From positions 1 to 48,740 of the IMG/VR virus record IMGVR_UViG_3300020000_000024: DNA of 48,740 bases. The stretch is one strand, 5' to 3'. The notes under the pieces are model-generated. The model worked only from the letters and a program-made list of their open reading frames with translations. It was not told the origin of the DNA and ran no database searches. A program made the position numbers and the translations under genes. Below, piece after piece: positions 1 to 48,740 of the stretch (positions within the stretch are counted from its first letter, which is position 1; each line of letters starts with the position of its first letter). The stretch is from a virus.

Positions 1-208
1 ATTTTTTAGCTACAAATTCAGCAATTGAATATATACTATGCCCTAGAAATATATTCCATTCTTTTGGTTCTATATTTGGATTACAAAGTACTGAATTATC
101 TCCTGAGTGAATATAAATAGTATCTTTTGATAAATTTTTACCAAACCATTCTAATAATTTAATACCTCTAGCTAAAACCTCCTCCTCACTTATACTATCT
201 TTATCCAT
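1..208 (-). CDS. Hypothetical protein, partial (C-terminus off the window)
   Basis: An open frame starts with ATG at 208 (MDKDSISEEEVLARG...) and runs off the left edge after 69 codons without a stop. It overlaps the stop of the next upstream gene by 19 nt, the tight packing usual on this arm. The N-terminus is acidic and probably helical. No domain recognised. Confidence 0.6.
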   Translation of the reverse strand, partial: MDKDSISEEEVLARGIKLLEWFGKNLSKDTIYIHSGDNSVLCNPNIEPKEWNIFLGHSIYSIAEFVAKK

Positions 209-486
209 TCACATAATGATTTATCATAATAAACTGCATCTAATATTCCTTTCATATGTTTTTCATCAATTATTCTCCATAAATCTATTCCAGATTGAGG
301 ATTCTGTCCAAATCTTAATCTCAGAAGAGTAATATTATTGGTATGAAGAACACCTTCCCAATTATATTTATCTGATTTATAACCATTTAAAATAGGATAA
401 ATCAAATCTTCAGGATAGTTCTGTTTCTGAAGATATGGTCTTAAATCAATTTTACTAATTCCAATAACCGTATATTCATTATTCAT
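190..486 (-). CDS. Hypothetical protein, 98 aa
   Basis: ATG start; its ATG overlaps the TGA end of the sigma-like gene upstream by 4 nt and its end overlaps the next gene by 19 nt, so it is a link in the left-end operon. The protein is tryptophan- and tyrosine-rich with no signal peptide or membrane segment. I do not recognise a family. Confidence 0.7.
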   Translation of the reverse strand: MNNEYTVIGISKIDLRPYLQKQNYPEDLIYPILNGYKSDKYNWEGVLHTNNITLLRLRFGQNPQSGIDLWRIIDEKHMKGILDAVYYDKSLCEWIKIV

Positions 487-983
487 TCTTTAATAGTTTT
501 AATGTACTTTCCATTGATTTTCAATGCTTCATACCTTCTTCCTTTAATTGTTGTTTGTAATACTCTATTTATTACTAAAAGAGGATCATTTGATCTAACA
601 TTAAAATAGGCTTTTATAGCACCTTTATTCTTTTCAAGTACTTTTCTATCATAATTCATTTCTCCTTCGTTAAATGTAAAGTATTTAGCTTCTAGAGCCA
701 TCATTTGACCATTACTTAACATATCAAGTTCTATGAATCTACCATGATCTGTTTTAACTGTACTTATATTCCTTCTTCTATCCTGAATTCTAATACATGC
801 TTGTTTAACTAACCATCTAATAGTTTTTTCAGGACATTTCCAATCTACTTGTAAAGAAGTATCTTTGTATTTTATAAATGTAATTAAAGCATTTTGAATC
901 GCATCTTCTGCATCTTCAACTACTTTAAGAAATCTAATTGCTTGATTTAAATAGGTTTTGTAATCGTATATATCTTGTTTCAT
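483..983 (-). CDS. ECF sigma factor region 2-like protein, 166 aa
   Basis: Residues about 10-40 read like sigma-70 region 2 (YLNQAIRFLK, then VEDAEDAIQNALITFIKY, close to the DAEDxVQ(D/E)xF pattern of ECF sigma factors), and a basic stretch (KQACIRIQDRRR) follows. A region 4 helix-turn-helix is not obvious; the C-terminus is a basic tail. If real it could redirect host RNA polymerase to phage promoters, but it could also be a degenerate sigma domain used as an adaptor. It starts just downstream of a terminator-like hairpin at 994-1035, so it may be transcribed separately from the upstream genes or by readthrough. The family call is a motif-level inference. Confidence 0.5.
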   Translation of the reverse strand: MKQDIYDYKTYLNQAIRFLKVVEDAEDAIQNALITFIKYKDTSLQVDWKCPEKTIRWLVKQACIRIQDRRRNISTVKTDHGRFIELDMLSNGQMMALEAKYFTFNEGEMNYDRKVLEKNKGAIKAYFNVRSNDPLLVINRVLQTTIKGRRYEALKINGKYIKTIKE

Positions 984-993
984 ACTTTTAATT

Positions 994-1035
994 AAAAAAG
1001 AGAATAGTTACTATTCGGCACGCATAGTAACCACT
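994..1035 (-). terminator. Intrinsic terminator-like hairpin
   Basis: Read on the minus strand, a 12-bp stem (two G-U pairs, core GTTACTAT/ATAGTAAC) with a 9-nt loop is followed by TCTCTTTTTT. It lies between the 171-aa gene and the sigma-like gene. Confidence 0.6.
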
Positions 1036-1055
1036 CCCTTTAAACCCTTACAGGT

Positions 1056-1571
1056 TTATGTTTTAATTTCTTGTTTTACTAATTCATCACTAAATATTTC
1101 TTCTTCTTCCTTTAATGCATTTCCAATCTCAATATTTCTTGGTATTCTTGTCCAATCTCTTTCAGGTATTCCCTCATTTATTGCTTCTTCTTTAATTACA
1201 TATAGAGACTCATCTCTATCTAATATCTTGCATATTGTATCTCCTTCGCCATACATACTATAGTTATGGAATCTTACTATATGCTTTTTATATTTCTCAT
1301 CTAATTGAGAATATTTACTTTGCTTAAAATAATCGTAATTCTTTTGATGTTCTTTTGAAACATTAAAGACAAACATTTCATGAGTATTTCCAATAGGTAT
1401 TGTTGTATTATATGTTGGAATATACTTTAATCGTTCTAAAAAATTTTTAAAAATCTTGCTTTCAGATGTTGAAAATAATAAAAATATGTTATTGTCAAAT
1501 TCAGGATAATTATCATATCCAATAAAACAACCAGAGAGATTAACAAAATCTCCTAATCTATCTCCGATCAT
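1056..1571 (-). CDS. Hypothetical protein, 171 aa
   Basis: ATG at 1571 (MIGDRLGDFVNLSG...). The frame stays open upstream to within the end of the MazG-like gene (reading GVEVLLNQSYEFIAP just before the ATG), but no ATG, GTG or TTG lies there, so either the ATG is right or a rare ATT/ATA start adds about 20 residues. The protein is mixed alpha/beta-looking with an acidic C-terminus (KEEEEIF). A terminator-like hairpin follows it. No family recognised. Confidence 0.7.
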   Translation of the reverse strand: MIGDRLGDFVNLSGCFIGYDNYPEFDNNIFLLFSTSESKIFKNFLERLKYIPTYNTTIPIGNTHEMFVFNVSKEHQKNYDYFKQSKYSQLDEKYKKHIVRFHNYSMYGEGDTICKILDRDESLYVIKEEAINEGIPERDWTRIPRNIEIGNALKEEEEIFSDELVKQEIKT

Positions 1572-1621
1572 TGGTGCTATAAATTCATAACTTTGATTTA
1601 AAAGTACTTCTACACCATTTT

Positions 1622-2005
1622 TTATTGTCTTTCTAATATCTCTTTTAAATTTGGTTCTTTAAATAAATTACTCTTTTTAACCTTACCATCTTCTCTATAA
1701 AGTGGATTTCCATTCTCATCTAATTTACTCATATTACTCTTATGAATTTCATCGAAAATAGCTTCAATCTTATCTTCTAAACCATGAGAAATAATACTTC
1801 CCAATACTATATATAATTGATCTCCTAGAGCATCTGCAATTTCTATATCATTATTCTCTTGTACAGCTATTGCATATTCATTTAGTTCCTCTAGCCCAAT
1901 TTGATACCTTAATTTTGCAACTTCAGGATGTTTTTTATAATTTTGAGTTTCAAGTAAACCAAATACTTTATGAAATTCTTTAACTTGTTCTAATTGTTTT
2001 ATCAT
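1622..2005 (-). CDS. MazG-like / PRA-PH-like nucleotide pyrophosphohydrolase
   Basis: 127 aa. Helical protein with the metal-binding EExxE...ExxD pattern of the all-alpha NTP pyrophosphohydrolases: GLEELNEYA near residues 36-44 and EIADALGDQLYIVLG near 55-69, followed by the typical C-terminal stretch HKSNMSKLDENGNP...DGKVKKS. Family members hydrolyse (d)NTPs or phosphoribosyl-ATP to the monophosphate; phage versions are thought to clean up nucleotide pools or blunt the host stringent response. The start overlaps the end of the methyltransferase gene (ATGA type), placing it in the nucleotide/DNA modification operon. Family assignment is firm; substrate is unknown. Confidence 0.85.
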   Translation of the reverse strand: MIKQLEQVKEFHKVFGLLETQNYKKHPEVAKLRYQIGLEELNEYAIAVQENNDIEIADALGDQLYIVLGSIISHGLEDKIEAIFDEIHKSNMSKLDENGNPLYREDGKVKKSNLFKEPNLKEILERQ

Positions 2006-2823
2006 TTTAAATTTTTAAAAATATGTGCTATCACATCTACTGTCCATCCATTACCTATTGCTCTATATCTTTGTCCTTCAGATACACAATCAGTATAAAA
2101 ATGAGGTAAAGTTTGTAATCGTTCACATTCCAAAGGTGTTAAATATCTCTTTAAATCAGTTAAAAGAATAGTATCAAATTTACCTATAGCAAGAAGAGTA
2201 TTTGATTTCTCTGTTTCTATAGTACCAAAATGATTACCCCATCTCTTTTGATTTTGTTTCTTTTGAATATATTCATCTGTAAGATCTCCTATTTTATCTA
2301 CCCATAAAATATCTTTCAGCTTAATATTCTTATCTTCAGGTTGCTGTACATTTTCTATATTAGTCCAATATAATCTTTTTCTATTTTGAGCAGATACTAA
2401 ATTAGAATTAATTTCTATTGGTTCTACTTTTAAGAATTCAGAAATTATATTTTGATATAACTTCTTCATTTTTACATTTTCTAATAAGAATTTAATTTCT
2501 GGATTAATCTTTTGTAGTTCTTTGAGTATTCTTACATATTCAAAGAATAATTTACTTCTTTCATCTTCAAAATTTAATTGTTTACCAGCAAATGAAAATC
2601 CCTGACATGGACTTCCACCTATTAATAAATCAATTTTTGGTAACTTATCTACTTTAATTTTTGTTACATCACCTAATTGAATTGTTTCTGGATAATTCTT
2701 TTGTGTAATTTTTATTGCATTTTTATCAATTTCACTTGCGAAGTAATTGTTTATTTCTATCCCTACTCTATTGAGAGCAATTTGCCCACAACTCATTCCA
2801 TCAAATAAACTTAATACGTTCAA
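2002..2823 (-). CDS. C5 cytosine-specific DNA methyltransferase
   Basis: 273 aa with all main m5C-MTase motifs: motif I LSLFDGMSCGQIAL (SAM binding), motif IV GGSPCQGFSF with catalytic Cys73, motif VI LLENV, motif VIII QNRKRLYW, and motif X GNGWTVDVIAHIF. It methylates C5 of cytosine, probably to protect phage DNA from host restriction; the target site cannot be read from sequence, and the target-recognition region between VIII and X is short. No ATG is available in frame: an in-frame TGA lies three codons upstream and motif I starts at residue 4, so translation must begin at TTG 2823, which overlaps the exonuclease stop (TTGA). No cognate restriction enzyme is seen nearby. Confidence 0.93.
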   Translation of the reverse strand: MNVLSLFDGMSCGQIALNRVGIEINNYFASEIDKNAIKITQKNYPETIQLGDVTKIKVDKLPKIDLLIGGSPCQGFSFAGKQLNFEDERSKLFFEYVRILKELQKINPEIKFLLENVKMKKLYQNIISEFLKVEPIEINSNLVSAQNRKRLYWTNIENVQQPEDKNIKLKDILWVDKIGDLTDEYIQKKQNQKRWGNHFGTIETEKSNTLLAIGKFDTILLTDLKRYLTPLECERLQTLPHFYTDCVSEGQRYRAIGNGWTVDVIAHIFKNLK

Positions 2824-3626
2824 ATCTTCTCATATTTAATAGGATTAGGTAATTCTAATCCTTCGTAACTATCTAGTATCTTTAAAGATTTATAATTCTT
2901 ATAAAACTCATTAATACCGTATTCTTCTCCAAAATATTCTAAATATTCTTCATAGATCATAATTTTCAAATCTCCTGAAGGGTATTGAGTAATTAATTTT
3001 TCAACAAACTTCTCTCCTTTACCTGGAATTCCTTTTATATTATCTCCTACATCACCTATAATCATTGATCTCCAGAAATAATCTATTGCACCTTCTTCAC
3101 TAGTATCTTCAAATCTTTTCTTTTGAGGATTATAATGAACTCCTTCTAGATTAAGAATATCTTTATCATTGGACACTATAATTGGTTCTAAACCATATAT
3201 TGCTGTTAAATGTGAAGAATCTTCTATATTAATTTTGTTATAATAATTTCTAGCAATATTTACTAGATCATCCGCTTCTAATTCATTATGAATATAAAAT
3301 CCCCAATGATCTATTAAATACTCTTTTAAGACCTTAAAATACTTTGGTCTTACTCTTCCTTTTCTATTAGCTTTATAATCCTGATTGATCTTATATCTAA
3401 AAGAACCACCTGTTAGAAATCCTAAATACCATTCTGCCTCAATAGTATTTAAAATATCAATAATAATATTGTCTACCTTTGTAATCATCTGACCTACGTC
3501 TGGATTACTCTGATAAACGAATTTATTATCTTTTCTAACAGGTTGCCCTTCTTGATCTAATTCTTTATCTGGATTTGTTGCCAAATATAAAAAGTAATCA
3601 CCATCAAATAGTGCTAACTTTTGCAT
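2820..3626 (-). CDS. 5'-3' exonuclease / flap endonuclease
   Basis: 268 aa, like the T5/T7-type exonuclease or Pol I N-terminal domain. Metal-binding acidic residues are visible: D8 and D10 (LALFDGDYF), the ELEADDLV motif, IVSNDKDILNL, and GDVGDNIKGIPGKGEK (acidic pair plus H3TH DNA-binding motif). It would remove RNA primers and 5' flaps during replication, complementing the DNA polymerase at 22.8-24.7 kb, which has only a 3'-5' exonuclease and polymerase. It overlaps both neighbours by a few bases, consistent with translational coupling. Confidence 0.92.
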   Translation of the reverse strand: MQKLALFDGDYFLYLATNPDKELDQEGQPVRKDNKFVYQSNPDVGQMITKVDNIIIDILNTIEAEWYLGFLTGGSFRYKINQDYKANRKGRVRPKYFKVLKEYLIDHWGFYIHNELEADDLVNIARNYYNKINIEDSSHLTAIYGLEPIIVSNDKDILNLEGVHYNPQKKRFEDTSEEGAIDYFWRSMIIGDVGDNIKGIPGKGEKFVEKLITQYPSGDLKIMIYEEYLEYFGEEYGINEFYKNYKSLKILDSYEGLELPNPIKYEKI

Positions 3627-3870
3627 TCTCTTTAATTTTATCCTCTAATTGTGTGTACAATCCTTCTAGCTTTTTTAATTGCCTGATTTTAGCATTGTAA
3701 ATTCTCATTTCTCCATCATCTATTAGATAATCATATTCTGGTTTTACATCATCTATAATATCTGCTAATACTGATCTTGCTTCGAGTAATTTATTATTAT
3801 CTAAATTCCACATTAAATCTTCTATCTTAGGATGAGGAAAAACCGCATCAAAAAAATCTGATTTATTCAT
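3604..3870 (-). CDS. Hypothetical protein, 88 aa
   Basis: ATG start; overlaps the exonuclease start by 23 nt and the upstream gene by 8 nt. Predicted mostly helical, with a charged C-terminal half (RQLKKLEGLYTQLEDKIKE) that looks like a short coiled coil. No family recognised. Confidence 0.7.
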   Translation of the reverse strand: MNKSDFFDAVFPHPKIEDLMWNLDNNKLLEARSVLADIIDDVKPEYDYLIDDGEMRIYNAKIRQLKKLEGLYTQLEDKIKENAKVSTI

Positions 3871-4258
3871 ATTTTATTGTTCTAACATTTGTAATATCAA
3901 CTATTTCTCTCCATAATTTTCTATGATCTTCATCTTTATATGGTTTATAAGTAGGTGAAAAATTATCTACTTCTTTCCATGCAACAGGATTTTGTGTAAT
4001 ACCCAAATATTTTATAATTACATTTATATTAATATAAGGAGCTAAATCTACACATTTTAAATAACAAGTTCTTGCTTCTCCCCCTGCTGGATATTCACAC
4101 CATACTAAAATACTTTTATTAATATGATCTTTATAAGATAATTCAGAAAAAGGTTTCCAACCATGTATAAAATTATTAATATTTCCTCTTTTAAGTTGAA
4201 CTTCAATTTCCTGTAATCTTTTCTGTAATCTTTCTTTTTCTACTAATAGTTCACTCAT
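3863..4258 (-). CDS. Hypothetical protein with N-terminal coiled coil, 131 aa
   Basis: Residues 1-26 (LLVEKERLQKRLQEIEVQL) form a probable coiled coil, followed by a compact Trp-rich domain. ATG start, ATGA overlap with the nuclease gene upstream. Function unknown; sits between two nucleases. Confidence 0.7.
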   Translation of the reverse strand: MSELLVEKERLQKRLQEIEVQLKRGNINNFIHGWKPFSELSYKDHINKSILVWCEYPAGGEARTCYLKCVDLAPYININVIIKYLGITQNPVAWKEVDNFSPTYKPYKDEDHRKLWREIVDITNVRTIKYE

Positions 4259-4623
4259 TCTTTTTCTAATTGTTTTAGTTTACTAACTAATGCAAGAAAT
4301 GTATCCATTTCCATTATAGCTAGCTTTGTTGTTTTCCTTTTGTGTAAAACAACTGTAGGCAAACTTAATCTTTCAGGATATTCTTTAGTTAAAGCTTGTT
4401 GGACTTCATCTAACACTTCCTTATAATTAATATGTATTACATTCTTTGCTTGAATATTATATGGAATAAAATCCAAATCTACCTTACATGAATCTAATAA
4501 TCTACTTGTTTGTCTAGTTGTTTTACACCTAGGATAACCTAAATCTCTAAATATTTGAGCAAGATCTCTCTCCCATTGAAATCCTTTCGCACGATTTGTC
4601 TTACCCTTATTCTTTTTTGCCAT
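4255..4623 (-). CDS. PD-(D/E)XK-type nuclease, Holliday-junction-resolvase-like
   Basis: 122 aa. Begins with a basic segment and the pattern RAKGFQWERDLAQIFRDLGYPR, where the Glu aligns with the alpha-1 Glu of small PD-(D/E)XK nucleases; then SCKVDLDFIPYNIQAKN gives a D...(Q)xK core, with QAK as the motif III variant. Such small phage enzymes cut branched DNA or act as resolvases before packaging. Position beside the flap exonuclease fits DNA processing. Family assignment is by motif; whether the substrate is Holliday junctions is inference. Confidence 0.75.
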   Translation of the reverse strand: MAKKNKGKTNRAKGFQWERDLAQIFRDLGYPRCKTTRQTSRLLDSCKVDLDFIPYNIQAKNVIHINYKEVLDEVQQALTKEYPERLSLPTVVLHKRKTTKLAIMEMDTFLALVSKLKQLEKE

Positions 4624-4626
4624 TTA

Positions 4627-5874
4627 TTAATCTATTGGAACAATATCTGTCACTTCATTGCTCTTTTGTTTAACTACTGGACCAATTTTAATATTACGAA
4701 TCTGTGAATCTTTCAGTACATGATTATGAAGTTTCAAATAGAGTAGTACAGCATCCCTATTAAGTGGTCCTTTCATACCTTTAATTGTAACCATTCCATC
4801 CTCTGCTGAATTAAGAAATCCTTTTAAAACCTTTTTCATCTGATTTTTACTAGATGCATAGTTTTCACATAGCAATGTAGCATAATCAGCATATTTAGTT
4901 CTATATTGATTTAAAGGAAGAATTGTAACAGTATTCCTTAATTCCCCTTTAGAAATCATATGACAAGTTGCAATTCCACATTCATTATAGGTTTTCTTAC
5001 CATTGATAACACTATCATCAATCTCTTTTCCCCAATAATAATCTCCAGAAATATAGAAATCTTCTTCAGGATTAATCATTAATCTCAATAATCTAGTTGT
5101 ATATGATTCTTTCTTTTCAAAATAAATCTCTCCAATAGTCCATTGATTTACTGGTATTCCAAAAGCATTTCTAGCTGAAAATTCACTTGTTGAATCTGTT
5201 GCAAATAGTTCAGCCATTGTTTTAAGATTCTTATTCTTTGATTCAGTAGTTTTACCTCCTACATCTTCAATTTTAACATCAAGATAACATTTATTAGAGA
5301 ATTTATATCCTTCATCTTCAATAAAATCACCTATAGTGATTATATCATGATCAGGGAACATAAATGCTAATTTATTTGTACTTAAAGTAATATCAAAAAT
5401 TGAACAGAATAAAGTTTTATCCCTCTTCAATAAATTAATAAACTCTGGTATACACATAAACTGTTTAATAAAATGATAAGTATCTGAATAATCAGATCCT
5501 GCATTGGAATATTTAAAAAATGTTCCATTATGAACCATCAATACATCTGCAGATGTACCTTCTAATTCAAGTATCTCATTTTGTTTATCTGATAATACAA
5601 ATGGATGACAATTATAATCTGTAAGTTTACCTTTATTTCCTCTTCTTGAATGAATAATTAATTCATCATTAATGGTTAAATTAAGTTTTTTTACATCCTC
5701 TAATAAAATATCAATATCTGTATATCCCTTTTTGAAACTTACTAATTCTACACCATCATATTTGGCACAGAAACCATAACCATCTTTATTGTTTACAGCT
5801 CCTGTTTTAATAGCATTAATAAATTTATCTGAATATTTATCCGTACCTTTACCTGCTATACCTATGAGACACAT
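4627..5874 (-). CDS. Class II glutamine amidotransferase-like protein (Ntn hydrolase), 415 aa
   Basis: Starts at ATG 5874, giving Met-Cys (MCLIGIAGKG) so that Cys2 becomes the N-terminal nucleophile after Met removal; a longer reading from a TTG at 5907 would bury the nucleophile. Further GATase II signatures are HSRRGNKG (near 75-82), HNGTF (near 115-119) and SDTYHF (near 130-135). The C-terminal ~200 residues have no recognised domain. It should release ammonia from glutamine (or act on a gamma-glutamyl amide) and pass it to a partner. It overlaps the amidoligase gene by 13 nt and is the first of two GATase II genes in this cassette. Confidence 0.85.
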   Translation of the reverse strand: MCLIGIAGKGTDKYSDKFINAIKTGAVNNKDGYGFCAKYDGVELVSFKKGYTDIDILLEDVKKLNLTINDELIIHSRRGNKGKLTDYNCHPFVLSDKQNEILELEGTSADVLMVHNGTFFKYSNAGSDYSDTYHFIKQFMCIPEFINLLKRDKTLFCSIFDITLSTNKLAFMFPDHDIITIGDFIEDEGYKFSNKCYLDVKIEDVGGKTTESKNKNLKTMAELFATDSTSEFSARNAFGIPVNQWTIGEIYFEKKESYTTRLLRLMINPEEDFYISGDYYWGKEIDDSVINGKKTYNECGIATCHMISKGELRNTVTILPLNQYRTKYADYATLLCENYASSKNQMKKVLKGFLNSAEDGMVTIKGMKGPLNRDAVLLYLKLHNHVLKDSQIRNIKIGPVVKQKSNEVTDIVPID

Positions 5875-7367
5875 ATTAATTCTTTTATTGATTTCTTTTC
5901 TCCACAACCCTCTTTGTATTCTTTTCTTTCTTCTTTAAGTCCAGCAGTTGTATTACCAGAATTAAATTTAGCCTTTCTCTCTTCAATATAACCACAAAGA
6001 ACATGTCCTGTTTTAGGATAAGCTGCCATGATAATATCAGTAAGAGTAAGATTTTCAGTAAGAATTCTTTCTTTGTAATTTTCAACAAAGTGAACAAAAG
6101 CCATACAAAGTTTAATCCAATTGTAGATTTTAACAAAATTACTAGAACCTGGATGATTTCTGAATTCTAATGTATAAGATCCATTTCCCCTAATATTAAA
6201 TGCTGCTGGAATAAGATTTAACCAACAATATCTTGGAGTGGAATGATCATATTGACACTTTGGACCCATTGGATGTTGAGCCTTTCTATTCACTTCTTTA
6301 CCTTTTTGAATTTGATAATGAGATAACCATTCATAAATACTCATGAAATAATCATCTAATTCAAGTTCTCTTTCTCTATATTCTTTAGAAAAAGCAGTTT
6401 TAGTGAATTTAGTTCTAATTGATCTACAATATTCATTACCTTTTCTAGTTGGAGGCATTATAGATGTAATCTCATGCTCAAGTTTATTACCTAAAATATA
6501 TGCTAAAGTAATAAATTCTTTAGAGGCATCGAAGCCACCTACATGCACATGAATTCCACAAAACTCATCTATAGTTCCTCTTTTAGCAAGTTCAATACAC
6601 ATATCCTGTAAATGATTCATTCCTGTATCACCTGTAAGTACTCCAGTAACAATCTCTGGACCACCTTGTTTTGCATTTAATGAACCATCTCTCATACATT
6701 TCATATTGTACTTATGAGATAAATACTCAGGTATATACAATCTGGAGAATTCAAGTTCAACTCCAAAAGTATATTTTAATCCTTCAGTAGATAGATATGT
6801 TCTGCTTTTCCATCCACCATTATATCCATCTAAATCACAATCATTATCAAATTTCCTAAAATCTTTATAATTATTATTGAATAAATCTGGAGAGAAGAAT
6901 TGCCCATTTACAAAACTTTCGATCATACCTGCATTAATAAATACTTCTGGATTTGCTCCATAAATACCTCCTAATTTTGCATGTTGTCCTATAGGACATT
7001 TTCTAGGATTTCTTGTATAACCAACTTTATTCTTATCAATATCTACAAATACTTTTACACAATTGTCTTTGAAATCAAATTCATTGGTTACAACATCTGT
7101 TATAATTCTAGGATCATCCTTCCTTACTCTCACACCATGAATTACCATTGTAGTTCCATCATCTTTTAAAAGTTCTTCTTCTTGTTTAGCTTTTTGTTTT
7201 TTAGGTATAGGAGGATTCCACATAGGAAGATCATCTGGTAATCCTATAGGATCTATGGGATCATTTCCAACATTCCATCCTGGTACAGCATTATTACCAG
7301 GATGTACTATAGGATTTCCTTCAGCATTTACCCAGACCCATTCTCCATTTACTTCCTTAACTGGCAT
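5862..7367 (-). CDS. Amidoligase (COOH-NH2 ligase of the glutamine-synthetase-like fold), 501 aa
   Basis: The central/C-terminal part carries amidoligase signatures: YTFGVELEFSR (about 199-209), RDGSL (226-230), GPEIV (236-240), HVHVGG (273-278) and EFRNHPGSSN (about 400-410), the conserved Glu/His metal and ATP ligands of this superfamily. The N-terminal ~190 residues include Trp/Pro-rich sequence (EWVWVNAEGNPIVHPG) with no known domain. Amidoligases form amide bonds between a carboxylate and an amine using ATP. It is flanked by two class II amidotransferases with overlapping ends, strongly implying a joint pathway. Family call firm; substrate unknown. Confidence 0.82.
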   Translation of the reverse strand: MPVKEVNGEWVWVNAEGNPIVHPGNNAVPGWNVGNDPIDPIGLPDDLPMWNPPIPKKQKAKQEEELLKDDGTTMVIHGVRVRKDDPRIITDVVTNEFDFKDNCVKVFVDIDKNKVGYTRNPRKCPIGQHAKLGGIYGANPEVFINAGMIESFVNGQFFSPDLFNNNYKDFRKFDNDCDLDGYNGGWKSRTYLSTEGLKYTFGVELEFSRLYIPEYLSHKYNMKCMRDGSLNAKQGGPEIVTGVLTGDTGMNHLQDMCIELAKRGTIDEFCGIHVHVGGFDASKEFITLAYILGNKLEHEITSIMPPTRKGNEYCRSIRTKFTKTAFSKEYRERELELDDYFMSIYEWLSHYQIQKGKEVNRKAQHPMGPKCQYDHSTPRYCWLNLIPAAFNIRGNGSYTLEFRNHPGSSNFVKIYNWIKLCMAFVHFVENYKERILTENLTLTDIIMAAYPKTGHVLCGYIEERKAKFNSGNTTAGLKEERKEYKEGCGEKKSIKELICVS

Positions 7368-8688
7368 GTTCCTCTTGTTTTATTGTTTCAAAATAACTAT
7401 CATCAACTAATGCTTCAAGACTTGCAATTTCTCCATTAATATTCTCACCATGAGCATTCTTTTCCTTGAGTTTTTCAAGCAACTCATTCATTTTATCCAG
7501 AACTTCATTTACTTTCTCTTTCATAAGTCTTTCTTCTTTTTCTTCTTTAGATTCTTTTTTGAATTTTTTTGCATAATCAGATAACTCAAGCATTGTTAAT
7601 TTTCTAATAGCACTATAAGGAACTGTTCCTGTAGTACCATTTTTCATAAGAGTTACTTCAGCTCTTTCATCTGCTAAAATATCAGTAACAAGTAATATTG
7701 CACCTTTAGATGCAAATTTCTTTCCTTTATCTCCTTTATTTGTATAAAATAAATCATGCATTACCATTACATAATCATTTTCACAAATTTCAAAGTCCGT
7801 GAAATCTATTCCATATTTTGTAATATGTTGTCTCTTATCATTACTATCAAGTACAATGACTGTATAATCATTTATATTTGAATAATCAACTGCCAGATAC
7901 CATTTACCATCTAAGATATTATAAGGTTCATTTACGCTATTTCTAACACTAATACCTGCTCTTACCCATCTATTAACTAAATCAAATGGTTCAATAGATT
8001 CTCTATCTACATTAGTGAATTTCTTGACTACATTATGATAACTTCTTTTTAACTTACGTTTAGTAAATTTACCATCTGTAATAGTATAGAGATGTCCTGT
8101 ATCAAATTGATCAATCTTCTTACAATCAATAACTTCTAATGATTCTTTAATGGAAGATATATACATATTACCATCCAAGTATCCATAATACAATGGTCTT
8201 TCATAGTTTCTATATACATATAATGTATTTGGTTTCTTAACATTTGTCCAAATAGTTGCTATTGCACCATTAACATCTTCTAAGAAATCAGGTTCATCAA
8301 ATTTATTCACTGCATGACAGAGAAGTTCACTATCTACATTAAATTGATTCCATTTTAAACCTACTTTTTCCATTAAAGGATAAGTATATCGTAATGTTCC
8401 ATTATGAACTAATACAGTATCATTTACTTTAAATGGATGAGCATTTTCTTTAATAATAGTTCCAACTGTAGCAGCTCTTGCATGTCCTATAAAAACATGA
8501 TCTTCTGAAAATACATTGTATTTATTCAGAAAATCTACCATTGAAATATTATCTTTAATAATCCCTTTAGAAGGAGAATAGATCCCTGCGGAATCTTTTC
8601 CCCTTTCTAAGGCGTTATATATCATCAATAATTTTAATAATTTTTGATCTGGTGCTATCACACCTGAGTACCCCACAATTCCGCACAT
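7357..8688 (-). CDS. Class II glutamine amidotransferase (GFAT/PurF-type N-terminal domain), 443 aa
   Basis: MCGIVGYSG gives Cys2 as nucleophile; GHARAATVG (Arg71), VHNGTL (Asn96-Gly97) and VDSELL (Asp119) complete the glutamine site. Residues 1-210 match the glutaminase domain of GlmS/PurF/AsnB enzymes, but the expected SIS or synthetase domain is absent. Instead there is an unrecognised region and a Lys/Glu-rich, probably coiled-coil, segment near 370-430. It probably supplies ammonia to a separate ligase, most likely the neighbouring amidoligases. It overlaps the amidoligase gene by 11 nt and begins 1 nt after the type-2 ligase gene. Confidence 0.88.
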   Translation of the reverse strand: MCGIVGYSGVIAPDQKLLKLLMIYNALERGKDSAGIYSPSKGIIKDNISMVDFLNKYNVFSEDHVFIGHARAATVGTIIKENAHPFKVNDTVLVHNGTLRYTYPLMEKVGLKWNQFNVDSELLCHAVNKFDEPDFLEDVNGAIATIWTNVKKPNTLYVYRNYERPLYYGYLDGNMYISSIKESLEVIDCKKIDQFDTGHLYTITDGKFTKRKLKRSYHNVVKKFTNVDRESIEPFDLVNRWVRAGISVRNSVNEPYNILDGKWYLAVDYSNINDYTVIVLDSNDKRQHITKYGIDFTDFEICENDYVMVMHDLFYTNKGDKGKKFASKGAILLVTDILADERAEVTLMKNGTTGTVPYSAIRKLTMLELSDYAKKFKKESKEEKEERLMKEKVNEVLDKMNELLEKLKEKNAHGENINGEIASLEALVDDSYFETIKQEEHAS

Positions 8689-8689
8689 A

Positions 8690-9502
8690 TTATACTTTAA
8701 TTTCCTTTTTAACTTCTGTTTCTAATTGATACTTATCAGCAAGAACTCTTGCTAAATCAAGATTATTCGTATTAATTGCTTCTACAATATTCTTTTGATC
8801 ATGATCCACAAAAGCACCAGAGTTGATAAATTCCAATGCTGCTTTAATATTTCTAAATAACCAATTTACTGTATCCTGATCCTGAATTACAAAGTTACCT
8901 AAAACCCTATACTCAACACCATATTGTTTAAATCTGAAACAACCAGCTTTACCATACATTTTCCTACGCTCTGTATCTTTATCTATAAATAGACTTGGAA
9001 TAGCAAGGAATAAATCAAGTACTTTTACAATTTCCTCAGATACTTGATCTGTAGGGTTTTTATATCCAATGTGAATATGACATCCAGCAGTTCTTAAATT
9101 ACTATTAGCATAATCAGCAGGTTCATTTACACTCTTTGTCCACACATTAAAATCTGGTGAACACCCTGCTTCTCTTGCTTGTTCATTATCAAAATACTTT
9201 TCATTTACATATCCAGATGATTGAATTGATACTTTAATATTCTTATCTTTAAGAAAATTATCAGTATAATCAATACAATATCTTACATTTTCATAAAACT
9301 TCTCTGGTTGTTCTAAAGAAACAGGAGGAAATGTATATTCAGCCAGAACATTATCTGTTTGAATTCCACAATCATTACCAATATCATGTGGTTCTCTCTT
9401 ATTACCCTCTATTAAACCAATAGAAGATACAATTTCTTTATCATCTTTAAGAAATACTTCAGGATCAGATCCTATTTTTACTTTTTCAAGATTAATTTTC
9501 AT
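8690..9502 (-). CDS. COOH-NH2 ligase type 2 (phiEco32-type amidoligase), 270 aa
   Basis: Conserved features of the phage COOH-NH2 ligase type 2 family: KIGSDPEVFLKD (9-20), an acidic EYTFPP segment near 55, CHIHIGYKNP (about 140-149) and EYRVLGNF near 197-204. These supply the acidic and histidine ATP/metal ligands of a glutamine-synthetase-like fold. The family was described in phage phiEco32 together with GATase and ATP-grasp genes. The product is not known; modification of peptidoglycan peptides, of a protein side chain, or synthesis of a small peptide have been proposed. It lies 5 nt from the GGCT-GATase I fusion gene. Confidence 0.83.
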   Translation of the reverse strand: MKINLEKVKIGSDPEVFLKDDKEIVSSIGLIEGNKREPHDIGNDCGIQTDNVLAEYTFPPVSLEQPEKFYENVRYCIDYTDNFLKDKNIKVSIQSSGYVNEKYFDNEQAREAGCSPDFNVWTKSVNEPADYANSNLRTAGCHIHIGYKNPTDQVSEEIVKVLDLFLAIPSLFIDKDTERRKMYGKAGCFRFKQYGVEYRVLGNFVIQDQDTVNWLFRNIKAALEFINSGAFVDHDQKNIVEAINTNNLDLARVLADKYQLETEVKKEIKV

Positions 9503-9507
9503 TTGTT

Positions 9508-10569
9508 TTAATTTTCGATTACTACTTCAGAATTTTGTGCAATTTGTTTGTTACTTCTTTCATAAACTGTATCCAATAGTTTACGCATACATTTAATTGT
9601 AAAGCTATTATTAGACAGATACTCAGGATGCATTTGGATTGCAAGGCATTTAGTTTTTGGATAATAAGCTATTTCAACATCACAAAGAGGATTCATATCT
9701 TCATTATCTCCTCCTAAGTGCATTTTACTCCTATCAGGATTTGATGCAATGATTTGATATTCATCTTGAGGAAGATTAAATGGATATTGCATTTGATGAT
9801 GTGTACTTGAAGCATCAATTTTCTGTCCTTTCTTTACAAGATCTTCAATATCTTCATGCAATTCAATTGAATGACTTCCAGCATGTTGCATATGCTGCAC
9901 TAATTTACCACCATTCATAACACAAAGAAACTGCGAACCTCTGCAGATTCCAAGTATTTGCTTACCTAAAGATAGAGCTTTTTTATAAATTTCAATTTCT
10001 CTACTATCTCGTGCAATATTTGAACTGGTATGATAATGTTCTTTCTCTCCATATAAACTTGGATCAACATCCTCTCCACCAGTAAATAATACAAGATCTG
10101 CATCTTCAATATTTTTTACAATTTGACCTTCCATCCATCTTGCATATCCAGTTTGAGAATCTGCTATAAATATTTTCCTTTTTGCTACTTTATCTTTTTC
10201 CATATCTCTGTTTAACCAATCATTTGTTTCAATTTTTACTCCACCTCTTGCTTCAATATCACCTTTTTTCATTAACCAAATAATAACATTTCGATTAACA
10301 CCATTTATTTTATGTGAAAATGACCAACTATAATATCCAGCATTCATTTCCATTTCATCAATATCAATAAAATCCTCATCTGAAACAGATAAGAAATCTC
10401 CTGTTGCAGGAAGATTATTACTATTTGTAAAATCTGCTACAGGATATGGTCCAAGATCAAATAATTGAATTCCATATAATATTGCTGTAGCTTCATGTTG
10501 TAATGATTTAAATTTATTAAAGTTTGGTTCTCCTGGTCTTAATGTACCATATGCAAATATGTATTTCAT
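9508..10569 (-). CDS. Gamma-glutamylcyclotransferase-like / class I glutamine amidotransferase-like fusion, 353 aa
   Basis: Residues 1-115 are a GGCT/AIG2-like domain (FAYGTLRPGE at 5-14; acidic DIDEMEMNAGYY near 69-80 fits its catalytic region). Residues 130-330 are a class I GATase / gamma-glutamyl hydrolase-like domain (peptidase C26): LFTGGEDVDPSLYG, the nucleophile elbow GICRGSQ with Cys209, and MHPEY with His314 and Glu316. Both domains act on gamma-glutamyl bonds, so the fusion probably edits or recycles gamma-glutamyl amides made by the ligases around it. The next gene upstream overlaps its ATG by 4 nt. I know of the domains as neighbours in phage clusters; whether this exact fusion has been reported I cannot check. 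Confidence 0.85.
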   Translation of the reverse strand: MKYIFAYGTLRPGEPNFNKFKSLQHEATAILYGIQLFDLGPYPVADFTNSNNLPATGDFLSVSDEDFIDIDEMEMNAGYYSWSFSHKINGVNRNVIIWLMKKGDIEARGGVKIETNDWLNRDMEKDKVAKRKIFIADSQTGYARWMEGQIVKNIEDADLVLFTGGEDVDPSLYGEKEHYHTSSNIARDSREIEIYKKALSLGKQILGICRGSQFLCVMNGGKLVQHMQHAGSHSIELHEDIEDLVKKGQKIDASSTHHQMQYPFNLPQDEYQIIASNPDRSKMHLGGDNEDMNPLCDVEIAYYPKTKCLAIQMHPEYLSNNSFTIKCMRKLLDTVYERSNKQIAQNSEVVIEN

Positions 10570-11246
10570 TTTGTTGCTTTTTTTATTATTTTTTTGTAAT
10601 CTTTTGTTTTTATTAATTCCTGTATTTCTGAAAGTAAAACTCCTGATATACTTTCATTACTAAACGTATATTCAATATTAGTACTTCCTGTATATGAAGT
10701 TTTATCTTTAGATAATATACTTTTAAATTGATCTAATGTATGTAGATAATTAATATGACGCTGATAAATGGTATGATTTGAATTATAATATTCTATTATC
10801 CAATGAGCCATTTGAAATGCATAAATAGGTTCAATATCATAAGTATCAATTAATTCAAATATCAATTTTGGTAAACTATCAATCTTATCCTCTAATACAT
10901 ATCTAATTGCCTGTAGTGTACAATTTAAAAGAAGTTTATTTTGTTTCTTCTGACAAAATACAAGTATAGAATAGCAAGTACGCTCATCAGCTTTTTTATC
11001 TTTGACTCTTCTACAATATAATCCAAAAGAATTTATAAGCCTAATCCATCTATCTACTTCTTTTTTTGAATAATCAATTAGATCTTTTGGAATAAGAACT
11101 CTAATTACAGATTTGCTATTAATATATTCTTTTGAAGAGTTATAAGTGATATGAGAATAACAAGATGTACAATAATTTGTATCATATTCTTTTATCTTCT
11201 TCCTATCACTTATAACTTCACTCCAACTATTCGTTGTCTTAGACAT
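10566..11246 (-). CDS. Unknown protein inside the amide-bond cassette, 226 aa
   Basis: ATG overlaps by 1 nt with the ATP-grasp stop and its TGA overlaps the start of the fusion gene, so it is embedded in the cassette. It has an N-terminal YCTSCYSH segment (possible half of a metal site), many Tyr/Lys residues, and a helical C-terminal tail (SEIQELIKTKDYKKIIKKATK). Its middle (EPIYAFQMAHWIIEYYN) looks helical. No family recognised. Position suggests it is the acceptor, carrier or an unrecognised enzyme of the pathway, but nothing in the sequence proves this. Confidence 0.72.
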   Translation of the reverse strand: MSKTTNSWSEVISDRKKIKEYDTNYCTSCYSHITYNSSKEYINSKSVIRVLIPKDLIDYSKKEVDRWIRLINSFGLYCRRVKDKKADERTCYSILVFCQKKQNKLLLNCTLQAIRYVLEDKIDSLPKLIFELIDTYDIEPIYAFQMAHWIIEYYNSNHTIYQRHINYLHTLDQFKSILSKDKTSYTGSTNIEYTFSNESISGVLLSEIQELIKTKDYKKIIKKATK

Positions 11247-11977
11247 TATTTATACTTATTCTTTAGAATTTTAGGAATTACATTAAGATACTCATTATAA
11301 GTATTTTTCAATAATTCTGGGTTAGTATTAACTTCATGAATAGTAAAGATGTGTTGTTTACCTTCTGAATTATATCCTACATCAAATGCACCTAAATCAA
11401 GTTTTAGGATTTTCATTGCTTTTAAACACTCAGCTTGCATTTCCTTCCACAACCTTGGTTTAACAAAGTCACGTACATTTGTATGATTCTTTGTATTAAT
11501 GATAATATCATTCTTATTTTCTTCTCTCTTAATTTTCTTAACTGAAAAGAAAACTTCATTTTGTGTACAATGTAACCTGTATTCAGAAGTACTTTTGAAC
11601 AAAGGTTCAATATAATATTGATTATGCAATACTTTTTTAAATACTTTCAACTCATTTGCATCCTCAACTACATAAACACCCGCTCCACCACTACCTACAG
11701 CATGTTTAATTACACATGGATATTTTTGTGGTTCATTGAAATATTCAAGAGTTTTAATATCATTCTTATTAAATAACTCTTTCATTTTAATCTTATTAAT
11801 ACAATTTTTTACTGCTTCTGCACTATTGATTTCCAGAGGATAATCTTCATATTTCTTTTCACCACCTAAGCGAACTACAACATTCTTTTTGAATCCTTGT
11901 ACTTCATCATTTTTTTCTAAATCTGTAGCTAACTTTTTAGCACGTTCTTGATACGTTGCAATGTGTACTTTTACCAT
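11246..11977 (-). CDS. ATP-grasp ligase (RimK-like), 243 aa
   Basis: N-terminal subdomain followed by CVIKHAVGSGGAGVYVVED (about 89-107; ATP-binding Lys and Gly-rich loop), a linker with YIEPLFKSTSEYRLHC, and a C-terminal metal site AFDVGYN...IHEVNTNPE (catalytic E-x-N near 213-217). ATP-grasp enzymes activate a carboxylate as acylphosphate and join it to an amine or thiol. It is short compared with free-standing RimK (about 300 aa), typical of phage versions. It begins the cassette on its promoter-proximal side; the 226-aa unknown gene follows with a 1-nt overlap. Confidence 0.85.
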   Translation of the reverse strand: MVKVHIATYQERAKKLATDLEKNDEVQGFKKNVVVRLGGEKKYEDYPLEINSAEAVKNCINKIKMKELFNKNDIKTLEYFNEPQKYPCVIKHAVGSGGAGVYVVEDANELKVFKKVLHNQYYIEPLFKSTSEYRLHCTQNEVFFSVKKIKREENKNDIIINTKNHTNVRDFVKPRLWKEMQAECLKAMKILKLDLGAFDVGYNSEGKQHIFTIHEVNTNPELLKNTYNEYLNVIPKILKNKYK

Positions 11978-11981
11978 TTGT

Positions 11982-12821
11982 TTAGTTTATTAATTTAAAT
12001 TTATCTTTATATTCTTTTGTAATATTACCTTTAGTATCTTTTAAAGTTAATATAATTCTACTATCACTACTTCTTGAAGTTACTTCCATTACTTCAAATC
12101 TTTCACCGTAGATTTTCTTTGATAGACATCTATCATTTACACATTTTACAGATGATCCTACTTTAATAGTTCTATCTTTTGGAAAATTATAACCTTGTAA
12201 AGTGGGATATATAATTTCACAATCTTCAGCTAGGACACTTATTGGTACATTATTAGCATTTAAATTATAGATTAATCTCTCTTGTCCACCTAATGTTTTC
12301 TTATAAGTAGTTATTAAAGGAAATATTTGTCCAAATAATTCTCTTCTCTTCTTCTTACCAGTCATTAATGAATTAGATATTTCATAACTCTTCACCTTAA
12401 TACTAATACCTATTGATAAATCATTTGTTTTAGATATAATTAGAGGATTATTAATGATAGTCTTTTTTCCTTTATCCCAATAAATTGCTACATTGTGACC
12501 ATTTTCAGTTATAATATAAGCTGCTTTAGAATCATAATAACTCTGTATTTCTTTACTATTATGATTAGGTACAATTATGTAAAAAGGACTTTCATTATTT
12601 GGCATTTCTTCATTAACTTTTTCAATACAACGTTCAGGTATCCACCATCCACTATCATCTTTAAGTCTACCATTTAGATTGTGACCTCCTATCCAACCTT
12701 CTTTCACTACTCCTATATTAGTCCCAATCTTTACTTCTGTAGCTACTTTTAATAGCTCTCCCATAGCAAAAGGATGATCATAATATTTAATTACCCTAAC
12801 AATCTGTCCAGATTTAAACAT
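11982..12821 (-). CDS. Hypothetical protein with SH3-like barrels, 279 aa
   Basis: Two segments look like small beta-barrels: residues 1-70 (FKSGQIVRVIKYYDHPFAMGELLKV...) and about 220-275 (IKVGSSVKCVNDRCLSKKIYGERFEVMEV). The middle has no recognised domain. It ends 4 nt before the ATP-grasp gene and overlaps the primase end by 31 nt. The barrels suggest a binding role rather than catalysis; this is inference from pattern only. Confidence 0.7.
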   Translation of the reverse strand: MFKSGQIVRVIKYYDHPFAMGELLKVATEVKIGTNIGVVKEGWIGGHNLNGRLKDDSGWWIPERCIEKVNEEMPNNESPFYIIVPNHNSKEIQSYYDSKAAYIITENGHNVAIYWDKGKKTIINNPLIISKTNDLSIGISIKVKSYEISNSLMTGKKKRRELFGQIFPLITTYKKTLGGQERLIYNLNANNVPISVLAEDCEIIYPTLQGYNFPKDRTIKVGSSVKCVNDRCLSKKIYGERFEVMEVTSRSSDSRIILTLKDTKGNITKEYKDKFKLIN

Positions 12822-13762
12822 AATATTTCTTTTGTTTTTTCAATTCCTTTATTCTTTATAAAATCCGATATATCTTTGTATTCATCTAAGAAAAAATATT
12901 TAAAACCATATAGTTCATGAAGTGTTTCTGCTCCATTTCTACCTGCTTTATCATTATCGAAAAGTGTAATTATATTTGTAAATCTATGTTGTAATGTACT
13001 GATCTTTAATTTAGAAGGAAATGAATTCTCTCCCTGAAAACCAATACTACTATAACCTAATTTATTTAACACTAAAACATCTTTCATTGCTTTAGTTATT
13101 ATTAAAAGATCCCCTAACCAAGGTAACATATGTTCACCTTGCAAAGTATCTGCAGTTCCATAAAAATAGAATTTTCTATCTTTATTAAATGGCTTGTAGA
13201 TCTTATATTCATCTTTACTAAAAAGATAACAAAAAGTAAAAGGTTCTTTAAATTTAACAGAATACTCTTCTCCAACTACCCAATAGTGATCTAAAGATCT
13301 TACATTACCAATATCAAGATCTTCTTTGGTAATATAATATTGTGCCCAGTATTCAAGCTCCTCTTTTGAAAACTCTTTAAAGGTGGGAATGATCTTCTTG
13401 TTCTCTCTTATCCTTCTTATAGGTTTAAATGAATCACCATAAAAAGCAATATCTGGTTCAATATCTTCAAAATCATTTTTAATCTTTGATAAAGAATCTC
13501 TATATGAAAGATTAAATTTCCACATAATATAGTCCCAGATACTGAAAGATCCTCTTCTTCCAAAGTCCTTTAATCTTAATTCACCCTCTCTATTATAGTA
13601 AAATCCAGCAGAAGGGTTTTTCTCTTTTCTTAAAGGACTAAAGAATTTAATCTTAGTCTGTATTTCTAATCCAGTATAGTGATTCCATAATTGCTCTTGA
13701 GTAAATTTATTTAATATATCCTTTTTATCTAATTGTTTTAAACCTTCTGTTGTATAAATCAT
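12791..13762 (-). CDS. DNA primase with TOPRIM domain, 323 aa
   Basis: N-terminal part has the CHC2-fold framework (SPLRKEKNPSAGFYYNREGELRLKDFGRRGSFSIWDYI, about 42-80, here quoted in parts) but without zinc-binding cysteines. The TOPRIM domain follows: LLIITKAMKDVLVLNKLGY (about 218-236) and TLFDNDKAGRNGAE (about 272-285, DxD metal site). The Glu normally found in the first TOPRIM strand is replaced (ITKAMKD instead of VEGxxD), as I recall for other phage primases of this kind. No helicase domain is attached; the SF4 helicase is a separate gene at 17.2-19.3 kb. It would synthesise RNA primers at the fork. Confidence 0.85.
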   Translation of the reverse strand: MIYTTEGLKQLDKKDILNKFTQEQLWNHYTGLEIQTKIKFFSPLRKEKNPSAGFYYNREGELRLKDFGRRGSFSIWDYIMWKFNLSYRDSLSKIKNDFEDIEPDIAFYGDSFKPIRRIRENKKIIPTFKEFSKEELEYWAQYYITKEDLDIGNVRSLDHYWVVGEEYSVKFKEPFTFCYLFSKDEYKIYKPFNKDRKFYFYGTADTLQGEHMLPWLGDLLIITKAMKDVLVLNKLGYSSIGFQGENSFPSKLKISTLQHRFTNIITLFDNDKAGRNGAETLHELYGFKYFFLDEYKDISDFIKNKGIEKTKEILCLNLDRLLG

Positions 13763-14019
13763 TAACTACAAGAGTATGATGATAATTTATTGTCTATTTC
13801 TTTAATTCTCTCTTTTATTTCATTACAAAGAAAAGTTTTTACAGTAGAAAAAAGTATAGGATCATGATATAAACCCCATAAAGTTGATCCCATATAACTT
13901 TTACCACCATATACTTCTATTTGTATTTTTTCACCTTGCATTAATGTAGATAAATCTCCTGTTAATTGACTTTTCTTTTTATATAATTCAGAAACCTCTT
14001 TTGCTTGTTGATCTGTCAT
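13762..14019 (-). CDS. Hypothetical protein, 85 aa
   Basis: The best start is ATG 14019, which overlaps the small upstream gene stop as ATGA; a TTG at 14049 would add 10 residues. Helical ends with a central VYGGKSYMGSTLWGLYHDP segment. It ends on the first base of the primase ATG. Unknown function; tight coupling to primase suggests co-translation. Confidence 0.7.
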   Translation of the reverse strand: MTDQQAKEVSELYKKKSQLTGDLSTLMQGEKIQIEVYGGKSYMGSTLWGLYHDPILFSTVKTFLCNEIKERIKEIDNKLSSYSCS

Positions 14020-14150
14020 TTCTCTAATTTTATTAATACTTTTTGACAACTAACACATTCAATAGTAATTGTATTATCTTTAATTACCACTTCTAATTCA
14101 TGTGTTTTATGATCTTTAATAAGATCAAATTGTTCTTTATCTATTTTCAT
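14016..14150 (-). CDS. Small CxxC protein, 44 aa
   Basis: ATG at 14150 to TGA at 14016 (MKIDKEQFDLIKDHKTH...). It is joined to both neighbours by ATGA overlaps, which is good evidence that it is translated. Contains one CVSC pair near the end, possibly half of a zinc site or a redox pair. Function unknown. Confidence 0.65.
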   Translation of the reverse strand: MKIDKEQFDLIKDHKTHELEVVIKDNTITIECVSCQKVLIKLEK

Positions 14151-14500
14151 TCGTTTTCCCATAATTGACATTCTGTAATATCATAAGTTTTAGTATAATC
14201 TTTACCATTTGTTAATAATAAAGTTAAATTAGAAGAATAATATCCATTATTATATCCATAACCAGGAATTCTAACAGAAAATCCTGAAATTGGATTTAAC
14301 TCAATACCATATCCTTCAATTCTTGTAAAGAAATTATCATTTTCTAAATCAAATTCTAGATTTTCAAAATCTTCTAGTTTTAAATCATTAAATTGTAAAA
14401 AATGATGTTCACAACAATCTTGATCATGCTCTGACATTAATTTGATACTATTATCAAATTCAATAAACTCATCTGTTACTTTTATTACTTTAGTTTTCAT
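14147..14500 (-). CDS. Hypothetical protein, 117 aa
   Basis: Acidic N-terminal half (EHDQDCCEHHFLQFNDLKLEDFENLEFDLEN in short pieces), then a Gly/Tyr-rich stretch (RIPGYGYNNGYYSSN) and a hydrophobic strand. It resembles a small domain of unknown function common in phages that pairs a DCCE motif with a GYGYNNGYYS turn; I cannot name it with certainty. First gene after the structured spacer at 14542-14672. Confidence 0.75.
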   Translation of the reverse strand: MKTKVIKVTDEFIEFDNSIKLMSEHDQDCCEHHFLQFNDLKLEDFENLEFDLENDNFFTRIEGYGIELNPISGFSVRIPGYGYNNGYYSSNLTLLLTNGKDYTKTYDITECQLWENE

Positions 14501-14541
14501 ATTGTTTTTTAATTTAAAATAAATATTATAAGGCTGGTTTT

Positions 14542-14672
14542 ATGAGTCCATTTATCCACGTACCTCTCTCTAACTACGTTTGCACCCTATATTATTTACT
14601 TATGAACTACATCAGTTATCTGCTAACGTTTACTGCGTTATTTAACCCATACTGTGCAGAAATGGGATTCAT
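14542..14672 (-). ncRNA. Candidate structured intergenic RNA element A
   Basis: A spacer with no credible gene. The ends pair as ATGAGTCC (14542) with GGATTCAT (14665), 8 bp with one G-U. Inside are hairpins ACGTA/TACGT, AACT/AGTT, TAACG/CGTTA and CCCAT/ATGGG; the last overlaps the closing stem, so two folds compete. It starts 9 nt after the stop of the SSB-like gene. It is richer in GC than the surrounding genes. It may act as a 3' UTR or processing structure. Confidence 0.4.
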
Positions 14673-14681
14673 TTTTAATTA

Positions 14682-15263
14682 TTATAGATCACTAGGATCA
14701 TGTGTAACCATTTCCTGTTTTACATAAGGAACATAATCATATTTATTTGTTTTATCAAATGGCTTAACGTGATCTTTACCTTCAGCTTCTGATGCAACAA
14801 ATCCATATCTCCTAAATTGCAATGCTAATCCAAGAGTATTGTCTTGTTTAGGATATTCCTCACCTTTAATAGCAAACCAAAGGTACTTACCTGTAATAAA
14901 CAATGCAAGTTGTGCTACATAATCTGTAAGATCATCTGCTTTAATACTATCAACTTGTACTCTTACTCCCAGCTTATCAGCAATGATTCCCATATTAGTG
15001 AGAAACTCTTCACTCTGATTCTGATTTTCAGGTTTCATATAAAAGGTACGAACTTTACCAATTTGTCCTTTAGCACCTCCTTCACCTTCAAAATTATCAT
15101 CATCAACTGGTGGTGTTTCCATAAAGAATACTATCCTCTGACTACCTGTTCCAGCAGTCTCAATCTCCATTGAGTTAATTTTCAATAACTGTGGTCCACC
15201 ACATGTTATATACTTACTCAATTTTCCTTTCTTACTCGTGTCAATTCCTTTTGTAGAATACAT
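14682..15263 (-). CDS. Probable single-stranded DNA-binding protein candidate, 193 aa
   Basis: ATG at 15263; lies 8 nt downstream of the Sak4-like ATPase, which in many phages is paired with its SSB. N-terminal part has strand-rich, Gly-containing sequence (SKYITCGGPQLLKINSMEI...GTGSQRIVFFMETPP) with acidic loops, consistent with an OB-like fold; C-terminus is acidic (QEMVTHDPSDL), as in many SSBs. There is no strong family motif, so SSB is an inference from context and tail. A structured spacer follows directly. Confidence 0.55.
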   Translation of the reverse strand: MYSTKGIDTSKKGKLSKYITCGGPQLLKINSMEIETAGTGSQRIVFFMETPPVDDDNFEGEGGAKGQIGKVRTFYMKPENQNQSEEFLTNMGIIADKLGVRVQVDSIKADDLTDYVAQLALFITGKYLWFAIKGEEYPKQDNTLGLALQFRRYGFVASEAEGKDHVKPFDKTNKYDYVPYVKQEMVTHDPSDL

Positions 15264-15271
15264 ATATTTAA

Positions 15272-15949
15272 TTATTTATTTGTGAATTTTTTAATATCTT
15301 GAAAAATTTCATTTGTGTCATTGGGTATTTTCAAACCCTTTAAAAGATCTGGTGGGCATTTAGCAGAAGTTCCTTCTTGAAAAGCATTATAGAAATATTC
15401 AGGTATTCCTTTATCCGTTAATCTCTTACCAGAATAAAGAACTAAACTAAATTCTTTTTCAATTAATCCTTCCCATTCTTTTCCTTTTGCCTTCACTCTT
15501 TTTTCCATAGCACCTTCAATACCCAGAATTTCATAATGAGCTGTAATGAATACCTCTTTCTTTACTTTCTTAACTCGTGAAAGAAGTAATCCAATATTAT
15601 CATTATACATATTCCAGATTTCAAAATTCTTTTTTGTTGCTCTAGCCTCAGCTAAAAGCATTTCTGTATAGGCACTAAAACTATCAAAAACTATACAGTC
15701 AATTTGTGGATTCTTTGCATATTCAGCTAATGTTTCATAAGCTTCTTGCCAAGAATTACATTTTTTATGGTTTTTAAACTTATTTGGAAAAGGTAGAGGT
15801 TTGTTCTCTACATTAATGAACCCTGTTGTTTCAGGATTCATATTTCTAAAACTATAAGTTTTACCATCACCACTTGGTCCTACTAAAAGAACCTTATAAT
15901 AATCTCTCTCCAATGCAACGGGCGTTGCCTCTTTTTCCATTACTTCCAT
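15272..15949 (-). CDS. Sak4-like RecA-fold ATPase (recombination mediator), 225 aa
   Basis: P-loop LLVGPSGDGKT at 21-31, Walker B IDCIVFDSFSAY near 84-95, and a sensor-like VFITAHYEI near 137. The size and the phrase INVENKPLP after the P-loop fit phage Sak4/AAA_24 proteins, which anneal single strands together with an SSB. The partner would be the 193-aa gene just downstream. It overlaps the 98-aa gene by one base. Function in recombination-dependent replication is family knowledge. Confidence 0.85.
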   Translation of the reverse strand: MEVMEKEATPVALERDYYKVLLVGPSGDGKTYSFRNMNPETTGFINVENKPLPFPNKFKNHKKCNSWQEAYETLAEYAKNPQIDCIVFDSFSAYTEMLLAEARATKKNFEIWNMYNDNIGLLLSRVKKVKKEVFITAHYEILGIEGAMEKRVKAKGKEWEGLIEKEFSLVLYSGKRLTDKGIPEYFYNAFQEGTSAKCPPDLLKGLKIPNDTNEIFQDIKKFTNK

Positions 15950-16245
15950 TAACTAATCATCTCCTTCTCTACTACTGCTGTCTTAGCATCTGTTGTAGTA
16001 ATATCTAATGCGTTTTGCAGCATTACTTGAAGTGCTTGAAGATTCAATGTGAATTCTTTCAATGTTACTTCTCCCTCAATTGCAGCCATTTTACGTCTGA
16101 TAACTTCTCCCATTAAATTGGGTAACTCATTTAACTGAGCTGCTGCAATTTCTTTCCCATCCTTACCATGTGGTTCCATTAATTTCAAACCATTGTAGTT
16201 TGAAATGATCCAATACGGATCTAAAGCTTTGTCCTTAATAATCAT
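15949..16245 (-). CDS. Hypothetical protein, 98 aa
   Basis: ATG start. Mostly helical with a repeated Ala/Leu pattern (LKEFTLNLQALQVMLQNALDI). The stop shares a base with the Sak4 start, so it is co-translated with the recombination genes. No family recognised. Confidence 0.72.
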   Translation of the reverse strand: MIIKDKALDPYWIISNYNGLKLMEPHGKDGKEIAAAQLNELPNLMGEVIRRKMAAIEGEVTLKEFTLNLQALQVMLQNALDITTTDAKTAVVEKEMIS

Positions 16246-16248
16246 ATT

Positions 16249-16476
16249 TTAATATATTTGTTTAATTTCTCCCTTTTCTAACTTCTCTTTCATATCTGTA
16301 AACAAATCATCCATAGCAATTCTTCCTAATTCATCTTCTGCTTTATAATCATCCCAATCTAACATAATTACTTTAGCATTTCTTTTGTCACAATGTACTG
16401 CTTGTACAACTCCTCCATCAACTTCTATATAGATTTCACAATAATCTCCTGTTGGTAATTTTATAGTTTTATTCAT
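16249..16476 (-). CDS. Hypothetical protein, 75 aa
   Basis: Small acidic protein: beta-like N-terminal half (KTIKLPTGDYCEIYIEVDGGVVQAVHCDKR) given here only in part, helical C-terminal half (DDLFTDMKEKLEKGE). Three bases separate it from the next gene. Unknown function. Confidence 0.7.
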   Translation of the reverse strand: MNKTIKLPTGDYCEIYIEVDGGVVQAVHCDKRNAKVIMLDWDDYKAEDELGRIAMDDLFTDMKEKLEKGEIKQIY

Positions 16477-16636
16477 CTACATTATTTAAAAAAGTTTTAA
16501 TTTCATCTAATCTCTGTTTACTTGGAGTTCCTCCTCTTTCTTCTAATTCAACTAATTGTTCCAAATATTTACAAGCCTTTAGTAAATTATAGTATGTTAA
16601 TAATTGTTTACCAGCTTCTTTTTCTACATCATTCAT
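16469..16636 (-). CDS. Small helical protein, 55 aa
   Basis: ATG 16636 to TAA 16469 (MNDVEKEAGKQLLTYYNLLK...). It overlaps its upstream neighbour by 4 nt (ATGA) and its downstream neighbour by 8 nt. Predicted to be two helices (LLTYYNLLKACKYLEQLVEL; SKQRLDEIKTFLNN). Unknown function. Confidence 0.65.
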   Translation of the reverse strand: MNDVEKEAGKQLLTYYNLLKACKYLEQLVELEERGGTPSKQRLDEIKTFLNNVDE

Positions 16637-17154
16637 GTTGTTAAAAATTCTTGTGTTTCTTTTCCTTTAAATTCTAATAACTGTTTAGTATTTTTAATTG
16701 CACCTTTAGCAGGCATTACTGTATTACTATGATCACCCGTATAACCATTCATTCTACTACAGGCTAGTATATTAGCTAGCATGAGCTTCTCTAATGGTTC
16801 CTCCATAGTTTCATCTTTTTCAATAAATTCAAAAAATAAATCTATATCAAAATAAGCAGGTTCATTCCATAGATACCTAATAAAGTTTAATAATATTAAA
16901 GATTGATCATATGTACTTAGTAATTTTATTTTAATATATTCAACATCATTAACTATAACTAACTCACAAGGAGTTATCTTATTAATAAGATCAACTAAGA
17001 TAGGAATATATTTTTTGGTTCTTGATTCAGTAAATCTACTGATATAAATAGTTTCATTACTCCAATATCTCATTCCTGCCCAACAAGCATCATTAGGATT
17101 TGGTTGTATAACTCCATTTAACATTTTATAAAAATAACATCTATAACCTCTCAT
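16633..17154 (-). CDS. Hypothetical protein, 173 aa
   Basis: ATG start sharing one base with the helicase stop. Contains a Trp/Cys segment (NPNDACWAGMRYWSNETIYISRF, in part) and helical C-terminal half. No motif of a known family. Sits directly behind the helicase, so it may be a replication accessory protein; that is inference. Confidence 0.7.
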   Translation of the reverse strand: MRGYRCYFYKMLNGVIQPNPNDACWAGMRYWSNETIYISRFTESRTKKYIPILVDLINKITPCELVIVNDVEYIKIKLLSTYDQSLILLNFIRYLWNEPAYFDIDLFFEFIEKDETMEEPLEKLMLANILACSRMNGYTGDHSNTVMPAKGAIKNTKQLLEFKGKETQEFLTT

Positions 17155-18084
17155 TAATTCTTCTTTATATAATTTTCGTAATTAATTTCATTAGCTCTTG
17201 GTAATTCTTCAAATAGATTGGTTCTACCATCAAAATATAGAGGAAGATATGTATTAGCTAAACCATAATGTCTATCCTTTAGGAATATTAACATTCTGAA
17301 TCTATCTCTTAATACATCTATTTTATAATCTCTATAAGTTTTAATATTATATCTAGCTGGAGCAAATAATCCAAGTATTAAATCTGCCTCTCTTTGTGTT
17401 TCTTTATTATTAGCAAGTCCATCTAGGCTAGGTTCAAGTTTCTGCTCAATACTTTGTCCTTGATAAAACTCTTGTTTCTCTTTCTCTGCACTCTGTTGTT
17501 GTACATTGATTACTATACACTTGTATCTTTTACAGAATCCTTTAAGACAATATTCTTTAGAATAATGACCTATTGCTTCATGTAAAGTTTGTTTAATTCC
17601 ATCAACCTTTTCAGCTTGTAATAGAGATATATGATCTGTAACTACAAATACATATAAATTAGGATCTTTATACTCATAATCTATAGGTATTTCCTTACCA
17701 TTATCAGTAGCTGTAACTGTAATTGCATGACCAATTTCTGGATTTTCAAAATAATCTCTTACTTTCTTATAAATTCCAAAAGGATTAGATACATGATCTA
17801 TCACTTCTATGAATCCCTCTAATTGCTCAATAGAGGCTCTACAATCATTTATCTTAGCTAATAGACTATCAGATACTGTATATCTACCCAAGCTCTTTAA
17901 ATCAGCATTAGAAAGAGAAATATTGTATTTTTCATAAAGTGCTGTAGATAAGAGACTTAACCAAAACTCTTCTTTAGACTCTTCCAAAGCAAAATAAAAA
18001 ACTTTAACTCGTGCTCTGGGATTTTGTTTAATAAATTCAGATAAGCTATTAATAATGAGGAATTTAGTAAGCTTTGTTTTACCA
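17154..18084 (-). CDS. Replicative SF4 (DnaB-like) helicase, exon 2
   Basis: Continues the helicase after the group I intron. It begins in mid-codon (T of GTT) and reads GKTKLTKFLIINSLSEF, completing the P-loop started in exon 1, then ALEESKEEFW (catalytic Glu region of SF4 helicases), VFVVTDHISLL (Walker B strand, with TDH), CIVINVQQQS and a READLILGL segment with a later Arg-rich stretch (RDRFRMLIFLKDRHY) that could hold the arginine finger. An internal ATG at 18101 lies in intron sequence, so the frame upstream of GKT is not authentic protein. Spliced product is 364 aa, DNA unwinding at the fork. Confidence 0.88.
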
Positions 18085-18283
18085 CATAATGTTAACTGCA
18101 ATTTTATATATAGTTGCAGATCAGACTATCTCATGTTATTATTTCTAATAACCCGATATTTCTTAGGTGGATTTTGTTTTCTTCCATATCCACTAGTCGT
18201 TGAACCTTTCACAATACTTTTATAGAATTCTTGTGCTTGGTAACTGATTGTCCTTTTTAGGATATTCCAGTTTTAAATCGGTT

Positions 18284-18514
18284 TTAACGGGGCAATGTAA
18301 AACTAAACTTATTTTTATAGATTCCTTTATTATTTTTTCTTTTTAAACATTTCCAGATTAAATTTTCTCTAAAATTGAAAAATTTATTACATTCTTTTAA
18401 ACTATTAAATAAATATTCTTTATTAGTTTTTAAGTCTTTAACAATAACTTTTTTATTTTTAGATTTTTTTAATTTTGGTTTTTTTGTTATATCCTGTACT
18501 TCTTTTTTATCTTC
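18284..18514 (-). pseudogene. In-frame NUMOD-like extension after the GIY-YIG stop codon
   Basis: Immediately after the TAA of the intron endonuclease, the same frame stays open for 77 codons. It encodes a Lys-rich linker (KKPKLKKSKNKKVIV) then KDLKTNKEYLFNSLKECNKF and LIWKCLKRKN, which resembles the NUMOD1-type repeat (x-D-xxTN-x-EY-x-FxSLxEAxxxL) used by homing endonucleases to bind DNA. This looks like a lost C-terminal DNA-binding repeat; loss by a stop mutation or readthrough cannot be separated. It runs into the 5' side of the intron core. Confidence 0.6.
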
Positions 18515-19060
18515 TTAATATTTAAATTGATAACCATTCGCTTGTTTATATATTCCGCTTAATACTCTATGTATTGAAGAGGGATCTAGTTTTAAATATT
18601 TAGCTGCTTGTCTTATATAGTCAAATGAATATTGGTAATCACCATTTTCAAGATATACATCAATTTTTCTTGTTCTTGTAAATTTTATAGTACCATTTTT
18701 ATAACCTAATTTTAAAGTTTGTGAAACCTTTTTTCTACTTTCAGTAGAAAGAGTATTTCTTAATACTTCTTTAGTTAAATTATATTCTGGTTTTAGTATG
18801 TTAATCCAATATTGTTCTCTTTGTAATAGTTCTTCTTTTTCACACTCTTCTAATATAAAACAGGTAAAATTTTCAATTTTGTATTTATTTATAGCACTTC
18901 TTAAATAAATATTTTGATGTCTTCCTATTCTAAAATCAGATAAATGTTTATTTAATCTATTATAAATATTAATAGAACTTCCAATATAGATTTTTCTATT
19001 TTTTCTATTATAAATACAATAAATTCCAATTTTTTTCGAGTAATTTCGCGATATTTTCAT
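18515..19060 (-). CDS. GIY-YIG homing endonuclease, intron-encoded, 181 aa
   Basis: N-terminal GIY-YIG domain: KIGIYCIYNRKNRKIYIGSS (about 10-29) with GIY-to-YIG spacing, conserved Arg (YNRLNKH), and a catalytic Glu region (LLQREQYWINILKPEYN). The C-terminus has a NUMOD1-like DNA-binding repeat (VYLENGDYQYSFDYIRQAAKYL...SIHRVL). It would cleave intronless helicase alleles near the Walker A codons and so spread the intron. A TATATTTG box (19065-19072) lies 4 nt upstream and may drive it separately from the host gene. An in-frame TAA removes a second repeat (see 18284-18514). Confidence 0.92.
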   Translation of the reverse strand: MKISRNYSKKIGIYCIYNRKNRKIYIGSSINIYNRLNKHLSDFRIGRHQNIYLRSAINKYKIENFTCFILEECEKEELLQREQYWINILKPEYNLTKEVLRNTLSTESRKKVSQTLKLGYKNGTIKFTRTRKIDVYLENGDYQYSFDYIRQAAKYLKLDPSSIHRVLSGIYKQANGYQFKY

Positions 19061-19064
19061 ATCA

Positions 19065-19072
19065 CAAATATA
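19065..19072 (-). promoter_or_regulatory. Possible -7 box of an intron-internal promoter
   Basis: TATATTTG on the minus strand fits the Bacteroidetes TAnnTTTG box just ahead of the GIY-YIG start. A TTTTG upstream (19099-19095) is 22 nt away, wider than the 18-nt spacing of the two better promoters in this window, so this is weaker. Confidence 0.35.
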
Positions 19073-19118
19073 TAATATTTTTTACTACTTTCGACAAAAC
19101 CTTGTAAATTTAGTTAAA

Positions 19119-19137
19119 TTTACTAGGCTAATTGTTT
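19119..19137 (-). repeat. 19-nt repeat, intron copy
   Basis: AAACAATTAGCCTAGTAAA, intron nucleotides 7-25, is repeated exactly on the plus strand at 46891-46909. In the intron it covers the P1 loop/IGS side and the start of the P2-like hairpin. Confidence 0.8.
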
Positions 19138-19143
19138 GAAGCC

Positions 19144-19307
19144 ACCCCGCTCGAAGCAGTAAAAATATTATACATTCCTTTCTCCCATCCAGGAAATCTA
19201 TCATTTAATCTATTAAATGGAGAGGGAATACTAACTACCTCATTATTTTCTTTCTTCTCTTTATTCTTTCTTATTTTTTCATAAAGCTTATCAAATGCTT
19301 TTTCCAC
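19144..19307 (-). CDS. Replicative SF4 (DnaB-like) helicase, exon 1
   Basis: Reads VEKAFDKLYEKIRKNKEK... then IPSPFNRLNDRFPGWEKGMYNIFTASSGV, the canonical lead-in to the P-loop of DnaB/Gp4-like helicases (strand, then A/S-S-G-V-G-K-T). The only in-frame start is GTG at 19307; an in-frame TAA lies three codons further up. Exon 1 supplies 54 codons plus two bases. Without splicing the frame would end after VASNN within the intron. The N-terminal domain is very short, so this helicase lacks the long primase-binding N-domain of DnaB. Confidence 0.85.
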
Positions 19308-19321
19308 ATATTTTTATTTAA

Positions 19322-19495
19322 TTACCATCCATTTGCTGGTCCAGGAAAAGGATCATTATAACCTTTAGGTTCTGGTTGAAATATTTCATCTAATATTTTT
19401 TCTAAAACACTTATTGAAATTACAGGATTTCCTTGATAACCATCCTTTATAAATTGTTTTTTCTTATTAACTTCTGCAAGAATTTTATCTTTCAT
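19322..19495 (-). CDS. Small hypothetical protein, 57 aa
   Basis: ATG 19495 to TAA 19322 (MKDKILAEVNKKKQFIKDGY...). ATGA overlap with the upstream gene and a 14-nt gap to the helicase start. Helical N-terminus and a Pro/Gly-rich tail (EPKGYNDPFPGPANGW). Unknown function; neighbour of the helicase. Confidence 0.65.
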   Translation of the reverse strand: MKDKILAEVNKKKQFIKDGYQGNPVISISVLEKILDEIFQPEPKGYNDPFPGPANGW

Positions 19496-20025
19496 ATTGT
19501 TTCTGTATAATCTGTATTATTCACTTCCAAATCTTCATACTTTTCCCATATATGCTGGTTTAACCATACTTCAATTCCATTCATAAATTGTATCTTTTGA
19601 GCTTCTCTTTCAAGTTGCAATTTAAGACATTTTATAATATGTTTATGAAGACTTGGTTTACCTTTTAATATACGAGCATATTTCTCTCTACATACTTCTG
19701 CTTGCTTTCCCTCTGACGAGGAAGCTCTTAGTATCCTTGATCCACCTTTACCATCAGGAACTTCTCTAGGAAATAATTCCCAGAGTTCTAAGAACTTCCT
19801 CTCAAAACTATTATCTTCAAATAGATCTGTTGCTTTACTGGTTAACGCAAATGTTTCTGTAATAAATGCTCTTTTAATTAAATTCTCACTTAATAATTTA
19901 CCAAGTTTAAATTCAACTAAAGCCCTATCATCATTATGATACATTAAATATAACCAAGTATAGGAAGTTGGAGTTAACCCATGTTCCATTAAAAACTCAA
20001 GATCTATTACTACTTTTTTAATCAT
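19492..20025 (-). CDS. Hypothetical protein with winged-helix-like N-terminus, 177 aa
   Basis: Residues 1-70 (LEFLMEHGLTPTSYTWLYLMYHND...LLSENLIKRAFI...FALTSKATDLF) look like a winged helix of the kind found in phage replication initiators and helicase loaders. The C-terminal half contains LWELFPREVPDGKGGSRILRA and helices. Position two genes before the helicase supports a loader or initiator role, but this is inference. Confidence 0.65.
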   Translation of the reverse strand: MIKKVVIDLEFLMEHGLTPTSYTWLYLMYHNDDRALVEFKLGKLLSENLIKRAFITETFALTSKATDLFEDNSFERKFLELWELFPREVPDGKGGSRILRASSSEGKQAEVCREKYARILKGKPSLHKHIIKCLKLQLEREAQKIQFMNGIEVWLNQHIWEKYEDLEVNNTDYTETI

Positions 20026-20243
20026 GATAATGGTCCATTAATTTCCTCATTATAAAAATCATCATCATCGAAAGGAATTACATTTTCATCATCCATAAAT
20101 AACAATTCATCATCTTCTGGAATATATTCTTCGCTTTCAATCACTCCAGTAGCTTTACATGGAATACATGCAATCATTCTATTACCATCAAATACTTCTT
20201 TCATTCCTAAACAAGTAGGACATTCAACTAAGTGTTTTTGCAT
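20022..20243 (-). CDS. Zinc-ribbon protein, acidic tail, 73 aa
   Basis: CPTCLG...ACIPCKATG gives two CxxC(x)G knuckles like one DnaJ-type zinc repeat (about residues 8-33), followed by a strongly acidic tail (EDDELLFMDDEN...DDDDF). Likely a small nucleic-acid or protein-binding adaptor. ATG overlaps the next gene as ATGA. Confidence 0.75.
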   Translation of the reverse strand: MQKHLVECPTCLGMKEVFDGNRMIACIPCKATGVIESEEYIPEDDELLFMDDENVIPFDDDDFYNEEINGPLS

Positions 20244-20249
20244 GATATA

Positions 20250-20372
20250 TTATTTTAAAGCAATGTTAATAACAAAATGTGATGTTAGAACATATACTAT
20301 TAAAATTCCCCAGAATATAATAGCTCCGAGATGTTCAATAATTTCTAAGTAATTTTTAAATTTATCTTTCAT
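20250..20372 (-). CDS. Small membrane protein, 40 aa
   Basis: ATG 20372 to TAA 20250. Charged N-terminus (MKDKFKNYLEII) then one transmembrane helix (AIIFWGILIVYVLTSHFVI). It follows the 67-aa gene with no gap. Function unknown. Confidence 0.6.
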   Translation of the reverse strand: MKDKFKNYLEIIEHLGAIIFWGILIVYVLTSHFVINIALK

Positions 20373-20576
20373 TTAATATTGTATTTGTAAATTAGTTATT
20401 TGTAATCTTAAATCTTCTTCATTAATATCATGTTCATAATATCTTCTAATATCATCTTCAGACACTTCATCATCAAAATATTCCTTAATTAATTGTCTTA
20501 ACAACGCATAATCAGTGAATTTCTGATGATGAAGATCCTCTAATGTATTAATATACATTTCTAAGAATTCAATCAT
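20373..20576 (-). CDS. Hypothetical acidic protein, 67 aa
   Basis: Helical, acidic (EYFDDEVSEDDIRRYYEHDINEEDL in part). Overlaps its upstream gene by 8 nt. No family recognised. Confidence 0.65.
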   Translation of the reverse strand: MIEFLEMYINTLEDLHHQKFTDYALLRQLIKEYFDDEVSEDDIRRYYEHDINEEDLRLQITNLQIQY

Positions 20577-21411
20577 TATTCATTTTATCAATAATCTTAT
20601 TAAGTAAATCAAGATCAATTTTATATTGACCGTTACAGCCAACATTTAAAGATTTTACTGAAGTAATTAATAAAGTTAATCTAATAGTTTCTAAACTAGA
20701 TCTTTCATATCTAATTCCATTGATTATTACATAATTTTTATTAATCTTAACTTCATAGTCACCAATCATGATCTTTTCATCTTCATAAATTGGTTCAAAC
20801 CAGTTTGTATTACTTAAAGATGAAATAGGAATATGACAGTGTTGTGTCCCACCATTTTCAAATTTAACTGAAGCAATATACCCTCCATCTAATTTTACAA
20901 TTGTACCTTTACAGGTATCTGGTACATCTATTTTAAACTTATAACCAATAATCTTTTTATGATTTCTTTGCATGTTTTCTGTATTTTCTTTTAGTACGTA
21001 TTGTTTAAATTGTTCAAATGTTATAATTGGAATACCATCATTTGATTGCGAACTACCTCCAAATAAACCATTTTTATCTGCATTTGGAGTATAATAGTTA
21101 GTAGTATTATTACCTATAAATCTATTCCAAAATGTATTTTTAAACCAATCCCATACAATTTGAGTTTCCTCTTTTGTAGTAGAATGAATATAATATTTTT
21201 CAGGCAATACAAATGGTTTAGATATAATAGTTGCCCATCCATATTTTGGAGAATAAATACAACCGCAATCATTACCTGAATAAATATTTCCAGCATCATT
21301 TAGACGCATATTATTTGATGTTACTGTAAAACTAGTATTAGAAGACCCTCCATGAATAGTTCCAATAGGATAATCTCTTTTTGCTTTTTCTAATAATTCT
21401 TTGTTATTCAT
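20569..21411 (-). CDS. Hypothetical protein, 280 aa
   Basis: ATG start. The N-terminal domain is Ser/Thr/Asn/Gly-rich (YPIGTIHGGSSNTSFTVTSNNMRLND, quoted in part) with YSPKYGWATII; the centre contains a low-complexity Asn/Gly segment (NNTTNYYTPNADKNGLFGGSSQSNDG); the C-terminal domain has beta-barrel-like sequence (GYKFKIDVPDTCKGTIVKLDGGYIASV, in part) followed by a helix. No family known; the C-terminal piece may be a small binding barrel. Confidence 0.7.
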   Translation of the reverse strand: MNNKELLEKAKRDYPIGTIHGGSSNTSFTVTSNNMRLNDAGNIYSGNDCGCIYSPKYGWATIISKPFVLPEKYYIHSTTKEETQIVWDWFKNTFWNRFIGNNTTNYYTPNADKNGLFGGSSQSNDGIPIITFEQFKQYVLKENTENMQRNHKKIIGYKFKIDVPDTCKGTIVKLDGGYIASVKFENGGTQHCHIPISSLSNTNWFEPIYEDEKIMIGDYEVKINKNYVIINGIRYERSSLETIRLTLLITSVKSLNVGCNGQYKIDLDLLNKIIDKMNND

Positions 21412-21421
21412 TGTTCTGTAT

Positions 21422-22099
21422 TTAAAAGTTTAATTCTTCAATATTTTCTTCTACTAATTCTGCCCATTTACCTTTCCAATAAATAGTTCCTGGAAAGAAT
21501 CCTAATCTATCAAGATTTATTTTATACTGTAAATCATTATATTCTTGCATTGTATAAACTTCATGGGCACCATTAGTACTTTTAAATTTCTTTCCTGGAG
21601 TATATCCTTTTGCTGCTGCAACTCTTATTAAACTATTTCTAATTTCTGCTTCAGTAGCTATACCAAGAATTTCTTCAAATGTATCATCTTCATCATCATT
21701 ATATGTATTGAACATATCACTAATCCAAACACTTACTAAAGTTTTCTTTTCATTAATAACTTGTTTAAACTTTACTAAATATTTATTATTTTCTCCGTTT
21801 CCAAATCTAGCCCAAACCCACATTCCTTCTTTTAATGGAATTGGTTTTTCTAATTCTAAATATCCTTTTTCAACTAGATCAGATACTGAATACATAAAAT
21901 ATTTTTCTTCATTTACTTCAGACCAGAAGCATAAATATTGTTTGTTATTACGAACTTCTACTTTAATAAATGTAAATGGATCATTACCCGTGTAAGTATT
22001 TTCTTCATGATCATCATTCCATGCTTTATATACATATTTTATTCCATTTGTATTAAACCATATAAGATCACCTTGTTTTATTTCGTTTATATTTTTCAT
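21422..22099 (-). CDS. Hypothetical protein, 225 aa
   Basis: N-terminal barrel-like segment (EIKQGDLIWFNTNGIKYVYKAW), Trp-rich centre (PLKEGMWVWARFGNG), and a GYTPGKKFKSTNG motif near 165-178 that I associate with uncharacterised Bacteroidetes phage proteins. ATG overlaps the TGA of the upstream gene. No function can be assigned. Confidence 0.7.
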   Translation of the reverse strand: MKNINEIKQGDLIWFNTNGIKYVYKAWNDDHEENTYTGNDPFTFIKVEVRNNKQYLCFWSEVNEEKYFMYSVSDLVEKGYLELEKPIPLKEGMWVWARFGNGENNKYLVKFKQVINEKKTLVSVWISDMFNTYNDDEDDTFEEILGIATEAEIRNSLIRVAAAKGYTPGKKFKSTNGAHEVYTMQEYNDLQYKINLDRLGFFPGTIYWKGKWAELVEENIEELNF

Positions 22100-22788
22100 T
22101 TTCTGAAACTTGTTATTAGATCAAATCCGTGTGAGATGATTTTAATTTCATTTAATTGTTTCTGTTTTTGTTTTTCTTCTTTCAACCGTTTATAATATTG
22201 AGTCATAAATTCATACATTTTATCTTCTTTCAATTTTTTAGTTTCTCTTGCTAATTTTCTTTGTTTAGCAACTTTCTCAGCTTTTAATTTTCTAAATTCT
22301 CTATTATTTTTAGAGTCAAATTCTTTTTCAAAGCCTTGAATAATATAAGGAACATAATCATTTTCATTTTTATATTTCTTATATAACCAATAATATTCAG
22401 GTTTTTTTCTACCTGTAAGTTTATGTCTATATTCAGTTTTATAATCAATAGAATAAAAGATATTTCTTTTACCTCTCTTAAATGGAATATAATATATATT
22501 ATTATTTTCATCAAGATGGTATCCACAAAATCTACGAAATCTTTTATCTTCAAACCAAGTAAAGAATATATATTGATCTTTTTTATCTATCTTAGTACAA
22601 TAGTAATGAAAAGCTAGATCAAAAGATTTACCTATATTATTTTTTAAAATTCTTTCTGCAATTTTATATGGTGATCTATTTCTAGAATGATGATTTTTTC
22701 TATTATAATAACTACCATGATTTCTAACAAAGTAAGCTCTTTTATTCTCCCAATGAGGAAGTGTCTCTAGTTTTTCAATATCAATCAT
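22096..22788 (-). CDS. Hypothetical basic protein, 230 aa
   Basis: Very Lys/Arg/Tyr-rich (YYNRKNHHSRNRSPYK; RKLKAEKVAKQRKLARETKKLKE), with a C-terminal coiled coil rich in Lys/Gln (YKRLKEEKQKQKQLNEIK). Likely a nucleic-acid-binding protein, judged only from composition. It is the first gene after the polymerase, with a 37-nt gap. Confidence 0.65.
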   Translation of the reverse strand: MIDIEKLETLPHWENKRAYFVRNHGSYYNRKNHHSRNRSPYKIAERILKNNIGKSFDLAFHYYCTKIDKKDQYIFFTWFEDKRFRRFCGYHLDENNNIYYIPFKRGKRNIFYSIDYKTEYRHKLTGRKKPEYYWLYKKYKNENDYVPYIIQGFEKEFDSKNNREFRKLKAEKVAKQRKLARETKKLKEDKMYEFMTQYYKRLKEEKQKQKQLNEIKIISHGFDLITSFRK

Positions 22789-22825
22789 TGTATTAAAATA
22801 ATTCTAATTGTTGATTTTGTATTAA

Positions 22826-24730
22826 TTATTTTTTCCAATATTTATCTATAGTAATATCTACTTCCATATTAACTTGTTTAACATATTTATTACCACAGAT
22901 TATCATAATTTCTTTCATTTCTTGTGCAAATTGTTGGGCTAAATCTTCTCTAACTTCAACATCAATTGCATCATGCACTGTACATATTAGAAAAGCAACT
23001 TCTTCTTTGTATTGATTATTATACTCTTGAATTAGTCTTCTTATTTCAATTAAAGCTTCTTTACAAATATCAGCTCCAGTTCCTTGAATAGGCTGATTTC
23101 CACCATTTCTTTCAGTCTCACCTTCAGCCATTAAAATAGTTCTCCAATTAACTTTAGAGTTTTCTATTTCATTTTTCTTTATTTGTGCTCTTAAATCTTG
23201 AGCTATTTGTATTTTAGGATACCATCTTCGTCTTAAAGATGGAGTAAAAGTAGTACTAAACATTTGTTGTTTAGCCTTTAATCCTTGTTGTTTTAACCAT
23301 TGATTTAAGTTAGGAAAAGCTTTTTCATATTCAACGAATAACTGATTAGATTCTTCTATTGATATATTTAAAGTATCAGCTAATTTACTTGGTCCCATTC
23401 CATATGGTTTTCCAAAGTTAATTGTTTTAGCTTTATTTCTTAAATCTTTATCTTCTTTTGTAATTTTCTTTTTAAACATCATAGAACCTGCATAACAATG
23501 AAGATCTTCCCCACTATTTAATACATCTATGAATCCTTTCTCATTACTAGCATCAGCCATTAATCTTAATTCTTGCCCAGAATAATCTGCTGATACCCAT
23601 AAGAATCCCTCTTTAGCTTCAAAAGCATTTCTAAATTTATTATCTCCTGGAATATTTTGCATATTAGGAGCATTATCATCCTTAGACCCAGATGAAACTC
23701 TACCAGTATTTAATACTTGCCAAAAGCTTGTATGTACTTTATTAGTAGTTTTATTTATATATTTTAGAAATTTTTCTCCATATGTACTTACTATTTTAGC
23801 AGTTTTTCTATATTCTTGAAGCTTCTCGAAGAATTTATGTTCTTTAGTTAATTTTTTTAATTCTCTATCATTAGTACTTTCTATATTATAGCCCAATATA
23901 GAAATTAACTTTTTCATTTGTAAAGGAGAACTAAAATTTATATCATAGATTCTTTCTTCATAATTAAATAGATTTAATATTCCTGTTGGTTTATAAACTT
24001 CAGACAATGTCTTATCTTCTTGTATTATTAAATCTAAATCTCTTTGAATTTCTAGAAGTTGTAATTCAGCTCTTAGGGCTGTATCTAACCATTTATCTCT
24101 ATTTAAATAAATTCCATTATACTCAATATCTGCTAATGCTTTAACAACATTATTTTCAATATTAAGACAGTATTCAAGATTATATTCTTTAATCTTTACT
24201 TCTTGTTTTTCCTTTATTAAATGTAAATATTTTACATCTAAAGCTGAATATTCAATTTGTTTATCTGTTAGTGGCTTATCTTCTATAGTTGTAAATTCAC
24301 TTCTTATTTCTTTATCTAAAGTAATATCTAAATACCTTTTCATTAGATTAATTAGTCCGTATCCATACTTTTCATACCCACAAAAAAGAATACATTCAGC
24401 TAACATAGTATCATAAATATTCTCTATAATAATATTAGAAGCTTTTAAAAATTTATAATCAAATTTAGCATTATGAAGAATAAAATTATTATTCTCTAGA
24501 AAAGTTTTTAATTTTTGAATATCTATATATCTAACATCAATTACAAATTGATTTTCAAAATCTCCAAATTGTACTAAAATTATCTTCTTAGAATGACAAT
24601 CTTTTCCTTGGGTTTCTGTATCAAGATTTATCCATTGATGATTTTTAAAATATTCAAACATAAAATCTAAAGAACAACTTTTCCATACTTCACTTTCTAG
24701 CAGCTTTTGTTGTCCTATATAATATATCAT
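22826..24730 (-). CDS. Family A DNA polymerase with 3'-5' exonuclease domain
   Basis: 634 aa from ATG 24730; a TTG at 24748 is a less likely start. Exo domain: NLDTETQG (Exo I), LHNAKFDYKFL (Exo II), YSALDVKYLH (Exo III, YxxxD). Polymerase domain: SADYSGQELRL (motif A), RNKAKTINFGKPYG (motif B, Lys and Tyr present) and CTVHDAIDVEV (motif C). The 5'-3' exonuclease domain of Pol I is absent and is supplied by the gene at 2820-3626. This is the replicative polymerase. Its ATG overlaps the stop of a GIY-YIG gene (ATGA), so the two are co-transcribed. Confidence 0.95.
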   Translation of the reverse strand: MIYYIGQQKLLESEVWKSCSLDFMFEYFKNHQWINLDTETQGKDCHSKKIILVQFGDFENQFVIDVRYIDIQKLKTFLENNNFILHNAKFDYKFLKASNIIIENIYDTMLAECILFCGYEKYGYGLINLMKRYLDITLDKEIRSEFTTIEDKPLTDKQIEYSALDVKYLHLIKEKQEVKIKEYNLEYCLNIENNVVKALADIEYNGIYLNRDKWLDTALRAELQLLEIQRDLDLIIQEDKTLSEVYKPTGILNLFNYEERIYDINFSSPLQMKKLISILGYNIESTNDRELKKLTKEHKFFEKLQEYRKTAKIVSTYGEKFLKYINKTTNKVHTSFWQVLNTGRVSSGSKDDNAPNMQNIPGDNKFRNAFEAKEGFLWVSADYSGQELRLMADASNEKGFIDVLNSGEDLHCYAGSMMFKKKITKEDKDLRNKAKTINFGKPYGMGPSKLADTLNISIEESNQLFVEYEKAFPNLNQWLKQQGLKAKQQMFSTTFTPSLRRRWYPKIQIAQDLRAQIKKNEIENSKVNWRTILMAEGETERNGGNQPIQGTGADICKEALIEIRRLIQEYNNQYKEEVAFLICTVHDAIDVEVREDLAQQFAQEMKEIMIICGNKYVKQVNMEVDITIDKYWKK

Positions 24731-25395
24731 ATTAATTTCTTTTTCCAAATATATCCGTACATAGATGGCTTTTCACCACTACATACTGCATATATATTAT
24801 GTTTCTTATAAGTAGGATTTTTTTTAATTATATCAATTAATCTAGTCCATACTTTTATTAACTTATTAGTTTCTTTATCATATTGATATATTTTATATTT
24901 TGTATGATTGTTAGAAACTTTTTCACTCATTCGTTTTTTCTTTTCAGGATTATCTTTCCAAAATTGTATTGTTCTTTGTGAAGTTTTTAATTTTTCTTCT
25001 GGTTTGTTCGCAAATCTTTTCTTTTGTGCTTCAGATAGTCTTTTTCTTGTTTCTTCAGATATTATATATTTATTTTCACTATCAATTCTTATATTATAGC
25101 CAATTTTTCTATTGTTGGCTTCTAATTTAGCAATCCAAGATAATTCTTTTTCATAAAGTTCTTCCTTTAGACAATATTCCAATACTGAATATTCAAAAGA
25201 AATTCTCTTATATTTGTGCCAAGCTCTAATTAGATGAATATTTTCATCTTTTGATCTTTTATTCAAACCATTAATATGTCTTCTAATTCTATCATATATA
25301 GTTGTAGATCTACCAATATAGATCTTGTTATTAACTAAATTTTTAATTTGATAGATTCCTGATTTTTTGTTGTCTCTTCTTCTATGTAATTTCAT
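24727..25395 (-). CDS. GIY-YIG homing endonuclease, free-standing, 222 aa
   Basis: ATG at 25395 (MKLHRRRDNKKSGIYQIKNL...); a longer reading from TTG 25431 would overlap the promoter at 25401-25431. GIY-YIG domain: SGIYQIKNLVNNKIYIGRS, Arg in YDRIRRH, Glu region LYEKELSWIAKLEANNR. The middle has NUMOD3-like helices (SEETRKRLSEAQKKRF; RMSEKVSNNHTKY) and the end a NUMOD1-like repeat (YQYDKETNKLIKVWTRLIDII...IYAVCSGEKP). No intron core is visible around it and the polymerase appears intact, so it is a free-standing homing gene placed just before polA. Confidence 0.9.
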   Translation of the reverse strand: MKLHRRRDNKKSGIYQIKNLVNNKIYIGRSTTIYDRIRRHINGLNKRSKDENIHLIRAWHKYKRISFEYSVLEYCLKEELYEKELSWIAKLEANNRKIGYNIRIDSENKYIISEETRKRLSEAQKKRFANKPEEKLKTSQRTIQFWKDNPEKKKRMSEKVSNNHTKYKIYQYDKETNKLIKVWTRLIDIIKKNPTYKKHNIYAVCSGEKPSMYGYIWKKKLI

Positions 25396-25400
25396 GGATA

Positions 25401-25431
25401 CAAAGATACAACATAAAAAGTCAAAAGTCAA
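25401..25431 (-). promoter_or_regulatory. Bacteroidetes-type promoter before the GIY-YIG/polymerase pair
   Basis: On the minus strand TTGAC (25431-25427), 18 nt, TATCTTTG (25408-25401), 5 nt before the ATG. The same boxes with the same 18-nt spacing and a shared ATGTTGTATCTTTG core occur at 35749-35779 on the plus strand. Confidence 0.7.
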
Positions 25432-25453
25432 TAGTTTGATAAAAATTATTTCT

Positions 25454-25610
25454 CCCTGATAATCAATATATTATCTTAAATTATAATACTATGTATAACA
25501 TAGTATCGAATAAAAAACATCAGATCATAAACCCAGATGTTTCTATTCATGTTTAAAATTTTAATAATAGACTTTACCCATCTATTGTGAGGCTATGGTT
25601 GGCATCAGGG
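25454..25610 (-). ncRNA. Candidate structured intergenic RNA element B
   Basis: Spacer with no gene. Ends pair as CCCTGAT (25454) / ATCAGGG (25604), 7 bp. Internal hairpins: ATACTATG/CATAGTAT (8 bp, 5-nt loop, 25486-25506), AAACATC/GATGTTT (7 bp) and AATAGA/TCTATT (6 bp); GATAAT/ATTATC is also possible next to the closing stem. It begins 10 nt after the stop of the 216-aa gene, like the other elements. Confidence 0.45.
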
Positions 25611-25620
25611 ACTAGTATTG

Positions 25621-26271
25621 TTATAGTTTTGATTTAACTAAATTTTTAAATTCTGTTAATTCCCATTTAAATTTGAGCAAATAGCGTATATCATTAATAG
25701 ATAAACAAGGTTTATTCATTAAAATATATTCCTCTACTGCTTCTTTAGTTGAAAACCATAATCTAAAGTTTTTTCTATTAGAAACCTGATCATAAAATAT
25801 ATTATCTCTTGCAGTCTGTGTTAATATATTCCAAACACAATCTTTATTATGAAATCCAGGAATTATAAGTTCAGAATATGTATCTCCTAAAGGATAACCA
25901 TTATGACAAAATTGAACTTTATCACCAATAGTAAATACTTCCTGATCAGATAATCTTTTAACTGAATGAATATGACATTGTTTATTTTCTAAATCAGTTT
26001 TAAAACTTTCTAATGTATGCATAAAATCTTTTTGATTACTGCACTTTAAATACATATCTCTTATATAAAGTCTATTAGAATGTAATTTATAAATTACATC
26101 TTTATATTGAGGATATTCAAAAGATAATATTTCCCATTCTTTCTTAGGTTGTTGTTTATCAATGTATTGTTGAAATGCTGATTCACCTCTAGACCAATGA
26201 GGTATAAAATTTCTATATTCCTCAGCAATTTGTCTAACTAAAGGATCATTTAATAATTCTTGTTTATTCAT
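25621..26271 (-). CDS. Hypothetical protein, 216 aa
   Basis: ATG start overlapping the 103-aa gene by 8 nt. N-terminal helices (LLNDPLVRQIAEEYRNFIPHW), then mixed sequence including a short beta segment (FTIGDKVQFCHNGYPLGDTYSELIIPG, in part) that resembles a small barrel. Not recognised. Element B follows directly. Confidence 0.7.
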   Translation of the reverse strand: MNKQELLNDPLVRQIAEEYRNFIPHWSRGESAFQQYIDKQQPKKEWEILSFEYPQYKDVIYKLHSNRLYIRDMYLKCSNQKDFMHTLESFKTDLENKQCHIHSVKRLSDQEVFTIGDKVQFCHNGYPLGDTYSELIIPGFHNKDCVWNILTQTARDNIFYDQVSNRKNFRLWFSTKEAVEEYILMNKPCLSINDIRYLLKFKWELTEFKNLVKSKL

Positions 26272-26575
26272 CTTTATCTGTTATTGTAAATATTGAAACA
26301 TAATTATTATCACTGGACTCATCTATTTTAACAAGTTTTATTTTATTAATTTTTCTTTTCATTGTTATACAATAATTACCATCAATATAGGGTGTTTCAC
26401 ATACTTTATTAAAATGTTTCAAAATACCTTTTATTGTTTCTTTATATAAAAATGCACTATTATGATCTAAAATTGATAACTTATCTGAAGTTAATTTATT
26501 TAATAATTTAAGATCTTCAATTTCTTTATTTAAATTTTCAAAATCTTCTATAGATATTGTTACTGTATCTTTCAT
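26264..26575 (-). CDS. Hypothetical protein, 103 aa
   Basis: N-terminal coiled coil (IEDFENLNKEIEDLKLLNKL) followed by a small strand-rich C-terminal part. No family recognised. Confidence 0.65.
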   Translation of the reverse strand: MKDTVTISIEDFENLNKEIEDLKLLNKLTSDKLSILDHNSAFLYKETIKGILKHFNKVCETPYIDGNYCITMKRKINKIKLVKIDESSDNNYVSIFTITDKDE

Positions 26576-26604
26576 TTTATTTTAATTTATTAAGTATTTT
26601 AATA

Positions 26605-26856
26605 TTAACCTGGATAGAATGAGACAAAATCACGCTTTTCTTCATAGTGAGTTTTATCTTTAGAACAAACTAATCTCACATCCCAAGTTTTTGTTTTTAT
26701 ATACCATTTTGGATTATCTAAGATTTCTTTATTTTCTTGTATAATAGGTTCACCACATTCAGGACAGATATTTAATTCTATTGCTAGTTTTCTTCTTTCT
26801 ACTTCATTTTCTTTTTCAAGTTGAAGTTGTTTTAATTCTTCTAATTTTGGTTTCAT
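26605..26856 (-). CDS. Zinc-finger-like protein, 83 aa
   Basis: Charged coiled coil at the N-terminus (LEELKQLQLEKENEVERRKL), then CPECGEPII and a later single Cys (LVCSKDKTH) that could complete a zinc ribbon with the His. Starts 4 nt inside the end of the gene upstream. Function unknown. Confidence 0.65.
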   Translation of the reverse strand: MKPKLEELKQLQLEKENEVERRKLAIELNICPECGEPIIQENKEILDNPKWYIKTKTWDVRLVCSKDKTHYEEKRDFVSFYPG

Positions 26857-27077
26857 ATTTCAATAATTTCAATTTCATCAATAAATAAACATTGATGATT
26901 CTTTTTATCATTAAATTTTTTACTAACTTGATTCCGAACCCACATAGGTTCTTTAAATAATTCAATCTTAATGAATAGTTTAGCAGCTTGTTCAGTTCCT
27001 TTAACAATAAATGAATTACTAACTAAACTTTCATGTGGATAATATGAATATCCAACTTTCCAGTATTTTTTCTTCAT
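26853..27077 (-). CDS. Hypothetical protein, 74 aa
   Basis: The start is ATG 27077 (MKKKYWKVGYSYYPHES...); a longer frame from a TTG at 27125 would run through the tRNA gene and is not credible. The first coding gene after the tmRNA-tRNA pair, 15 nt from the tRNA end. The sequence EQAAKLFIKIELFKE suggests a ferredoxin-like small domain. Unknown function. Confidence 0.7.
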   Translation of the reverse strand: MKKKYWKVGYSYYPHESLVSNSFIVKGTEQAAKLFIKIELFKEPMWVRNQVSKKFNDKKNHQCLFIDEIEIIEI

Positions 27078-27092
27078 ATTTTTAAATTTTTG

Positions 27093-27179
27093 TGTTCCTA
27101 GAAGGACTCGAACCTTCAAACCCAATTAAGAGTAAGGGGATTTTAAGTCCCCCGTGTATACCAATTCCACCATAGAAAC
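27093..27179 (-). tRNA. tRNA-Leu (anticodon UAA)
   Basis: Acceptor GTTTCTA/TAGGAAC (one G-U), D-arm GTG...CAC with GG in the loop, anticodon arm GGGGA-CTTAAAA-TCCCC with anticodon TAA, class II variable arm with ACTC/GGGT stem, T-arm GAAGG-TTCGAGT-CCTTC, discriminator A, CCA not encoded. 87 nt. It reads UUA, a very common codon in this AT-rich genome, so it may supplement the host pool. It is the next gene after the tmRNA, separated by 5 nt, probably processed from the same transcript. Confidence 0.93.
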
Positions 27180-27184
27180 ATAAG

Positions 27185-27595
27185 TGGAGCTAGGTGGAGT
27201 TGAACCACCGTATCCCTCTAATATTATTATAACTTTCTACATGTTTAGTATTTAGATTTCTCCTAATACAGGATATTAAATTTTTATTTTATAGTATTTA
27301 TAAACTATTCATGGATGTAATTTACTTCATCACCATCTTTGAAGCTTTCTGATTAAGCTGCGTAAGCTAATTCTGGTTCAGATACAGTGCTCAAATCTGC
27401 TGAGCGATTAAAGGAGGTCTTCACCTTTTTTAATGCAGACGCGTTTTTTACAACATAGAGGACATCTGCTAGTCCACCTACTTCGTTGGTAATGGGTTTG
27501 CCATTTACAATTATATATAGAGTTATTAAACTGCTTCCAATACTAGCAGCACATGCTTGTTATAATTCAATTAAAAGGTCTTTCCCGTTAGCCCC
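27185..27595 (-). ncRNA. ssrA: tmRNA (transfer-messenger RNA)
   Basis: 411 nt. The 5' end GGGGCTA pairs with 3' TAGCTCC (one G-U), followed by discriminator A and no CCA. The 3' tRNA-like part has ACTAAACATGTAG and GGTGG-TTCAACT-CCACC (T-arm), matching bacterial tmRNA 3' ends. A 5' GACCTT...AAGCATGTGC segment and a GGAC/GTCC stem (possible pk1) precede an open tag frame that ends ...SEPELAYAA then TAA (stop at 27355-27353); an ADLSTVSEPELAYAA reading is open, with more residues possible upstream. tmRNA rescues stalled ribosomes and tags products for proteolysis; the tag ends in AA. The exact resume codon is not certain. Confidence 0.88.
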
Positions 27596-27600
27596 ATATT

Positions 27601-27669
27601 TTTAAACAAGTATTACAATGATCTCCCTTACTAGTAACTTACACTAGTCCTTACAAGATTGCACATCTA
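27601..27669 (-). promoter_or_regulatory. Stem-loop region upstream of the tmRNA
   Basis: No gene fits in 27596-27714. A hairpin ACTAGT/ACTAGT (27630-27648, 7-nt loop) with flanking ATCT/AGAT pairing lies about 35 nt upstream of the tmRNA 5' end. It may be part of a leader, a processing site or a promoter region; no clear TAnnTTTG box was found. Confidence 0.3.
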
Positions 27670-27714
27670 ATTTTCAGAAATGTGGCATTATAATACTAAA
27701 TCTATATTTATTCT

Positions 27715-28095
27715 TTATTCTTCAATTCTATTAGCTAATTCTTCTTGATACCATTTTTTAAATGATTCATGATTAAGATGTAAAAGATATACTTTTACTT
27801 TATTTCCTGTTCGTGGATTAATTTCTACTTTCGTTTCAATTAATTCTCCACAAACATTTAATTTCTTAATTTCTTCAGCTAATAATTGACCTCTACTTTT
27901 ACCTTCATCTTCAATTACATCTGAAAATAATACAAAAGCTGATGGTCTTGGATTTGCTTTATGATATAAAGCTGTTCCTAATGCAAATACTGTTTTATTA
28001 GCGGTTTGATTAGGTAAATGATGCATTTCTAATACAGCACATGAAACTGCTGATTTAGTAAATTGAGCTTGCTTTGAATGTGTATATTCCCCCAT
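27715..28095 (-). CDS. Hypothetical protein, 126 aa
   Basis: ATG start (MGEYTHSKQAQFTKSAVSCAVLEMHHLP...). Mixed alpha/beta, with a RGQLLAEEIKKLNVCGELIETK segment and a conserved-looking KTVFALGTALYHKANPRP. No family recognised. It is the gene preceding the tmRNA, 119 nt away. Confidence 0.7.
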   Translation of the reverse strand: MGEYTHSKQAQFTKSAVSCAVLEMHHLPNQTANKTVFALGTALYHKANPRPSAFVLFSDVIEDEGKSRGQLLAEEIKKLNVCGELIETKVEINPRTGNKVKVYLLHLNHESFKKWYQEELANRIEE

Positions 28096-28100
28096 ATTAT

Positions 28101-28406
28101 TTAATCTTGTACTATTTCTTTTAATGGTTTAAACTTATACAATATACTTCTTAATAATTCAGATTTATCTCTAAATTCATCAAGAAATTTATTATAGTCC
28201 TCTGTTAATACAGGTATTGTTTCAGATGCTCTTACATCAATAACTGTATTAGTTTTTAATTCATCAAATGCTTTCAATGCTTGCTCAAATGATTTCTTTG
28301 TTTGATCATACTTTGATACATTCATTTCCATCATATCATAGAGTAGCTCTATCTCCGATTTAGATAGAGACTCTATGAGATCTTTTATTGATTCTTGAAA
28401 ATTCAA
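28101..28406 (-). CDS. Hypothetical helical protein, 101 aa
   Basis: Start is TTG at 28406, overlapping the TGA of the gene upstream as TTGA (as in the methyltransferase gene); the next in-frame ATG would remove 25 residues. All-helical (SIKDLIESLSKSEIELLYDMM...QALKAFDELK). Unknown function. Confidence 0.65.
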   Translation of the reverse strand: MNFQESIKDLIESLSKSEIELLYDMMEMNVSKYDQTKKSFEQALKAFDELKTNTVIDVRASETIPVLTEDYNKFLDEFRDKSELLRSILYKFKPLKEIVQD

Positions 28407-29257
28407 TTCAATTTATTTAAGATTGTTTCTAAAGCTTTCAAATCAGCTTTATCAAAATCATCTAATGGATTATCATTATTATCAATATCACCTTCATCAA
28501 TTGCATCTTTAATTGCTTTAACAACATTATTATAACCTGTTGATTTCTTGATTTCAATCAGTTGTTTTTGAGTTTCAAAGAATCCTTTAATATCTTTTTC
28601 ATCAATAATAACAGCTCCACAACCAAAAGTCCATTCTTTAGTTACTGAATCTCGTACTACATCCCAATTTAGAAAATGAAATTTATTTCCTTTAAGAGAT
28701 TGAACCTCTCTTTCAGCTTGAGCTTTGGTTCCATGAATTTTGAATTCATTTACACAAACATCATCACTAAAGTAGTCCTGATCATCTGAATTAATATCTA
28801 ATACAAGAATATATTTGTTAAATCCAAACATATTATTTGGAATATTACCATTCCAACTAGATTCATCATTTTGACAAAGAAAGATTTCTTCATCATTTTC
28901 TTCTGTTTTAGGATTTACACAAATTTGTCCTATTACAATTTCTTGCTCATCTACTTCATCTTTATCTCCAAATATTGCAGTAAACCATTTACCATGTGAT
29001 GGATGTACTTTTTTAACTACACTTGTAGTTTGATTAACTACTTCTTTACTCAATTGAATAAATTCAGTCATTGTAAGAATAATTCCAAATGGATCATTAT
29101 CAGCTTGAAATTTTCCATTTACTTCTCCATAAAACCAGTCCTTTGATTTACCAGTTTTTTGTAATTTATATTTCTTATTTAGATAAGAAACAACACTTCT
29201 TTGAAAGTTTCCACTTCCTGTGCTTTTAACACACCAACTTTTTGGTAAGTTATTCAT
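28403..29257 (-). CDS. Hypothetical protein, 284 aa
   Basis: Starts NNLPKSWCVKSTGSGNFQRSVV, a motif with conserved Trp-Cys that I think recurs in Bacteroidetes phage proteins of unknown function. The C-terminal half ends in an acidic helix (IDEGDIDNNDNPLDDFDKADLKALE, in part). No catalytic motif seen. Confidence 0.7.
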   Translation of the reverse strand: MNNLPKSWCVKSTGSGNFQRSVVSYLNKKYKLQKTGKSKDWFYGEVNGKFQADNDPFGIILTMTEFIQLSKEVVNQTTSVVKKVHPSHGKWFTAIFGDKDEVDEQEIVIGQICVNPKTEENDEEIFLCQNDESSWNGNIPNNMFGFNKYILVLDINSDDQDYFSDDVCVNEFKIHGTKAQAEREVQSLKGNKFHFLNWDVVRDSVTKEWTFGCGAVIIDEKDIKGFFETQKQLIEIKKSTGYNNVVKAIKDAIDEGDIDNNDNPLDDFDKADLKALETILNKLN

Positions 29258-29264
29258 ATTTTAT

Positions 29265-29600
29265 TTATTTAAAATTAATGTAAATTTTCTTTGGTGATTT
29301 TGGATAATATAGATTTAATGCAGGACATAACCACAATTTGTGATTAAGATCTTTACAGATATAATCTGTACCTTCTGAATTATTTTTAGATCTTTTAACT
29401 AAATCTACAGATACTGTATGATCAGGAAATGATATTTCTGAAAATATAACTGTTATTTCTTTTCTTTCTTTTGCAAATAAATCAATGAAGGTATCTGCAC
29501 CTCCAACAAATGGTTCTTTAATTAATCCAACTCTTGAATCATCAAATACCCACATATTGTTTTCTTTGTAAACATCTATACTAAAAATTGAATTATTCAT
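29265..29600 (-). CDS. Hypothetical protein, 111 aa
   Basis: ATG start; strand-rich N-terminus (SIFSIDVYKENNMWVFDDSRVG). No family recognised. It lies just after the strong terminator at 29619-29660, so it is probably expressed by readthrough or from an unseen promoter. Confidence 0.65.
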   Translation of the reverse strand: MNNSIFSIDVYKENNMWVFDDSRVGLIKEPFVGGADTFIDLFAKERKEITVIFSEISFPDHTVSVDLVKRSKNNSEGTDYICKDLNHKLWLCPALNLYYPKSPKKIYINFK

Positions 29601-29618
29601 AATATTATAATTTAAATT

Positions 29619-29660
29619 AAAAAAAGATAGTGAGAGACCCGCTAAAGAACTCTCACTATC
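29619..29660 (-). terminator. Strong intrinsic terminator
   Basis: Perfect 11-bp stem GATAGTGAGAG/CTCTCACTATC with a 13-nt loop, followed on the minus strand by seven T. It begins 10 nt after the stop of the 164-aa gene. Confidence 0.85.
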
Positions 29661-29670
29661 CTAAATCACA

Positions 29671-30165
29671 TTAGTTTGCTAATGGATTTGGCTGCATAGC
29701 CGCAGATTTTGCTACAGGAGCTGCTACAACATCATGTTGAATGAGTGTATCTTTTGCTTCTCCAAGTACAGGTACTGTAGTACGATAGATAGGTTTTCCA
29801 CCTTTCGTAAGAATCTGTCCTGTTGTAGGATTCATTTTAGGAGCTTGTGGACCAAGTTCTCCTGTTTTCTTATCTCTTGTCAATCCAAATGGTTCAAATC
29901 CTTCAACCACTTGAAGATTCAATTCATGACCAATTTTAGCAGAGATGTCATCTCCTACTGCAAATTTGAATTCATCCATTCTCTTTGCAGAAACTGTTTG
30001 AAATGCTACACGAGGTTTACCAGGACCAAATCCTGCATGACCATCCATCATAAATGATACTAATCCACCATTTGATGCTTTCTCTACAACTTGTTCCAAG
30101 CGTAGTTGATAGGTGTCATTCTTTGTTTTACGAATTGCTGTTACAATTGTTGCGTTCTTTTTCAT
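29671..30165 (-). CDS. Hypothetical, probably abundant protein, 164 aa
   Basis: Strand-rich sequence (NATIVTAIRKTKNDTYQLRLEQV, in part; VSFMMDGHAGFG; FAVGDDISAKIGHELNLQVVEGF) that could form an OB-like barrel, and a flexible Pro/Ala-rich tail (VVAAPVAKSAAMQPNPLAN). Codon choice is less extremely AT-rich than in neighbours, and a strong terminator follows, suggesting high expression. It may be an SSB or nucleoid-type protein; this is inference. Confidence 0.7.
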   Translation of the reverse strand: MKKNATIVTAIRKTKNDTYQLRLEQVVEKASNGGLVSFMMDGHAGFGPGKPRVAFQTVSAKRMDEFKFAVGDDISAKIGHELNLQVVEGFEPFGLTRDKKTGELGPQAPKMNPTTGQILTKGGKPIYRTTVPVLGEAKDTLIQHDVVAAPVAKSAAMQPNPLAN

Positions 30166-30182
30166 TTTATTTTTGTTTTGAT

Positions 30183-30524
30183 TTATTTTTGAGTAATTGT
30201 ATTGGTTCTTACAATATGTCTGATATATGGATCTTTAAATACAAATAGAATTTTATTTGCAATTGCATTTTCTTTTCTATTTCTGAAATCTAATTCAGCC
30301 ATTAAACATACTTGTAAAAATGGTAATGAGTAATCTGCAGTTTCCTGCATTTGTCCTTCTTTAATCTTTGTAATGAATCGTTTAATATGCTTATCATCCA
30401 TATCTCTGATTCTCTTTGGTCTACCTTCATAATAGGGAAAGTGTACCACTACATTTCTTAGCTTATCTATGGAGGAACTAGAATAAGCTTCTTTAGCTTG
30501 TGGAAATACTGGTGTGAATGACAT
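30183..30524 (-). CDS. Hypothetical protein, 113 aa
   Basis: ATG start; basic, helical (KHIKRFITKIKEGQMQETADY; DFRNRKENAIANKILF). Seventeen bases before the 164-aa gene, so in one operon with it. No family recognised. Confidence 0.68.
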   Translation of the reverse strand: MSFTPVFPQAKEAYSSSSIDKLRNVVVHFPYYEGRPKRIRDMDDKHIKRFITKIKEGQMQETADYSLPFLQVCLMAELDFRNRKENAIANKILFVFKDPYIRHIVRTNTITQK

Positions 30525-30536
30525 ATATTTTGTTTT

Positions 30537-30755
30537 TTAATTAACATAAATTAATAAATTTCCTGTCCAATTATAAAATAGAACTAATAGAAATAATAAA
30601 AATACTACTAATCCTATAGTTGTTATTCCTATAACCCATAATAAAAATGGTGCACCTATTAAATCATCATTTTTATCTAATGTTTTACCAATAATATATG
30701 GCAGATATATTGTTAATATAATTAAAACTATAATTAATACAACTTGTTCTATCAT
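30537..30755 (-). CDS. Small membrane protein, 72 aa
   Basis: Two hydrophobic segments (VVLIIVLIILTIYLPYIIG and FLLWVIGITTIGLVVFLLFL) with a short charged loop between, so a two-helix inner-membrane protein. ATGA overlap with the upstream small gene. Could be a holin-like or superinfection protein by size and topology, but nothing specific supports either. Confidence 0.65.
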   Translation of the reverse strand: MIEQVVLIIVLIILTIYLPYIIGKTLDKNDDLIGAPFLLWVIGITTIGLVVFLLFLLVLFYNWTGNLLIYVN

Positions 30756-30907
30756 GCTACTTCTTTCTGTAATAATTCTTCACCTTCTAACACCTCAGAT
30801 TTAAGATCTTTATGATGATTCATAAAATCTAATGCATGTTTAGGATCTTTGAATTCTTGTTCCCATTCTTGCTCTGAATGAAAACATTTAAATTTTATTT
30901 TAATCAT
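30752..30907 (-). CDS. Small hypothetical protein, 51 aa
   Basis: ATG 30907 to TGA 30752 (MIKIKFKCFHSEQEWEQEFKD...). Acidic, helical C-terminus. Overlaps the membrane-protein start as ATGA. Unknown function. Confidence 0.6.
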   Translation of the reverse strand: MIKIKFKCFHSEQEWEQEFKDPKHALDFMNHHKDLKSEVLEGEELLQKEVA

Positions 30908-30908
30908 T

Positions 30909-31070
30909 TTAGTTCATATTTACTGTAATTTTATCGAAAACACTTAAATTCTTAAATGTTTGAGTTCTATCCACTATAATCATTGTTACAAATAATGGAC
31001 GAAATATTTCAAGATACTCTTCAGGTAATATAATACCATAATATTGTATTTTTTTCTGTACTTTTATCTG
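30909..31070 (-). pseudogene. Frame without a normal start, possible continuation of the gene at 31064-31222
   Basis: An open frame (QIKVQKKIQYYGIILPEEYLEIFRP... to TAA at 30909) overlaps the end of the 52-aa gene in the -1 frame and has no ATG, GTG or TTG in its first part. It could be a frameshifted C-terminal half (shift near the AAAA run at about 31075), a gene with an ATA start, or an assembly error. Confidence 0.4.
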
Positions 31071-31222
31071 ATTTTGTAATTATAATTTTCAGGAATTTTA
31101 CCATTCTTTTTAACAATACATATAGTAATACATGGTAATATATTAATACAATATCTTCTATGATATTCAGAATAATGAATACCTATCCAAAAACTATGTA
31201 GTTTGAATAATAGAAATATCAT
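31064..31222 (-). CDS. Small hypothetical protein, 52 aa
   Basis: ATG 31222 to TAA 31064 (MIFLLFKLHSFWIGIHYSEYH...). ATGA overlap with the upstream gene. Contains two Cys near the middle (INILPCITICIVKK). Possibly the N-terminal part of a longer frameshifted gene (see 30909-31070). Confidence 0.5.
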   Translation of the reverse strand: MIFLLFKLHSFWIGIHYSEYHRRYCINILPCITICIVKKNGKIPENYNYKIR

Positions 31223-31419
31223 TTTATTGGCTTTAATACTATTATATTAGAATCTGCATAAACTACTTCTGTATTAAAGAATAATTGATTTAATTGAATT
31301 TTTTTAGATGCTTCAATGACTTTTTTATTATCAGAATCTACCTTAAATACTAAATATCCAATCATACTATAAGATCCTATAATAGCAAATATTAATAGAA
31401 TTGTATCTAATTTTTTCAT
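31219..31419 (-). CDS. Small single-pass membrane protein, 66 aa
   Basis: KLDTILLIFAIIGSYSMIGYLVF near the N-terminus (quoted in part) is a transmembrane helix or uncleaved signal anchor; the remaining 40 residues would be outside the cytoplasm. Unknown function. Confidence 0.65.
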   Translation of the reverse strand: MKKLDTILLIFAIIGSYSMIGYLVFKVDSDNKKVIEASKKIQLNQLFFNTEVVYADSNIIVLKPIK

Positions 31420-31429
31420 TTTAATTTAT

Positions 31430-31570
31430 TTTAATAAACTATTAATCTTACGGGATTAATAGTAAATTGAATAGATATATTGCTTTTAGCATGTTATATC
31501 AATAGCTTACTATTCATATTAATAAAGATATGTTGCCTTGAGCTATTAACACAACGCTTACTTTATTAAA
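31430..31570 (-). ncRNA. Candidate structured intergenic RNA element C
   Basis: Ends pair as TTTAATAAA (31430) / TTTATTAAA (31562), 9 bp, overlapping the stop codon of the 121-aa gene. Inside: a perfect 10-bp hairpin ACTATTAATC/GATTAATAGT (31438-31463, 6-nt loop), TGAATAG/CTATTCA enclosing GATATA/TATATC and TGCT/AGCA, and AATAGCT/AGCTATT as an alternative. The 10-bp hairpin is the most certain part. Confidence 0.45.
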
Positions 31571-31931
31571 CTCTTACTCCATTAAAGATAAGAGATCCCC
31601 ATTTAGGAGCTTTAGAATCAAACTGTTTCAACAATACACTCAATGTATCATTGTACATTTTCTTATTCTCTTTCAACTTAGAATAAGCATGTTTAAACAT
31701 TTTAATTCCTTTCTTATCTCTTGCGAGAATAGAATCATCTCTTTTAACTAATGGACAACGAAGATCTTCTCCTACCATTTGCATATCATTACTGAAATCA
31801 ACTGGTGGATATTTATCTTCTTTACTTCCTCGAACAACCTTTGCTTGTTGTTTTACTCTTGTAATCAAGATTACAGATACTTTACTATCCATAAATAGTA
31901 TTCTGAATGGTTCTGATTTCAATATGTACAT
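31566..31931 (-). CDS. Hypothetical protein, 121 aa
   Basis: ATG start (MYILKSEPFRILFMDSKVSVILITR...). Basic N-terminal half, helical middle (KMFKHAYSKLKENKKMYND), and a GSLIFNGVRV end. Codon usage is somewhat less AT-biased than surrounding genes. Unknown. Element C follows its stop. Confidence 0.68.
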   Translation of the reverse strand: MYILKSEPFRILFMDSKVSVILITRVKQQAKVVRGSKEDKYPPVDFSNDMQMVGEDLRCPLVKRDDSILARDKKGIKMFKHAYSKLKENKKMYNDTLSVLLKQFDSKAPKWGSLIFNGVRV

Positions 31932-31943
31932 AGTTTTGTAGTT

Positions 31944-32177
31944 TTAAATAAGTTTAGCTGTTTTGTAATGAATAATTCTCTTCCATCCAAGAATAAATTC
32001 TTTCAACTTATCCTCTTTATCAAATATTGGTGCTATTTGAACATGAGAAACAGGTGATGGATTCTTAAACTTTGTTCTTCGCATCCTTCTATTTAAATCA
32101 AATCCTGATGGATTAAAAGGATGTTGTAATTTTGCAACTTCTTTTGCTGTAAATGGTTTGTTTAATCCTTTTCTCAT
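31944..32177 (-). CDS. Hypothetical basic protein, 77 aa
   Basis: ATG start; Arg/Lys/Pro-rich (LNRRMRRTKFKNPSP), likely nucleic-acid binding by composition. Thirteen bases ahead of the 121-aa gene. Unknown. Confidence 0.65.
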   Translation of the reverse strand: MRKGLNKPFTAKEVAKLQHPFNPSGFDLNRRMRRTKFKNPSPVSHVQIAPIFDKEDKLKEFILGWKRIIHYKTAKLI

Positions 32178-32178
32178 A

Positions 32179-32418
32179 TTATTTTGTTTTTTTAATATAT
32201 TTCTGTTCGTATAAACTAGGAAAATGACAGTATTTTTGATGCTTAATATTATTTACTGTCTTTAAATGAGCCTTACTTTGAGCCATTGGTAATGTATGTC
32301 AATCAGGAGCTGTTTTACATGAAGTAAATACCATTAATAAAAACATTATACATGCAAATATTATTGTATATATAAAAGTTCTTACTCCCCAGGTTAAATT
32401 TGTGAATGCATTTTTCAT
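32179..32418 (-). CDS. Small lipoprotein-like gene with an in-frame TGA
   Basis: ATG 32418 starts MKNAFTNLTWGVRTF, a hydrophobic helix and VFTSCKTAPD (Cys34 in a lipobox-like position), then TGA at 32301-32299; the same frame continues for 39 sense codons (HTLPMAQSKAHLKTVNN...) to TAA at 32179. Either a 39-aa protein, a 35-aa second gene from the ATG at 32286, or one 78-79-aa protein if TGA is read through. The product would be anchored at the cell surface or inner membrane. Unknown function. Confidence 0.5.
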
Positions 32419-32445
32419 AATTTTTGAGTTTTAAGAGTGAAAATA

Positions 32446-32570
32446 AACTATTGTAAATACTCAGAAGCTTGATTAACACCAATTAAGTGAGAATATTATC
32501 TCTAAAGTTAATACTGACCTCCCTGAGATACTACAGAGGTTCTAAATGGATTTCTCCAATTACAATAGTT
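32446..32570 (-). ncRNA. Candidate structured intergenic RNA element D
   Basis: Perfect 11-bp closing stem AACTATTGTAA (32446) / TTACAATAGTT (32560). Inside: CTTGATT/AATTAAG (7 bp with one G-U, 6-nt loop), GAGA/TCTC, and ACCTC/GAGGT (5 bp). It begins 27 nt after the stop of the 218-aa gene. No gene in the spacer 32419-32597. Confidence 0.5.
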
Positions 32571-32597
32571 CATTTAATTTACCTTTCAGTAAATATT

Positions 32598-33254
32598 TTA
32601 AAGGTTATTTTCAATCCATTCATTGACATCAAATTCTTTACCTTGTTTAAAAGAATTTACACAATGAATAATTACATTTCTTACTTTAATTTCAACTTCA
32701 TCCCTTGTATAACTATCCTTAATAGGTTTAATTGTAATAGTATTATCTTTTGGATTTACTTTAGGAATATCGTAAAATTTACCTGGAATACTATTATTAC
32801 CTGATTCTTTAATTGTACTCAATTTTCCATCATCTCTCTTCCACTGAGATTCATATTCAACCATTACTTCAGTAATCTGTTCTCCTTTGTTATATTTCTC
32901 AATATATTTTTCAATAAATGAGGGAGAAGGTTGAGGTAAATAATCAAGAACAAATGATTTCTTTTCAGATGGATTATGATAAGTTAAAGAACTATCTGTT
33001 GTAGCAATGATTTTCTTATTACCACTCCATTCCTCTTTATCAGTACCAATAGCTTGACCAATATCTCCATCAATATCATAAACCCAATCACCTTCTTTAA
33101 TTTCTTCATCTGATAAGAAATATAAATGCTGACAAAGAGTACTTTTATCATACCAATCTAACTGATTAAGTTGTAATTGACCTGATATTGCGCCTAGGAA
33201 TAATTTGACTTTTTGATTAGTTGGAAGCATTAACAACTGTAGTTTCTTTAACAT
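32598..33254 (-). CDS. Hypothetical protein, 218 aa (Bacteroidetes phage type)
   Basis: Contains EGDWVYDIDGDIGQAIG, KIIATTDSSLTYH, LPQPSPSFIEKYIEKYNKGE and ITEVMVEYE, a pattern I recognise from many uncharacterised Bacteroidetes phage proteins, where the IATTD...LPQ section is the usual core. The C-terminal part adds NTITIKPIKDSYTRDEV and a helix. No catalytic residues are evident. ATG start; Element D follows. Confidence 0.75.
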   Translation of the reverse strand: MLKKLQLLMLPTNQKVKLFLGAISGQLQLNQLDWYDKSTLCQHLYFLSDEEIKEGDWVYDIDGDIGQAIGTDKEEWSGNKKIIATTDSSLTYHNPSEKKSFVLDYLPQPSPSFIEKYIEKYNKGEQITEVMVEYESQWKRDDGKLSTIKESGNNSIPGKFYDIPKVNPKDNTITIKPIKDSYTRDEVEIKVRNVIIHCVNSFKQGKEFDVNEWIENNL

Positions 33255-33367
33255 ATCCGTAGATTTTAGTTTTAGATTAGTTTATCCCTCTGCATTCTAT
33301 TCATTGTTCAGCATTTAAAGCTTTCTTGAATAGCTCATCCTTGGGAAATGAGTTATGATGCATTAGA

Positions 33368-33444
33368 CCCAGTATCTCTTCACTTGAAGTGCTGCTTGCT
33401 AATATTACTATTAGGGCATAAGCTCATCTTGTGCCTACGCTGGG
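33368..33444 (-). ncRNA. Candidate structured RNA element E
   Basis: CCCAG (33368) / CTGGG (33440) close a junction holding three hairpins: CACT/AGTG (33381), CTAATA/TATTAG (33399-33414) and GCATAAG/CTTGTGC (33416-33434, one G-U). Cloverleaf-like, but with no T-arm or anticodon arm, so not a tRNA. Confidence 0.4.
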
Positions 33445-33468
33445 CTATCCATAGGAGAGAATATTTTA

Positions 33469-33640
33469 TAAATTCAATACAAATACAAACTATCAAATAT
33501 ATACAATATATTGAGCGTGATATTATTACAATCACTTGTGCTATTTTGAAGCGGTTTGTATAAGGTTAATAGTCAATTAACTAATTGCTCTTATTCAGAG
33601 TAAAACTTATTGTTAATTATGAGTATTTGTATTGAATTTA
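33469..33640 (-). ncRNA. Candidate structured RNA element F with an 18-bp closing stem
   Basis: Perfect inverted repeat TAAATTCAATACAAATAC (33469-33486) / its complement (33623-33640) around 136 nt. Internal hairpins: TCAA..TATAT/ATATATTGA, GTGAT/ATCAC (33517-33535), CAATTA/TAATTG (33574-33587) and CTCT/AGAG (33588-33600). It begins 5 nt after the stop of the 59-aa membrane gene. The length of perfect pairing makes chance unlikely. Confidence 0.55.
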
Positions 33641-33645
33641 ATGTT

Positions 33646-33825
33646 TTAATGTGTTAAATAATAGAACCAAGTCCATGCAATACAGAATAAAAACACCATA
33701 AGAAATGTTTCTCCTGTATATAAATGTTTTTCTTTATTTGTAGCATTTACATAAAACACAACTAAATTGTGTATTACAGTATATGTAAAGAATAAAGAAA
33801 AGAATAATATGATTAGTGTTATCAT
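33646..33825 (-). CDS. Small membrane protein, 59 aa
   Basis: ATG 33825 to TAA 33646 (MITLIILFFSLFFTYTVIH...). Two hydrophobic segments separated by a charged loop (NATNKEKHLYTGE), so a two-helix membrane protein with an aromatic second helix (FCIAWTWFYY). Flanked on both sides by structured spacers. Unknown function. Confidence 0.6.
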   Translation of the reverse strand: MITLIILFFSLFFTYTVIHNLVVFYVNATNKEKHLYTGETFLMVFLFCIAWTWFYYLTH

Positions 33826-34053
33826 AGTTTTGTATATAGTTTAGTAGTTAGTTTATAATTAATTTTCAAAGGGTACATCATTTCTGCTCATCTGCAGCGT
33901 AAGATTGTTATTCAGTATAAACCTTCGTGAAATCCTATATATTATACCAATGGTGGCTTTAATATAATGTAAATCTATCACAATATGTACTCCAATACAT
34001 ATCACTCTGTTTTACACCTTTTGGAGTGTGCTTATCAGAGTATTGCAATGTTT

Positions 34054-34128
34054 GATTAGAAATATATCCCATTCTTTAGCTGAGTTCGTATCTACCTAAG
34101 TAGCACATGTAGAGCTTAATTTCTAATC
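34054..34128 (-). ncRNA. Candidate structured RNA element G1
   Basis: Perfect 10-bp closing stem GATTAGAAAT / ATTTCTAATC, 75 nt overall, with AGCT/AGCT and TCTAC/GTAGA (or CTAC/GTAG) stems inside. Size is tRNA-like but no T-arm or anticodon arm can be drawn on either strand. Confidence 0.4.
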
Positions 34129-34246
34129 CTTTGAATGTTTTAAGAGAGCAGAAGCTTATCCCTACTCTCTAATAGTTTTCATAGGTACTATTGAACCTAT
34201 CAATTAGCAAATATCCCATTTGCTGGGCTAATCAATATTTTAATGA

Positions 34247-34367
34247 ATAATAGGCTTTGTTCACCACTGCAATCATATCTATCTACATCTTACACTTTGT
34301 TTATATGTGTACATTTCTTTGGCTTTTATGCCTTCAATAGATATTAAACATGCTAGTATCCTATTAT
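34247..34367 (-). ncRNA. Candidate structured RNA element G2
   Basis: ATAATAGG / CCTATTAT (8 bp) closes 121 nt; within it ATATCTAT / ATAGATAT (8 bp) closes TACAC/GTGTA and GGC/GCC hairpins. Two nested 8-bp perfect stems. Confidence 0.4.
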
Positions 34368-34375
34368 AGGTACAG

Positions 34376-34427
34376 GTAATTTACTTATTAGATATTTAAT
34401 AAGATTATTCTTTATGTAAAGAATTAC
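34376..34427 (-). ncRNA. Candidate structured RNA element G3
   Basis: GTAATT/AATTAC flank two short-loop hairpins, CTTATTA/TAATAAG (34384-34403) and ATTCTTT/AAAGAAT (34407-34424, 4-nt loop); the closing pair and second hairpin overlap by 3 nt, so they compete. Confidence 0.35.
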
Positions 34428-34487
34428 AAACTGTCAGAGTCTTTAATGTCTGCTCTTTTTGGTGCTTCAAAATATCTTGCTTTAAGG

Positions 34488-34541
34488 AGAGATAGCTTTA
34501 TTCCAATAACATAAACCCTTAACTTTATGTGTCTTATCTCT
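34488..34541 (-). ncRNA. Candidate structured RNA element G4
   Basis: AGAGATA/TATCTCT (7 bp) encloses ACATAAA/TTTATGT (7 bp, 8-nt loop). It lies 32 nt after the stop of the 51-aa gene. Confidence 0.4.
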
Positions 34542-34573
34542 TACTTTCATATGTTTTTCAGAGAACTCTTGGC

Positions 34574-34729
34574 TTATTTCCCGTAATTTAATTGAATCCA
34601 TTGAATACTTGAGGATTCTAATCCAGAATCAATTCCTTTTTGATAAGCATCATCAATATCAGATGCCATTACTCTAAGGATAGAGTTTGTGCTTTTAGAA
34701 GAAGCATAACTTATAAGATATTCATTCAT
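34574..34729 (-). CDS. Small hypothetical protein, 51 aa
   Basis: ATG at 34729 (MNEYLISYASSKSTNSILRVM...) to TAA at 34574; a TTG start at 34777 would add 16 residues. Ser-rich helical N-terminus, then MASDIDDAYQKGIDSGLESSS. The coding look is fair but it is isolated among structured spacers. Unknown function. Confidence 0.45.
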   Translation of the reverse strand: MNEYLISYASSKSTNSILRVMASDIDDAYQKGIDSGLESSSIQWIQLNYGK

Positions 34730-34740
34730 GATTGTATCAA

Positions 34741-34950
34741 TTAATTTAAATGAATTGTAAAGCCCTTTAAATAACAAATCTTACAATATTGTTTAGGACT
34801 ATGAGACCAATTGAATGGTTTAGATAATATATTCTTATTCATATCAATTAGCGATGTTTTTCGAGTTTTTTTGTTTGATTTTGAGTTGATTTCAAAGGTT
34901 AGATAGGTATAGTATATAACTATCATCATTTTTGATCTAATTTCACACAT
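34741..34950 (-). CDS. Doubtful small gene, 69 aa
   Basis: ATG 34950 or internal ATG 34842 (MNKNILSKPFNWSHSP...). Has a YCKICY pair near the end. No overlap coupling with a confirmed gene, so it may be chance. Confidence 0.3.
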   Translation of the reverse strand: MCEIRSKMMIVIYYTYLTFEINSKSNKKTRKTSLIDMNKNILSKPFNWSHSPKQYCKICYLKGFTIHLN

Positions 34951-35109
34951 TTAATAAACAATACGCAAACTTTACGGAGTTATTGTACTGAAAAAGGAGC
35001 AATCAGAGCTAAATTCTACCTAATCGTGTAGTATTAGTTACATTCTCACTTTGTTATCTTCATCGGATCAATGCTGTATGGACCGATGTATGTTTATACA
35101 TTATATATA

Positions 35110-35174
35110 GTGTATCAATATACTATCACCTATCTGGGTGAAGAGCTAATTACTCTTATCATATACTGATACAC
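35110..35174 (-). ncRNA. Candidate structured element H
   Basis: GTGTATCA (35110) / TGATACAC (35167), 8 bp, enclosing CACC/GGTG and AAGAG/CTCTT hairpins. The right arm is also part of the tandem repeat that follows. Confidence 0.4.
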
Positions 35175-35218
35175 AAATGCAAGAGATTATAGTGATACAC
35201 AAATGTAAGAGACTAATA
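35167..35218. repeat. Tandem 26-bp direct repeat, two copies
   Basis: TGATACACAAATGCAAGAGA plus TTATAG (35167-35192) abuts TGATACACAAATGTAAGAGA plus CTAATA (35193-35218). Nineteen of the first 20 bases match. A third, inverted half-copy GTGTATCA lies at 35110. Confidence 0.8.
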
Positions 35219-35240
35219 AAGGGGAGCCGAAGCCCCCCTT
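35219..35240 (-). terminator. Intrinsic terminator with TTCG tetraloop
   Basis: On the minus strand AAGGGGGGC-TTCG-GCTCCCCTT, a 9-bp GC-rich stem with one G-U, then TATTAG. It starts 20 nt after the stop of the 86-aa gene and is one of the most GC-rich spots in the window. Confidence 0.8.
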
Positions 35241-35260
35241 GTAATGCTGATCACACATGA

Positions 35261-35521
35261 TTAGATGTTGATCCAAGCATCAATCTCTTTTGCAGCCCCC
35301 TCTTTATTCTTGAAGATTCTCTTCGTGAGGACAGCATTATCAGATACCTCAACTTCCTGACCAACCTGAAAAGCTAATTTAGCTTCAGGAGTTGCAACAG
35401 AGACGAAACCTGATTCACCTCCAATGGAACGCATTCCATTAGGTAATACAGATGCTCCTTTGGTGAGCAGGATAGTTCTTCCTGCAGGAGTTTGATTAAT
35501 CCAAGATACAGTTAATTTCAT
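35261..35521 (-). CDS. Hypothetical, probably highly expressed early protein, 86 aa
   Basis: ATG at 35521 (MKLTVSWINQTPAGRTILLTKG...); a GTG at 35560 would add 13 residues. Strand-rich with Val/Gly turns (GESGFVSVATPEAKLAFQVGQEVEVSDNAV, in part), consistent with a small beta-barrel. GC content and codon choice differ from its AT-rich neighbours and a strong terminator follows, suggesting a first, abundant product of the minus arm. Could be a nucleic-acid-binding barrel; inference only. Confidence 0.75.
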   Translation of the reverse strand: MKLTVSWINQTPAGRTILLTKGASVLPNGMRSIGGESGFVSVATPEAKLAFQVGQEVEVSDNAVLTKRIFKNKEGAAKEIDAWINI

Positions 35522-35796
35522 GATAGCGAGTTTTTGAATGTGAATATGAATTGATAGCACGGGTTATTCCAACGTGCCAAATTAGGTGGGAGGGTAGAAG
35601 TTAGCAGGTTTAAATTTTCAGAGAAATTAAAAAATTTCAAAAAAAATTTTAGGAAATCTGACGTGTTTTTACCTACCTCAACTTTTGAAAATGAGTGATT
35701 TTGAGTTAAGTGCTTGATAATGAGAGAGAAATTATTTTACCTAAACTATTGACAAATGAATTTTAATGTTGTATCTTTGTCTAAATTAAAATTGAG
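35522..35796. promoter_or_regulatory. Divergent control region between the two arms
   Basis: 275 nt between the divergent genes. Contains the plus promoter at 35749-35779, a GCACG/CGTGC hairpin in the minus leader (35555-35579), two copies of TTTTACCTA (near 35656 and 35735), A/T-tracts (35623-35650) and TTGAG/CTCAA repeats. No clean TAnnTTTG box was found for the minus direction; TAATTTG near 35585 is close but has a one-base shorter spacer. Confidence 0.55.
35749..35779 (+). promoter_or_regulatory. Bacteroidetes-type promoter of the plus arm
   Basis: TTGAC (35749-35753), 18 nt, TATCTTTG (35772-35779), 17 nt before the first ATG. Boxes and spacing are identical to the promoter at 25401-25431. 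Confidence 0.75.
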
Positions 35797-36021
35797 ATGA
35801 ATTTTGAAAGTAGATTTAAAATAGGAGATGAGATAGTTTTTATTTCTAGTAAACTATCTGCAATTATTGGAACTAATGAACCTATATATGGAACAATAGT
35901 AAGTGTAAAATTTACTAAAGCTAAAGTATTTTATGATATTTTAGATGATTATAGAGGTAAAATTTATGAAGAAATAGATTCTATAAATGTAGCAACAATA
36001 GAAGAAGGAATAGAAGAATAA
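35797..36021 (+). CDS. Hypothetical protein, 74 aa, first gene of the plus arm
   Basis: ATG start 17 nt after the promoter. FKIGDEIVFISSKLSAIIGTNEPIYGTIVSVKF (quoted here only as pattern: strand-turn-strand) resembles a small SH3/KOW-like barrel; acidic C-terminus. It might bind nucleic acid or regulate the following genes. Unknown. Confidence 0.7.
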   Translation: MNFESRFKIGDEIVFISSKLSAIIGTNEPIYGTIVSVKFTKAKVFYDILDDYRGKIYEEIDSINVATIEEGIEE

Positions 36022-36041
36022 AAGAAATTAAATTAGATGAG

Positions 36042-36183
36042 CTTAATATGACACTGTAACTTCAGTTAAATCTATTAAGTTTCTCTAATGGGATGTAAAT
36101 ACTCAAATAGAGTTGAGAAACCCCAATAACAAGAGGAGCAAAGACCTAGGGAGCACAACCATAAAAAGTAGTTAAAAAGGTTG
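36042..36183 (+). ncRNA. Structured leader upstream of the nuclease gene
   Basis: On the plus strand: CTTAATA/TATTAAG (36042/36073) enclosing ACTG/CAGT; GTTTCTC/GAGAAAC (36079/36115); CTCAA/TTGAG; and CAACC/GGTTG (36156/36179). It lies directly upstream of the homing-type nuclease. No group I core was found; could be an RNA element, a decayed intron or part of the mobile unit. Confidence 0.4.
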
Positions 36184-36227
36184 CCTTAGAGGACTCAGAA
36201 TTAAAAACCGATACTCTCTCAAGAAAC

Positions 36228-36734
36228 TTGGATTATAAGGAGGTTAAAAACTTCAAAAGTGGTGGTAACATCATTTTCAAGGTAAAAGTCTGTTCAGTTA
36301 TTAATATAGAATATATCAAAAATAATATAAAAAGAAGGATTTATAAAGTATTAAAGAGAAAGAATAAACCTTCTAAAGCTGAGATAAGAATTGCTAAGTA
36401 TTTGAAATCTAATAAAATAGATTATATACAAGAAAAGGAATATAGGGATTTATTCAACCCCAAGACTAAGCAACCTTTAAGATTTGATTTCTGTTCTGAG
36501 CAATTGAATCTTTGTATAGAATATGATGGAATTCAACATTTTGAATATATTCCTAAGTTTCATGGTAAAGATCCTTTAAAGGGTATGAAGAAACTAGAGG
36601 CTCAGAAAGCTAAGGATAGAATAAAGGATGAATATTGTTATGAAAGAAAGATTAGATTAATCAGAATCAAGTATTTAGATTTTGAGAAAATAGAAGAAAT
36701 ATTAGAAAAAGAATTAAATAAAATAGAAAGATGA
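36228..36734 (+). CDS. PD-(D/E)XK (Vsr/EDxHD-like) homing-type endonuclease, 168 aa
   Basis: KPSKAEIRIAKYLKSNKIDYIQEKEYRDLF, then PLRFDFCSEQLNLCIEYDGIQHFE gives the RFDF...CIEYDGxQHF core of Vsr-fold PD-(D/E)XK nucleases, followed by DRIKDEYCYERKIRLIRIKY (the Kxxxxxxxxxxx-I-R-I strand). These occur as free-standing homing endonucleases in phages. No ATG is available: translation begins at TTG 36228 or the frame, open back to 36065, is read from another start; an AAGGAGG lies at 36237. Its stop overlaps the next ATG. Family call is motif-based. Confidence 0.75.
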   Translation: MDYKEVKNFKSGGNIIFKVKVCSVINIEYIKNNIKRRIYKVLKRKNKPSKAEIRIAKYLKSNKIDYIQEKEYRDLFNPKTKQPLRFDFCSEQLNLCIEYDGIQHFEYIPKFHGKDPLKGMKKLEAQKAKDRIKDEYCYERKIRLIRIKYLDFEKIEEILEKELNKIER

Positions 36735-37189
36735 AAAAATTGATTATAGGGATTGGATTATTCCTTTGCTCATTAAGTGGTTACTCTCAATTTATTGGGG
36801 CTACTAATTTAACTACCAGTATGCAGACTGAACCAATGAGTAATTATACTTCATTAACTTTTGGTTGGTATGATGTTAATTCCCTAACAGTGCAGTTTCA
36901 GCCTTTGGATTTTAATCCTCTAATGGCTACAGGAATACCTCCTAATTACACTTATACTTCAATAGCACCTTGGATGTTTAACTTTGGAGTTGGACCTTCT
37001 CAATTGACTAATATTGATACTACAGGACTTTGTAGTAAACTAATTCATTGGAGAACTAAGAGTATCTCAATTAATCAAGATACAGTTCTAAGTCCAATTC
37101 AAAGTTATTTTGTAGGATGTCCTGTAGATACTACAATTGTAGTTCATCTAGGGGTAATTAATGTACACAAGAAAACAAGAACTCACTAA
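36731..37189 (+). CDS. Secreted or virion surface protein with signal peptide, 152 aa
   Basis: MKKLIIGIGLFLCSLSGYSQ is a clear Sec signal peptide with cleavage probably after YSQ. The mature part is strand-rich with few charges (TNLTTSMQTEPMSNYTSLTFGWYDVN, in part) and two Cys (GLCSK and VGCPVD) that could form a disulfide. Unusual for phage, which rarely secretes proteins this way. The gene directly precedes another signal-peptide gene with a 1-nt gap. Confidence 0.75.
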   Translation: MKKLIIGIGLFLCSLSGYSQFIGATNLTTSMQTEPMSNYTSLTFGWYDVNSLTVQFQPLDFNPLMATGIPPNYTYTSIAPWMFNFGVGPSQLTNIDTTGLCSKLIHWRTKSISINQDTVLSPIQSYFVGCPVDTTIVVHLGVINVHKKTRTH

Positions 37190-37190
37190 A

Positions 37191-38189
37191 ATGAAGAAAT
37201 TAATATTAAGTAGTTTAATGATTTTAGGATCATTATTTTGTAAAGGTCAGATAGCTCCAATTGTAAATACAGATGTTTATTTACAACATATGCCTATTTA
37301 TAACTATACACATATAAGTACTAATGGTACTCAAAAAACTCTTGAATTTACAGGAGCTTGTGCAGTATTAGGTCCAGATAACTTAAAATTGGCTTGTGAT
37401 TCAGCTAATGGAATATATCCAGTTGGTAGTGATATGCATATTCCAGAGTATTATGAAGTTAACTTAATTAACCCTTGTACTTTAGATACTATAGGAGAGG
37501 GATATAAAGAAGAGTTTTATCTTACCCCAGATGGAACACAATTTCCTTATGAGGTTAGAAATGGATCTGCTTATAATTTAGTTCAAAATGGAACTTATGG
37601 ATATGATTCAGCAGAATGGGATACTCTTATTCATTATGGAACTCCGGATACAATGATTGCTTGGAATCCAACTTCTGGTAATACAGGATTTGACCCAGCA
37701 ACAGATTGTGTAACAGGAGTACTTTATGGACATTCAGATGCATATAATGGTAATTCTTTTGATATTACAAATGTTCCTGATGGAATCTATATTTTTAGAG
37801 TAATTATTAATCTACCTAATTATGTACACGATCCTGGAAAATATCCTAATTTTGTACAGCATTTATGTAGTATTCAAGGTAATTCATTCACATGGGTAGA
37901 TAGCTACCCTAGTTGTTGTTCTGGTCCATTAGTAGCACCAACTAATTGTGTAGCCACTGGAACATCCCTATCATGGAATGCAGTTCCTAATGCTTGTGGA
38001 TATGTAATTCAACGATGGTTAGTTAAAGGTAATAATCAAATTCAAGCATCTGGTCCAATTAAAAGAACTACAGGAACTACTTTTGTAGATACTGATAATA
38101 TTCCTAAAGGTCAATATGCTTGGTATATTAAAGCTGAAAATGGAAGTTTTGGTCCAGAAGGACACACAAATAAAGTAAATATTAAATAA
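37191..38189 (+). CDS. Secreted protein with lysyl-oxidase-like segment and Fn3-like domain, 332 aa
   Basis: Start at ATG 37191 (MKKLILSSLMILGSLFCKGQ, a Sec signal peptide); a start at 37161 would place ten charged residues in front. Residues about 150-240 contain GHSDAYNGNSFDITNVPDGIYIFRVIINLPN (parts shown), very similar to the DITDVPPGxYxLxVxVNP motif of lysyl oxidases, but His-rich copper ligands are not obvious. Residues about 245-332 (PTNCVATGTSLSWNAV...YAWYIKAENG) look like a fibronectin type III fold. Several Cys pairs suggest disulfides. Probably acts outside the cell or on the virion. Confidence 0.7.
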   Translation: MKKLILSSLMILGSLFCKGQIAPIVNTDVYLQHMPIYNYTHISTNGTQKTLEFTGACAVLGPDNLKLACDSANGIYPVGSDMHIPEYYEVNLINPCTLDTIGEGYKEEFYLTPDGTQFPYEVRNGSAYNLVQNGTYGYDSAEWDTLIHYGTPDTMIAWNPTSGNTGFDPATDCVTGVLYGHSDAYNGNSFDITNVPDGIYIFRVIINLPNYVHDPGKYPNFVQHLCSIQGNSFTWVDSYPSCCSGPLVAPTNCVATGTSLSWNAVPNACGYVIQRWLVKGNNQIQASGPIKRTTGTTFVDTDNIPKGQYAWYIKAENGSFGPEGHTNKVNIK

Positions 38190-38197
38190 ATAAAAAT

Positions 38198-38581
38198 ATG
38201 AACGCACCAGTATTAACTAGCACTCCAACAGGAGTTAAAATGACTTATGAAGTAAAACCAGGAATGACAGATATTGCTCTGCAAGGATATGATATGTTAT
38301 ATAAAGCAGAAGATCCAATGCATCAATCATGGGGATTCTTCTTGTATAAGTTATGCAATCTTCCTTTAAATGGAGTAGTGGATTTTACTTATAACAAAAT
38401 TGAACAAGCAGTTTGTGGATCTAATTCACCTTTTGTTCCAGGACATAGTTATCATCTTAGGGCTGTAGCAACTTTTACAGATCATGGAGAATGGGTAGAT
38501 TTTGAATTTACTGATTCAGGATCTAGTACTACAACCGCAGGGGTAACTACAAATACAACTGTTAAGAAAGGACATAAATAA
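38198..38581 (+). CDS. Hypothetical protein with Fn3-like strand pattern, 127 aa
   Basis: ATG start, 8 nt after the preceding gene. No signal peptide. Sequence TPTGVKMTYEVKPGMTDIALQGYDMLYK and GHSYHLRAVATFTDHGEW (parts) fit a beta-sandwich such as Fn3; Thr/Ser-rich tail. Perhaps a virion decoration or an adaptor related to the two secreted proteins before it. Not certain. Confidence 0.65.
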   Translation: MNAPVLTSTPTGVKMTYEVKPGMTDIALQGYDMLYKAEDPMHQSWGFFLYKLCNLPLNGVVDFTYNKIEQAVCGSNSPFVPGHSYHLRAVATFTDHGEWVDFEFTDSGSSTTTAGVTTNTTVKKGHK

Positions 38582-38832
38582 TGAAACTCTGGCTAACTAA
38601 GTATATTGGTGAGCGTAAATATTACTTAACTCTATTTAAACCTCTTAAAAGAAGGGTTAAAGGTACTAAACGAAATGCATTATATGTAGAGCCAGGAGAG
38701 ACAATAGGAGTTCCTTATTTATGTGAAGAGGGAATTGTATCTTTATTTGGAAGTAAGATATTAAAATTAAAAGATGGAGAATCTATAAAAGTAAATATAC
38801 AAGGAGAAATAATCAATGGAAGTTCAACATAA
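38581..38832 (+). CDS. Hypothetical protein, 83 aa
   Basis: ATG overlaps the preceding TAA by one base and the stop overlaps the next gene by 17 nt. Basic N-terminal half (FKPLKRRVKGTKRNALY), strand-rich end. No family recognised. Confidence 0.65.
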   Translation: MKLWLTKYIGERKYYLTLFKPLKRRVKGTKRNALYVEPGETIGVPYLCEEGIVSLFGSKILKLKDGESIKVNIQGEIINGSST

Positions 38833-39079
38833 GAAATTAGGAAGACAAAATGCTTGGGGACAAGCAAGTGAGTGGCTTAATTTAATTGAGTTGGATGAAA
38901 GATTAGTTGGGAAGAAACATTTAGAAATTGCAATACATGAGATTATGCATATACAGAATCCTGATTGGAGTGAAACAAAGGTAAAAAAGAAATCAAAGGA
39001 AATGACTAAAGTACTTTGGTTATTAAAATATCGAAGAATAGATGATAGAGAAAAGCAACCCAGTGGAACTAAGGCATAG
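38816..39079 (+). CDS. Small metallopeptidase-like protein (HExxH), 87 aa
   Basis: KHLEIAIHEIMHIQNPDWSE contains the HEIMH zinc motif in a predicted helix, with Asp/Glu nearby; the rest is short and Lys-rich. Mini HExxH proteins occur in crAss-like and other phages near the head genes. Possibly a true protease for capsid or tail maturation, or an inactive relative; no third zinc ligand is certain. Overlaps both neighbours. Confidence 0.7.
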   Translation: MEVQHKKLGRQNAWGQASEWLNLIELDERLVGKKHLEIAIHEIMHIQNPDWSETKVKKKSKEMTKVLWLLKYRRIDDREKQPSGTKA

Positions 39080-39287
39080 TTTAGAAAATTTAGATTATTT
39101 AAATGAAATAGGTAGAGATATAACTTTACTTATGCATAAATTAGATGCTAGATTTTATGAAATAAAGAAAGATGTTGAAGATTTAAAAAAGAAACTTTCT
39201 AATAAAATGATTCAGTTGAATTTTGAAGAGAGTGAGTTAATAGACAGGATAGCGGGGAAAGATGATAAAGATAGAGACTCAGTATAA
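39042..39287 (+). CDS. Hypothetical coiled-coil protein, 81 aa
   Basis: ATG start, overlapping the previous gene by 38 nt and the next by 26 nt. Long coiled coil (LLMHKLDARFYEIKKDVEDLKKKLSNKM in part). Unknown function. Confidence 0.6.
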   Translation: MIEKSNPVELRHSLENLDYLNEIGRDITLLMHKLDARFYEIKKDVEDLKKKLSNKMIQLNFEESELIDRIAGKDDKDRDSV

Positions 39288-39618
39288 AGATTTATTTTAC
39301 AAATGGCTTACATGGTTATACCCTGTAATAGAGATTGAAGAGGGAGAAAGGAAGCTTCTAGCTGCTTTTATTACATTACATTATTTCTATTCAAAAAGAG
39401 ATTATAATCAAGATACCTTAAATCAGCTTTTATTCTCTGATGAAACTAAGGAAGGATTACGGACTAAACTTCAATATAGTAAGATTAAATTTACTAAAGC
39501 ATTTAATAAACTCAATGAGTTGAATTTGATTAAGGATGGGAAATTACATCATCTATTAACTAGGTATCCTAAAGATGGTAATTTCAAGATAGTTGTTGAT
39601 TTTAAAATTGTAAACTAA
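39262..39618 (+). CDS. Hypothetical winged-helix-like protein, 118 aa
   Basis: Helical protein with a pattern like a winged helix (AFITLHYFYSKRDYNQDTLNQLLFS...FTKAFNKLNELNLIKDGKLHHLL). Such small proteins recur before IHF-like genes in crAss-like phages, as I recall. ATG start, stop overlaps the next ATG. Confidence 0.68.
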   Translation: MIKIETQYKDLFYKWLTWLYPVIEIEEGERKLLAAFITLHYFYSKRDYNQDTLNQLLFSDETKEGLRTKLQYSKIKFTKAFNKLNELNLIKDGKLHHLLTRYPKDGNFKIVVDFKIVN

Positions 39619-39929
39619 TGATTAGTTGGGTAAAGAAGGTTTATTATAAGTTATTTCCAAAAGAAGTAGAAGAAGTAGAAGAACCATATACAATAGAGAA
39701 TTTAGTTGAAGATTATAGAAAATGTAAGAAAGAAGAGCTTATTGAACTTATGAAACAAGGAATAGATCCTATTCCAGATGATACATATTCTGATGGTTTA
39801 GAGTTAATATACTACACTCCAGAAGAAAATATACAGAGAATAAAGTATAAAGCTTATGTTAAACATAGAATCAATAGAAAACCATTAGAGGTTAAATTAA
39901 ATGAACTTAGATTAGAGATATGGAAGTAA
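39618..39929 (+). CDS. Hypothetical protein, 103 aa
   Basis: ATG start; acidic helical (FPKEVEEVEEPYTIENLVEDYRK), basic C-terminus. Overlaps the next gene by 10 nt. Unknown. Confidence 0.62.
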   Translation: MISWVKKVYYKLFPKEVEEVEEPYTIENLVEDYRKCKKEELIELMKQGIDPIPDDTYSDGLELIYYTPEENIQRIKYKAYVKHRINRKPLEVKLNELRLEIWK

Positions 39930-40237
39930 TGTTAAATAGAGATATTATTGAAGGTTTGGGTTTTAGTAAAAAGAGTCTTAATAATAAATATTTTTTAAGT
40001 TCTGAATTTAATAAGAAAATAGGACATCTTATTTGTACAATAAGAACTACAGAATCAAATCTACAGAATGATAATCATGATGGTCATATGGGAATAGCTA
40101 CTAAAATCTGGTTTAAAGATCCTATAGATTCTTGTTTAGATCCTGAAAGGGGATATTTGAGATATTGGGGATTTATAAAAAATGAAGATGAGTTGGTAAT
40201 GATTTTAGATATGTTGGGGATAACTTGGAGAGATTAA
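39920..40237 (+). CDS. Hypothetical protein, 105 aa
   Basis: ATG start, mixed alpha/beta with a NDNHDGHMGIATKIWF stretch and two Trp in the C-terminal half. Unknown. Confidence 0.62.
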   Translation: MEVMLNRDIIEGLGFSKKSLNNKYFLSSEFNKKIGHLICTIRTTESNLQNDNHDGHMGIATKIWFKDPIDSCLDPERGYLRYWGFIKNEDELVMILDMLGITWRD

Positions 40238-40244
40238 ATAAATT

Positions 40245-40439
40245 ATGCAAACATTAGAACATCCACAAGTTTATTATAGAGGATGTGAGACATTAGATAG
40301 ATTAATACAAGTAGCAAATAAGGCAGATTCAATTAATGAGTTTTTTAAAGAAACTGGATCGGAGTCAAAGATTGAATATGAAACATTTATTGACAGAGAT
40401 CAATATATAATTAAATTTTGTTTATGGAGAGTATCATAG
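40245..40439 (+). CDS. Hypothetical protein, 64 aa
   Basis: ATG start (MQTLEHPQVYYRGCETLDRL...), single compact domain, stop TAG overlaps the IHF-like gene. Unknown. Confidence 0.6.
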   Translation: MQTLEHPQVYYRGCETLDRLIQVANKADSINEFFKETGSESKIEYETFIDRDQYIIKFCLWRVS

Positions 40440-40693
40440 AAAGACTATCAAAGCAATATGATCTACCTAAAGTAGCCATTGAAGCAATAGTTAAATCTAT
40501 GTTTGGATTTGTAGCAGAGACAATACGGAAGGGAGAATTAGAAAGTGTTGCACTGATTCATTTAGGTAAGTTTTGTGTTAAACCAGGAAGAAAGAAATTC
40601 GTATTAAAAATAAGAGATTTTAAAGATAAATTAACGGAGAAGGAGAAATTAATGGATGAGGTTTACTTGGAAACAAATATTACAAATATTTAA
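40424..40693 (+). CDS. IHF/HU-like DNA-binding protein, 89 aa
   Basis: Starts at ATG 40424 (MESIIERLSKQYDLPKVAIEAIVKS); a TTG two codons earlier is unlikely. Sequence fits the HU/IHF fold: two N-terminal helices, then LIHLGKFCVKPGRKKFVLKIRDFKDKL, where the strand-turn-strand arm is present but short. IHF-like subunits are a known feature of crAss-like phage capsid arms. It would bend or compact DNA. Stop overlaps the next gene by 38 nt. Confidence 0.78.
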   Translation: MESIIERLSKQYDLPKVAIEAIVKSMFGFVAETIRKGELESVALIHLGKFCVKPGRKKFVLKIRDFKDKLTEKEKLMDEVYLETNITNI

Positions 40694-40943
40694 AAAAAAG
40701 CAAATATCAGAAATAATTGAGGGATGGAATAACTGGATCTTTGAAACAGAGGAGATTAAACAGGTTGCTGAAAAGAGATTAAATATTTGTTTAACTTGTC
40801 CATTTAGAAGTGATATAGAGAAATCCCCAAATAAGATATTATCAAATTCATATTGTACTGCATGTGGATGTACATTAGAGAAGAAAACAAGATGTTTAAA
40901 ATGTGTATGTCCTAAAGAAAAATGGATGCCTTATGAAAGTTGA
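40656..40943 (+). CDS. Zinc-finger protein, 95 aa
   Basis: CLTCPFRSD, YCTACGCTLEKKTRCLKCVCP: three CxxC pairs, enough for one or two zinc sites. N-terminal half helical and basic (WKQILQIFKKKQIS). Start ATG inside the end of the IHF-like gene. Likely an adaptor or DNA/RNA-binding protein. Confidence 0.75.
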   Translation: MRFTWKQILQIFKKKQISEIIEGWNNWIFETEEIKQVAEKRLNICLTCPFRSDIEKSPNKILSNSYCTACGCTLEKKTRCLKCVCPKEKWMPYES

Positions 40944-41190
40944 ACTAAAGGTAAGTATGGATCTGATAAATCAAAAGAACAAAGTAATTAAAAAGAACTG
41001 TATTGTTAGATATTTATTAGATACAGATGATATACAATATCCACAAGAAGTATTAAATAGTAAAGGTGGTGTTGTAAAGAATAGATGTAGAATTTACGTT
41101 AAAGGATTAGATACTTTAGTAGTTTCACATGGTTATGAGTACATTAAAAATTTAATTAATAGTAAAGAAATAAAAGGATTTAAAAGATGA
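40933..41190 (+). CDS. Hypothetical protein, 85 aa
   Basis: Best start ATG 40933 (MKVELKVSMDLINQKN...), overlapping the zinc-finger stop by 11 nt; a start at 40903 would add 10 residues. Strand-rich (IVRYLLDTDD; NRCRIYVKGLDTLVV). Unknown. Confidence 0.65.
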   Translation: MKVELKVSMDLINQKNKVIKKNCIVRYLLDTDDIQYPQEVLNSKGGVVKNRCRIYVKGLDTLVVSHGYEYIKNLINSKEIKGFKR

Positions 41191-41582
41191 AGAAAGAAAA
41201 GGGAAGTAATGGAGCAGTTGGAGTACCAGGAAGTCAGGGATTTGTAGATTTTAGTAATCACATTACACCAACAAGGAATCAATTGTTTGTAGAGTTATTT
41301 GAAGAAAGTAATATGACTGCTGCTGGTATTATTAAACCAGATAGTCAAATTGAAACAGAACCATTTGCTACTGTTATTGCAGTATCAGATACACTTAAAG
41401 GAATTAAAGCAGGGGATACAGTTCTGATGCGTATGGGAATACAAGCAGACGTATTTAAACTACAAGGTAAGAAATATGCAATGCTTACAGATTTTGATAT
41501 TGTAGCAGTTATTGATGAGGTCATGATTCAGGAAATGAAACGTAGTCATAATATTAAAAAACAACCAACACTAGAGAACTAA
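41187..41582 (+). CDS. GroES-like co-chaperonin (Cpn10), 131 aa
   Basis: Residues about 27-110 fit the GroES barrel: TPTRNQLFVELFEESN, then a mobile loop region AAGIIKPDSQIETEPFA, TVIAVSDTLKGIKAGDTVLMRMG and KYAMLTDFDIVAVID. The N-terminal 25 residues and C-terminal 20 are extensions. It would help the host GroEL fold large capsid proteins, as T4 gp31 does. Located a few genes before TerL in the head-gene block. Confidence 0.85.
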   Translation: MKKEKGSNGAVGVPGSQGFVDFSNHITPTRNQLFVELFEESNMTAAGIIKPDSQIETEPFATVIAVSDTLKGIKAGDTVLMRMGIQADVFKLQGKKYAMLTDFDIVAVIDEVMIQEMKRSHNIKKQPTLEN

Positions 41583-41767
41583 TGAATAAATTAGAGATAT
41601 TAGCAAAACTTTTAAAAGAAGATAAGATAACAGTAGAGGAATTTAAAACTCTTTTAGAACCTTATTATATAAATCAGTATCAACCTTATTGGACTGGTTA
41701 TGATGTACCTTATAAAGTTACATGTGGTTCAGTTACTTCATCTGATAATTTTGTAACTAGCGGATAA
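41582..41767 (+). CDS. Small hypothetical protein, 61 aa
   Basis: ATG overlaps the GroES-like stop by one base. N-terminal helix (LEILAKLLKEDKITVEEFKTLL) resembles a short oligomerization helix; Tyr-rich tail. Unknown. Confidence 0.6.
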   Translation: MNKLEILAKLLKEDKITVEEFKTLLEPYYINQYQPYWTGYDVPYKVTCGSVTSSDNFVTSG

Positions 41768-42297
41768 TGGAATTATTTACTTTCGATAAGAATCAAGTAA
41801 CAGTAAGACCTCATACTCTTCTTATAAAGGAATTTAAAGTAATTTGGGATAGAGATAGGAGTAAGAATAAAGAATTTGCTTTACAAGAACTTGCCTATGT
41901 ATTTTATATTGCAGATTATAAATCTATTTATTTAAGTACAGCACCAGAAGAAAGATCTGCTATTCTTATAGATGATTTAAATTTAAAGAATTGGAAACCA
42001 GATTCTGTAATAGAAGATGCGATAAAGAAATATGCAGATCTACAGAAAACCATGTCTATGAGATTCTTAGATTCCCAAAGGCAAGCTTTAGAGCAACTTA
42101 TGTTATATTTTAAGAATATAAAATATGAGAACATCTCCAAACCTTCAGAGTTATCTAAGAGTATGACTGATACTGCAAAGATATTAGAATCAATAGATAA
42201 GATTGAAGAGAGAATTAGAAAAGAGCTTAGTTCCAAAGGTAAAACAATGGGTGATAGGGAAATAGGTTTATTTGAAGATCCAGAACCAAATGAGTAA
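41767..42297 (+). CDS. Hypothetical protein before TerL, candidate small terminase, 176 aa
   Basis: Helical protein (IWDRDRSKNKEFALQELAYVFYI; SMRFLDSQRQALEQLMLYFKNI) ending with an acidic tail (GLFEDPEPNE). The position directly before TerL and the size fit a small terminase subunit, but no DNA-binding motif is clear, so this is only a positional guess. Overlaps TerL start by 8 nt. Confidence 0.65.
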   Translation: MELFTFDKNQVTVRPHTLLIKEFKVIWDRDRSKNKEFALQELAYVFYIADYKSIYLSTAPEERSAILIDDLNLKNWKPDSVIEDAIKKYADLQKTMSMRFLDSQRQALEQLMLYFKNIKYENISKPSELSKSMTDTAKILESIDKIEERIRKELSSKGKTMGDREIGLFEDPEPNE

Positions 42298-44308
42298 TAT
42301 AAAAATCAAGTGGACTAATACAGATGCTTTTCGAGCATCAGCTATTTTCTTTAAAGAGAATGGTACATACTGTAAATATCCACCTGGTTCTAGAGCTTAC
42401 AAAAAGTTCTGGGATGAAGAACGTAAAAGAGCTTTAGAAGGTTATACAGTAGATGGTAGACATATAACTGGTTATCATTATTGGTATTTAAACTATTGTG
42501 TAATTCAACAGGTAATACCCGTATTAGATAAGAATGGTATTATTCAGTATGATAAAGATGGTAATGTACAGGGAGATAAGATTACAGATTTTCCTTTATT
42601 CTGGGATTCAGATGTAGATTACTTTAATTATGTTGAAAATGCAGCTCTTAATAGTAGGCATTGTGTAGTTCTAAAAGCTCGAAGAAAGGGTTATTCCTAT
42701 AAGAATGGAAGTATGCTTACTAGGAACTATTTCTTAGTTCCAGGTAGTAAATCTTATGCTATCGCATCTGAACAGAACTTCTTATTAAAGGATGGTGTAT
42801 TAGCTAAAGCATATGAGATGATGTCTCATGTGGATGAACATACAGCATTTGCTAAGAAAAGAGATTTTATAGATAGACCTCTTCATAAGAGAGCTTCCTA
42901 TAAATGGACAGTTGATGGAGTTGTTATAGAAAGAGGATATAAATCAGAAATTATTGGAATGACTTTGAAGAATGATGTTCAAAGAATTCGAGGTATCTCT
43001 GGTAAATTAATTCTTTTTGAGGAAGCTGGTAAGTTTCCTAATCTATTAACAGCTTGGAATATTGCAAAGAGTTCTGTAAAGCAAGGTAATAAGGTTTATG
43101 GAACATTATGTGCATTTGGAACTGGTGGTACTGAACAAGGAGATTTTGGAGATCTACAGGAATTATTTAGTTCACCTGAAGGTTATGAAGTTTATCCACA
43201 AGAGAATATCTGGGAAGATGGGAACATTAGAAAAGAATGTGCATTCTTTGTACCAGATTATTTAAATCTTGATGGATATTATGATCATGATGGTAACTCT
43301 GATATACCTACAGCTACTGAATATATAAAGAAGGAAAGAAAGAAAGTACTGGATAATACAAGAGATACTAATGCTTTTAAGAGACATTGTGCAGAGCATC
43401 CAATGATCCCTACCGAAGCAATGATGAAATTGTCAGGAAATAGATTTCCTATACAAGATTTATCAGGTATCCTTGCTAGATTAGAATTGGATTCTCAATA
43501 TGAGAAGAGCTTATATAAAGGTAGATTTACAATAGCAGAAGATGGAACTATTGAGTTTAAGCAGGATGATAGTGCTAAAATTCTCTATAAGTTTCCTCAC
43601 AAGAAGGAAGATAATCTGGATACGCCAGTAATCCTTTATGAGCAACCATATAAAGATCCTGATGGAAAGATACCTTTTGGTATGTACATTGCAGGAACAG
43701 ATCCATATGATCATGATCATTCTGTAACAGGTTCATTAGGTTCTACATTTATTATTAATAAACTAACTGGAAGAATAGTAGCAGAGTATTCAGGAAGACC
43801 TGAAACAGCTAAACAATATTATGAGCAAGTACGAAGATTACTCATTTACTTTAATGCCAGAGCATTATATGAGAATAATCTAATTGGAATGTTTAATTAT
43901 TTTGAATCTCAAAATTCGTTGCATTTGCTTTGTTTAGAACCTATATGGTTAACTGATATTGTAAAGAATTCATCTGGTACAAGAAAGTATGGACTAAAGA
44001 TGTCTAAGGAAGTAAAGAGTTTTGGTGAAGGTTTAATTCATCAATGGTTAATTGCTCCTTACGATGCTGAAAAAGGTATCCAGAATATGCATAAGATTCG
44101 TTCTATACCTTTATTAGAAGAATTAATTAAGTACGATCCTGAAGGAAACTTCGATAGAGTTATGGCATTAATGTGTGTTCTTTATCAGTTAGGAGAGGAA
44201 AGAAGATATGTACCTGAAATAGATAGTACTCAAAGATATAAAACATTTACACAAAAAGATTTTTTTAACAAACCACTGTTTCAAAAGAAACAAATTTTTA
44301 ACAATTAA
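42290..44308 (+). CDS. Terminase large subunit (ATPase-nuclease), 672 aa
   Basis: Start ATG 42290 (MSNIKIKWTNTDAF...), as the frame before it only offers a TTG. ATPase part: a degenerate Walker A VVLKARRKGYSYKNG (about 126-140) and Walker B KLILFEEAG (239-247), whose FEEAG carries the acidic pair. Nuclease part: MYIAGTDPYDHDHS (about 464-477) with the RNase H-like Asp cluster. It would cut concatemers and drive DNA into the procapsid. Length is typical of crAss-like TerL. Confidence 0.92.
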   Translation: MSNIKIKWTNTDAFRASAIFFKENGTYCKYPPGSRAYKKFWDEERKRALEGYTVDGRHITGYHYWYLNYCVIQQVIPVLDKNGIIQYDKDGNVQGDKITDFPLFWDSDVDYFNYVENAALNSRHCVVLKARRKGYSYKNGSMLTRNYFLVPGSKSYAIASEQNFLLKDGVLAKAYEMMSHVDEHTAFAKKRDFIDRPLHKRASYKWTVDGVVIERGYKSEIIGMTLKNDVQRIRGISGKLILFEEAGKFPNLLTAWNIAKSSVKQGNKVYGTLCAFGTGGTEQGDFGDLQELFSSPEGYEVYPQENIWEDGNIRKECAFFVPDYLNLDGYYDHDGNSDIPTATEYIKKERKKVLDNTRDTNAFKRHCAEHPMIPTEAMMKLSGNRFPIQDLSGILARLELDSQYEKSLYKGRFTIAEDGTIEFKQDDSAKILYKFPHKKEDNLDTPVILYEQPYKDPDGKIPFGMYIAGTDPYDHDHSVTGSLGSTFIINKLTGRIVAEYSGRPETAKQYYEQVRRLLIYFNARALYENNLIGMFNYFESQNSLHLLCLEPIWLTDIVKNSSGTRKYGLKMSKEVKSFGEGLIHQWLIAPYDAEKGIQNMHKIRSIPLLEELIKYDPEGNFDRVMALMCVLYQLGEERRYVPEIDSTQRYKTFTQKDFFNKPLFQKKQIFNN

Positions 44309-44310
44309 TT

Positions 44311-46728
44311 ATGGATCAGATCACCTTACGAGAATTCCCTGTACAGAAAAAACTGTATAGTGAAAAAGATAAAGAATGGAGAGAGAATTGCGTAGATGCA
44401 GTTATTTCTGTTTGTAATGCATTTGGAAGATCTCGTAGATCAAGTAATAAACAAAAGAGACGTAACTATAATCTCTTTAATAATAAGATTGATAGAGCAG
44501 ATTTTGATTATGTTCTTAATCCTTTCAATCTTTCTAAAGAAGCTATTAAGGAGTTTCAATTTCCAGCAACCTTACAACCCTATGATATTATAAGTAATTA
44601 TTTTCAGTTGCTTATGGGAGAGGAAATGAAACGTCCATTTAATCCTTTAGTTGTGGCAGTTAATGAGAGTGCTATTTCTGAAAAGCAAACTCAGAAGAAG
44701 GATATGATAATGAAGAGTTTAGAGGAACTATTATCACATACTGTACAAACTGGAGAACAGGTTCAACCTGAACAATTAAAGAAATATAGAAATTATAGTC
44801 CTAAAGCAATTCGTGAAAGTGTAGCTGAAAAGTTACTTAATCACTATATGAGAAAAGAGCATCTTACAGAAATGTGGAATGCTCATTTTAAAGATGTACT
44901 TTTAGGGGGTGAGGAAATTGCGGATATATCTCAAGTTGCAGATGAACCAAGAGTGAGAAGGGTAAATCCAATGGAGATATACTTCTTATTACTTAATAAT
45001 TCGGATAAGGTAGATGAAGCAGAAAAGATCTATGAAAGAAATAGGTTAACTGTATCAGAGATTATAGATGAATTCTATGAGTATCTTACTCCAGATCAAA
45101 TAGATGATTTAGAATCCTATTCACAAGGTAACACCACAAATTATACATATGGACCATTCTTATTCAATATTGCAGAGGTAGAATCTATTTATACCTTTGA
45201 AGATGATTATGGTGAAAGGGGTATTCCTGTACATAGAACTAGGTGGCAATCTAAGAAGAAAGTTGGATCATGGCATTATATTGATGAGAATGGAGCACCT
45301 CAAGAAGAACTTGTAGATGAGACCTTTAAAGTAAATAAGAAAGATAAATCTCAATGGGTTGAATGGTTCTGGATTAATGAATATTGGGAAGGAACTAGGA
45401 TTGGTCAAGATATGTATCTTAATATTAGACCAAGAAAACAACAATTCAGATCTATTGATAATATTTCAAAGAATAAATCAGGATATGTAGGTACAGTGTA
45501 TTCTTGTACCAATAGTCAATCAGTATCCCTAATGGATAGGTTAGTTCCTTGGATTTACTTATATCTCATTATCTGGTATAGGACTGAACTTGCAATGGCT
45601 AAGAACATTGGAAAGTTAGGTTTAATTGATGTTTCATTGATTCCTGATGATATGGAACCAGAGAAATGGATGTACTTTGCTCAAGCAATGGGATTTGGTT
45701 TTATCAATCCATATAATGAATCTAATAAATTACGAGGGATTCAGGGTGGAAACATGGCTGATCGTAATAAAGAATTAGATTTATCACAAGCAGCTTATAT
45801 TAAAAATCACATTGATCTGTTAACTTTCATTGAACAAAAGATTCAAGATACTTCTGGTATCACTAGACAGCGTTTAGGAGAGATTACAAGTAGTGAACTT
45901 GTTGGTAATACAGAAAGAGCAGTAACTCAATCAAGTCATATTACAGAGCCTTATTTTACTCCACATGAGTATTTCAAGGTTAGATGTTGTGAGGCTCTTG
46001 TAGAAGTGGCTAAAGATTGTTTAGAAGAACGTAAGAAAGCATTTCAGTATATTACTGATGATGTAGATACAGTTCTCTTTGAAGTAGATGGTGATGATTT
46101 CAATAATGCTGATTATGGAGTATTTGTATCTAATATAAGTAGGGATCAACAAACTCTTGAAACATTAAAGCAATTGTTACAAGCTGCTTTACAGAATGAT
46201 AAAGTAGAATTATCTCAAGTTGTAGATGTATTGAATACAAATTCAATTTCTGATATTAAGAGAAAACTTATTGATGCTGAAGAAGATAGACAAGAAATGC
46301 TTGTACAGCAACAAAAAATGGAACAAGAACATCAACAAGAGATGCAGAATCAAATGATTCAATCTCAAGCAGAAGCTCTTGATAGAGAAAGTGAAGAGAA
46401 ACAATTGGATCGTGAGAATCAAATTCAACTTGCTATTATTAAAGCAGAAGGTTCTGCAGAGTTCAATACTGGTGATGCTGGGGTAGATACTTTAGAAACT
46501 GAAGCTAAGATTGCTTTGGAGAAAAGTAAACTTGAACATCAGAAGATGGTGGATAAGAGGAAGTTAGATCTTGAACAACTTAAAATTAATGCTGAGAATT
46601 TAAGATCTAAACAAGAATTAGATAAGCAGCACCAGCATGAAAAACAGATTCAAGCTAAAGATCATGAAAATAAAATTAAGGTTGAAAGAGTTAAAGCAAA
46701 ATCACGCCCTAAGAAAACTGGAAAATAA
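44311..46728 (+). CDS. Portal protein, 805 aa
   Basis: Directly after TerL, size and sequence fit crAss-like portals: N-terminal clip/wing region, an aromatic central part (KVGSWHYIDENG; WFWINEYWEGTRIG), and a long C-terminal Gln/Glu/Lys-rich coiled-coil (from about 650 to the end; MLVQQQKMEQEHQQEMQNQM shows the style). Twelve copies would form the DNA channel at the capsid vertex. The C-terminal coiled coil is unusually long and may reach into the capsid interior. Ends in a TAATG overlap with the next small gene. Confidence 0.88.
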   Translation: MDQITLREFPVQKKLYSEKDKEWRENCVDAVISVCNAFGRSRRSSNKQKRRNYNLFNNKIDRADFDYVLNPFNLSKEAIKEFQFPATLQPYDIISNYFQLLMGEEMKRPFNPLVVAVNESAISEKQTQKKDMIMKSLEELLSHTVQTGEQVQPEQLKKYRNYSPKAIRESVAEKLLNHYMRKEHLTEMWNAHFKDVLLGGEEIADISQVADEPRVRRVNPMEIYFLLLNNSDKVDEAEKIYERNRLTVSEIIDEFYEYLTPDQIDDLESYSQGNTTNYTYGPFLFNIAEVESIYTFEDDYGERGIPVHRTRWQSKKKVGSWHYIDENGAPQEELVDETFKVNKKDKSQWVEWFWINEYWEGTRIGQDMYLNIRPRKQQFRSIDNISKNKSGYVGTVYSCTNSQSVSLMDRLVPWIYLYLIIWYRTELAMAKNIGKLGLIDVSLIPDDMEPEKWMYFAQAMGFGFINPYNESNKLRGIQGGNMADRNKELDLSQAAYIKNHIDLLTFIEQKIQDTSGITRQRLGEITSSELVGNTERAVTQSSHITEPYFTPHEYFKVRCCEALVEVAKDCLEERKKAFQYITDDVDTVLFEVDGDDFNNADYGVFVSNISRDQQTLETLKQLLQAALQNDKVELSQVVDVLNTNSISDIKRKLIDAEEDRQEMLVQQQKMEQEHQQEMQNQMIQSQAEALDRESEEKQLDRENQIQLAIIKAEGSAEFNTGDAGVDTLETEAKIALEKSKLEHQKMVDKRKLDLEQLKINAENLRSKQELDKQHQHEKQIQAKDHENKIKVERVKAKSRPKKTGK

Positions 46729-46871
46729 TGAAAATAGATTTAATGAGAGGAGTTTGTAAAAAGTGTGGAAGTGAGAAACACTTACTTGATTTTTGGTTTC
46801 AAAATAGGAGACCTTTACAAATATGTAAGGATTGTTATCCTAAAAGATGGAATATTGTACATTATAGATAA
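46728..46871 (+). CDS. Small zinc-ribbon protein, 47 aa
   Basis: ATG 46728 overlaps the portal TAA (TAATG). MKIDLMRGVCKKCGSEKHLL...QICKDCYPKRWN gives CxxC...CxxC, a zinc ribbon. Basic. Unknown role; it separates portal from the capsid-arm promoter. Confidence 0.7.
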   Translation: MKIDLMRGVCKKCGSEKHLLDFWFQNRRPLQICKDCYPKRWNIVHYR

Positions 46872-46890
46872 TTCATTTTTTGAAGAAACT

Positions 46891-46909
46891 AAACAATTAG
46901 CCTAGTAAA
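46891..46909 (+). repeat. 19-nt repeat, second copy
   Basis: AAACAATTAGCCTAGTAAA, identical to intron nucleotides at 19119-19137 (minus). It lies in the spacer after the zinc-ribbon gene, 45 nt ahead of the scaffold promoter. No further intron-like sequence follows it. Confidence 0.8.
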
Positions 46910-46954
46910 ATTAAAAATACCCAATTAAAAAAAAATAATTGTGTAAATATGTTG

Positions 46955-46962
46955 TATATTTG
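46955..46962 (+). promoter_or_regulatory. -7 box of a probable promoter for scaffold and capsid genes
   Basis: TATATTTG fits TAnnTTTG, 21 nt before the ATG at 46984. The upstream -33 region is an A-tract without a clear TTGAC; TTGTG at 46939 is too close. A weaker match than the two TTGAC-N18 promoters. Confidence 0.5.
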
Positions 46963-46983
46963 CACTATAAATTCGATATATAG

Positions 46984-48147
46984 ATGGAATTAGATTTGCG
47001 TGCGTTGGAGGGATTGAATATCCCAGACTTTGTTATTGACCCTAAAGATGAGATTGCAATTGCAGAAGCTCTTACGGATGATACAACAGGTGAGATTAAA
47101 GAAGCTCCAATAGGAGAAATTGAAAGTTATGATGCTTTTAATGTTGAAAAACAAGATAAAGATATTGTAGCTGAACCAGATGATAAAACAGTTATTCCTG
47201 CAGAGGGAGAAACAGATACTACAGAAGTTGATGAAAATGAAGAAGTTACTGTAGAAGATGCATTACCAGAAGGTGAAGTAAGTGTTGTTCGAGGATTAGC
47301 AGAATGGGCAAAATCTGAGGATATTTTTGATTATACGGATGAGGAGTTTCGAGATGATCCTAATTTCTTAAAAGATAAGATAAATCAAAAAGCACAAGTA
47401 GAGGCAGTTGAATTGGAAAAAAAGAGGCATGAAGCTCTTCCTCAACAAATTCATGAACTTATAGAAAATTACAAAGAAGGAGTTCCATTAGATAACCTTA
47501 TTTATGCAGAATCAAGAATTGTAGAATATGGTAACATTACTCCAGAACAGATTAAAGAATCAGTAGAATTACAAAAAAGTCTTGTTATAGACTATTTAAT
47601 GAATAATGATTCTGATGAAGCTGAAGCAATTGCAAAGGCTGATAAATATGAAGACTCTGGAATTCTTGAAGATGAGGCTGTAACTGCTCAAAAGAAATTG
47701 CTCAAATATCAGCAAAAGTATAAAGAGAATCTAATACAGGAAAATAAGAGGATTCAAGAGGTACAAAAAGCAGAATACGAACAAACTATAAATAAGATTA
47801 CTGAAACTATCAATACAGCAAATGAAATTATTCCAGGAGTTGAAATAACCAAAGCTGATAAAGAAAAGATAATTAATGGTTATTTAAAACCTGATAAGAG
47901 TAAGAAAACAGAGTTAATGAAAATGATTGAAAAAGATCCAATGGCGCAACTTAAAATTGCCCAATTCTTTTTACAATTAAACGGAGATCTTGAAAAAGTT
48001 AAAGTTAAAGCAAAAACAGAGGAAGCTAAGAAAGCGAAAAAGGTTGCAACAACTTACAAAGAAACTCCAGGTTTAGGAAAACTTAACTATTCAACAATTG
48101 CAAAAGCTGTACAAATAGCAAAAAATCAAAGAGAAAATAAAATTTAA
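46984..48147 (+). CDS. Probable scaffold / capsid assembly protein, 387 aa
   Basis: Very acidic N-terminal half (IGEIESYDAFNVEKQDKDIVAEPDDK in part; TTEVDENEEVTVEDALPEGE) and a Lys/Glu helical C-terminal half (LLKYQQKYKENLIQENKRIQEVQKAEYEQ in part), typical of internal scaffolding proteins. It lies between portal and major capsid protein, where scaffolds are usual. No protease motif seen. It probably chaperones capsid assembly and is lost or cleaved later; inference from position and composition. Confidence 0.75.
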   Translation: MELDLRALEGLNIPDFVIDPKDEIAIAEALTDDTTGEIKEAPIGEIESYDAFNVEKQDKDIVAEPDDKTVIPAEGETDTTEVDENEEVTVEDALPEGEVSVVRGLAEWAKSEDIFDYTDEEFRDDPNFLKDKINQKAQVEAVELEKKRHEALPQQIHELIENYKEGVPLDNLIYAESRIVEYGNITPEQIKESVELQKSLVIDYLMNNDSDEAEAIAKADKYEDSGILEDEAVTAQKKLLKYQQKYKENLIQENKRIQEVQKAEYEQTINKITETINTANEIIPGVEITKADKEKIINGYLKPDKSKKTELMKMIEKDPMAQLKIAQFFLQLNGDLEKVKVKAKTEEAKKAKKVATTYKETPGLGKLNYSTIAKAVQIAKNQRENKI

Positions 48148-48165
48148 ATTAAAAAATAAAACAAA

Positions 48166-48740
48166 ATGGCAGTACAAGGTTTAAACGCACTACAAGTATC
48201 ATATGCAAAGAGTTGGGCTGGTCTTACGACTGAGAACCACCTTTATGCTATTTATCAGAATGAGCCTCAAATGGCTTCTGATATTGTAACAGAAGTATTC
48301 AATAGAATGCAGTATATGGGACTTGATTCCTTCTTGTCTAAGTATCCTACGAAAGTAATGGATCACGATGGAGAATATGTATGGAATCTGAAGGGTGATG
48401 ATAGGAAGGCAGTTCGTATAGTATCTTATACAGCAGCAGATTCTACTCGTCCTGGAATTAATCAATCTACATTCCAAATTGAACTAGAAGAAAGGTTCTT
48501 CGCAGTATCAGACTTCTTGATCTTTGATGATCGTGAATATGGTGTTCGTATTATCAATGATGGTTTCCCATCAGGTGCTAATGGAACAAACTGGGTATAT
48601 GAAGTAGAAACAATGGATCCAAATCCATCTTCTTTCATTCCTACTCAACTTTTGACTGCGGGACGTAAAGTAAGTAAGCAAAATAACATTGTCACTAATA
48701 CTCTGAATGATGAGTATGGACAATCTCAATTTACTTCGCA
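48166..48740 (+). CDS. Major capsid protein, partial (C-terminus off the window)
   Basis: ATG 48166 after an A-rich leader with no Shine-Dalgarno, as expected for a Bacteroidetes phage. Opens MAVQGLNALQVSYAKSWAGLT, then a strand-rich, less AT-biased sequence (QIELEERFFAVSDFLIFDD; INDGFPSGANGTNWVYEVE) that fits crAss-like HK97-fold capsid proteins. 191 full codons are present. Codon use is more balanced than in neighbours, as expected for a highly expressed virion protein. Confidence 0.82.
   Translation, partial: MAVQGLNALQVSYAKSWAGLTTENHLYAIYQNEPQMASDIVTEVFNRMQYMGLDSFLSKYPTKVMDHDGEYVWNLKGDDRKAVRIVSYTAADSTRPGINQSTFQIELEERFFAVSDFLIFDDREYGVRIINDGFPSGANGTNWVYEVETMDPNPSSFIPTQLLTAGRKVSKQNNIVTNTLNDEYGQSQFTS

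Follow-up and report, generated by a model that had tools for sequence, protein, structure and literature searches.

Phage gene cassettes of the phiEco32/RIO-1/LUZ24 type are reportedly treated in Iyer et al. 2009 and Hardies et al. 2013. Two papers already call this type a putative 'peptidoglycan modification cassette' (PMC5498523, PMC11945000), and mass spectrometry of a phage SU10 preparation revealed an ATP-grasp protein, a glutamine amidotransferase (GATase) and a YtfP/GGCT-type protein (PMC4281155). Over 300 sequenced phage records contain the key ligase of the cassette, as do many crAss-like and environmental phages; no experiments on any such cassette were found in the literature.

Here we describe a seven-gene run in IMGVR_UViG_3300020000_000024, a crAss-like (gut-type) phage fragment whose full 48,740 nt make up the window. 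An earlier note on this DNA had proposed seven minus-strand amide-bond genes, likened them to the phiEco32 clusters and called their chemistry unproved. An ORF check confirms all seven genes, which occupy positions 4627-11977 as contiguous ORFs on the minus strand (Table 1), with junctions ranging from a 13-bp overlap to a 5-bp gap. The enzyme names proved right by Pfam and PHROG profiles together with motifs, that of the second class II GATase by motifs, its profile match being sub-threshold. The likeness and the caution about chemistry agree with the two papers that name this cassette type, in which its role is putative. We are nearly certain that the window holds an amidoligase cassette of the phiEco32/RIO-1 type, and by its reading frames and motifs this copy is apparently complete and functional.

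Table 1. Genes of the cassette, in gene order, and a probable further X-family gene in the window
Position	Strand	Predicted product	Length (aa)	Evidence
11246..11977	-	ATP-grasp ligase, RimK/glutamate-ligase-like	243	phrog_2599 E 6e-27; CPSase_L_D2 over cut-off
10566..11246	-	'Unknown' protein, apparently a divergent X-family member (C29, R115, H158)	226	iterative HMM E 9e-4
9508..10569	-	GGCT + class I GATase fusion		PF06094, PF07722, PF00117
8690..9502	-	COOH-NH2 ligase type 2 (phiEco32 type)	270	PF14395 47 bits (cut-off 25); phrog_3815 E 1.5e-71
7357..8688	-	Class II glutamine amidotransferase	443	PF13522 64.2 bits (cut-off 27); phrog_4736 E 1.6e-37
5862..7367	-	Amidoligase_2 family ligase	501	PF12224 54.7 bits (cut-off 22); phrog_2443 E 8e-22
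4627..5874	-	Second class II GATase (MCLIGI), orphan addition	415	class-II motifs by reading
16633..17154	-	Second X-family member, probable	173	X profile E 9e-4; ACW, IRY, DH motifs conserved

The catalytic motifs of the six enzymes are all intact on motif reading. The COOH-NH2 ligase keeps GSDPE, HIHIG and EYR, and the amidoligase has the invariant residues E204, E206, D227, E238, H273, E401 and R403; neither ligase family has a solved relative detectable by sequence, so their substrates are not readable from homology. The first class II GATase carries C2, R71, H95-N96-G97 and D119, and its C-terminal half is without family assignment. The second has all class-II motifs (C2, RRG at 77, HNG at 115, SDT at 130), by which it may be called GATase-II-like, and the ATG at 5874 is its natural start rather than the TTG upstream at 5907. 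None of the curated profiles matched this protein over cut-off (PF13230 14.1 bits, cut-off 23), neither tblastn in phages nor an IMG/VR scan with six peptide patterns found relatives, and HMMs gave only a weak match in locus L068 (E 1e-5). In the fusion protein, a GGCT domain (about residues 1-125; PF06094 49.6 bits, cut-off 22.8; YGTLR at 7) precedes a class I GATase domain of the C26 gamma-glutamyl hydrolase type (about 145-336; Peptidase_C26 PF07722 72.6 bits, cut-off 20.5; GICRG at 207, HPE at 314), and the nearest PDB sequences are 3fij (Lin1909) and 7d4r/7d50/7d53. This fusion and the second GATase II are new points, observed in this window alone. A known anti-phage defence system was considered and rejected, the PADLOC models giving two marginal matches only (Cas8b and Cas1b, E about 0.004), which are noise.

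The same enzymes travel together in hundreds of other, unrelated phages. We counted genes on the same strand within 6.5 kb either way of the COOH-NH2 ligase in 50 full-flank loci, defined as loci with 6.5 kb or more of sequence on each side of it: a GATase II accompanies the ligase in 49, an amidoligase in 47 and an ATP-grasp in 39, while GATase I is found in 32 and GGCT in 26, with either or both in 47. After removal of redundancy the corresponding figures are 41, 39 and 31 of 42 loci, and 29, 19 and 39 of 42. By tblastn the ligase is present in 311 phage records and GATase II in 333, with near-identical organism tallies. The gene set recurs in the same place in crAss-like cr108_1 and Cellulophaga phi14:2, and also in cyanophage Lbo-JY46; relatives in IMG/VR were recovered by profile scan only; scans that used one sequence as query (COOH-NH2 ligase, second GATase II or 226-aa protein) returned none. 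Since the motifs are intact and linkage in related phages is strong, neither of the two outcomes named in the earlier note as telling against its proposal, missing active-site residues or a lack of conserved linkage, was found.

A further recurring component is a family defined here as X, with an invariant Cys in C[FYW], a near-invariant Arg and His, and a position adjoining ATP-grasp, GATase I or the COOH-NH2 ligase. Its 41 members lie in 32 loci, in one to three copies per locus; among the 50 full-flank loci 26 have X, and two fusions to GATase I occur (L062 and L063). At a median pairwise identity of 19%, against 33-48% for the enzymes (18 matched loci), it is the most divergent component, and it appears to be a recurrent, previously unannotated cassette family, a new point. 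The 226-aa protein had been listed as unknown and is indeed without a Pfam match above cut-off or a convincing PHROG or NCBIfam match, but it is no stray gene: a weak HMM score, motifs, operon position and a structural model together make it appear to be a divergent member of X. Its E value was reached only after HMM iteration (hhalign pair P 0.007); it retains the Cys, Arg and His of the family and the operon position of X in other loci, and its AlphaFold model (pLDDT 76, pTM 0.77), built on an alignment with X members and hence with homology already assumed, resembles in element order the confident X model (pLDDT 89). Foldseek against the PDB found nothing for the X and 226-aa models (lowest E 0.11 and 0.065, query-normalised TM no higher than 0.25), and the top names, acyl-homoserine lactone synthase and I-OnuI-type endonucleases, are noise. 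The probable second member, some 4.7 kb past the ATP-grasp gene, also keeps all three X residues; the family's position is held by the 226-aa protein and not by this one. Phages of Pseudomonas, Cronobacter, Aeromonas and Escherichia have probable X relatives encoded upstream of the ligase; hhalign of X against this podophage upstream family was not significant (P 0.04) but placed Cys opposite Cys and Arg opposite Arg. As a recurring component in which Cys, Arg and His are conserved, X is a missing gene open to testing.

We propose, with a probability of about 45% for the statement as a whole, that this is a complete and functional cassette, acting early, by which amide linkages are built and trimmed, most likely on a peptidoglycan precursor. 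That the genes form a coherent amide-ligation pathway is a conclusion we hold with considerable confidence, and their placement with replication genes makes early timing probable. Glutamine would be the source of ammonia, freed by the GATase II enzymes, and three ATP-consuming ligases (ATP-grasp, COOH-NH2 ligase and amidoligase) would attach glutamyl or other amino groups to carboxylates. Gamma-glutamyl ends would be trimmed or recycled by the GGCT domain and by the GATase I domain, the latter of gamma-glutamyl hydrolase type; and the X-family 226-aa protein, as usual partner, may contribute as a further thiol enzyme, as a specificity subunit or as a carrier. As single acceptor the likeliest candidate would be the cytoplasmic stem-peptide precursor of peptidoglycan, by which the wall of the infected cell would be changed, although this choice of acceptor, taken alone, is tentative. 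Nothing in the set is peptidoglycan-specific, and the cassette lies among replication, not lysis, genes, both of which were counted against the wall reading. An archaeal host without peptidoglycan, which would oppose the wall idea, was suggested by the sole 'archaeon' locus (L087) and rejected: that locus has a sigma-70 gene and is therefore most likely a misbinned bacterial phage.

Proteins of the GGCT family act on gamma-glutamyl ends, and both PF07722 and sub-threshold NCBIfam matches (gamma-glutamyl-CDP-amidate hydrolase, gamma-glutamyl-GABA hydrolase) place the GATase I domain with the gamma-glutamyl hydrolases. These activities would suit a cassette whose product is a soluble gamma-glutamyl peptide or amide, such as a gamma-glutamylated polyamine, nucleotide or signal, instead of a wall change. 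We consider this possible but rather doubtful: those NCBIfam matches lie far under their cut-offs, and no exporter or small-molecule gene common to all cassettes was seen.

The ATP-grasp protein, whose metal-site residues D199, E215 and N217 are invariant, belongs to a family whose profile has its best PDB matches in the alpha-L-glutamate ligases 7qyr/7qys and in cyanophycin synthase, D-Ala-D-Ala ligases ranking lower. Its closeness to RimK and the alpha-glutamate ligases, like the copy number, GATase I fusions and divergence of X, would fit a host or phage protein as acceptor, to which (iso)peptide-linked amino acids are added or from which they are trimmed, with X as target, adaptor or carrier; this is unlikely, however, in that no target is known, fast evolution also fits a specificity subunit and any part played by the conserved Cys is putative. 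We give still less credence to X as the pathway's own acceptor or carrier, the cassette then being a phage conjugation system whose glutamyl- or amide-linked appendage is built on or delivered via X. In that role X would act as a rapidly evolving protein with a thiol, and with a modelled fold for which there is no solved counterpart.

The surroundings of the cassette (primase, exonuclease and UDG genes) and the presence of the COOH-NH2 ligase in Bas88 and Bas92-94 are consistent with a base modification protecting phage DNA. However, DNA of cassette-bearing tf is cut by RsaI, HpaI, EcoRV, SmaI and HaeIII (PMC3517423), that of LUZ24-like pyophages by EcoRI, HindIII, Sau3A and AluI (PMC3634792) and that of cassette-bearing U17 by 11 of 16 enzymes (PMC11945000), and the BASEL authors favour a dCTP deaminase and nucleotidyltransferase instead. 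Because so many enzymes cut the DNA of LUZ24-like carriers, bulk hypermodification is weakened; the digests, which come from those carriers and not from the window phage, argue against it, and base decoration seems very improbable. They already shorten the list of candidate products: among the three targets first suggested for this cassette, DNA is weakened as a bulk modification and the cell-wall peptide is somewhat favoured.

Among known systems, the MurT/GatD pair, a glutaminase and an ATP-dependent ligase amidating a glutamate, is a functional analogy only; unlike that pair, the window cassette has no MurT-type ligase. Among solved structures, RimK and cyanophycin synthase glutamate ligases come closest to the ATP-grasp family profile, although compared with RimK the window protein is short and well below the NCBIfam cut-off (rimK_fam match 3e-8). 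With the phiEco32/RIO-1/LUZ24-type cassette the window shares the COOH-NH2 ligase, amidoligase, GATase II, ATP-grasp and GGCT, contiguous and among early/replication genes, but it has its own gene order (ATP-grasp, X, GGCT-GATase I, COOH-NH2 ligase, GATase II, amidoligase, second GATase II), a GGCT-fused GATase I and a second GATase II. It also lacks the 227-aa gene, not detectable as an X member, that most podophage-type loci have between the COOH-NH2 ligase and the amidoligase. The crAss-like cr108_1 and phi14:2 have neither the fusion nor the second GATase II, UDG adjoins the cassette in them and not in the window, and phi14:2 shows no X or GATase I by the HMMs used. In both, as in the window, the cassette lies downstream of primase and is followed by UDG/RusA/exonuclease genes, with COOH-NH2 ligase, GATase II and amidoligase in the same order, and cr108_1 further shares a GATase I and also carries two X proteins.

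The seven minus-strand genes that the earlier note had described as one contiguous cassette were recovered as such, neighbours overlapping by at most 13 bp or standing at most 5 bp apart. Pfam and PHROGs bear out the proposed families for ATP-grasp, COOH-NH2 ligase type 2, class II GATase, Amidoligase_2 and, in a single protein, GGCT and class I GATase. Catalytic columns are kept in the family alignments of four enzymes, and motifs are present in the others (see table). For the additional GATase II that had been proposed from MCLIGI, the motifs stand, with an ATG at 5874 placing Cys at position 2, while the Pfam profile falls below its cut-off; tblastn and pattern scans found no relatives, and an HMM gave a single weak match, in the ligase locus L068. 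The cassette is of a known kind, to which the window adds two features seen only there: this second GATase II and, among the loci compared, the GGCT-GATase I fusion.

Features of the window and of compared loci; residues for the enzymes are catalytic columns kept in family alignments or motifs present
Record	Positions (strand)	Feature	Residues, motifs or profile
Window	11246-11977 (-)	ATP-grasp	D199/E215/N217
Window	10566-11246 (-)	226-aa protein	C29, R115, H158
Window	9508-10569 (-)	GGCT-GATase I	YGTLR (GGCT); GICRG, HPE (GATase)
Window	8690-9502 (-)	COOH-NH2 ligase type 2	D13/E15/H142/H144/E197/R199
Window	7357-8688 (-)	GATase II	C2/R71/N96/G97/D119
Window	5862-7367 (-)	Amidoligase_2	E204/E206/E238/H273/E401/R403
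Window	4627-5874 (-)	Second GATase II	Cys 2, Arg loop, HNG, SDT
Window	2002-2823 (-)	C5 cytosine DNA methyltransferase, intact-looking	PF00145
Window	16633-17154 (-)	173-aa protein, probable second X member	Cys/Arg/His of X
Window	18515-19060 (-)	Candidate GIY-YIG-type homing endonuclease	
Window	24727-25431 (-)	Candidate GIY-YIG-type homing endonuclease	
phi14:2 (L003)	12805-14721	Annotated GATase II with N-terminal extension	No Met before catalytic Cys
Lbo-JY46 (L004)	6757-10966	pncB, prsA-type NAD/PRPP genes directly ahead of cassette	
L057	10789-11472	Unannotated 227-aa protein	phrog_11055/4877

The window, a viral contig of 48,740 bases with 24-33% G+C (2-kb steps), is a crAss-like phage fragment. 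The contig breaks off inside its last gene, which encodes a Crassvirales major capsid protein (PF23898, 140 bits; cut-off 27); other genes specify a Toprim-type primase and a family-A DNA polymerase, and GC skew changes sign near 34 kb, where transcription turns. The methyltransferase gene lies close downstream of the cassette, and the two homing endonucleases are candidates by sequence reading.

Between ATP-grasp and GATase I, crAss-type loci carry one to three copies of a protein that has no annotation and is roughly 240-340 aa long, here named X; in two loci (L062, L063) X also occurs fused to GATase I, as the C-terminal half of the protein. It matched nothing in Pfam or PHROGs (members tested), NCBIfam (one member tested) or PDB sequences, yet in an alignment of 32 members a single Cys is invariant, and an Arg and a His nearly so. 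The 226-aa window protein, a probable divergent member, joins the family in an iterated profile (E 9e-4) and keeps all three residues; so does the 173-aa protein, probably a second member, which is encoded in the replication block and not in the cassette. X is the most divergent cassette part, with a median pairwise identity of 19% versus 33-48% for the enzymes (18 matched loci). An AlphaFold model of X from locus L006 (pLDDT 88.9, pTM 0.88) and one of the 226-aa protein (76.0, 0.77) have a similar order of elements, which is consistent with homology rather than independent support, the latter alignment having presupposed it; neither model had PDB structure neighbours.

Against a viral library, the X model matched proteins of cr108_1 and ctelJ1 (E 3e-9 to 1e-6) and, more weakly, of Cronobacter phage GAP52 (0.007), Pseudomonas phage PaP4 (0.035) and Aeromonas phages LAh_6 (0.037) and 4_4572 (0.09). 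In GAP52, PaP4 and 4_4572, the roughly 4.5 kb upstream of the COOH-NH2 ligase encode proteins of exactly the matched lengths, the mapping being by organism and length. Moreover, all ten uncharacterised 260-405-aa proteins upstream of the ligase in these three and Bas86 (a PaP4 annotated lipoprotein excluded) have C[FYW] at residues 20-32; the motif occurs anywhere in the first 75 residues of 10.5% of 1,074 other ORF products of at least 170 aa encoded in these loci, cassette enzymes counted. Because of these upstream matches and the shared motif, an X-like partner is probably general among cassettes; beyond the crAss-type branch, the case is built on the motif, the gene's position and weak structural matches.

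GGCT enzymes remove gamma-glutamyl groups, which leave as 5-oxoproline. The nearest solved proteins to the ATP-grasp family profile are cyanophycin synthase and alpha-glutamate ligases, with D-Ala-D-Ala ligases next, and the GATase I domain is of gamma-glutamyl hydrolase type; given these affinities, the cassette enzymes would build and trim glutamyl or amide linkages. Sequence does not reveal the acceptor, since neither the COOH-NH2 ligase nor the amidoligase family has a sequence-detectable solved relative. We tentatively favour a cell-wall peptide (probability roughly 0.35), an idea predicted for the same cassette (PMC5498523) and repeated for a LUZ24-like phage with wall weakening added (PMC11945000); no experiment on any such cassette was found in the literature searched. 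A soluble gamma-glutamyl product is somewhat less likely, and a protein acceptor a little less likely again. Modification of DNA or nucleotides is most improbable: LUZ24-like phages of the cassette type have DNA cut by many enzymes (PMC3517423, PMC3634792, PMC11945000), so the cassette by itself is unlikely to hypermodify DNA in bulk, and restriction-modification resistance in the cassette-bearing Gordonclarkvirinae (PMC11990801) leaves a slight opening.

By tblastn, 311 phage records carry the COOH-NH2 ligase and 333 carry GATase II, the two sets having near-identical organism tallies. An IMG/VR profile scan gave 80 loci; these, together with the named phages, the window and three genome-contig loci, supplied 50 loci whose flanks are complete. 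Among these 50, chosen for the ligase and therefore containing it by construction, GATase II was found in 49, amidoligase in 47, ATP-grasp in 39, GATase I in 32 and GGCT in 26 (either of the last two in 47), by HMMs trained on the same loci (E up to 1e-3, or 0.01 for GGCT and X; GGCT seeded with three sequences). Reduction at 80% ligase identity left 42 loci, with counts of 41, 39, 31, 29 and 19 (either, 39). Two main layouts recur: crAss-type (ATP-grasp, X, GATase I, ligase, GATase II, amidoligase) and podophage-type (L021-L061: Y, ligase, 227-aa gene, amidoligase, GATase II, ATP-grasp, GGCT). The 227-aa protein stands between ligase and amidoligase in 36 loci, mainly where GATase I is absent. 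In L087, from an 'archaeon' bin and probably a bacterial phage, the ligase adjoins IMPDH and a gene resembling adenylosuccinate synthetase; GATase II and amidoligase lie some 5 kb off, and a sigma-70 gene is present.

The linkage that the earlier note expected is conserved in other phages, among them crAss-like cr108_1, Cellulophaga phage phi14:2, whose GATase II start may be misannotated, and the Leptolyngbya cyanophage Lbo-JY46. A PRPP synthetase gene immediately follows the cassette of Aeromonas phage 4_4572 (L098). The window's order is primase, one 279-aa gene, the cassette and then a gene whose PHROG match is to a RusA-like family; in cr108_1 and phi14:2 the cassette lies downstream of primase and ahead of UDG, RusA-like/endonuclease and exonuclease genes, and in Lbo-JY46 it adjoins pncB and prsA.

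Follow-up and report, generated by a model that had tools for sequence, protein, structure and literature searches.

Small or structured RNAs that invite comparison with the one described here come from several sources. The T4 RNAs C and D are small stable RNAs encoded beside phage tRNAs, and Y RNAs and the bacterial YrlA RNAs (bound by Ro60/Rsr) combine a terminal stem made of both ends of the molecule with a variable internal part. ROOL and GOLLD, large ornate RNAs from phages and prophages, are structured noncoding RNAs with no established function, which were found by covariation and often lie near tRNAs (PMC12286853).

The RNA family presented here (family A) resembles ROOL and GOLLD in being a structured noncoding RNA of phages identified by covariation, and GOLLD likewise combines a conserved part with one that is less conserved. 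However, ROOL and GOLLD each consist of one RNA, some 600-800 nt long or longer, and their own Rfam models gave no match, whereas family A measures 54-236 nt, is so far confined to crAss-like phages and is modular in arrays. The Hatchet ribozyme (RF02678) occupies the same noncoding stretches of crAss-like contigs as family A, but its sequence and structure differ, and its model is matched neither by family A nor by a second new family seen in relatives (family B). Family A differs from Y RNAs and YrlA in that most of its carriers have no detected TROVE protein, and it is likened to T4 RNAs C and D, small RNAs located by tRNAs in a phage, by description only. Absent from Rfam 15 and from the isolate phages searched, family A is a previously uncatalogued RNA family.

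The locus was found in an IMG/VR virus record of 48,740 nucleotides, referred to at its full length as the window, whose plus strand encodes a crAss-type terminase and portal and whose minus strand carries an early region. The terminase belongs to phrog_6681 (E 9e-131) and the portal to phrog_6547 (E 7e-143), and a tblastn search with the terminase matched 158 phage records, mostly crAss-like; its matches to crAss-like phages reach about 47%. The window thus represents part of a crAss-like phage genome. An original prediction had singled out nine of its spacers (Table 1) as sharing one architecture, a closing stem around several hairpins, and had offered a new class of phage noncoding RNA as one reading. 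The region proved real and the idea of a new RNA class partly right: it holds by way of 33280-33365, which had not been listed, and of family B in relatives, and it does not hold for the nine spacers as a class. Quality varies among the listed elements, and the conserved element had been missed.

Table 1. Features of the window. Fold z-scores, given for each of the nine listed elements on the plus (+) and minus (-) strands, are relative to 300 dinucleotide shuffles and are inflated because element borders were chosen to maximise the closing stem.
Feature	Position	Strand	Remarks
Listed spacer	14542..14672	-	z -1.4 (+) / +0.1 (-); structure not beyond chance
Listed spacer	25454..25610	-	z -3.3 (+) / -3.5 (-); flanked by the stop of gene 25621-26271 and a homing-endonuclease gene promoter
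Listed spacer	31430..31570	-	z -4.5 (+) / -4.4 (-); overlaps the stop codon of gene 31566-31931
Listed spacer	32446..32570	-	z -3.4 (+) / -2.2 (-); closing stem of 11 bp, AACTATTGTAA; lies downstream of the 218-aa gene
Gene-poor noncoding stretch, about 2 kb	33255..35260	-	early region, opposite strand to terminase and portal; contains the predicted RNA modules
Family A RNA	33280..33365	-	CM match of 73.1 bits, E 7.5e-16, the copy itself being in the CM training alignment; adjoins 33368-33444
Closed multi-hairpin module	33368..33444	-	z -2.6 (+) / -1.6 (-); directly abuts family A; lineage-specific
18-bp perfect-stem module	33469..33640	-	z -5.1 (+) / -6.0 (-); no other stem in the window falls in its length class
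10-bp closed element, weak	34054..34128	-	z -2.0 on both strands; 10-bp stem expected by chance
8-bp closed element, weak	34247..34367	-	z -1.6 (+) / -2.3 (-)
14-bp stem (G-U on minus strand) and two hairpins	35110..35174	-	z -3.6 (+) / -5.6 (-)

Structure, covariation and distribution of family A

The lead came from a comparison of the empty stretch of the window with fetched contigs, in which positions 33314-33365 and contig L051 showed a compensatory change in a hairpin. In each of the two, the copy sits in an extensive empty stretch that precedes a gene of one and the same 218-aa family. Two further contigs proved to carry the loop TTCCCAAGG flanked by complementary sequence, and a pattern scan of IMG/VR returned at least 120 stretches. 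Among the matches listed there were 141 matches to the 5' half, 129 of them with a matching 3' half.

Family A forms a three-way junction with a 5-bp closing stem (P1), a hairpin (P2) with loop UUCCCAAGG, a third stem (P3) whose insert can have nearly any length and sequence, and a tail GAGGG. The invariance of the 5' letters AATGYAYCA, of the loop and of GARTRCA.AGGG is partly imposed, since these were fixed (the last one loosely) by the search pattern and extraction rule; the search did not impose how the P1 halves combine, and it imposed neither P2 nor P3. Covariation of the stems provides the decisive evidence. P1 was fully complementary in 125 of 129 listed elements and came in five different types. 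Among the matches listed, P2 occurred in more than 20 different stem combinations, nearly all complementary, and P3 paired in 114-122 of 123 elements at its first eight positions. Across 38 sequences, 17 of 24 pairs changed on both sides, a number reached in 6 of 500 shuffles, and the cells changed on both sides numbered 157, compared with 43±5 in shuffles (none of which reached the observed value) and 12-40 in slid structures. Furthermore, G-U exceeded A-C in the stems (35 vs. 6, p 5e-6), which indicates that the selected molecule is the RNA of the early strand.

The P3 inserts are nearly unique to each phage (122 inserts among the matches listed, with a largest cluster of five). A few recur on different cores, and none is common to families A and B. 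Note that the CCC of the loop and the GGG of the tail could pair as a candidate pseudoknot; these letters never vary.

The window copy has the three covarying stems, the loop and the tail of the family, with P1 formed by UGCAU/AUGCA, P2 by CUCAU-UUCCCAAGG-AUGAG (with two more inner pairs when folded), P3 by CUAUUCA/UGAAUAG with an insert, and a tail AGAGGGAUAA. All of its stems are complementary, and its minimum free energy fold is the family A structure. Taken alone, the copy folds with a modest z of -1.75, and fold energy by itself would have missed family A. Comparative analysis establishes positions 33280-33365 of the minus strand as a copy of a conserved, structured RNA on the early-gene strand of crAss-like phages.

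Family A was traced to crAss-like phages. The portal PHROG 6547 was present in 27 of the 30 carriers tested, the other three records being fragments of 35-60 kb, and family A lies on the strand opposite the portal in every record that holds both, the window included. At blastn level, the 50,697 records of isolate and reference phages searched gave no match, and the family A model matched none of the crAss-like references cr118_1, cr124_1, ProJPt-Bp1, crAss001 and phi14:2. Bacterial genomes yielded 81 pattern matches, one of which scored above 30 bits (L288, at the end of a 4.6-kb contig) while the rest look like chance. A search of 18 carrier loci with Rfam 15 gave tRNA and Hatchet matches only, neither over family A or B. 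Weak matches near 218-aa homologs in L036 and L049 suggest more distant members of the family. Few known viruses are as abundant as the crAss-like phages, and the action of their early region on the host is little understood. Family A supplies a testable molecule and a covariance model for detecting copies in new assemblies, and gives reason to seek noncoding RNAs where crAss-like annotation reads empty.

Genomic setting and the proposed early array

Copies of family A reside in the early region, often arrayed with family B and sometimes with a Hatchet ribozyme and tRNAs nearby. Family B has the closing-stem architecture of the original prediction, its stem ACUCUCA/UGAGAGU enclosing a variable segment together with the hairpin CAAGG/CCUUG. 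Its closing stem shows double changes, and it is present in many family A loci; in L187 and L223, B-A and A-B junctions have no gap. In the window no family B match was better than E 0.7, with filters off. For family A, these comparisons demonstrate the RNA structure, the strand, the phage group, the place and the modularity.

Just 4 of 129 listed elements fall inside an ORF, and the median distance to same-strand ORFs is 301 bases for the preceding and 189 for the following one. The genes that come next to 117 listed elements form 69 clusters, with no constant neighbour; family A is consequently not tied to one gene, and a gene-specific riboswitch was rejected on the same count. No promoter or terminator pair marks family A as a separate RNA gene.

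The families are most likely modules of an early noncoding transcript. We propose that 33255-35260 would be an array of the same type as the noncoding stretches of relatives, with the stronger listed elements within it as private modules; given that no sequence links the listed modules to family A, we infer their membership in one array. Early genes of Crassvirales are transcribed by a virion RNA polymerase (PMC10136315), and the array would be transcribed early within the leftward transcript. This transcript would be cut, or would separate by itself, between modules, and the closed modules would persist as small noncoding RNAs shielded by their end-to-end stems. The modules may then act in trans in host takeover, where the variable P3 arm, presented by the conserved core, would bind a protein or RNA of the host. 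Action in trans is the least certain part, and the proposal as a whole (modules transcribed early, separated, stable and acting in trans) is tentative, its chances falling slightly short of even. Doubtful is its form in which an early array of cores from at least two new families, with phage-specific inserts, is split into stable trans-acting RNAs that display variable arms on fixed scaffolds.

The main rival explanation is a processing or stability element acting in cis. Family A would then form the 5' end structure of the early mRNA downstream of it, and the hairpin abutting it would cap the 3' end of the RNA before it; the module would mark a cut site of the long early transcript at which both ends are protected. 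Hairpins that abut family A are indeed common in relatives: the last paired base upstream is a median of 4 nt away and 0-6 nt away in most copies, and the 45 nt upstream have a mean z of -1.5, compared with -0.2 to -0.3 in nearby control windows. A T-run lies upstream in 34 of 129 listed elements, and several listed spacers start 5-32 nt past stop codons (5 nt in the case of 33469-33640, which follows the 59-aa ORF 33646-33825). In the window, 26 nt separate the end of the copy from the start codon of the 218-aa gene, and about a quarter of the listed copies end 73 nt or less from an ORF start, distances that would also fit a cis element and count against the array. However, the distance to the next ORF is widely variable (10th-90th percentile 35-551 nt, median 189, in 129 listed elements), the spacers extend for hundreds of noncoding bases to both sides of the elements, and a mere stabiliser needs no invariant loop and tail together with a variable insert. 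We regard the cis element as possible but not probable for family A. For the listed spacers, the suggestion that they are 3' processing or RNA-stability structures is possible.

Separation of the modules could also be the work of family A itself, as a self-cleaving ribozyme or other catalytic RNA. Such a role would suit its compact junction, its conserved unpaired letters and the possible CCC/GGG pseudoknot, as well as modules that abut without spacers and the Hatchet ribozymes that three records have on the same strand farther upstream (about 1 kb away in two carriers, and close to a weaker third). It is nevertheless unlikely, as no Rfam ribozyme matched over family A, the candidate pseudoknot pairs never vary, and the conserved letters are, to our knowledge, like those of no known ribozyme. 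Less likely still is a Y-RNA-like partner of a phage TROVE/Ro60-type protein, with the terminal stem bound and the variable arm as effector. In the relative L051, the same strand codes, 7 kb downstream, for a 565-aa protein that has Ro60-type vWA and TROVE-like regions, and the early genes of crAss001 include a TROVE protein (PMC10136315), but phrog_850 was detected in 5 of 42 records, most near-complete carriers lacking it at the sensitivity used, and the window fragment has no TROVE/Ro60-type gene.

The spacers of the window

Stretch 33255-35260, which we interpret as an early array, is broken up by the small ORFs 33646-33825 and 34574-34950 and has no long ORFs that would explain it as coding, whether the standard code is applied or TAG or TGA is taken as sense. 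Genes that flank the structured spacers have the minus strand as their sense strand. Rfam 15, at gathering score over the window and at a permissive threshold over stretches of it, gave no match to Hatchet RF02678, ROOL or GOLLD, and a sigma-70 scan gave promoter-like matches at no more than the shuffled level. The promoter of the homing-endonuclease gene lies at 25431-25401. IMG/VR contains no relatives of the early 99-aa protein.

The nine listed spacers are all intergenic, and every one of them is able to form a fold closed by a stem, as had been claimed. A single class or family is unsupported, and they have no common sequence. The folding control suggested with the prediction bore out about five of them, which clearly exceeded 300 dinucleotide shuffles (33469-33640, 35110-35174, 31430-31570, 25454-25610 and 32446-32570); the others did so weakly, except for 14542-14672, which did not exceed them. 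In a comparison of full spacers with 100 shuffled ones by their best local fold, an excess on the minus strand (p 0.00-0.02) was seen at 25432-25620 (p 0.00, the spacer of 25454-25610), 33255-33645 (z -5.4 on the minus and -2.6 on the plus strand), 33826-34573 and 34951-35260 (z -4.0 and -1.9). No excess was seen at 14501-14681, 31420-31565 and 32178-32597, the test being unclean for the second, in which the right arm of an element ending at 31570 was cut off, and for the third, which is long. The helix of 35110-35174 has a probability of 0.99.

Stems of 11 and 18 bp had been called unexpected. Among perfect stems with a loop of 30-220 nt, counted over the window, 36 had at least 10 bp (32.6 expected), 15 at least 11 bp (9.4 expected) and 2 at least 14 bp (0.25 expected). 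Stems of 11 bp are thus at chance level, and the 18-bp stem at 33469-33640 is exceptional.

Closed multibranched folds are what AT-rich DNA yields anyway, and the list could be a selection of such folds. This explanation is true for part of the nine spacers: 14542-14672 and others are at the shuffled level, perfect stems of 10-11 bp are no more frequent than chance, and a 120-nt sliding scan found the noncoding stretch on average no more structured than coding DNA. As an account of the locus it is improbable in view of the 18-bp stem, the minus-strand excess and the covariation and distribution of family A, to which it does not apply. Fold energy is in any case a weak detector here, since the tmRNA-like gene found in the window by an independent model scores no higher in the spacer fold tests.

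The suggestion of small mobile elements was not borne out. Module 33469-33640, the sole element tested for copies, was rejected as a mobile element with terminal inverted repeats, as it occurs once in the record and has no target-site duplication beside its 18-bp inverted repeat; the conserved family A, for its part, keeps a constant place in the early region in 1-3 copies. None of the nine spacers has a convincing relative, in isolate phages or among the other contigs compared, some listed matches falling in the neighbouring 216-aa gene. Loose blast scoring (+1/-1) was not trusted alone, given spurious AT-rich matches such as one of 325 nt to a terminase gene. A close relative (L104, DNA polymerase 56%) has no early genes in common with the window and so offers no covariation for the listed elements. 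The closing-stem sequence of 32446-32570 also appears in L051, just before an ORF at 9545, a 12-mer match that could be due to chance. Finally, a 39-nt motif in 14542-14672 is common with the crAss-like contig L050 (90% over 41 aligned columns).

Transfer-messenger RNA genes

Covariance model searches revealed tmRNA or tmRNA-like genes in three phage sequences (see table). The window gene adjoins a tRNA-Leu (27092-27179), one reading frame in it terminates in ...ELAYAA-stop, and ARAGORN did not detect it in the window. The tmRNA gene of Cellulophaga phage phi14:2, which carries no annotation in NC_021806, specifies the tag GSSVQKLAMVA according to ARAGORN, and that of G010, an IMG/VR record, specifies EAEQELELAA.

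Coordinates of features in the window and in other phage contigs and records (L- and G-numbers)
Feature	Location	Strand	Remarks
tmRNA-like gene, complete	window 27182-27595	-	RF00023, 46.6 bits, just below the 47-bit cut-off; E 2.9e-16
tmRNA gene	L112 (NC_021806, phi14:2) 4031-4502	+	46 bits
tmRNA gene	G010 60883-61300 (L117)		48.5 bits
GIY-YIG-type homing endonuclease gene	window 24727-25431	-	directly upstream of DNA polymerase gene
Strong intrinsic terminator	window 35240-35220	-	GGGGGGCTTCGGCTCCCC then T-rich; 3' of gene 35261-35560
Family B RNA (examples among others)	L187 2207-2463; L223 11962-12369; L230 3691-3786		model R2
Hatchet ribozymes	L126 5635-5767; L153 46-208; G018 87166-87350		55-81 bits; on contigs of crAss-like phages
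TROVE/Ro60-type or vWA RNA-binding proteins (phrog_850), two phages	L051 15507-17204; L114 3644-5296	+

Promoters and shared sequence motifs

A 67-nt repeat with 81% identity occurs in the window in inverted relative orientation, at 35714-35780 (+) and 25466-25400 (-). Each copy contains a Bacteroidetes-type promoter (TTGAC ... TATCTTTG), one serving the rightward operon and the other the homing-endonuclease gene.

Other motifs are common to different contigs. Within the 216-aa gene, 66 nt (window 25690-25755) are 88% identical to phi14:2, and similar sequence to this same segment is present in Flavobacterium psychrophilum phages; such a nucleotide match is unusual between genomes that are distant in other respects. 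A 39-nt noncoding motif is shared at 90% identity by the window (14607-14645) and contig L050 (4915-4953), and scanning IMG/VR for its exact core pattern yielded no copies beyond these two. Finally, the gene-free regions of phi14:2 (1362-1388) and of contig L051 (8940-8966) have 27 nt in common at 96% identity (ACTGTATCAGCAGTTGTGTTTATT), a match that could possibly represent another RNA module.

The gene-free region of phi14:2 also contains, at about 1770-1850, a degenerate tRNA-like T arm (GAAGGTTCGAATCCTTC).

Family B RNAs

Family B is a second, uncatalogued closing-stem RNA of crAss-like contigs that adjoins family A, the structured RNA of crAss-like phages with a copy in the window.

Follow-up and report, generated by a model that had tools for sequence, protein, structure and literature searches.

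We argue that the replicative helicase gene of a crAss-like phage carries a mobile group I intron of subgroup IA, and we hold this reading with high confidence. The window, meaning the whole stretch of DNA analyzed, is a 48740-base virus record with a terminase nearest to those of Crassvirales (best match cr118_1, 46.5%). Most of the named phages that carry a related helicase are crAss-like. A Sak4-like gene lies downstream of the helicase on the same strand, and the order is the same in phi14:2, cr112_1 and cr111_1. An insert of 1059 nt divides the DnaB/SF4 helicase gene on the minus strand (19143-18085), within Walker A. The parts of the locus are:

19144 to 19307, minus strand: helicase exon 1, with a GTG start at 19307 and its end at U19144 in the Walker A codon GT^T
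18085 to 19143, minus strand: the insert, read as a group I intron of 1059 nt from its core and P1, last base G18085, absent at 77 of the 80 best helicase loci
18515 to 19060, minus strand: GIY-YIG homing endonuclease gene, 181 aa, from Pfam and PHROG matches, in loop L1
17154 to 18084, minus strand: helicase exon 2, beginning T GGT AAA ACA (GKT), from the joined translation and its DnaB_C match

The sequence-only reading had described two helicase halves separated by 1059 nt with a GIY-YIG gene, split inside the Walker A codons, and this arrangement holds. The junction it proposed is exact to the base. Joining T19144 to T18084 makes the codon GTT and a frame of 365 codons (364 aa and a stop) that reads ...FTASSGVGKTKLT... 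In Pfam the joined protein hits DnaB_C (38.8 bits, cut-off 27, 9e-10), which bears out its identity as an SF4 helicase of the DnaB type. The downstream ORF by itself (18101-17154, 315 aa, as a gene caller would report it) matches no DnaB_C model. Its first residues, MQLTLC, are intron sequence, so the start of a truncated helicase there is indeed false. Exon 1 was defined from its ORF and the joined translation, an HMM of intact helicases and tblastn against relatives. An alignment with intronless helicases had been proposed as a check. The joined protein aligns with uninterrupted relatives of up to 58% identity without a break at residue 55. Among the best 80 of 319 helicase loci the site is intact in 77, interrupted at the same place in 1 (L042) and cut by a contig end in 2, a set that is biased toward intact genes because the loci were ranked by match. 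An intact second helicase elsewhere had been named as the sign that would speak against a split gene. The 48.7 kb record, possibly a fragment of a larger genome, yielded no further DnaB_C gene.

The insert has the conserved core of a group I intron and sequences that match both exons:

18116 to 18286, minus strand: catalytic core P3-P8 with P7.1, from model R1
18193 to 18206, minus strand: GGTTCAACGACTAG, J6/7 and the 5' strand of P7 (R element), from a 14-mer match
18124 to 18128, minus strand: TAGTC, 3' strand of P7, from the sequence and the R1 alignment
18096 to 18119, minus strand: P9-like hairpin CTGCAA...TTGCAG, from the sequence and fold
18286 to 18293, minus strand: internal guide sequence GCCCCGTT, which pairs with the exon-1 end AGCGGGGU
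18297 to 18303, minus strand: GTTTTAC, just upstream of the guide, P10 (7 bp) with exon-2 GTAAAAC at 18082-18076, read from the sequence

A group I covariance search had been suggested, and it succeeded only with a model of related introns. RF00028 from Rfam gave no match at E<=10 in either the 1.5 kb region or the whole window, and so none at its gathering score of 50 bits. The related model, R1, was built from 13 cores of similar topology out of 32 extracted from loci that hold the 14-mer GGTTCAACGACTAG; the window and L042 were left out of its alignment. The R1 consensus contains P3, P4, P5, P6, P6a and P7.1, with changes on both sides in 19 of 29 pairs, and all five pairs of P3 are kept in 13 of 13 sequences. 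R1 matches the window over its full length (18286-18116) at 91.8 bits, E 3.1e-21, and the runner-up in the window has 8.2 bits. It must be noted that the 14-mer, also present in the window, picked all R1 members, which by our own estimate inflates the score by at most about 28 bits. L042 was retrieved via its helicase rather than the 14-mer and scores 103.9 bits. RF00028 does recognize relatives: AR9 has 86.7 bits, L240 72.0 and cr112_1 50.1, and L042 has 46.4 (E 2.7e-10), slightly below the gathering score of 50. Other Rfam matches in the region are sub-threshold chance families, and the MIR6274 match among them really outlines an exon-intron hairpin described below. A search for the exact core pattern with a fixed P3' was too strict and gave zero matches.

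The P7 strands and R-like segment recognized in the sequence-only reading are GGTTCAACGACTAG and TAGTC, and R1 aligns them as such. In the window GGTTCAACGACTAG is the sole match with up to 2 mismatches. It occurs exactly in at least 120 IMG/VR stretches and in Staphylococcus Twortvirinae loci, the latter found through blastn matches of the core. Those blastn matches include the annotated introns of phage K/A5W polA and of the AR9 RNA polymerase. A helix between P7 and P3' marks subgroup IA. The window has an extra helix there of the P7.1/P7.2 kind, GTGGAT...ATCCAC, so we place its intron in IA, resembling IA2. P7.1 and P7.2 are named as class features in passages of PMC3984707.

Both ends of the insert are those of a group I intron, as had been claimed: U19144 ends exon 1 and pairs as U.G with the guide, and G18085 ends the intron. 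P1 has 8 bp with this U.G at the splice site. It is the best G-anchored pairing, at an offset of 850 and immediately before P3. When the 60-nt segment was shuffled 20000 times, a G-anchored pairing reached 8 bp in 101 of the shuffles. One rival G-anchored pairing of 7 bp is present in the window at offset 43. A P1 adjoining the 5' splice site was sought by hand and gave weak pairings only; it was replaced by the guide 3' of the ORF. Since the guide is 3' of the GIY-YIG gene, that gene lies within loop L1. Exon and guide co-vary among relatives. The pair is GGGAU/GUCCC in L042, where P1 has 5 bp only and other 5-bp pairings are present. Among related introns in a MoxR-like gene, six loci have CUGGGCU/GGUCCAG, two have CAGGGCU/GGUCCUG, and the offset is always 789 (8 of the 9 loci tested; exon 1 of L350 was not found). 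Competing pairings exist in the relatives too, and some are equally long or longer. We favor this guide because it adjoins P3, has the G at its start and keeps a constant offset.

From these parts one can propose a mechanism. The pre-mRNA would fold so that the guide GCCCCGUU, which lies 850 nt downstream on the far side of the endonuclease gene, pairs with exon AGCGGGGU, and this P1 together with P10 would hold both exons at the catalytic core. Guanosine would attack after U19144, and ligation of the exons at G18085/U18084 would bring the GVGKT codons back together. The probable target of the GIY-YIG protein is intronless P-loop DNA, cut around GGGNT^TGGTAAAAC, after which repair would copy the intron into the cut site.

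The endonuclease ORF has the GIY-YIG catalytic domain (PF01541, 2e-13, 50.8 bits, cut-off 22.6). It also matches the NUMOD-like PF22083 (2.6e-7) and PHROG 314 (7e-24). The domain is intact and its residues are conserved in relatives at the same site. Two further features lie on its upstream side:

19065 to 19097, minus strand: promoter-like TTG-N22-TATATTTG, directly upstream of the endonuclease gene (weak evidence)
19067 to 19176, minus strand: exon-intron hairpin at the 5' splice site, with inverted-repeat arms at 19161-19176 and 19067-19082

The window has 9 matches to TTG-N19-22-TAnnTTTG, which we take to be a Bacteroidetes promoter consensus, and each of its two GIY-YIG genes has one of these directly upstream. 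The motif stands upstream of 5 of the 7 endonuclease genes checked, and judging by this motif the intron endonuclease may have its own promoter. The second GIY-YIG gene of the window (25431-24727, minus strand) is 39% identical to that of the intron over part of its length. It lies just upstream of a DNA polymerase I-like ORF and has the promoter-like motif directly upstream. Elsewhere on the minus strand there is a tmRNA-like RNA at 27595-27182 (RF00023, E 2e-15; 46.6 bits, just under the cut-off of 47), directly before a tRNA-Leu at 27179-27093. ARAGORN does not call this RNA, and related DNA is absent from the phage set searched. A frame inside it reads ...VSEPELAY, followed in the sequence by AA and a stop; the tags of known tmRNAs are typically shorter than this frame.

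The hairpin is far more stable than expected (z -6.25, 0 of 200 shuffles) and extends nearly to the endonuclease start. L042 has a shorter exon-intron hairpin (z -3.26). No such hairpin was found in the two MoxR loci folded (z -0.68 and +1.50) or in cr112_1 (z -0.25), and the frurule fold (z -2.22) comes mostly from other helices. The T4 td intron with I-TevI also combines a group I ribozyme with a GIY-YIG enzyme, and according to passages of PMC3073962 the ribosome-binding site of the td enzyme is held in an RNA hairpin. By analogy, the window's hairpin may keep unspliced helicase mRNA from making the enzyme. The two systems differ in layout: the td gene is in the loop of P6 (same passages) whereas the window's is in L1, and the window's hairpin pairs exon 1 with the intron.

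The helicase site is occupied repeatedly. The junction is as in the window, at base 2 of the codon that precedes the GK glycine, in L042, cr112_1, PhiCrAssBcn14 and cr111_1. The interruption in L042 belongs to the window's own intron family; the other three have the same codon position, a different ribozyme family and a related enzyme. The junction is GGT^GGN in frurule, L231 and L232, and GGT^AAR in phi14:2, L233 and L237. The second ribozyme family, which is without the helix between P7 and P3', is found in cr112_1, Bcn14, cr111_1, frurule, L231, L232 and L237 (four of these seven were aligned). R1 gives 13-15 bits on its cores in cr112_1, Bcn14 (first intron) and frurule; cr111_1 was not listed. 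Carriers include Steigviridae crAss-like phages, and in cr112_1, PhiCrAssBcn14, cr111_1 and Kolpuevirus frurule the introns are annotated only as a homing endonuclease and helicase pieces. Like the window these four have a GIY-YIG gene between the helicase halves, with 41-45% identity to the window's enzyme. The site is GT^N GGN exactly as in the window in the first three and one base further by codon in frurule, but the ribozyme is of the other family.

A tree of 38 GIY-YIG proteins has a supported clade (96/89) of cr112_1, cr111_1, frurule and L231 together with L236 and L239, which have cores of the window's type behind their enzyme genes (68.6 and 81.8 bits). The window's own enzyme is not firmly placed. 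This clade crosses ribozyme types, so from the sequences enzymes and ribozymes seem to have swapped partners.

Several related loci have further peculiarities. The helicase of PhiCrAssBcn14 is split again near its 3' end (L016, 4644-5770) by an insert with a core of 58.3 bits with R1 and an ORF annotated as hypothetical. In Cellulophaga phage phi14:2 (L014, 1388-4000) the helicase is split at GGT^AAA by 2.6 kb with several ORFs; a P7'-like GAGACAGTCC lies mid-insert, yet the R1 score is only 12.4 bits. In L227, L228, L229, L234, L235 and L238, close endonuclease relatives are found upstream of an SF2-helicase-like gene. The P-loop of that gene is intact there (SMGVGKT or SVGTGKT), and these enzymes are possibly free-standing beside their target.

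The window's intron family also occurs in an unrelated gene. In L240, L241, L242, L244, L246 and L251 it splits a MoxR-like AAA+ gene, with the break at GDAGL^GKT or GEAGL^GKT. Relative to the P-loop, this is the base position that is interrupted in the helicase. The joined protein matches a family of phage ATPases (PHROG 1297, 1.3e-27) and, in named phages, MoxR-like ATPases; its AAA matches in Pfam are all sub-threshold. A scan for the shared 3' end (TAACANNATG, TGGNAARAC) found 57 IMG/VR stretches. P7' TAGTC directly upstream and an R1 core are present in 24 of the 57, of which 23 are in the MoxR-like gene and 1 is in the helicase of the L042 contig. Many of the 23 contigs are near-identical, so these are not 23 independent events. 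The remaining 33 have no such core, and their frames past the site are mostly short.

Searching by enzyme leads to the same two genes. The endonuclease alone as query found 2 loci and an alignment query found 492, of which the best 80 were kept. Among these best 80, 12 have both exons identified at a P-loop: the six MoxR-like loci above and the helicase loci L226, L231, L232, L233, L237 and L239. L226 is the L042 contig, and the insert of L239 is longer with more than one core. One exon only was found in L230, L236, L243 and L298, and the rest of the best 80 are elsewhere or not resolved. The MoxR-intron enzyme has its top score, among the named-phage matches listed, with the enzyme of the frurule helicase intron (33%, 4e-25). 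A search of the window's own record for AAA_5 (PF07728) found no such gene.

IA cores in general were sampled by the 14-mer. Three of 55 have GK[S/T] starting the next frame, and by our reading of these candidates 1 of the 55 is at a P-loop, again in a MoxR-like gene. L140 was not counted since by eye its peptide is unlike a P-loop protein, nor was L123, which by eye and translation looks like a PolA-type gene. This PolA-type polymerase of L123 is apparently interrupted on the reverse strand near 10488, at KAVSFG / YGKSAIGL, by an IA intron that has another ORF. Two MoxR-like loci have additional elements. In L319 (3235-4279) the gene has a second GIY-YIG intron just after the Walker B-like LILDDYTRAD (R1 141.6 bits). 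In L240 a tRNA at 4422-4550 (33.7 bits, cut-off 29, Rfam) is apparently nested between P7 and P3' of the intron; ARAGORN finds no tRNA in the MoxR-intron loci, L240 included.

We read the insert as a group I intron because its junction restores the frame and recovers DnaB_C, intact relatives are without it, and R1 scores it well. The same-site intron of L042, the blastn core matches, the co-change of exon and guide and the intact GIY-YIG domain are further reasons. One can imagine a degenerate insertion that has lost its activity and left the helicase of this contig a pseudogene. The silence of RF00028 would fit this, but none of P1, P3, P4-P6, P7 and P10 is broken, the frames of the endonuclease and of both exons are open, and no DnaB-type helicase other than the split gene was found in the record. 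We consider such a loss very improbable. It is harder still to believe that the endonuclease gene is free-standing and the gap is skipped by the ribosome in translation or is misassembled. We found no point in favor of this, a group I core with a matched guide spans the gap, and the same arrangement is present in independently sequenced phages.

How the intron came to this site is a separate question. Introns could land widely and persist in conserved codons, so that the P-loops of the helicase and the MoxR-like gene were reached independently and no endonuclease that recognizes P-loop DNA need be posited. Group I introns are known to prefer conserved sites, as inteins do, with retention as one proposed reason (passages of PMC2814812), and P-loops are a classic intein site (passages of PMC5050341). 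The weak resolution of the endonuclease tree around the window also agrees with independent arrival. However, in two unrelated genes the insertion is at one and the same base position, and the introns there belong to one ribozyme family, share their 3' end and have related enzymes. The only one of 55 sampled IA cores at a P-loop is itself a MoxR-like member. Independent arrival is a serious contender to which we give a little less than an even chance. Intron lineages may instead target P-loop DNA, with the ATP-binding motif itself as the landing site. We lean slightly toward the view that these GIY-YIG introns are P-loop specialists whose endonucleases recognize Walker A-encoding DNA.

Known systems match parts of this picture. 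The introns of phage K and A5W polA (I-KsaIII; Staphylococcus Twortvirinae) and of the Bacillus phage AR9 RNA polymerase have the core sequence and helices of the window in different host genes. The AR9 endonuclease gene is upstream of the core as in the window, whereas that of A5W follows P7 and the window's is in L1. P-loop inteins, for example TerL1-a and TerL1-b of mycobacteriophages, are mobile, have a homing endonuclease and sit in Walker A codons (passages of PMC5050341), but they splice protein while the window's element would splice RNA. Our literature search, mostly of titles and abstracts, found no description of this helicase intron or of a P-loop intron shared by MoxR-like and helicase genes. 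Since the preference for conserved sites and the P-loop inteins are both known, the possible specialization on P-loops across genes is the part worth testing.

For annotation, the finding means that gene calls here and in several named crAss-like phages wrongly break the replicative helicase into fragments with false starts. If the introns are P-loop specialists, one lineage moves between non-orthologous ATPase genes, a DnaB-type helicase and a MoxR-like AAA+ protein, adjusting its guide to each exon it meets, and related endonucleases are carried at one site by different ribozymes. These loci form a natural series suited to testing how homing introns reach new genes: a single intron lineage occupies two unrelated genes and its guide varies along with the exon, and two ribozyme families share one site and have related enzymes. 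A group I counterpart of the P-loop inteins would extend this convergence to RNA splicing.

Follow-up and report, generated by a model that had tools for sequence, protein, structure and literature searches.

The viral DNA analysed here, a 48.7-kb IMG/VR record (G+C 28.5%) referred to as a whole as the window, carries on its minus strand a genuine one-piece, ssrA-like tmRNA gene of 411 nt (27185–27595, including the discriminator A). Its tag reading frame comprises 49 open codons, and the tag is under selection at the peptide level in related viruses. We consider it quite probable that this tmRNA, from a Crassvirales phage, is functional and that its tag carries a module.

At a permissive threshold, RF00023 matches 27182–27595 (minus strand) over the whole model (1–374), with 46.6 bits and an E-value of 2.9e-17; the score is 0.4 bits short of the Rfam gathering cut-off of 47 bits, so the gene is unlisted at that cut-off. 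ARAGORN made no tmRNA call in the window at its default setting and placed a tmRNA at 27184–27595 (minus strand) at the 80% threshold (-ps80). The minimum free energy (MFE) of the RNA is −102 kcal/mol, compared with −80.4 ± 4.65 kcal/mol for shuffled sequences (z = −4.65), and the MFE fold contains the 7-bp acceptor stem, the long helix 2 and the T-arm.

The elements of the gene, all on the minus strand, are arranged as follows. The 5′ strand of the acceptor stem, GGGGCUA (27589–27595), forms 7/7 pairs with the 3′ strand, UAGCUCC (27186–27192), next to which the discriminator A lies at 27185; the stem includes G3:U70, the pair that acts as the alanine identity element. The T-arm (GGUGG-UUCAACU-CCACC, 27193–27209) has 5/5 pairs, and ACUAAACAUGUAG (27236–27248), the 3′ strand entering helix 2, is kept in the alignment and paired in the MFE fold. 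Helix 3 of pseudoknot 1 (PK1), GCUGC...GCAGU with an 11-nt loop, occupies 27530–27550. The D-arm region is short and divergent. A tRNA-Leu(UAA) with a cloverleaf and a UAA anticodon (27093–27179, minus strand; ARAGORN; RF00005, 56.1 bits) lies 5 nt downstream, and neither RNA encodes CCA. An earlier, sequence-only reading had proposed a phage tmRNA beside a tRNA-Leu(UAA), both without an encoded CCA, and had described a 411-nt minus-strand gene with the acceptor pair, ACUAAACAUGUAG, a T-arm and a PELAYAA-stop end; all of these are present. The identification also withstood the checks which that reading had named, model support and pairing of the ends, given the RF00023 match and the 7/7 acceptor pairs. 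Only its outer coordinate, 27669, needs correction, as it lies 74 nt too far upstream of the gene's 5′ end at 27595. A promoter scan gave no excess over shuffles.

On the sequence of its terminase and portal, the carrier is a Crassvirales phage: the matches of TerL and portal are phrog_6681 and phrog_6547 (Crassvirales-type), and the closest TerL relative is uncultured phage cr118_1 of the Suoliviridae (46.5%). The host is likely a member of the Bacteroidota, judging by the hosts of related phages. Elsewhere in the window, a cluster of amidoligase, glutamine-fructose-6-phosphate aminotransferase-like, glutamine amidotransferase and gamma-glutamyl cyclotransferase-like genes (5862–10569, minus strand) might be a module for modifying peptides or the cell wall, and a homing endonuclease gene (24727–25431, minus strand) lies directly upstream of the DNA polymerase gene and overlaps it.

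The tag frame (27353–27502, minus strand; GKPITNEVGGLADVLYVVKNASALKKVKTSFNRSADLSTVSEPELAYAA) begins with the resume codon GGC at 27502 and extends over 147 coding nucleotides to the stop codon UAA at 27353–27355. Its start at nt 94 of the RNA is the canonical place, since tags start at nt 94–100 in all eight RNAs of the family described below and at nt 90–103 in host tmRNAs, with one at nt 130. The frame closes with a degron-like PELAYAA and the stop (27353–27376), matched in relatives by ELELAA, ELRLAA or ELAVAA; the sequence-only reading had seen this end but missed the 49-codon frame that leads to it from the resume codon. No Pfam family matches the tag, and PDB matches, at E-values of 0.28–0.95 only, were regarded as chance. 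AF2 modelled a single helix at residues 11–31 with low confidence (pLDDT 57), which we judged too weak for a fold search.

Homologous tags of 41–44 codons are present in seven other virus records, mostly Crassvirales-like, which together with the window form family 1. The first of them, L079, emerged when viral contigs were scanned with a pattern for the 3′ half of tmRNA (its tag and that of the window match by BLASTP with E = 4e-8), and a profile of the window and L079 tags yielded the six others (L087–L092); a single tag peptide found nothing as a query, and the two-sequence profile was what worked. The window's closest relatives may be missing from the searched sets. BLAST of the tmRNA against phage records had returned low-complexity or chance matches only. 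A crAss-like TerL is encoded in 5/7 of the relatives' records, and in the L079 record the DNA polymerase shows 64% identity. Two members score above the RF00023 cut-off (L090, 68.4 bits; L092, 81.2 bits). No long-tag relatives of this family were found in bacterial genomes.

The consensus of the relatives' tags, DKVVITNEVGGIADVLAVVKxASAKVIKLTPAPxAxELELAA, contains a nearly invariant core, ITNEVGGxADVLxVVKxxSAK in the eight tags, which in the window reads ITNEVGGLADVLYVVKNASALK (27428–27493, minus strand; invariant in the 8 phages as ITNEVG..DVL.VVK..SA.K). The linker between this core and the C-terminal end varies freely. Within a 20-codon block, differences fall at codon positions 1, 2 and 3 in a ratio of 88/77/199, and pN/pS, as a simple estimate over short stretches in a small sample (n = 8), is 0.21 for the core and 0.48 overall. 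Both the codon-position bias and the low pN/pS indicate that the peptide is what is conserved. Such codon-phased conservation of the core argues against a spacer, a decoy, an internal start and a relic alike.

To judge from the alignment, the RNA of family 1 is itself also under selection. Acceptor pairs 4–7 are compensatory across the eight RNAs (4.0/4 pairs formed with the RNA's own strand, 2.06/4 with strands swapped), and PK1 helix 3, with 5/5 pairs in 8/8 RNAs, covaries, using three different pair sets around an invariant 11-nt loop. G3:U70 is found in 7/8 RNAs, including the window's; L089 has neither G3:U70 nor an A discriminator, and one member or more is thus possibly degraded. In L087 and L091 the T-loop is AUCGUAC rather than UUCRANU, on 5-bp T-stems that are intact in both; positions 54 and 58 of this loop seem to have changed together.

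That the gene is a degenerating remnant of a host tmRNA or integration site, as its score under the cut-off and the broken acceptor pattern of L089 might suggest, is hardly credible in view of the compensatory stems, the strong folding z-score, the selection on the peptide and the occurrence across diverse crAss-like phages. Slightly easier to entertain, and still quite improbable, is a decoy, in which a tmRNA-like RNA would occupy the SmpB, AlaRS or EF-Tu of the host and inhibit its trans-translation. No SmpB gene was found in the 48.7-kb window or in the records of the seven relatives, three of which span 90–94 kb, and this fits a decoy, as do the divergent D-arm and an Rfam score near the threshold. 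A precedent is mycobacteriophage DS6A, which has a TLD-only tmRNA gene for which a decoy role has been discussed (PMC4131195). The two are alike in being phage RNAs with the tRNA-like domain of tmRNA, but that of DS6A has little beyond this domain, whereas PK1 and a tag frame under selection are still present in the window gene. A decoy would need none of what family 1 retains: PK1, the position of the resume codon, a frame of 41–49 codons and codon-phased selection. No conserved partner gene was found beside the tmRNA. Homologues of the neighbouring gene at 27715–28095 have no adjoining tmRNA in the relatives concerned, and the DNA polymerase relatives have no tmRNA.

A second long-tag group, family 2, came from running RF00023 on 20 annotated phage genomes under stricter filters. 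Full-length tmRNAs were found in Flavobacterium phage Fpv3 (58.2 bits; 35-aa tag, GNTNNSVVSLEDNAQVEANMNMAFSLIREDVAVAA) and Cellulophaga phage phi14:2 (46.0 bits; 38-aa tag, GNDTDNTQLKANMTVVHNILNGSDALIGSSVQKLAMVA), two cultured carriers with flavobacterial hosts; the annotation of neither lists a tmRNA in the regions read. The Fpv tag is identical across 29 Flavobacterium phage records, with no annotated feature over it where annotation exists. In the 18 other genomes, of which 17 come from faeces, sewage or gut Bacteroides, this search found no full-length tmRNA, which suggests that the trait is mostly one of crAss-like phages from beyond the gut groups sampled; fragmentary RF00023 matches of 11–23 bits in several of these genomes were not counted.

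A pattern built from Fpv3 and phi14:2 recovered about 27 tmRNA loci, some of them identical, with 19 distinct tags of 26–45 aa that share the core QVxANMxVVHNILNG. Five further loci that matched the pattern (L343, L349, L353, L369 and L373) were not tmRNA-like in appearance and were set aside. All 19 tags end in ..AA except that of phi14:2 (..MVA), differences by codon position are 933/675/1316, and a crAss-like TerL is encoded in 14/17 records tested. The 3′ tails end in ..TCCA where the tmRNA is present, and U70 and the discriminator A thus look conserved. In a profile comparison, the cores of the two families reach an hhalign probability of only 1.7, with likeness confined to the ELxxAA end; by this measure they are not demonstrably homologous. 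One record of this family, IMGVR_UViG_3300025853_000041 (105,181 bases), apparently has two tmRNA genes (L344 and L374), with tags that share the core AQIEANMSVVHNIL and differ in their tails.

The conservation of these cores bears on the simplest account of a working tmRNA with a long tag, namely that the tag is a mere longer degron, giving AAA+ proteases flexible reach to engage folded or membrane-bound rescued proteins and having no specific partner. The -AA end in nearly all tags, at lengths ranging from 26 to 49 residues, and the freely variable linker agree with this account. A plain spacer, however, needs no sequence, and the cores accordingly count against it: that of family 1 is nearly invariant (ITNEVG..DVL.VVK) at the low pN/pS given above, and family 2 keeps a core of its own (QVxANMxVVH). 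We regard the longer degron as unlikely, if less so than a decoy.

The long tag stands out from the tmRNAs of presumed hosts. In Bacteroidota, all 87 genes read by ARAGORN, from 90 loci fetched, have tags of 9–10 aa; an apparent 102-nt limit on the frame in ARAGORN could bias these lengths, but only 3/90 loci went unread, among them a contig-edge fragment and a degenerate second copy. The window gene resembles the Bacteroidota-type one-piece tmRNA in its acceptor, T-arm, G3:U70, helix 2, PK1, resume codon at nt ~95, length of ~395 nt and -AA tag end, and differs from it in its 49-aa tag, its phage location and its divergent D-arm. The sequence-only reading was right that the tag is unlike the host tag, but it understated the difference: the tag has 49 aa against 9–10 and is a member of a conserved phage family. 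The RNA as a whole has kept its length (389–412 nt in family 1, ~395 nt in hosts), whereas the distance from the stop to the 3′ end is 169 nt in the window and 166–192 nt in its relatives, as against 270 nt (397 minus 127) in a host example, L136. Unchanged length and a shorter post-stop part together indicate that ~100 nt of the post-stop region, where pseudoknots 2–4 would be expected, were exchanged for tag; what is left of this region in the window occupies 27249–27352 (minus strand). In one Bacteroidota genome, a second tmRNA copy (L283; G149 C1:772761–773172) with the tag GENNYALAA and a degenerate tRNA-like domain sits 45 kb from the intact gene.

Long tags also affect detection. ARAGORN called 14/45 long-tag candidate loci, mostly with truncated tags, and gave internal tags of 11–12 aa for L088, L092 and phi14:2. 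These internal calls, and a chance of about 2% at the window's composition that a 49-codon frame is open on that account alone, are what could speak for an ordinary short tag, with translation resuming inside the frame (for example at EPELAYAA) and the upstream frame open by chance. Compared with every canonical tmRNA in our set, however, such a start would be ~90 nt more distant from PK1, and at the peptide level it is the upstream part that shows the strongest conservation. Moreover, when the whole tag is short enough, ARAGORN makes the same choice as we do: for tags of up to 27 aa it mostly starts at the resume codon read here, and for the shortest tags of family 2 (L350, L361 and L363) it starts in the same place, at nt 85–87. 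A short tag is therefore very improbable, ranking between the decoy and the relic. Surveys based on ARAGORN undercount phage tmRNAs and misread them. The published frequency, 402 phages or 2.3% (PMC9004378), agrees with the view of the sequence-only reading that few phages carry a tmRNA, but it is such an ARAGORN-based count, and most long-tag genes are missed.

Points against the preferred reading, a functional tmRNA with a module-carrying tag, are the divergent D-arm and an Rfam score slightly under the cut-off, the altered acceptor of L089, the lack of a conserved neighbour, the low-confidence AF2 model and missing Pfam match of the tag, and two cores that show no demonstrable homology. Under this reading we infer how the RNA is charged, that it uses SmpB, that it tags chains in vivo and what its core does, as follows. 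The tmRNA would probably be transcribed together with the tRNA-Leu(UAA); host enzymes would trim it and add CCA, and host AlaRS would charge it with alanine via G3:U70; host SmpB would bind it, and host EF-Tu would be borrowed. Decay of mRNA during takeover may generate nonstop messages, whose ribosomes the phage RNA would rescue, switching them to the GGC at nt 94 and appending alanine plus ~49 residues. The sequence-only reading had likewise suggested ribosome rescue during takeover or, as another possible role, the replacement of a host tmRNA under attack. The -AA end should still feed rescued chains to AAA+ proteases. Because the core is conserved and the linker is not, the core presumably binds something, most likely giving a protease, an adaptor or another partner such as a host factor a second element to recognize. 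Rescued chains would thereby meet a fate set by the phage and unlike the one that the 9–10-aa tag of the host imposes. Since the long tag is kept under selection in related viruses, its role probably goes beyond marking proteins for destruction.

A bolder version, which we put forward tentatively and with somewhat less than even confidence, is that Crassvirales tmRNAs are delivery devices that place a core module on every rescued chain, a phage-chosen fate replacing the SsrA route of the host; the chains may go to another protease or adaptor, inhibit a host factor or be protected. The tags of tmRNAs are usually regarded as short degrons, and a long, selected peptide gained for ~100 nt of post-stop RNA suggests that the appended tag is itself a phage tool. 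With cultured carriers in hand (Cellulophaga phage phi14:2 and Flavobacterium phages such as Fpv1–3, FpV4, FpV21 and the FPSV phages), the long-tag tmRNA is experimentally testable now.

tmRNAs have been described in mycobacteriophage Bxz1 and others and in Bacillus phage G (PMC4131195), in phage Melnitz, where it is of the two-piece type (PMC9004378), and in huge phages, in a survey that rests on ARAGORN (PMC7162821). The window gene resembles known phage tmRNAs in its place on a phage genome and, as is often the case, beside a tRNA; those read by ARAGORN here have tags of up to 28 aa, compared with 49 aa in the window. In a comparative survey, mRNA-like regions spanned 48–126 nt, the longest being that of the Odontella sinensis plastid (PMC1168896). 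At 147 coding nucleotides the region in the window is likewise long, but unlike the plastid one it is phage-encoded and its core is conserved across phages. A search of the open-access literature, with subscription papers outside its scope, found neither tags of this length nor a conserved tag core reported.

Other phage tmRNAs encountered in this work have tags of their own. L034 and L040, with an identical tmRNA, have a 35-aa tag, ANTKNSAFSKIAEALAPSSFSNEVISTEDNVLMAA, that is unrelated in sequence to both families, and no crAss TerL was found in these short records. Four further phage tmRNAs (L021, L056, L071 and L078) have a common 25-aa tag, ..FVVSENFL.EA.CSFAGELAVA, and the L021 record encodes SmpB as well.
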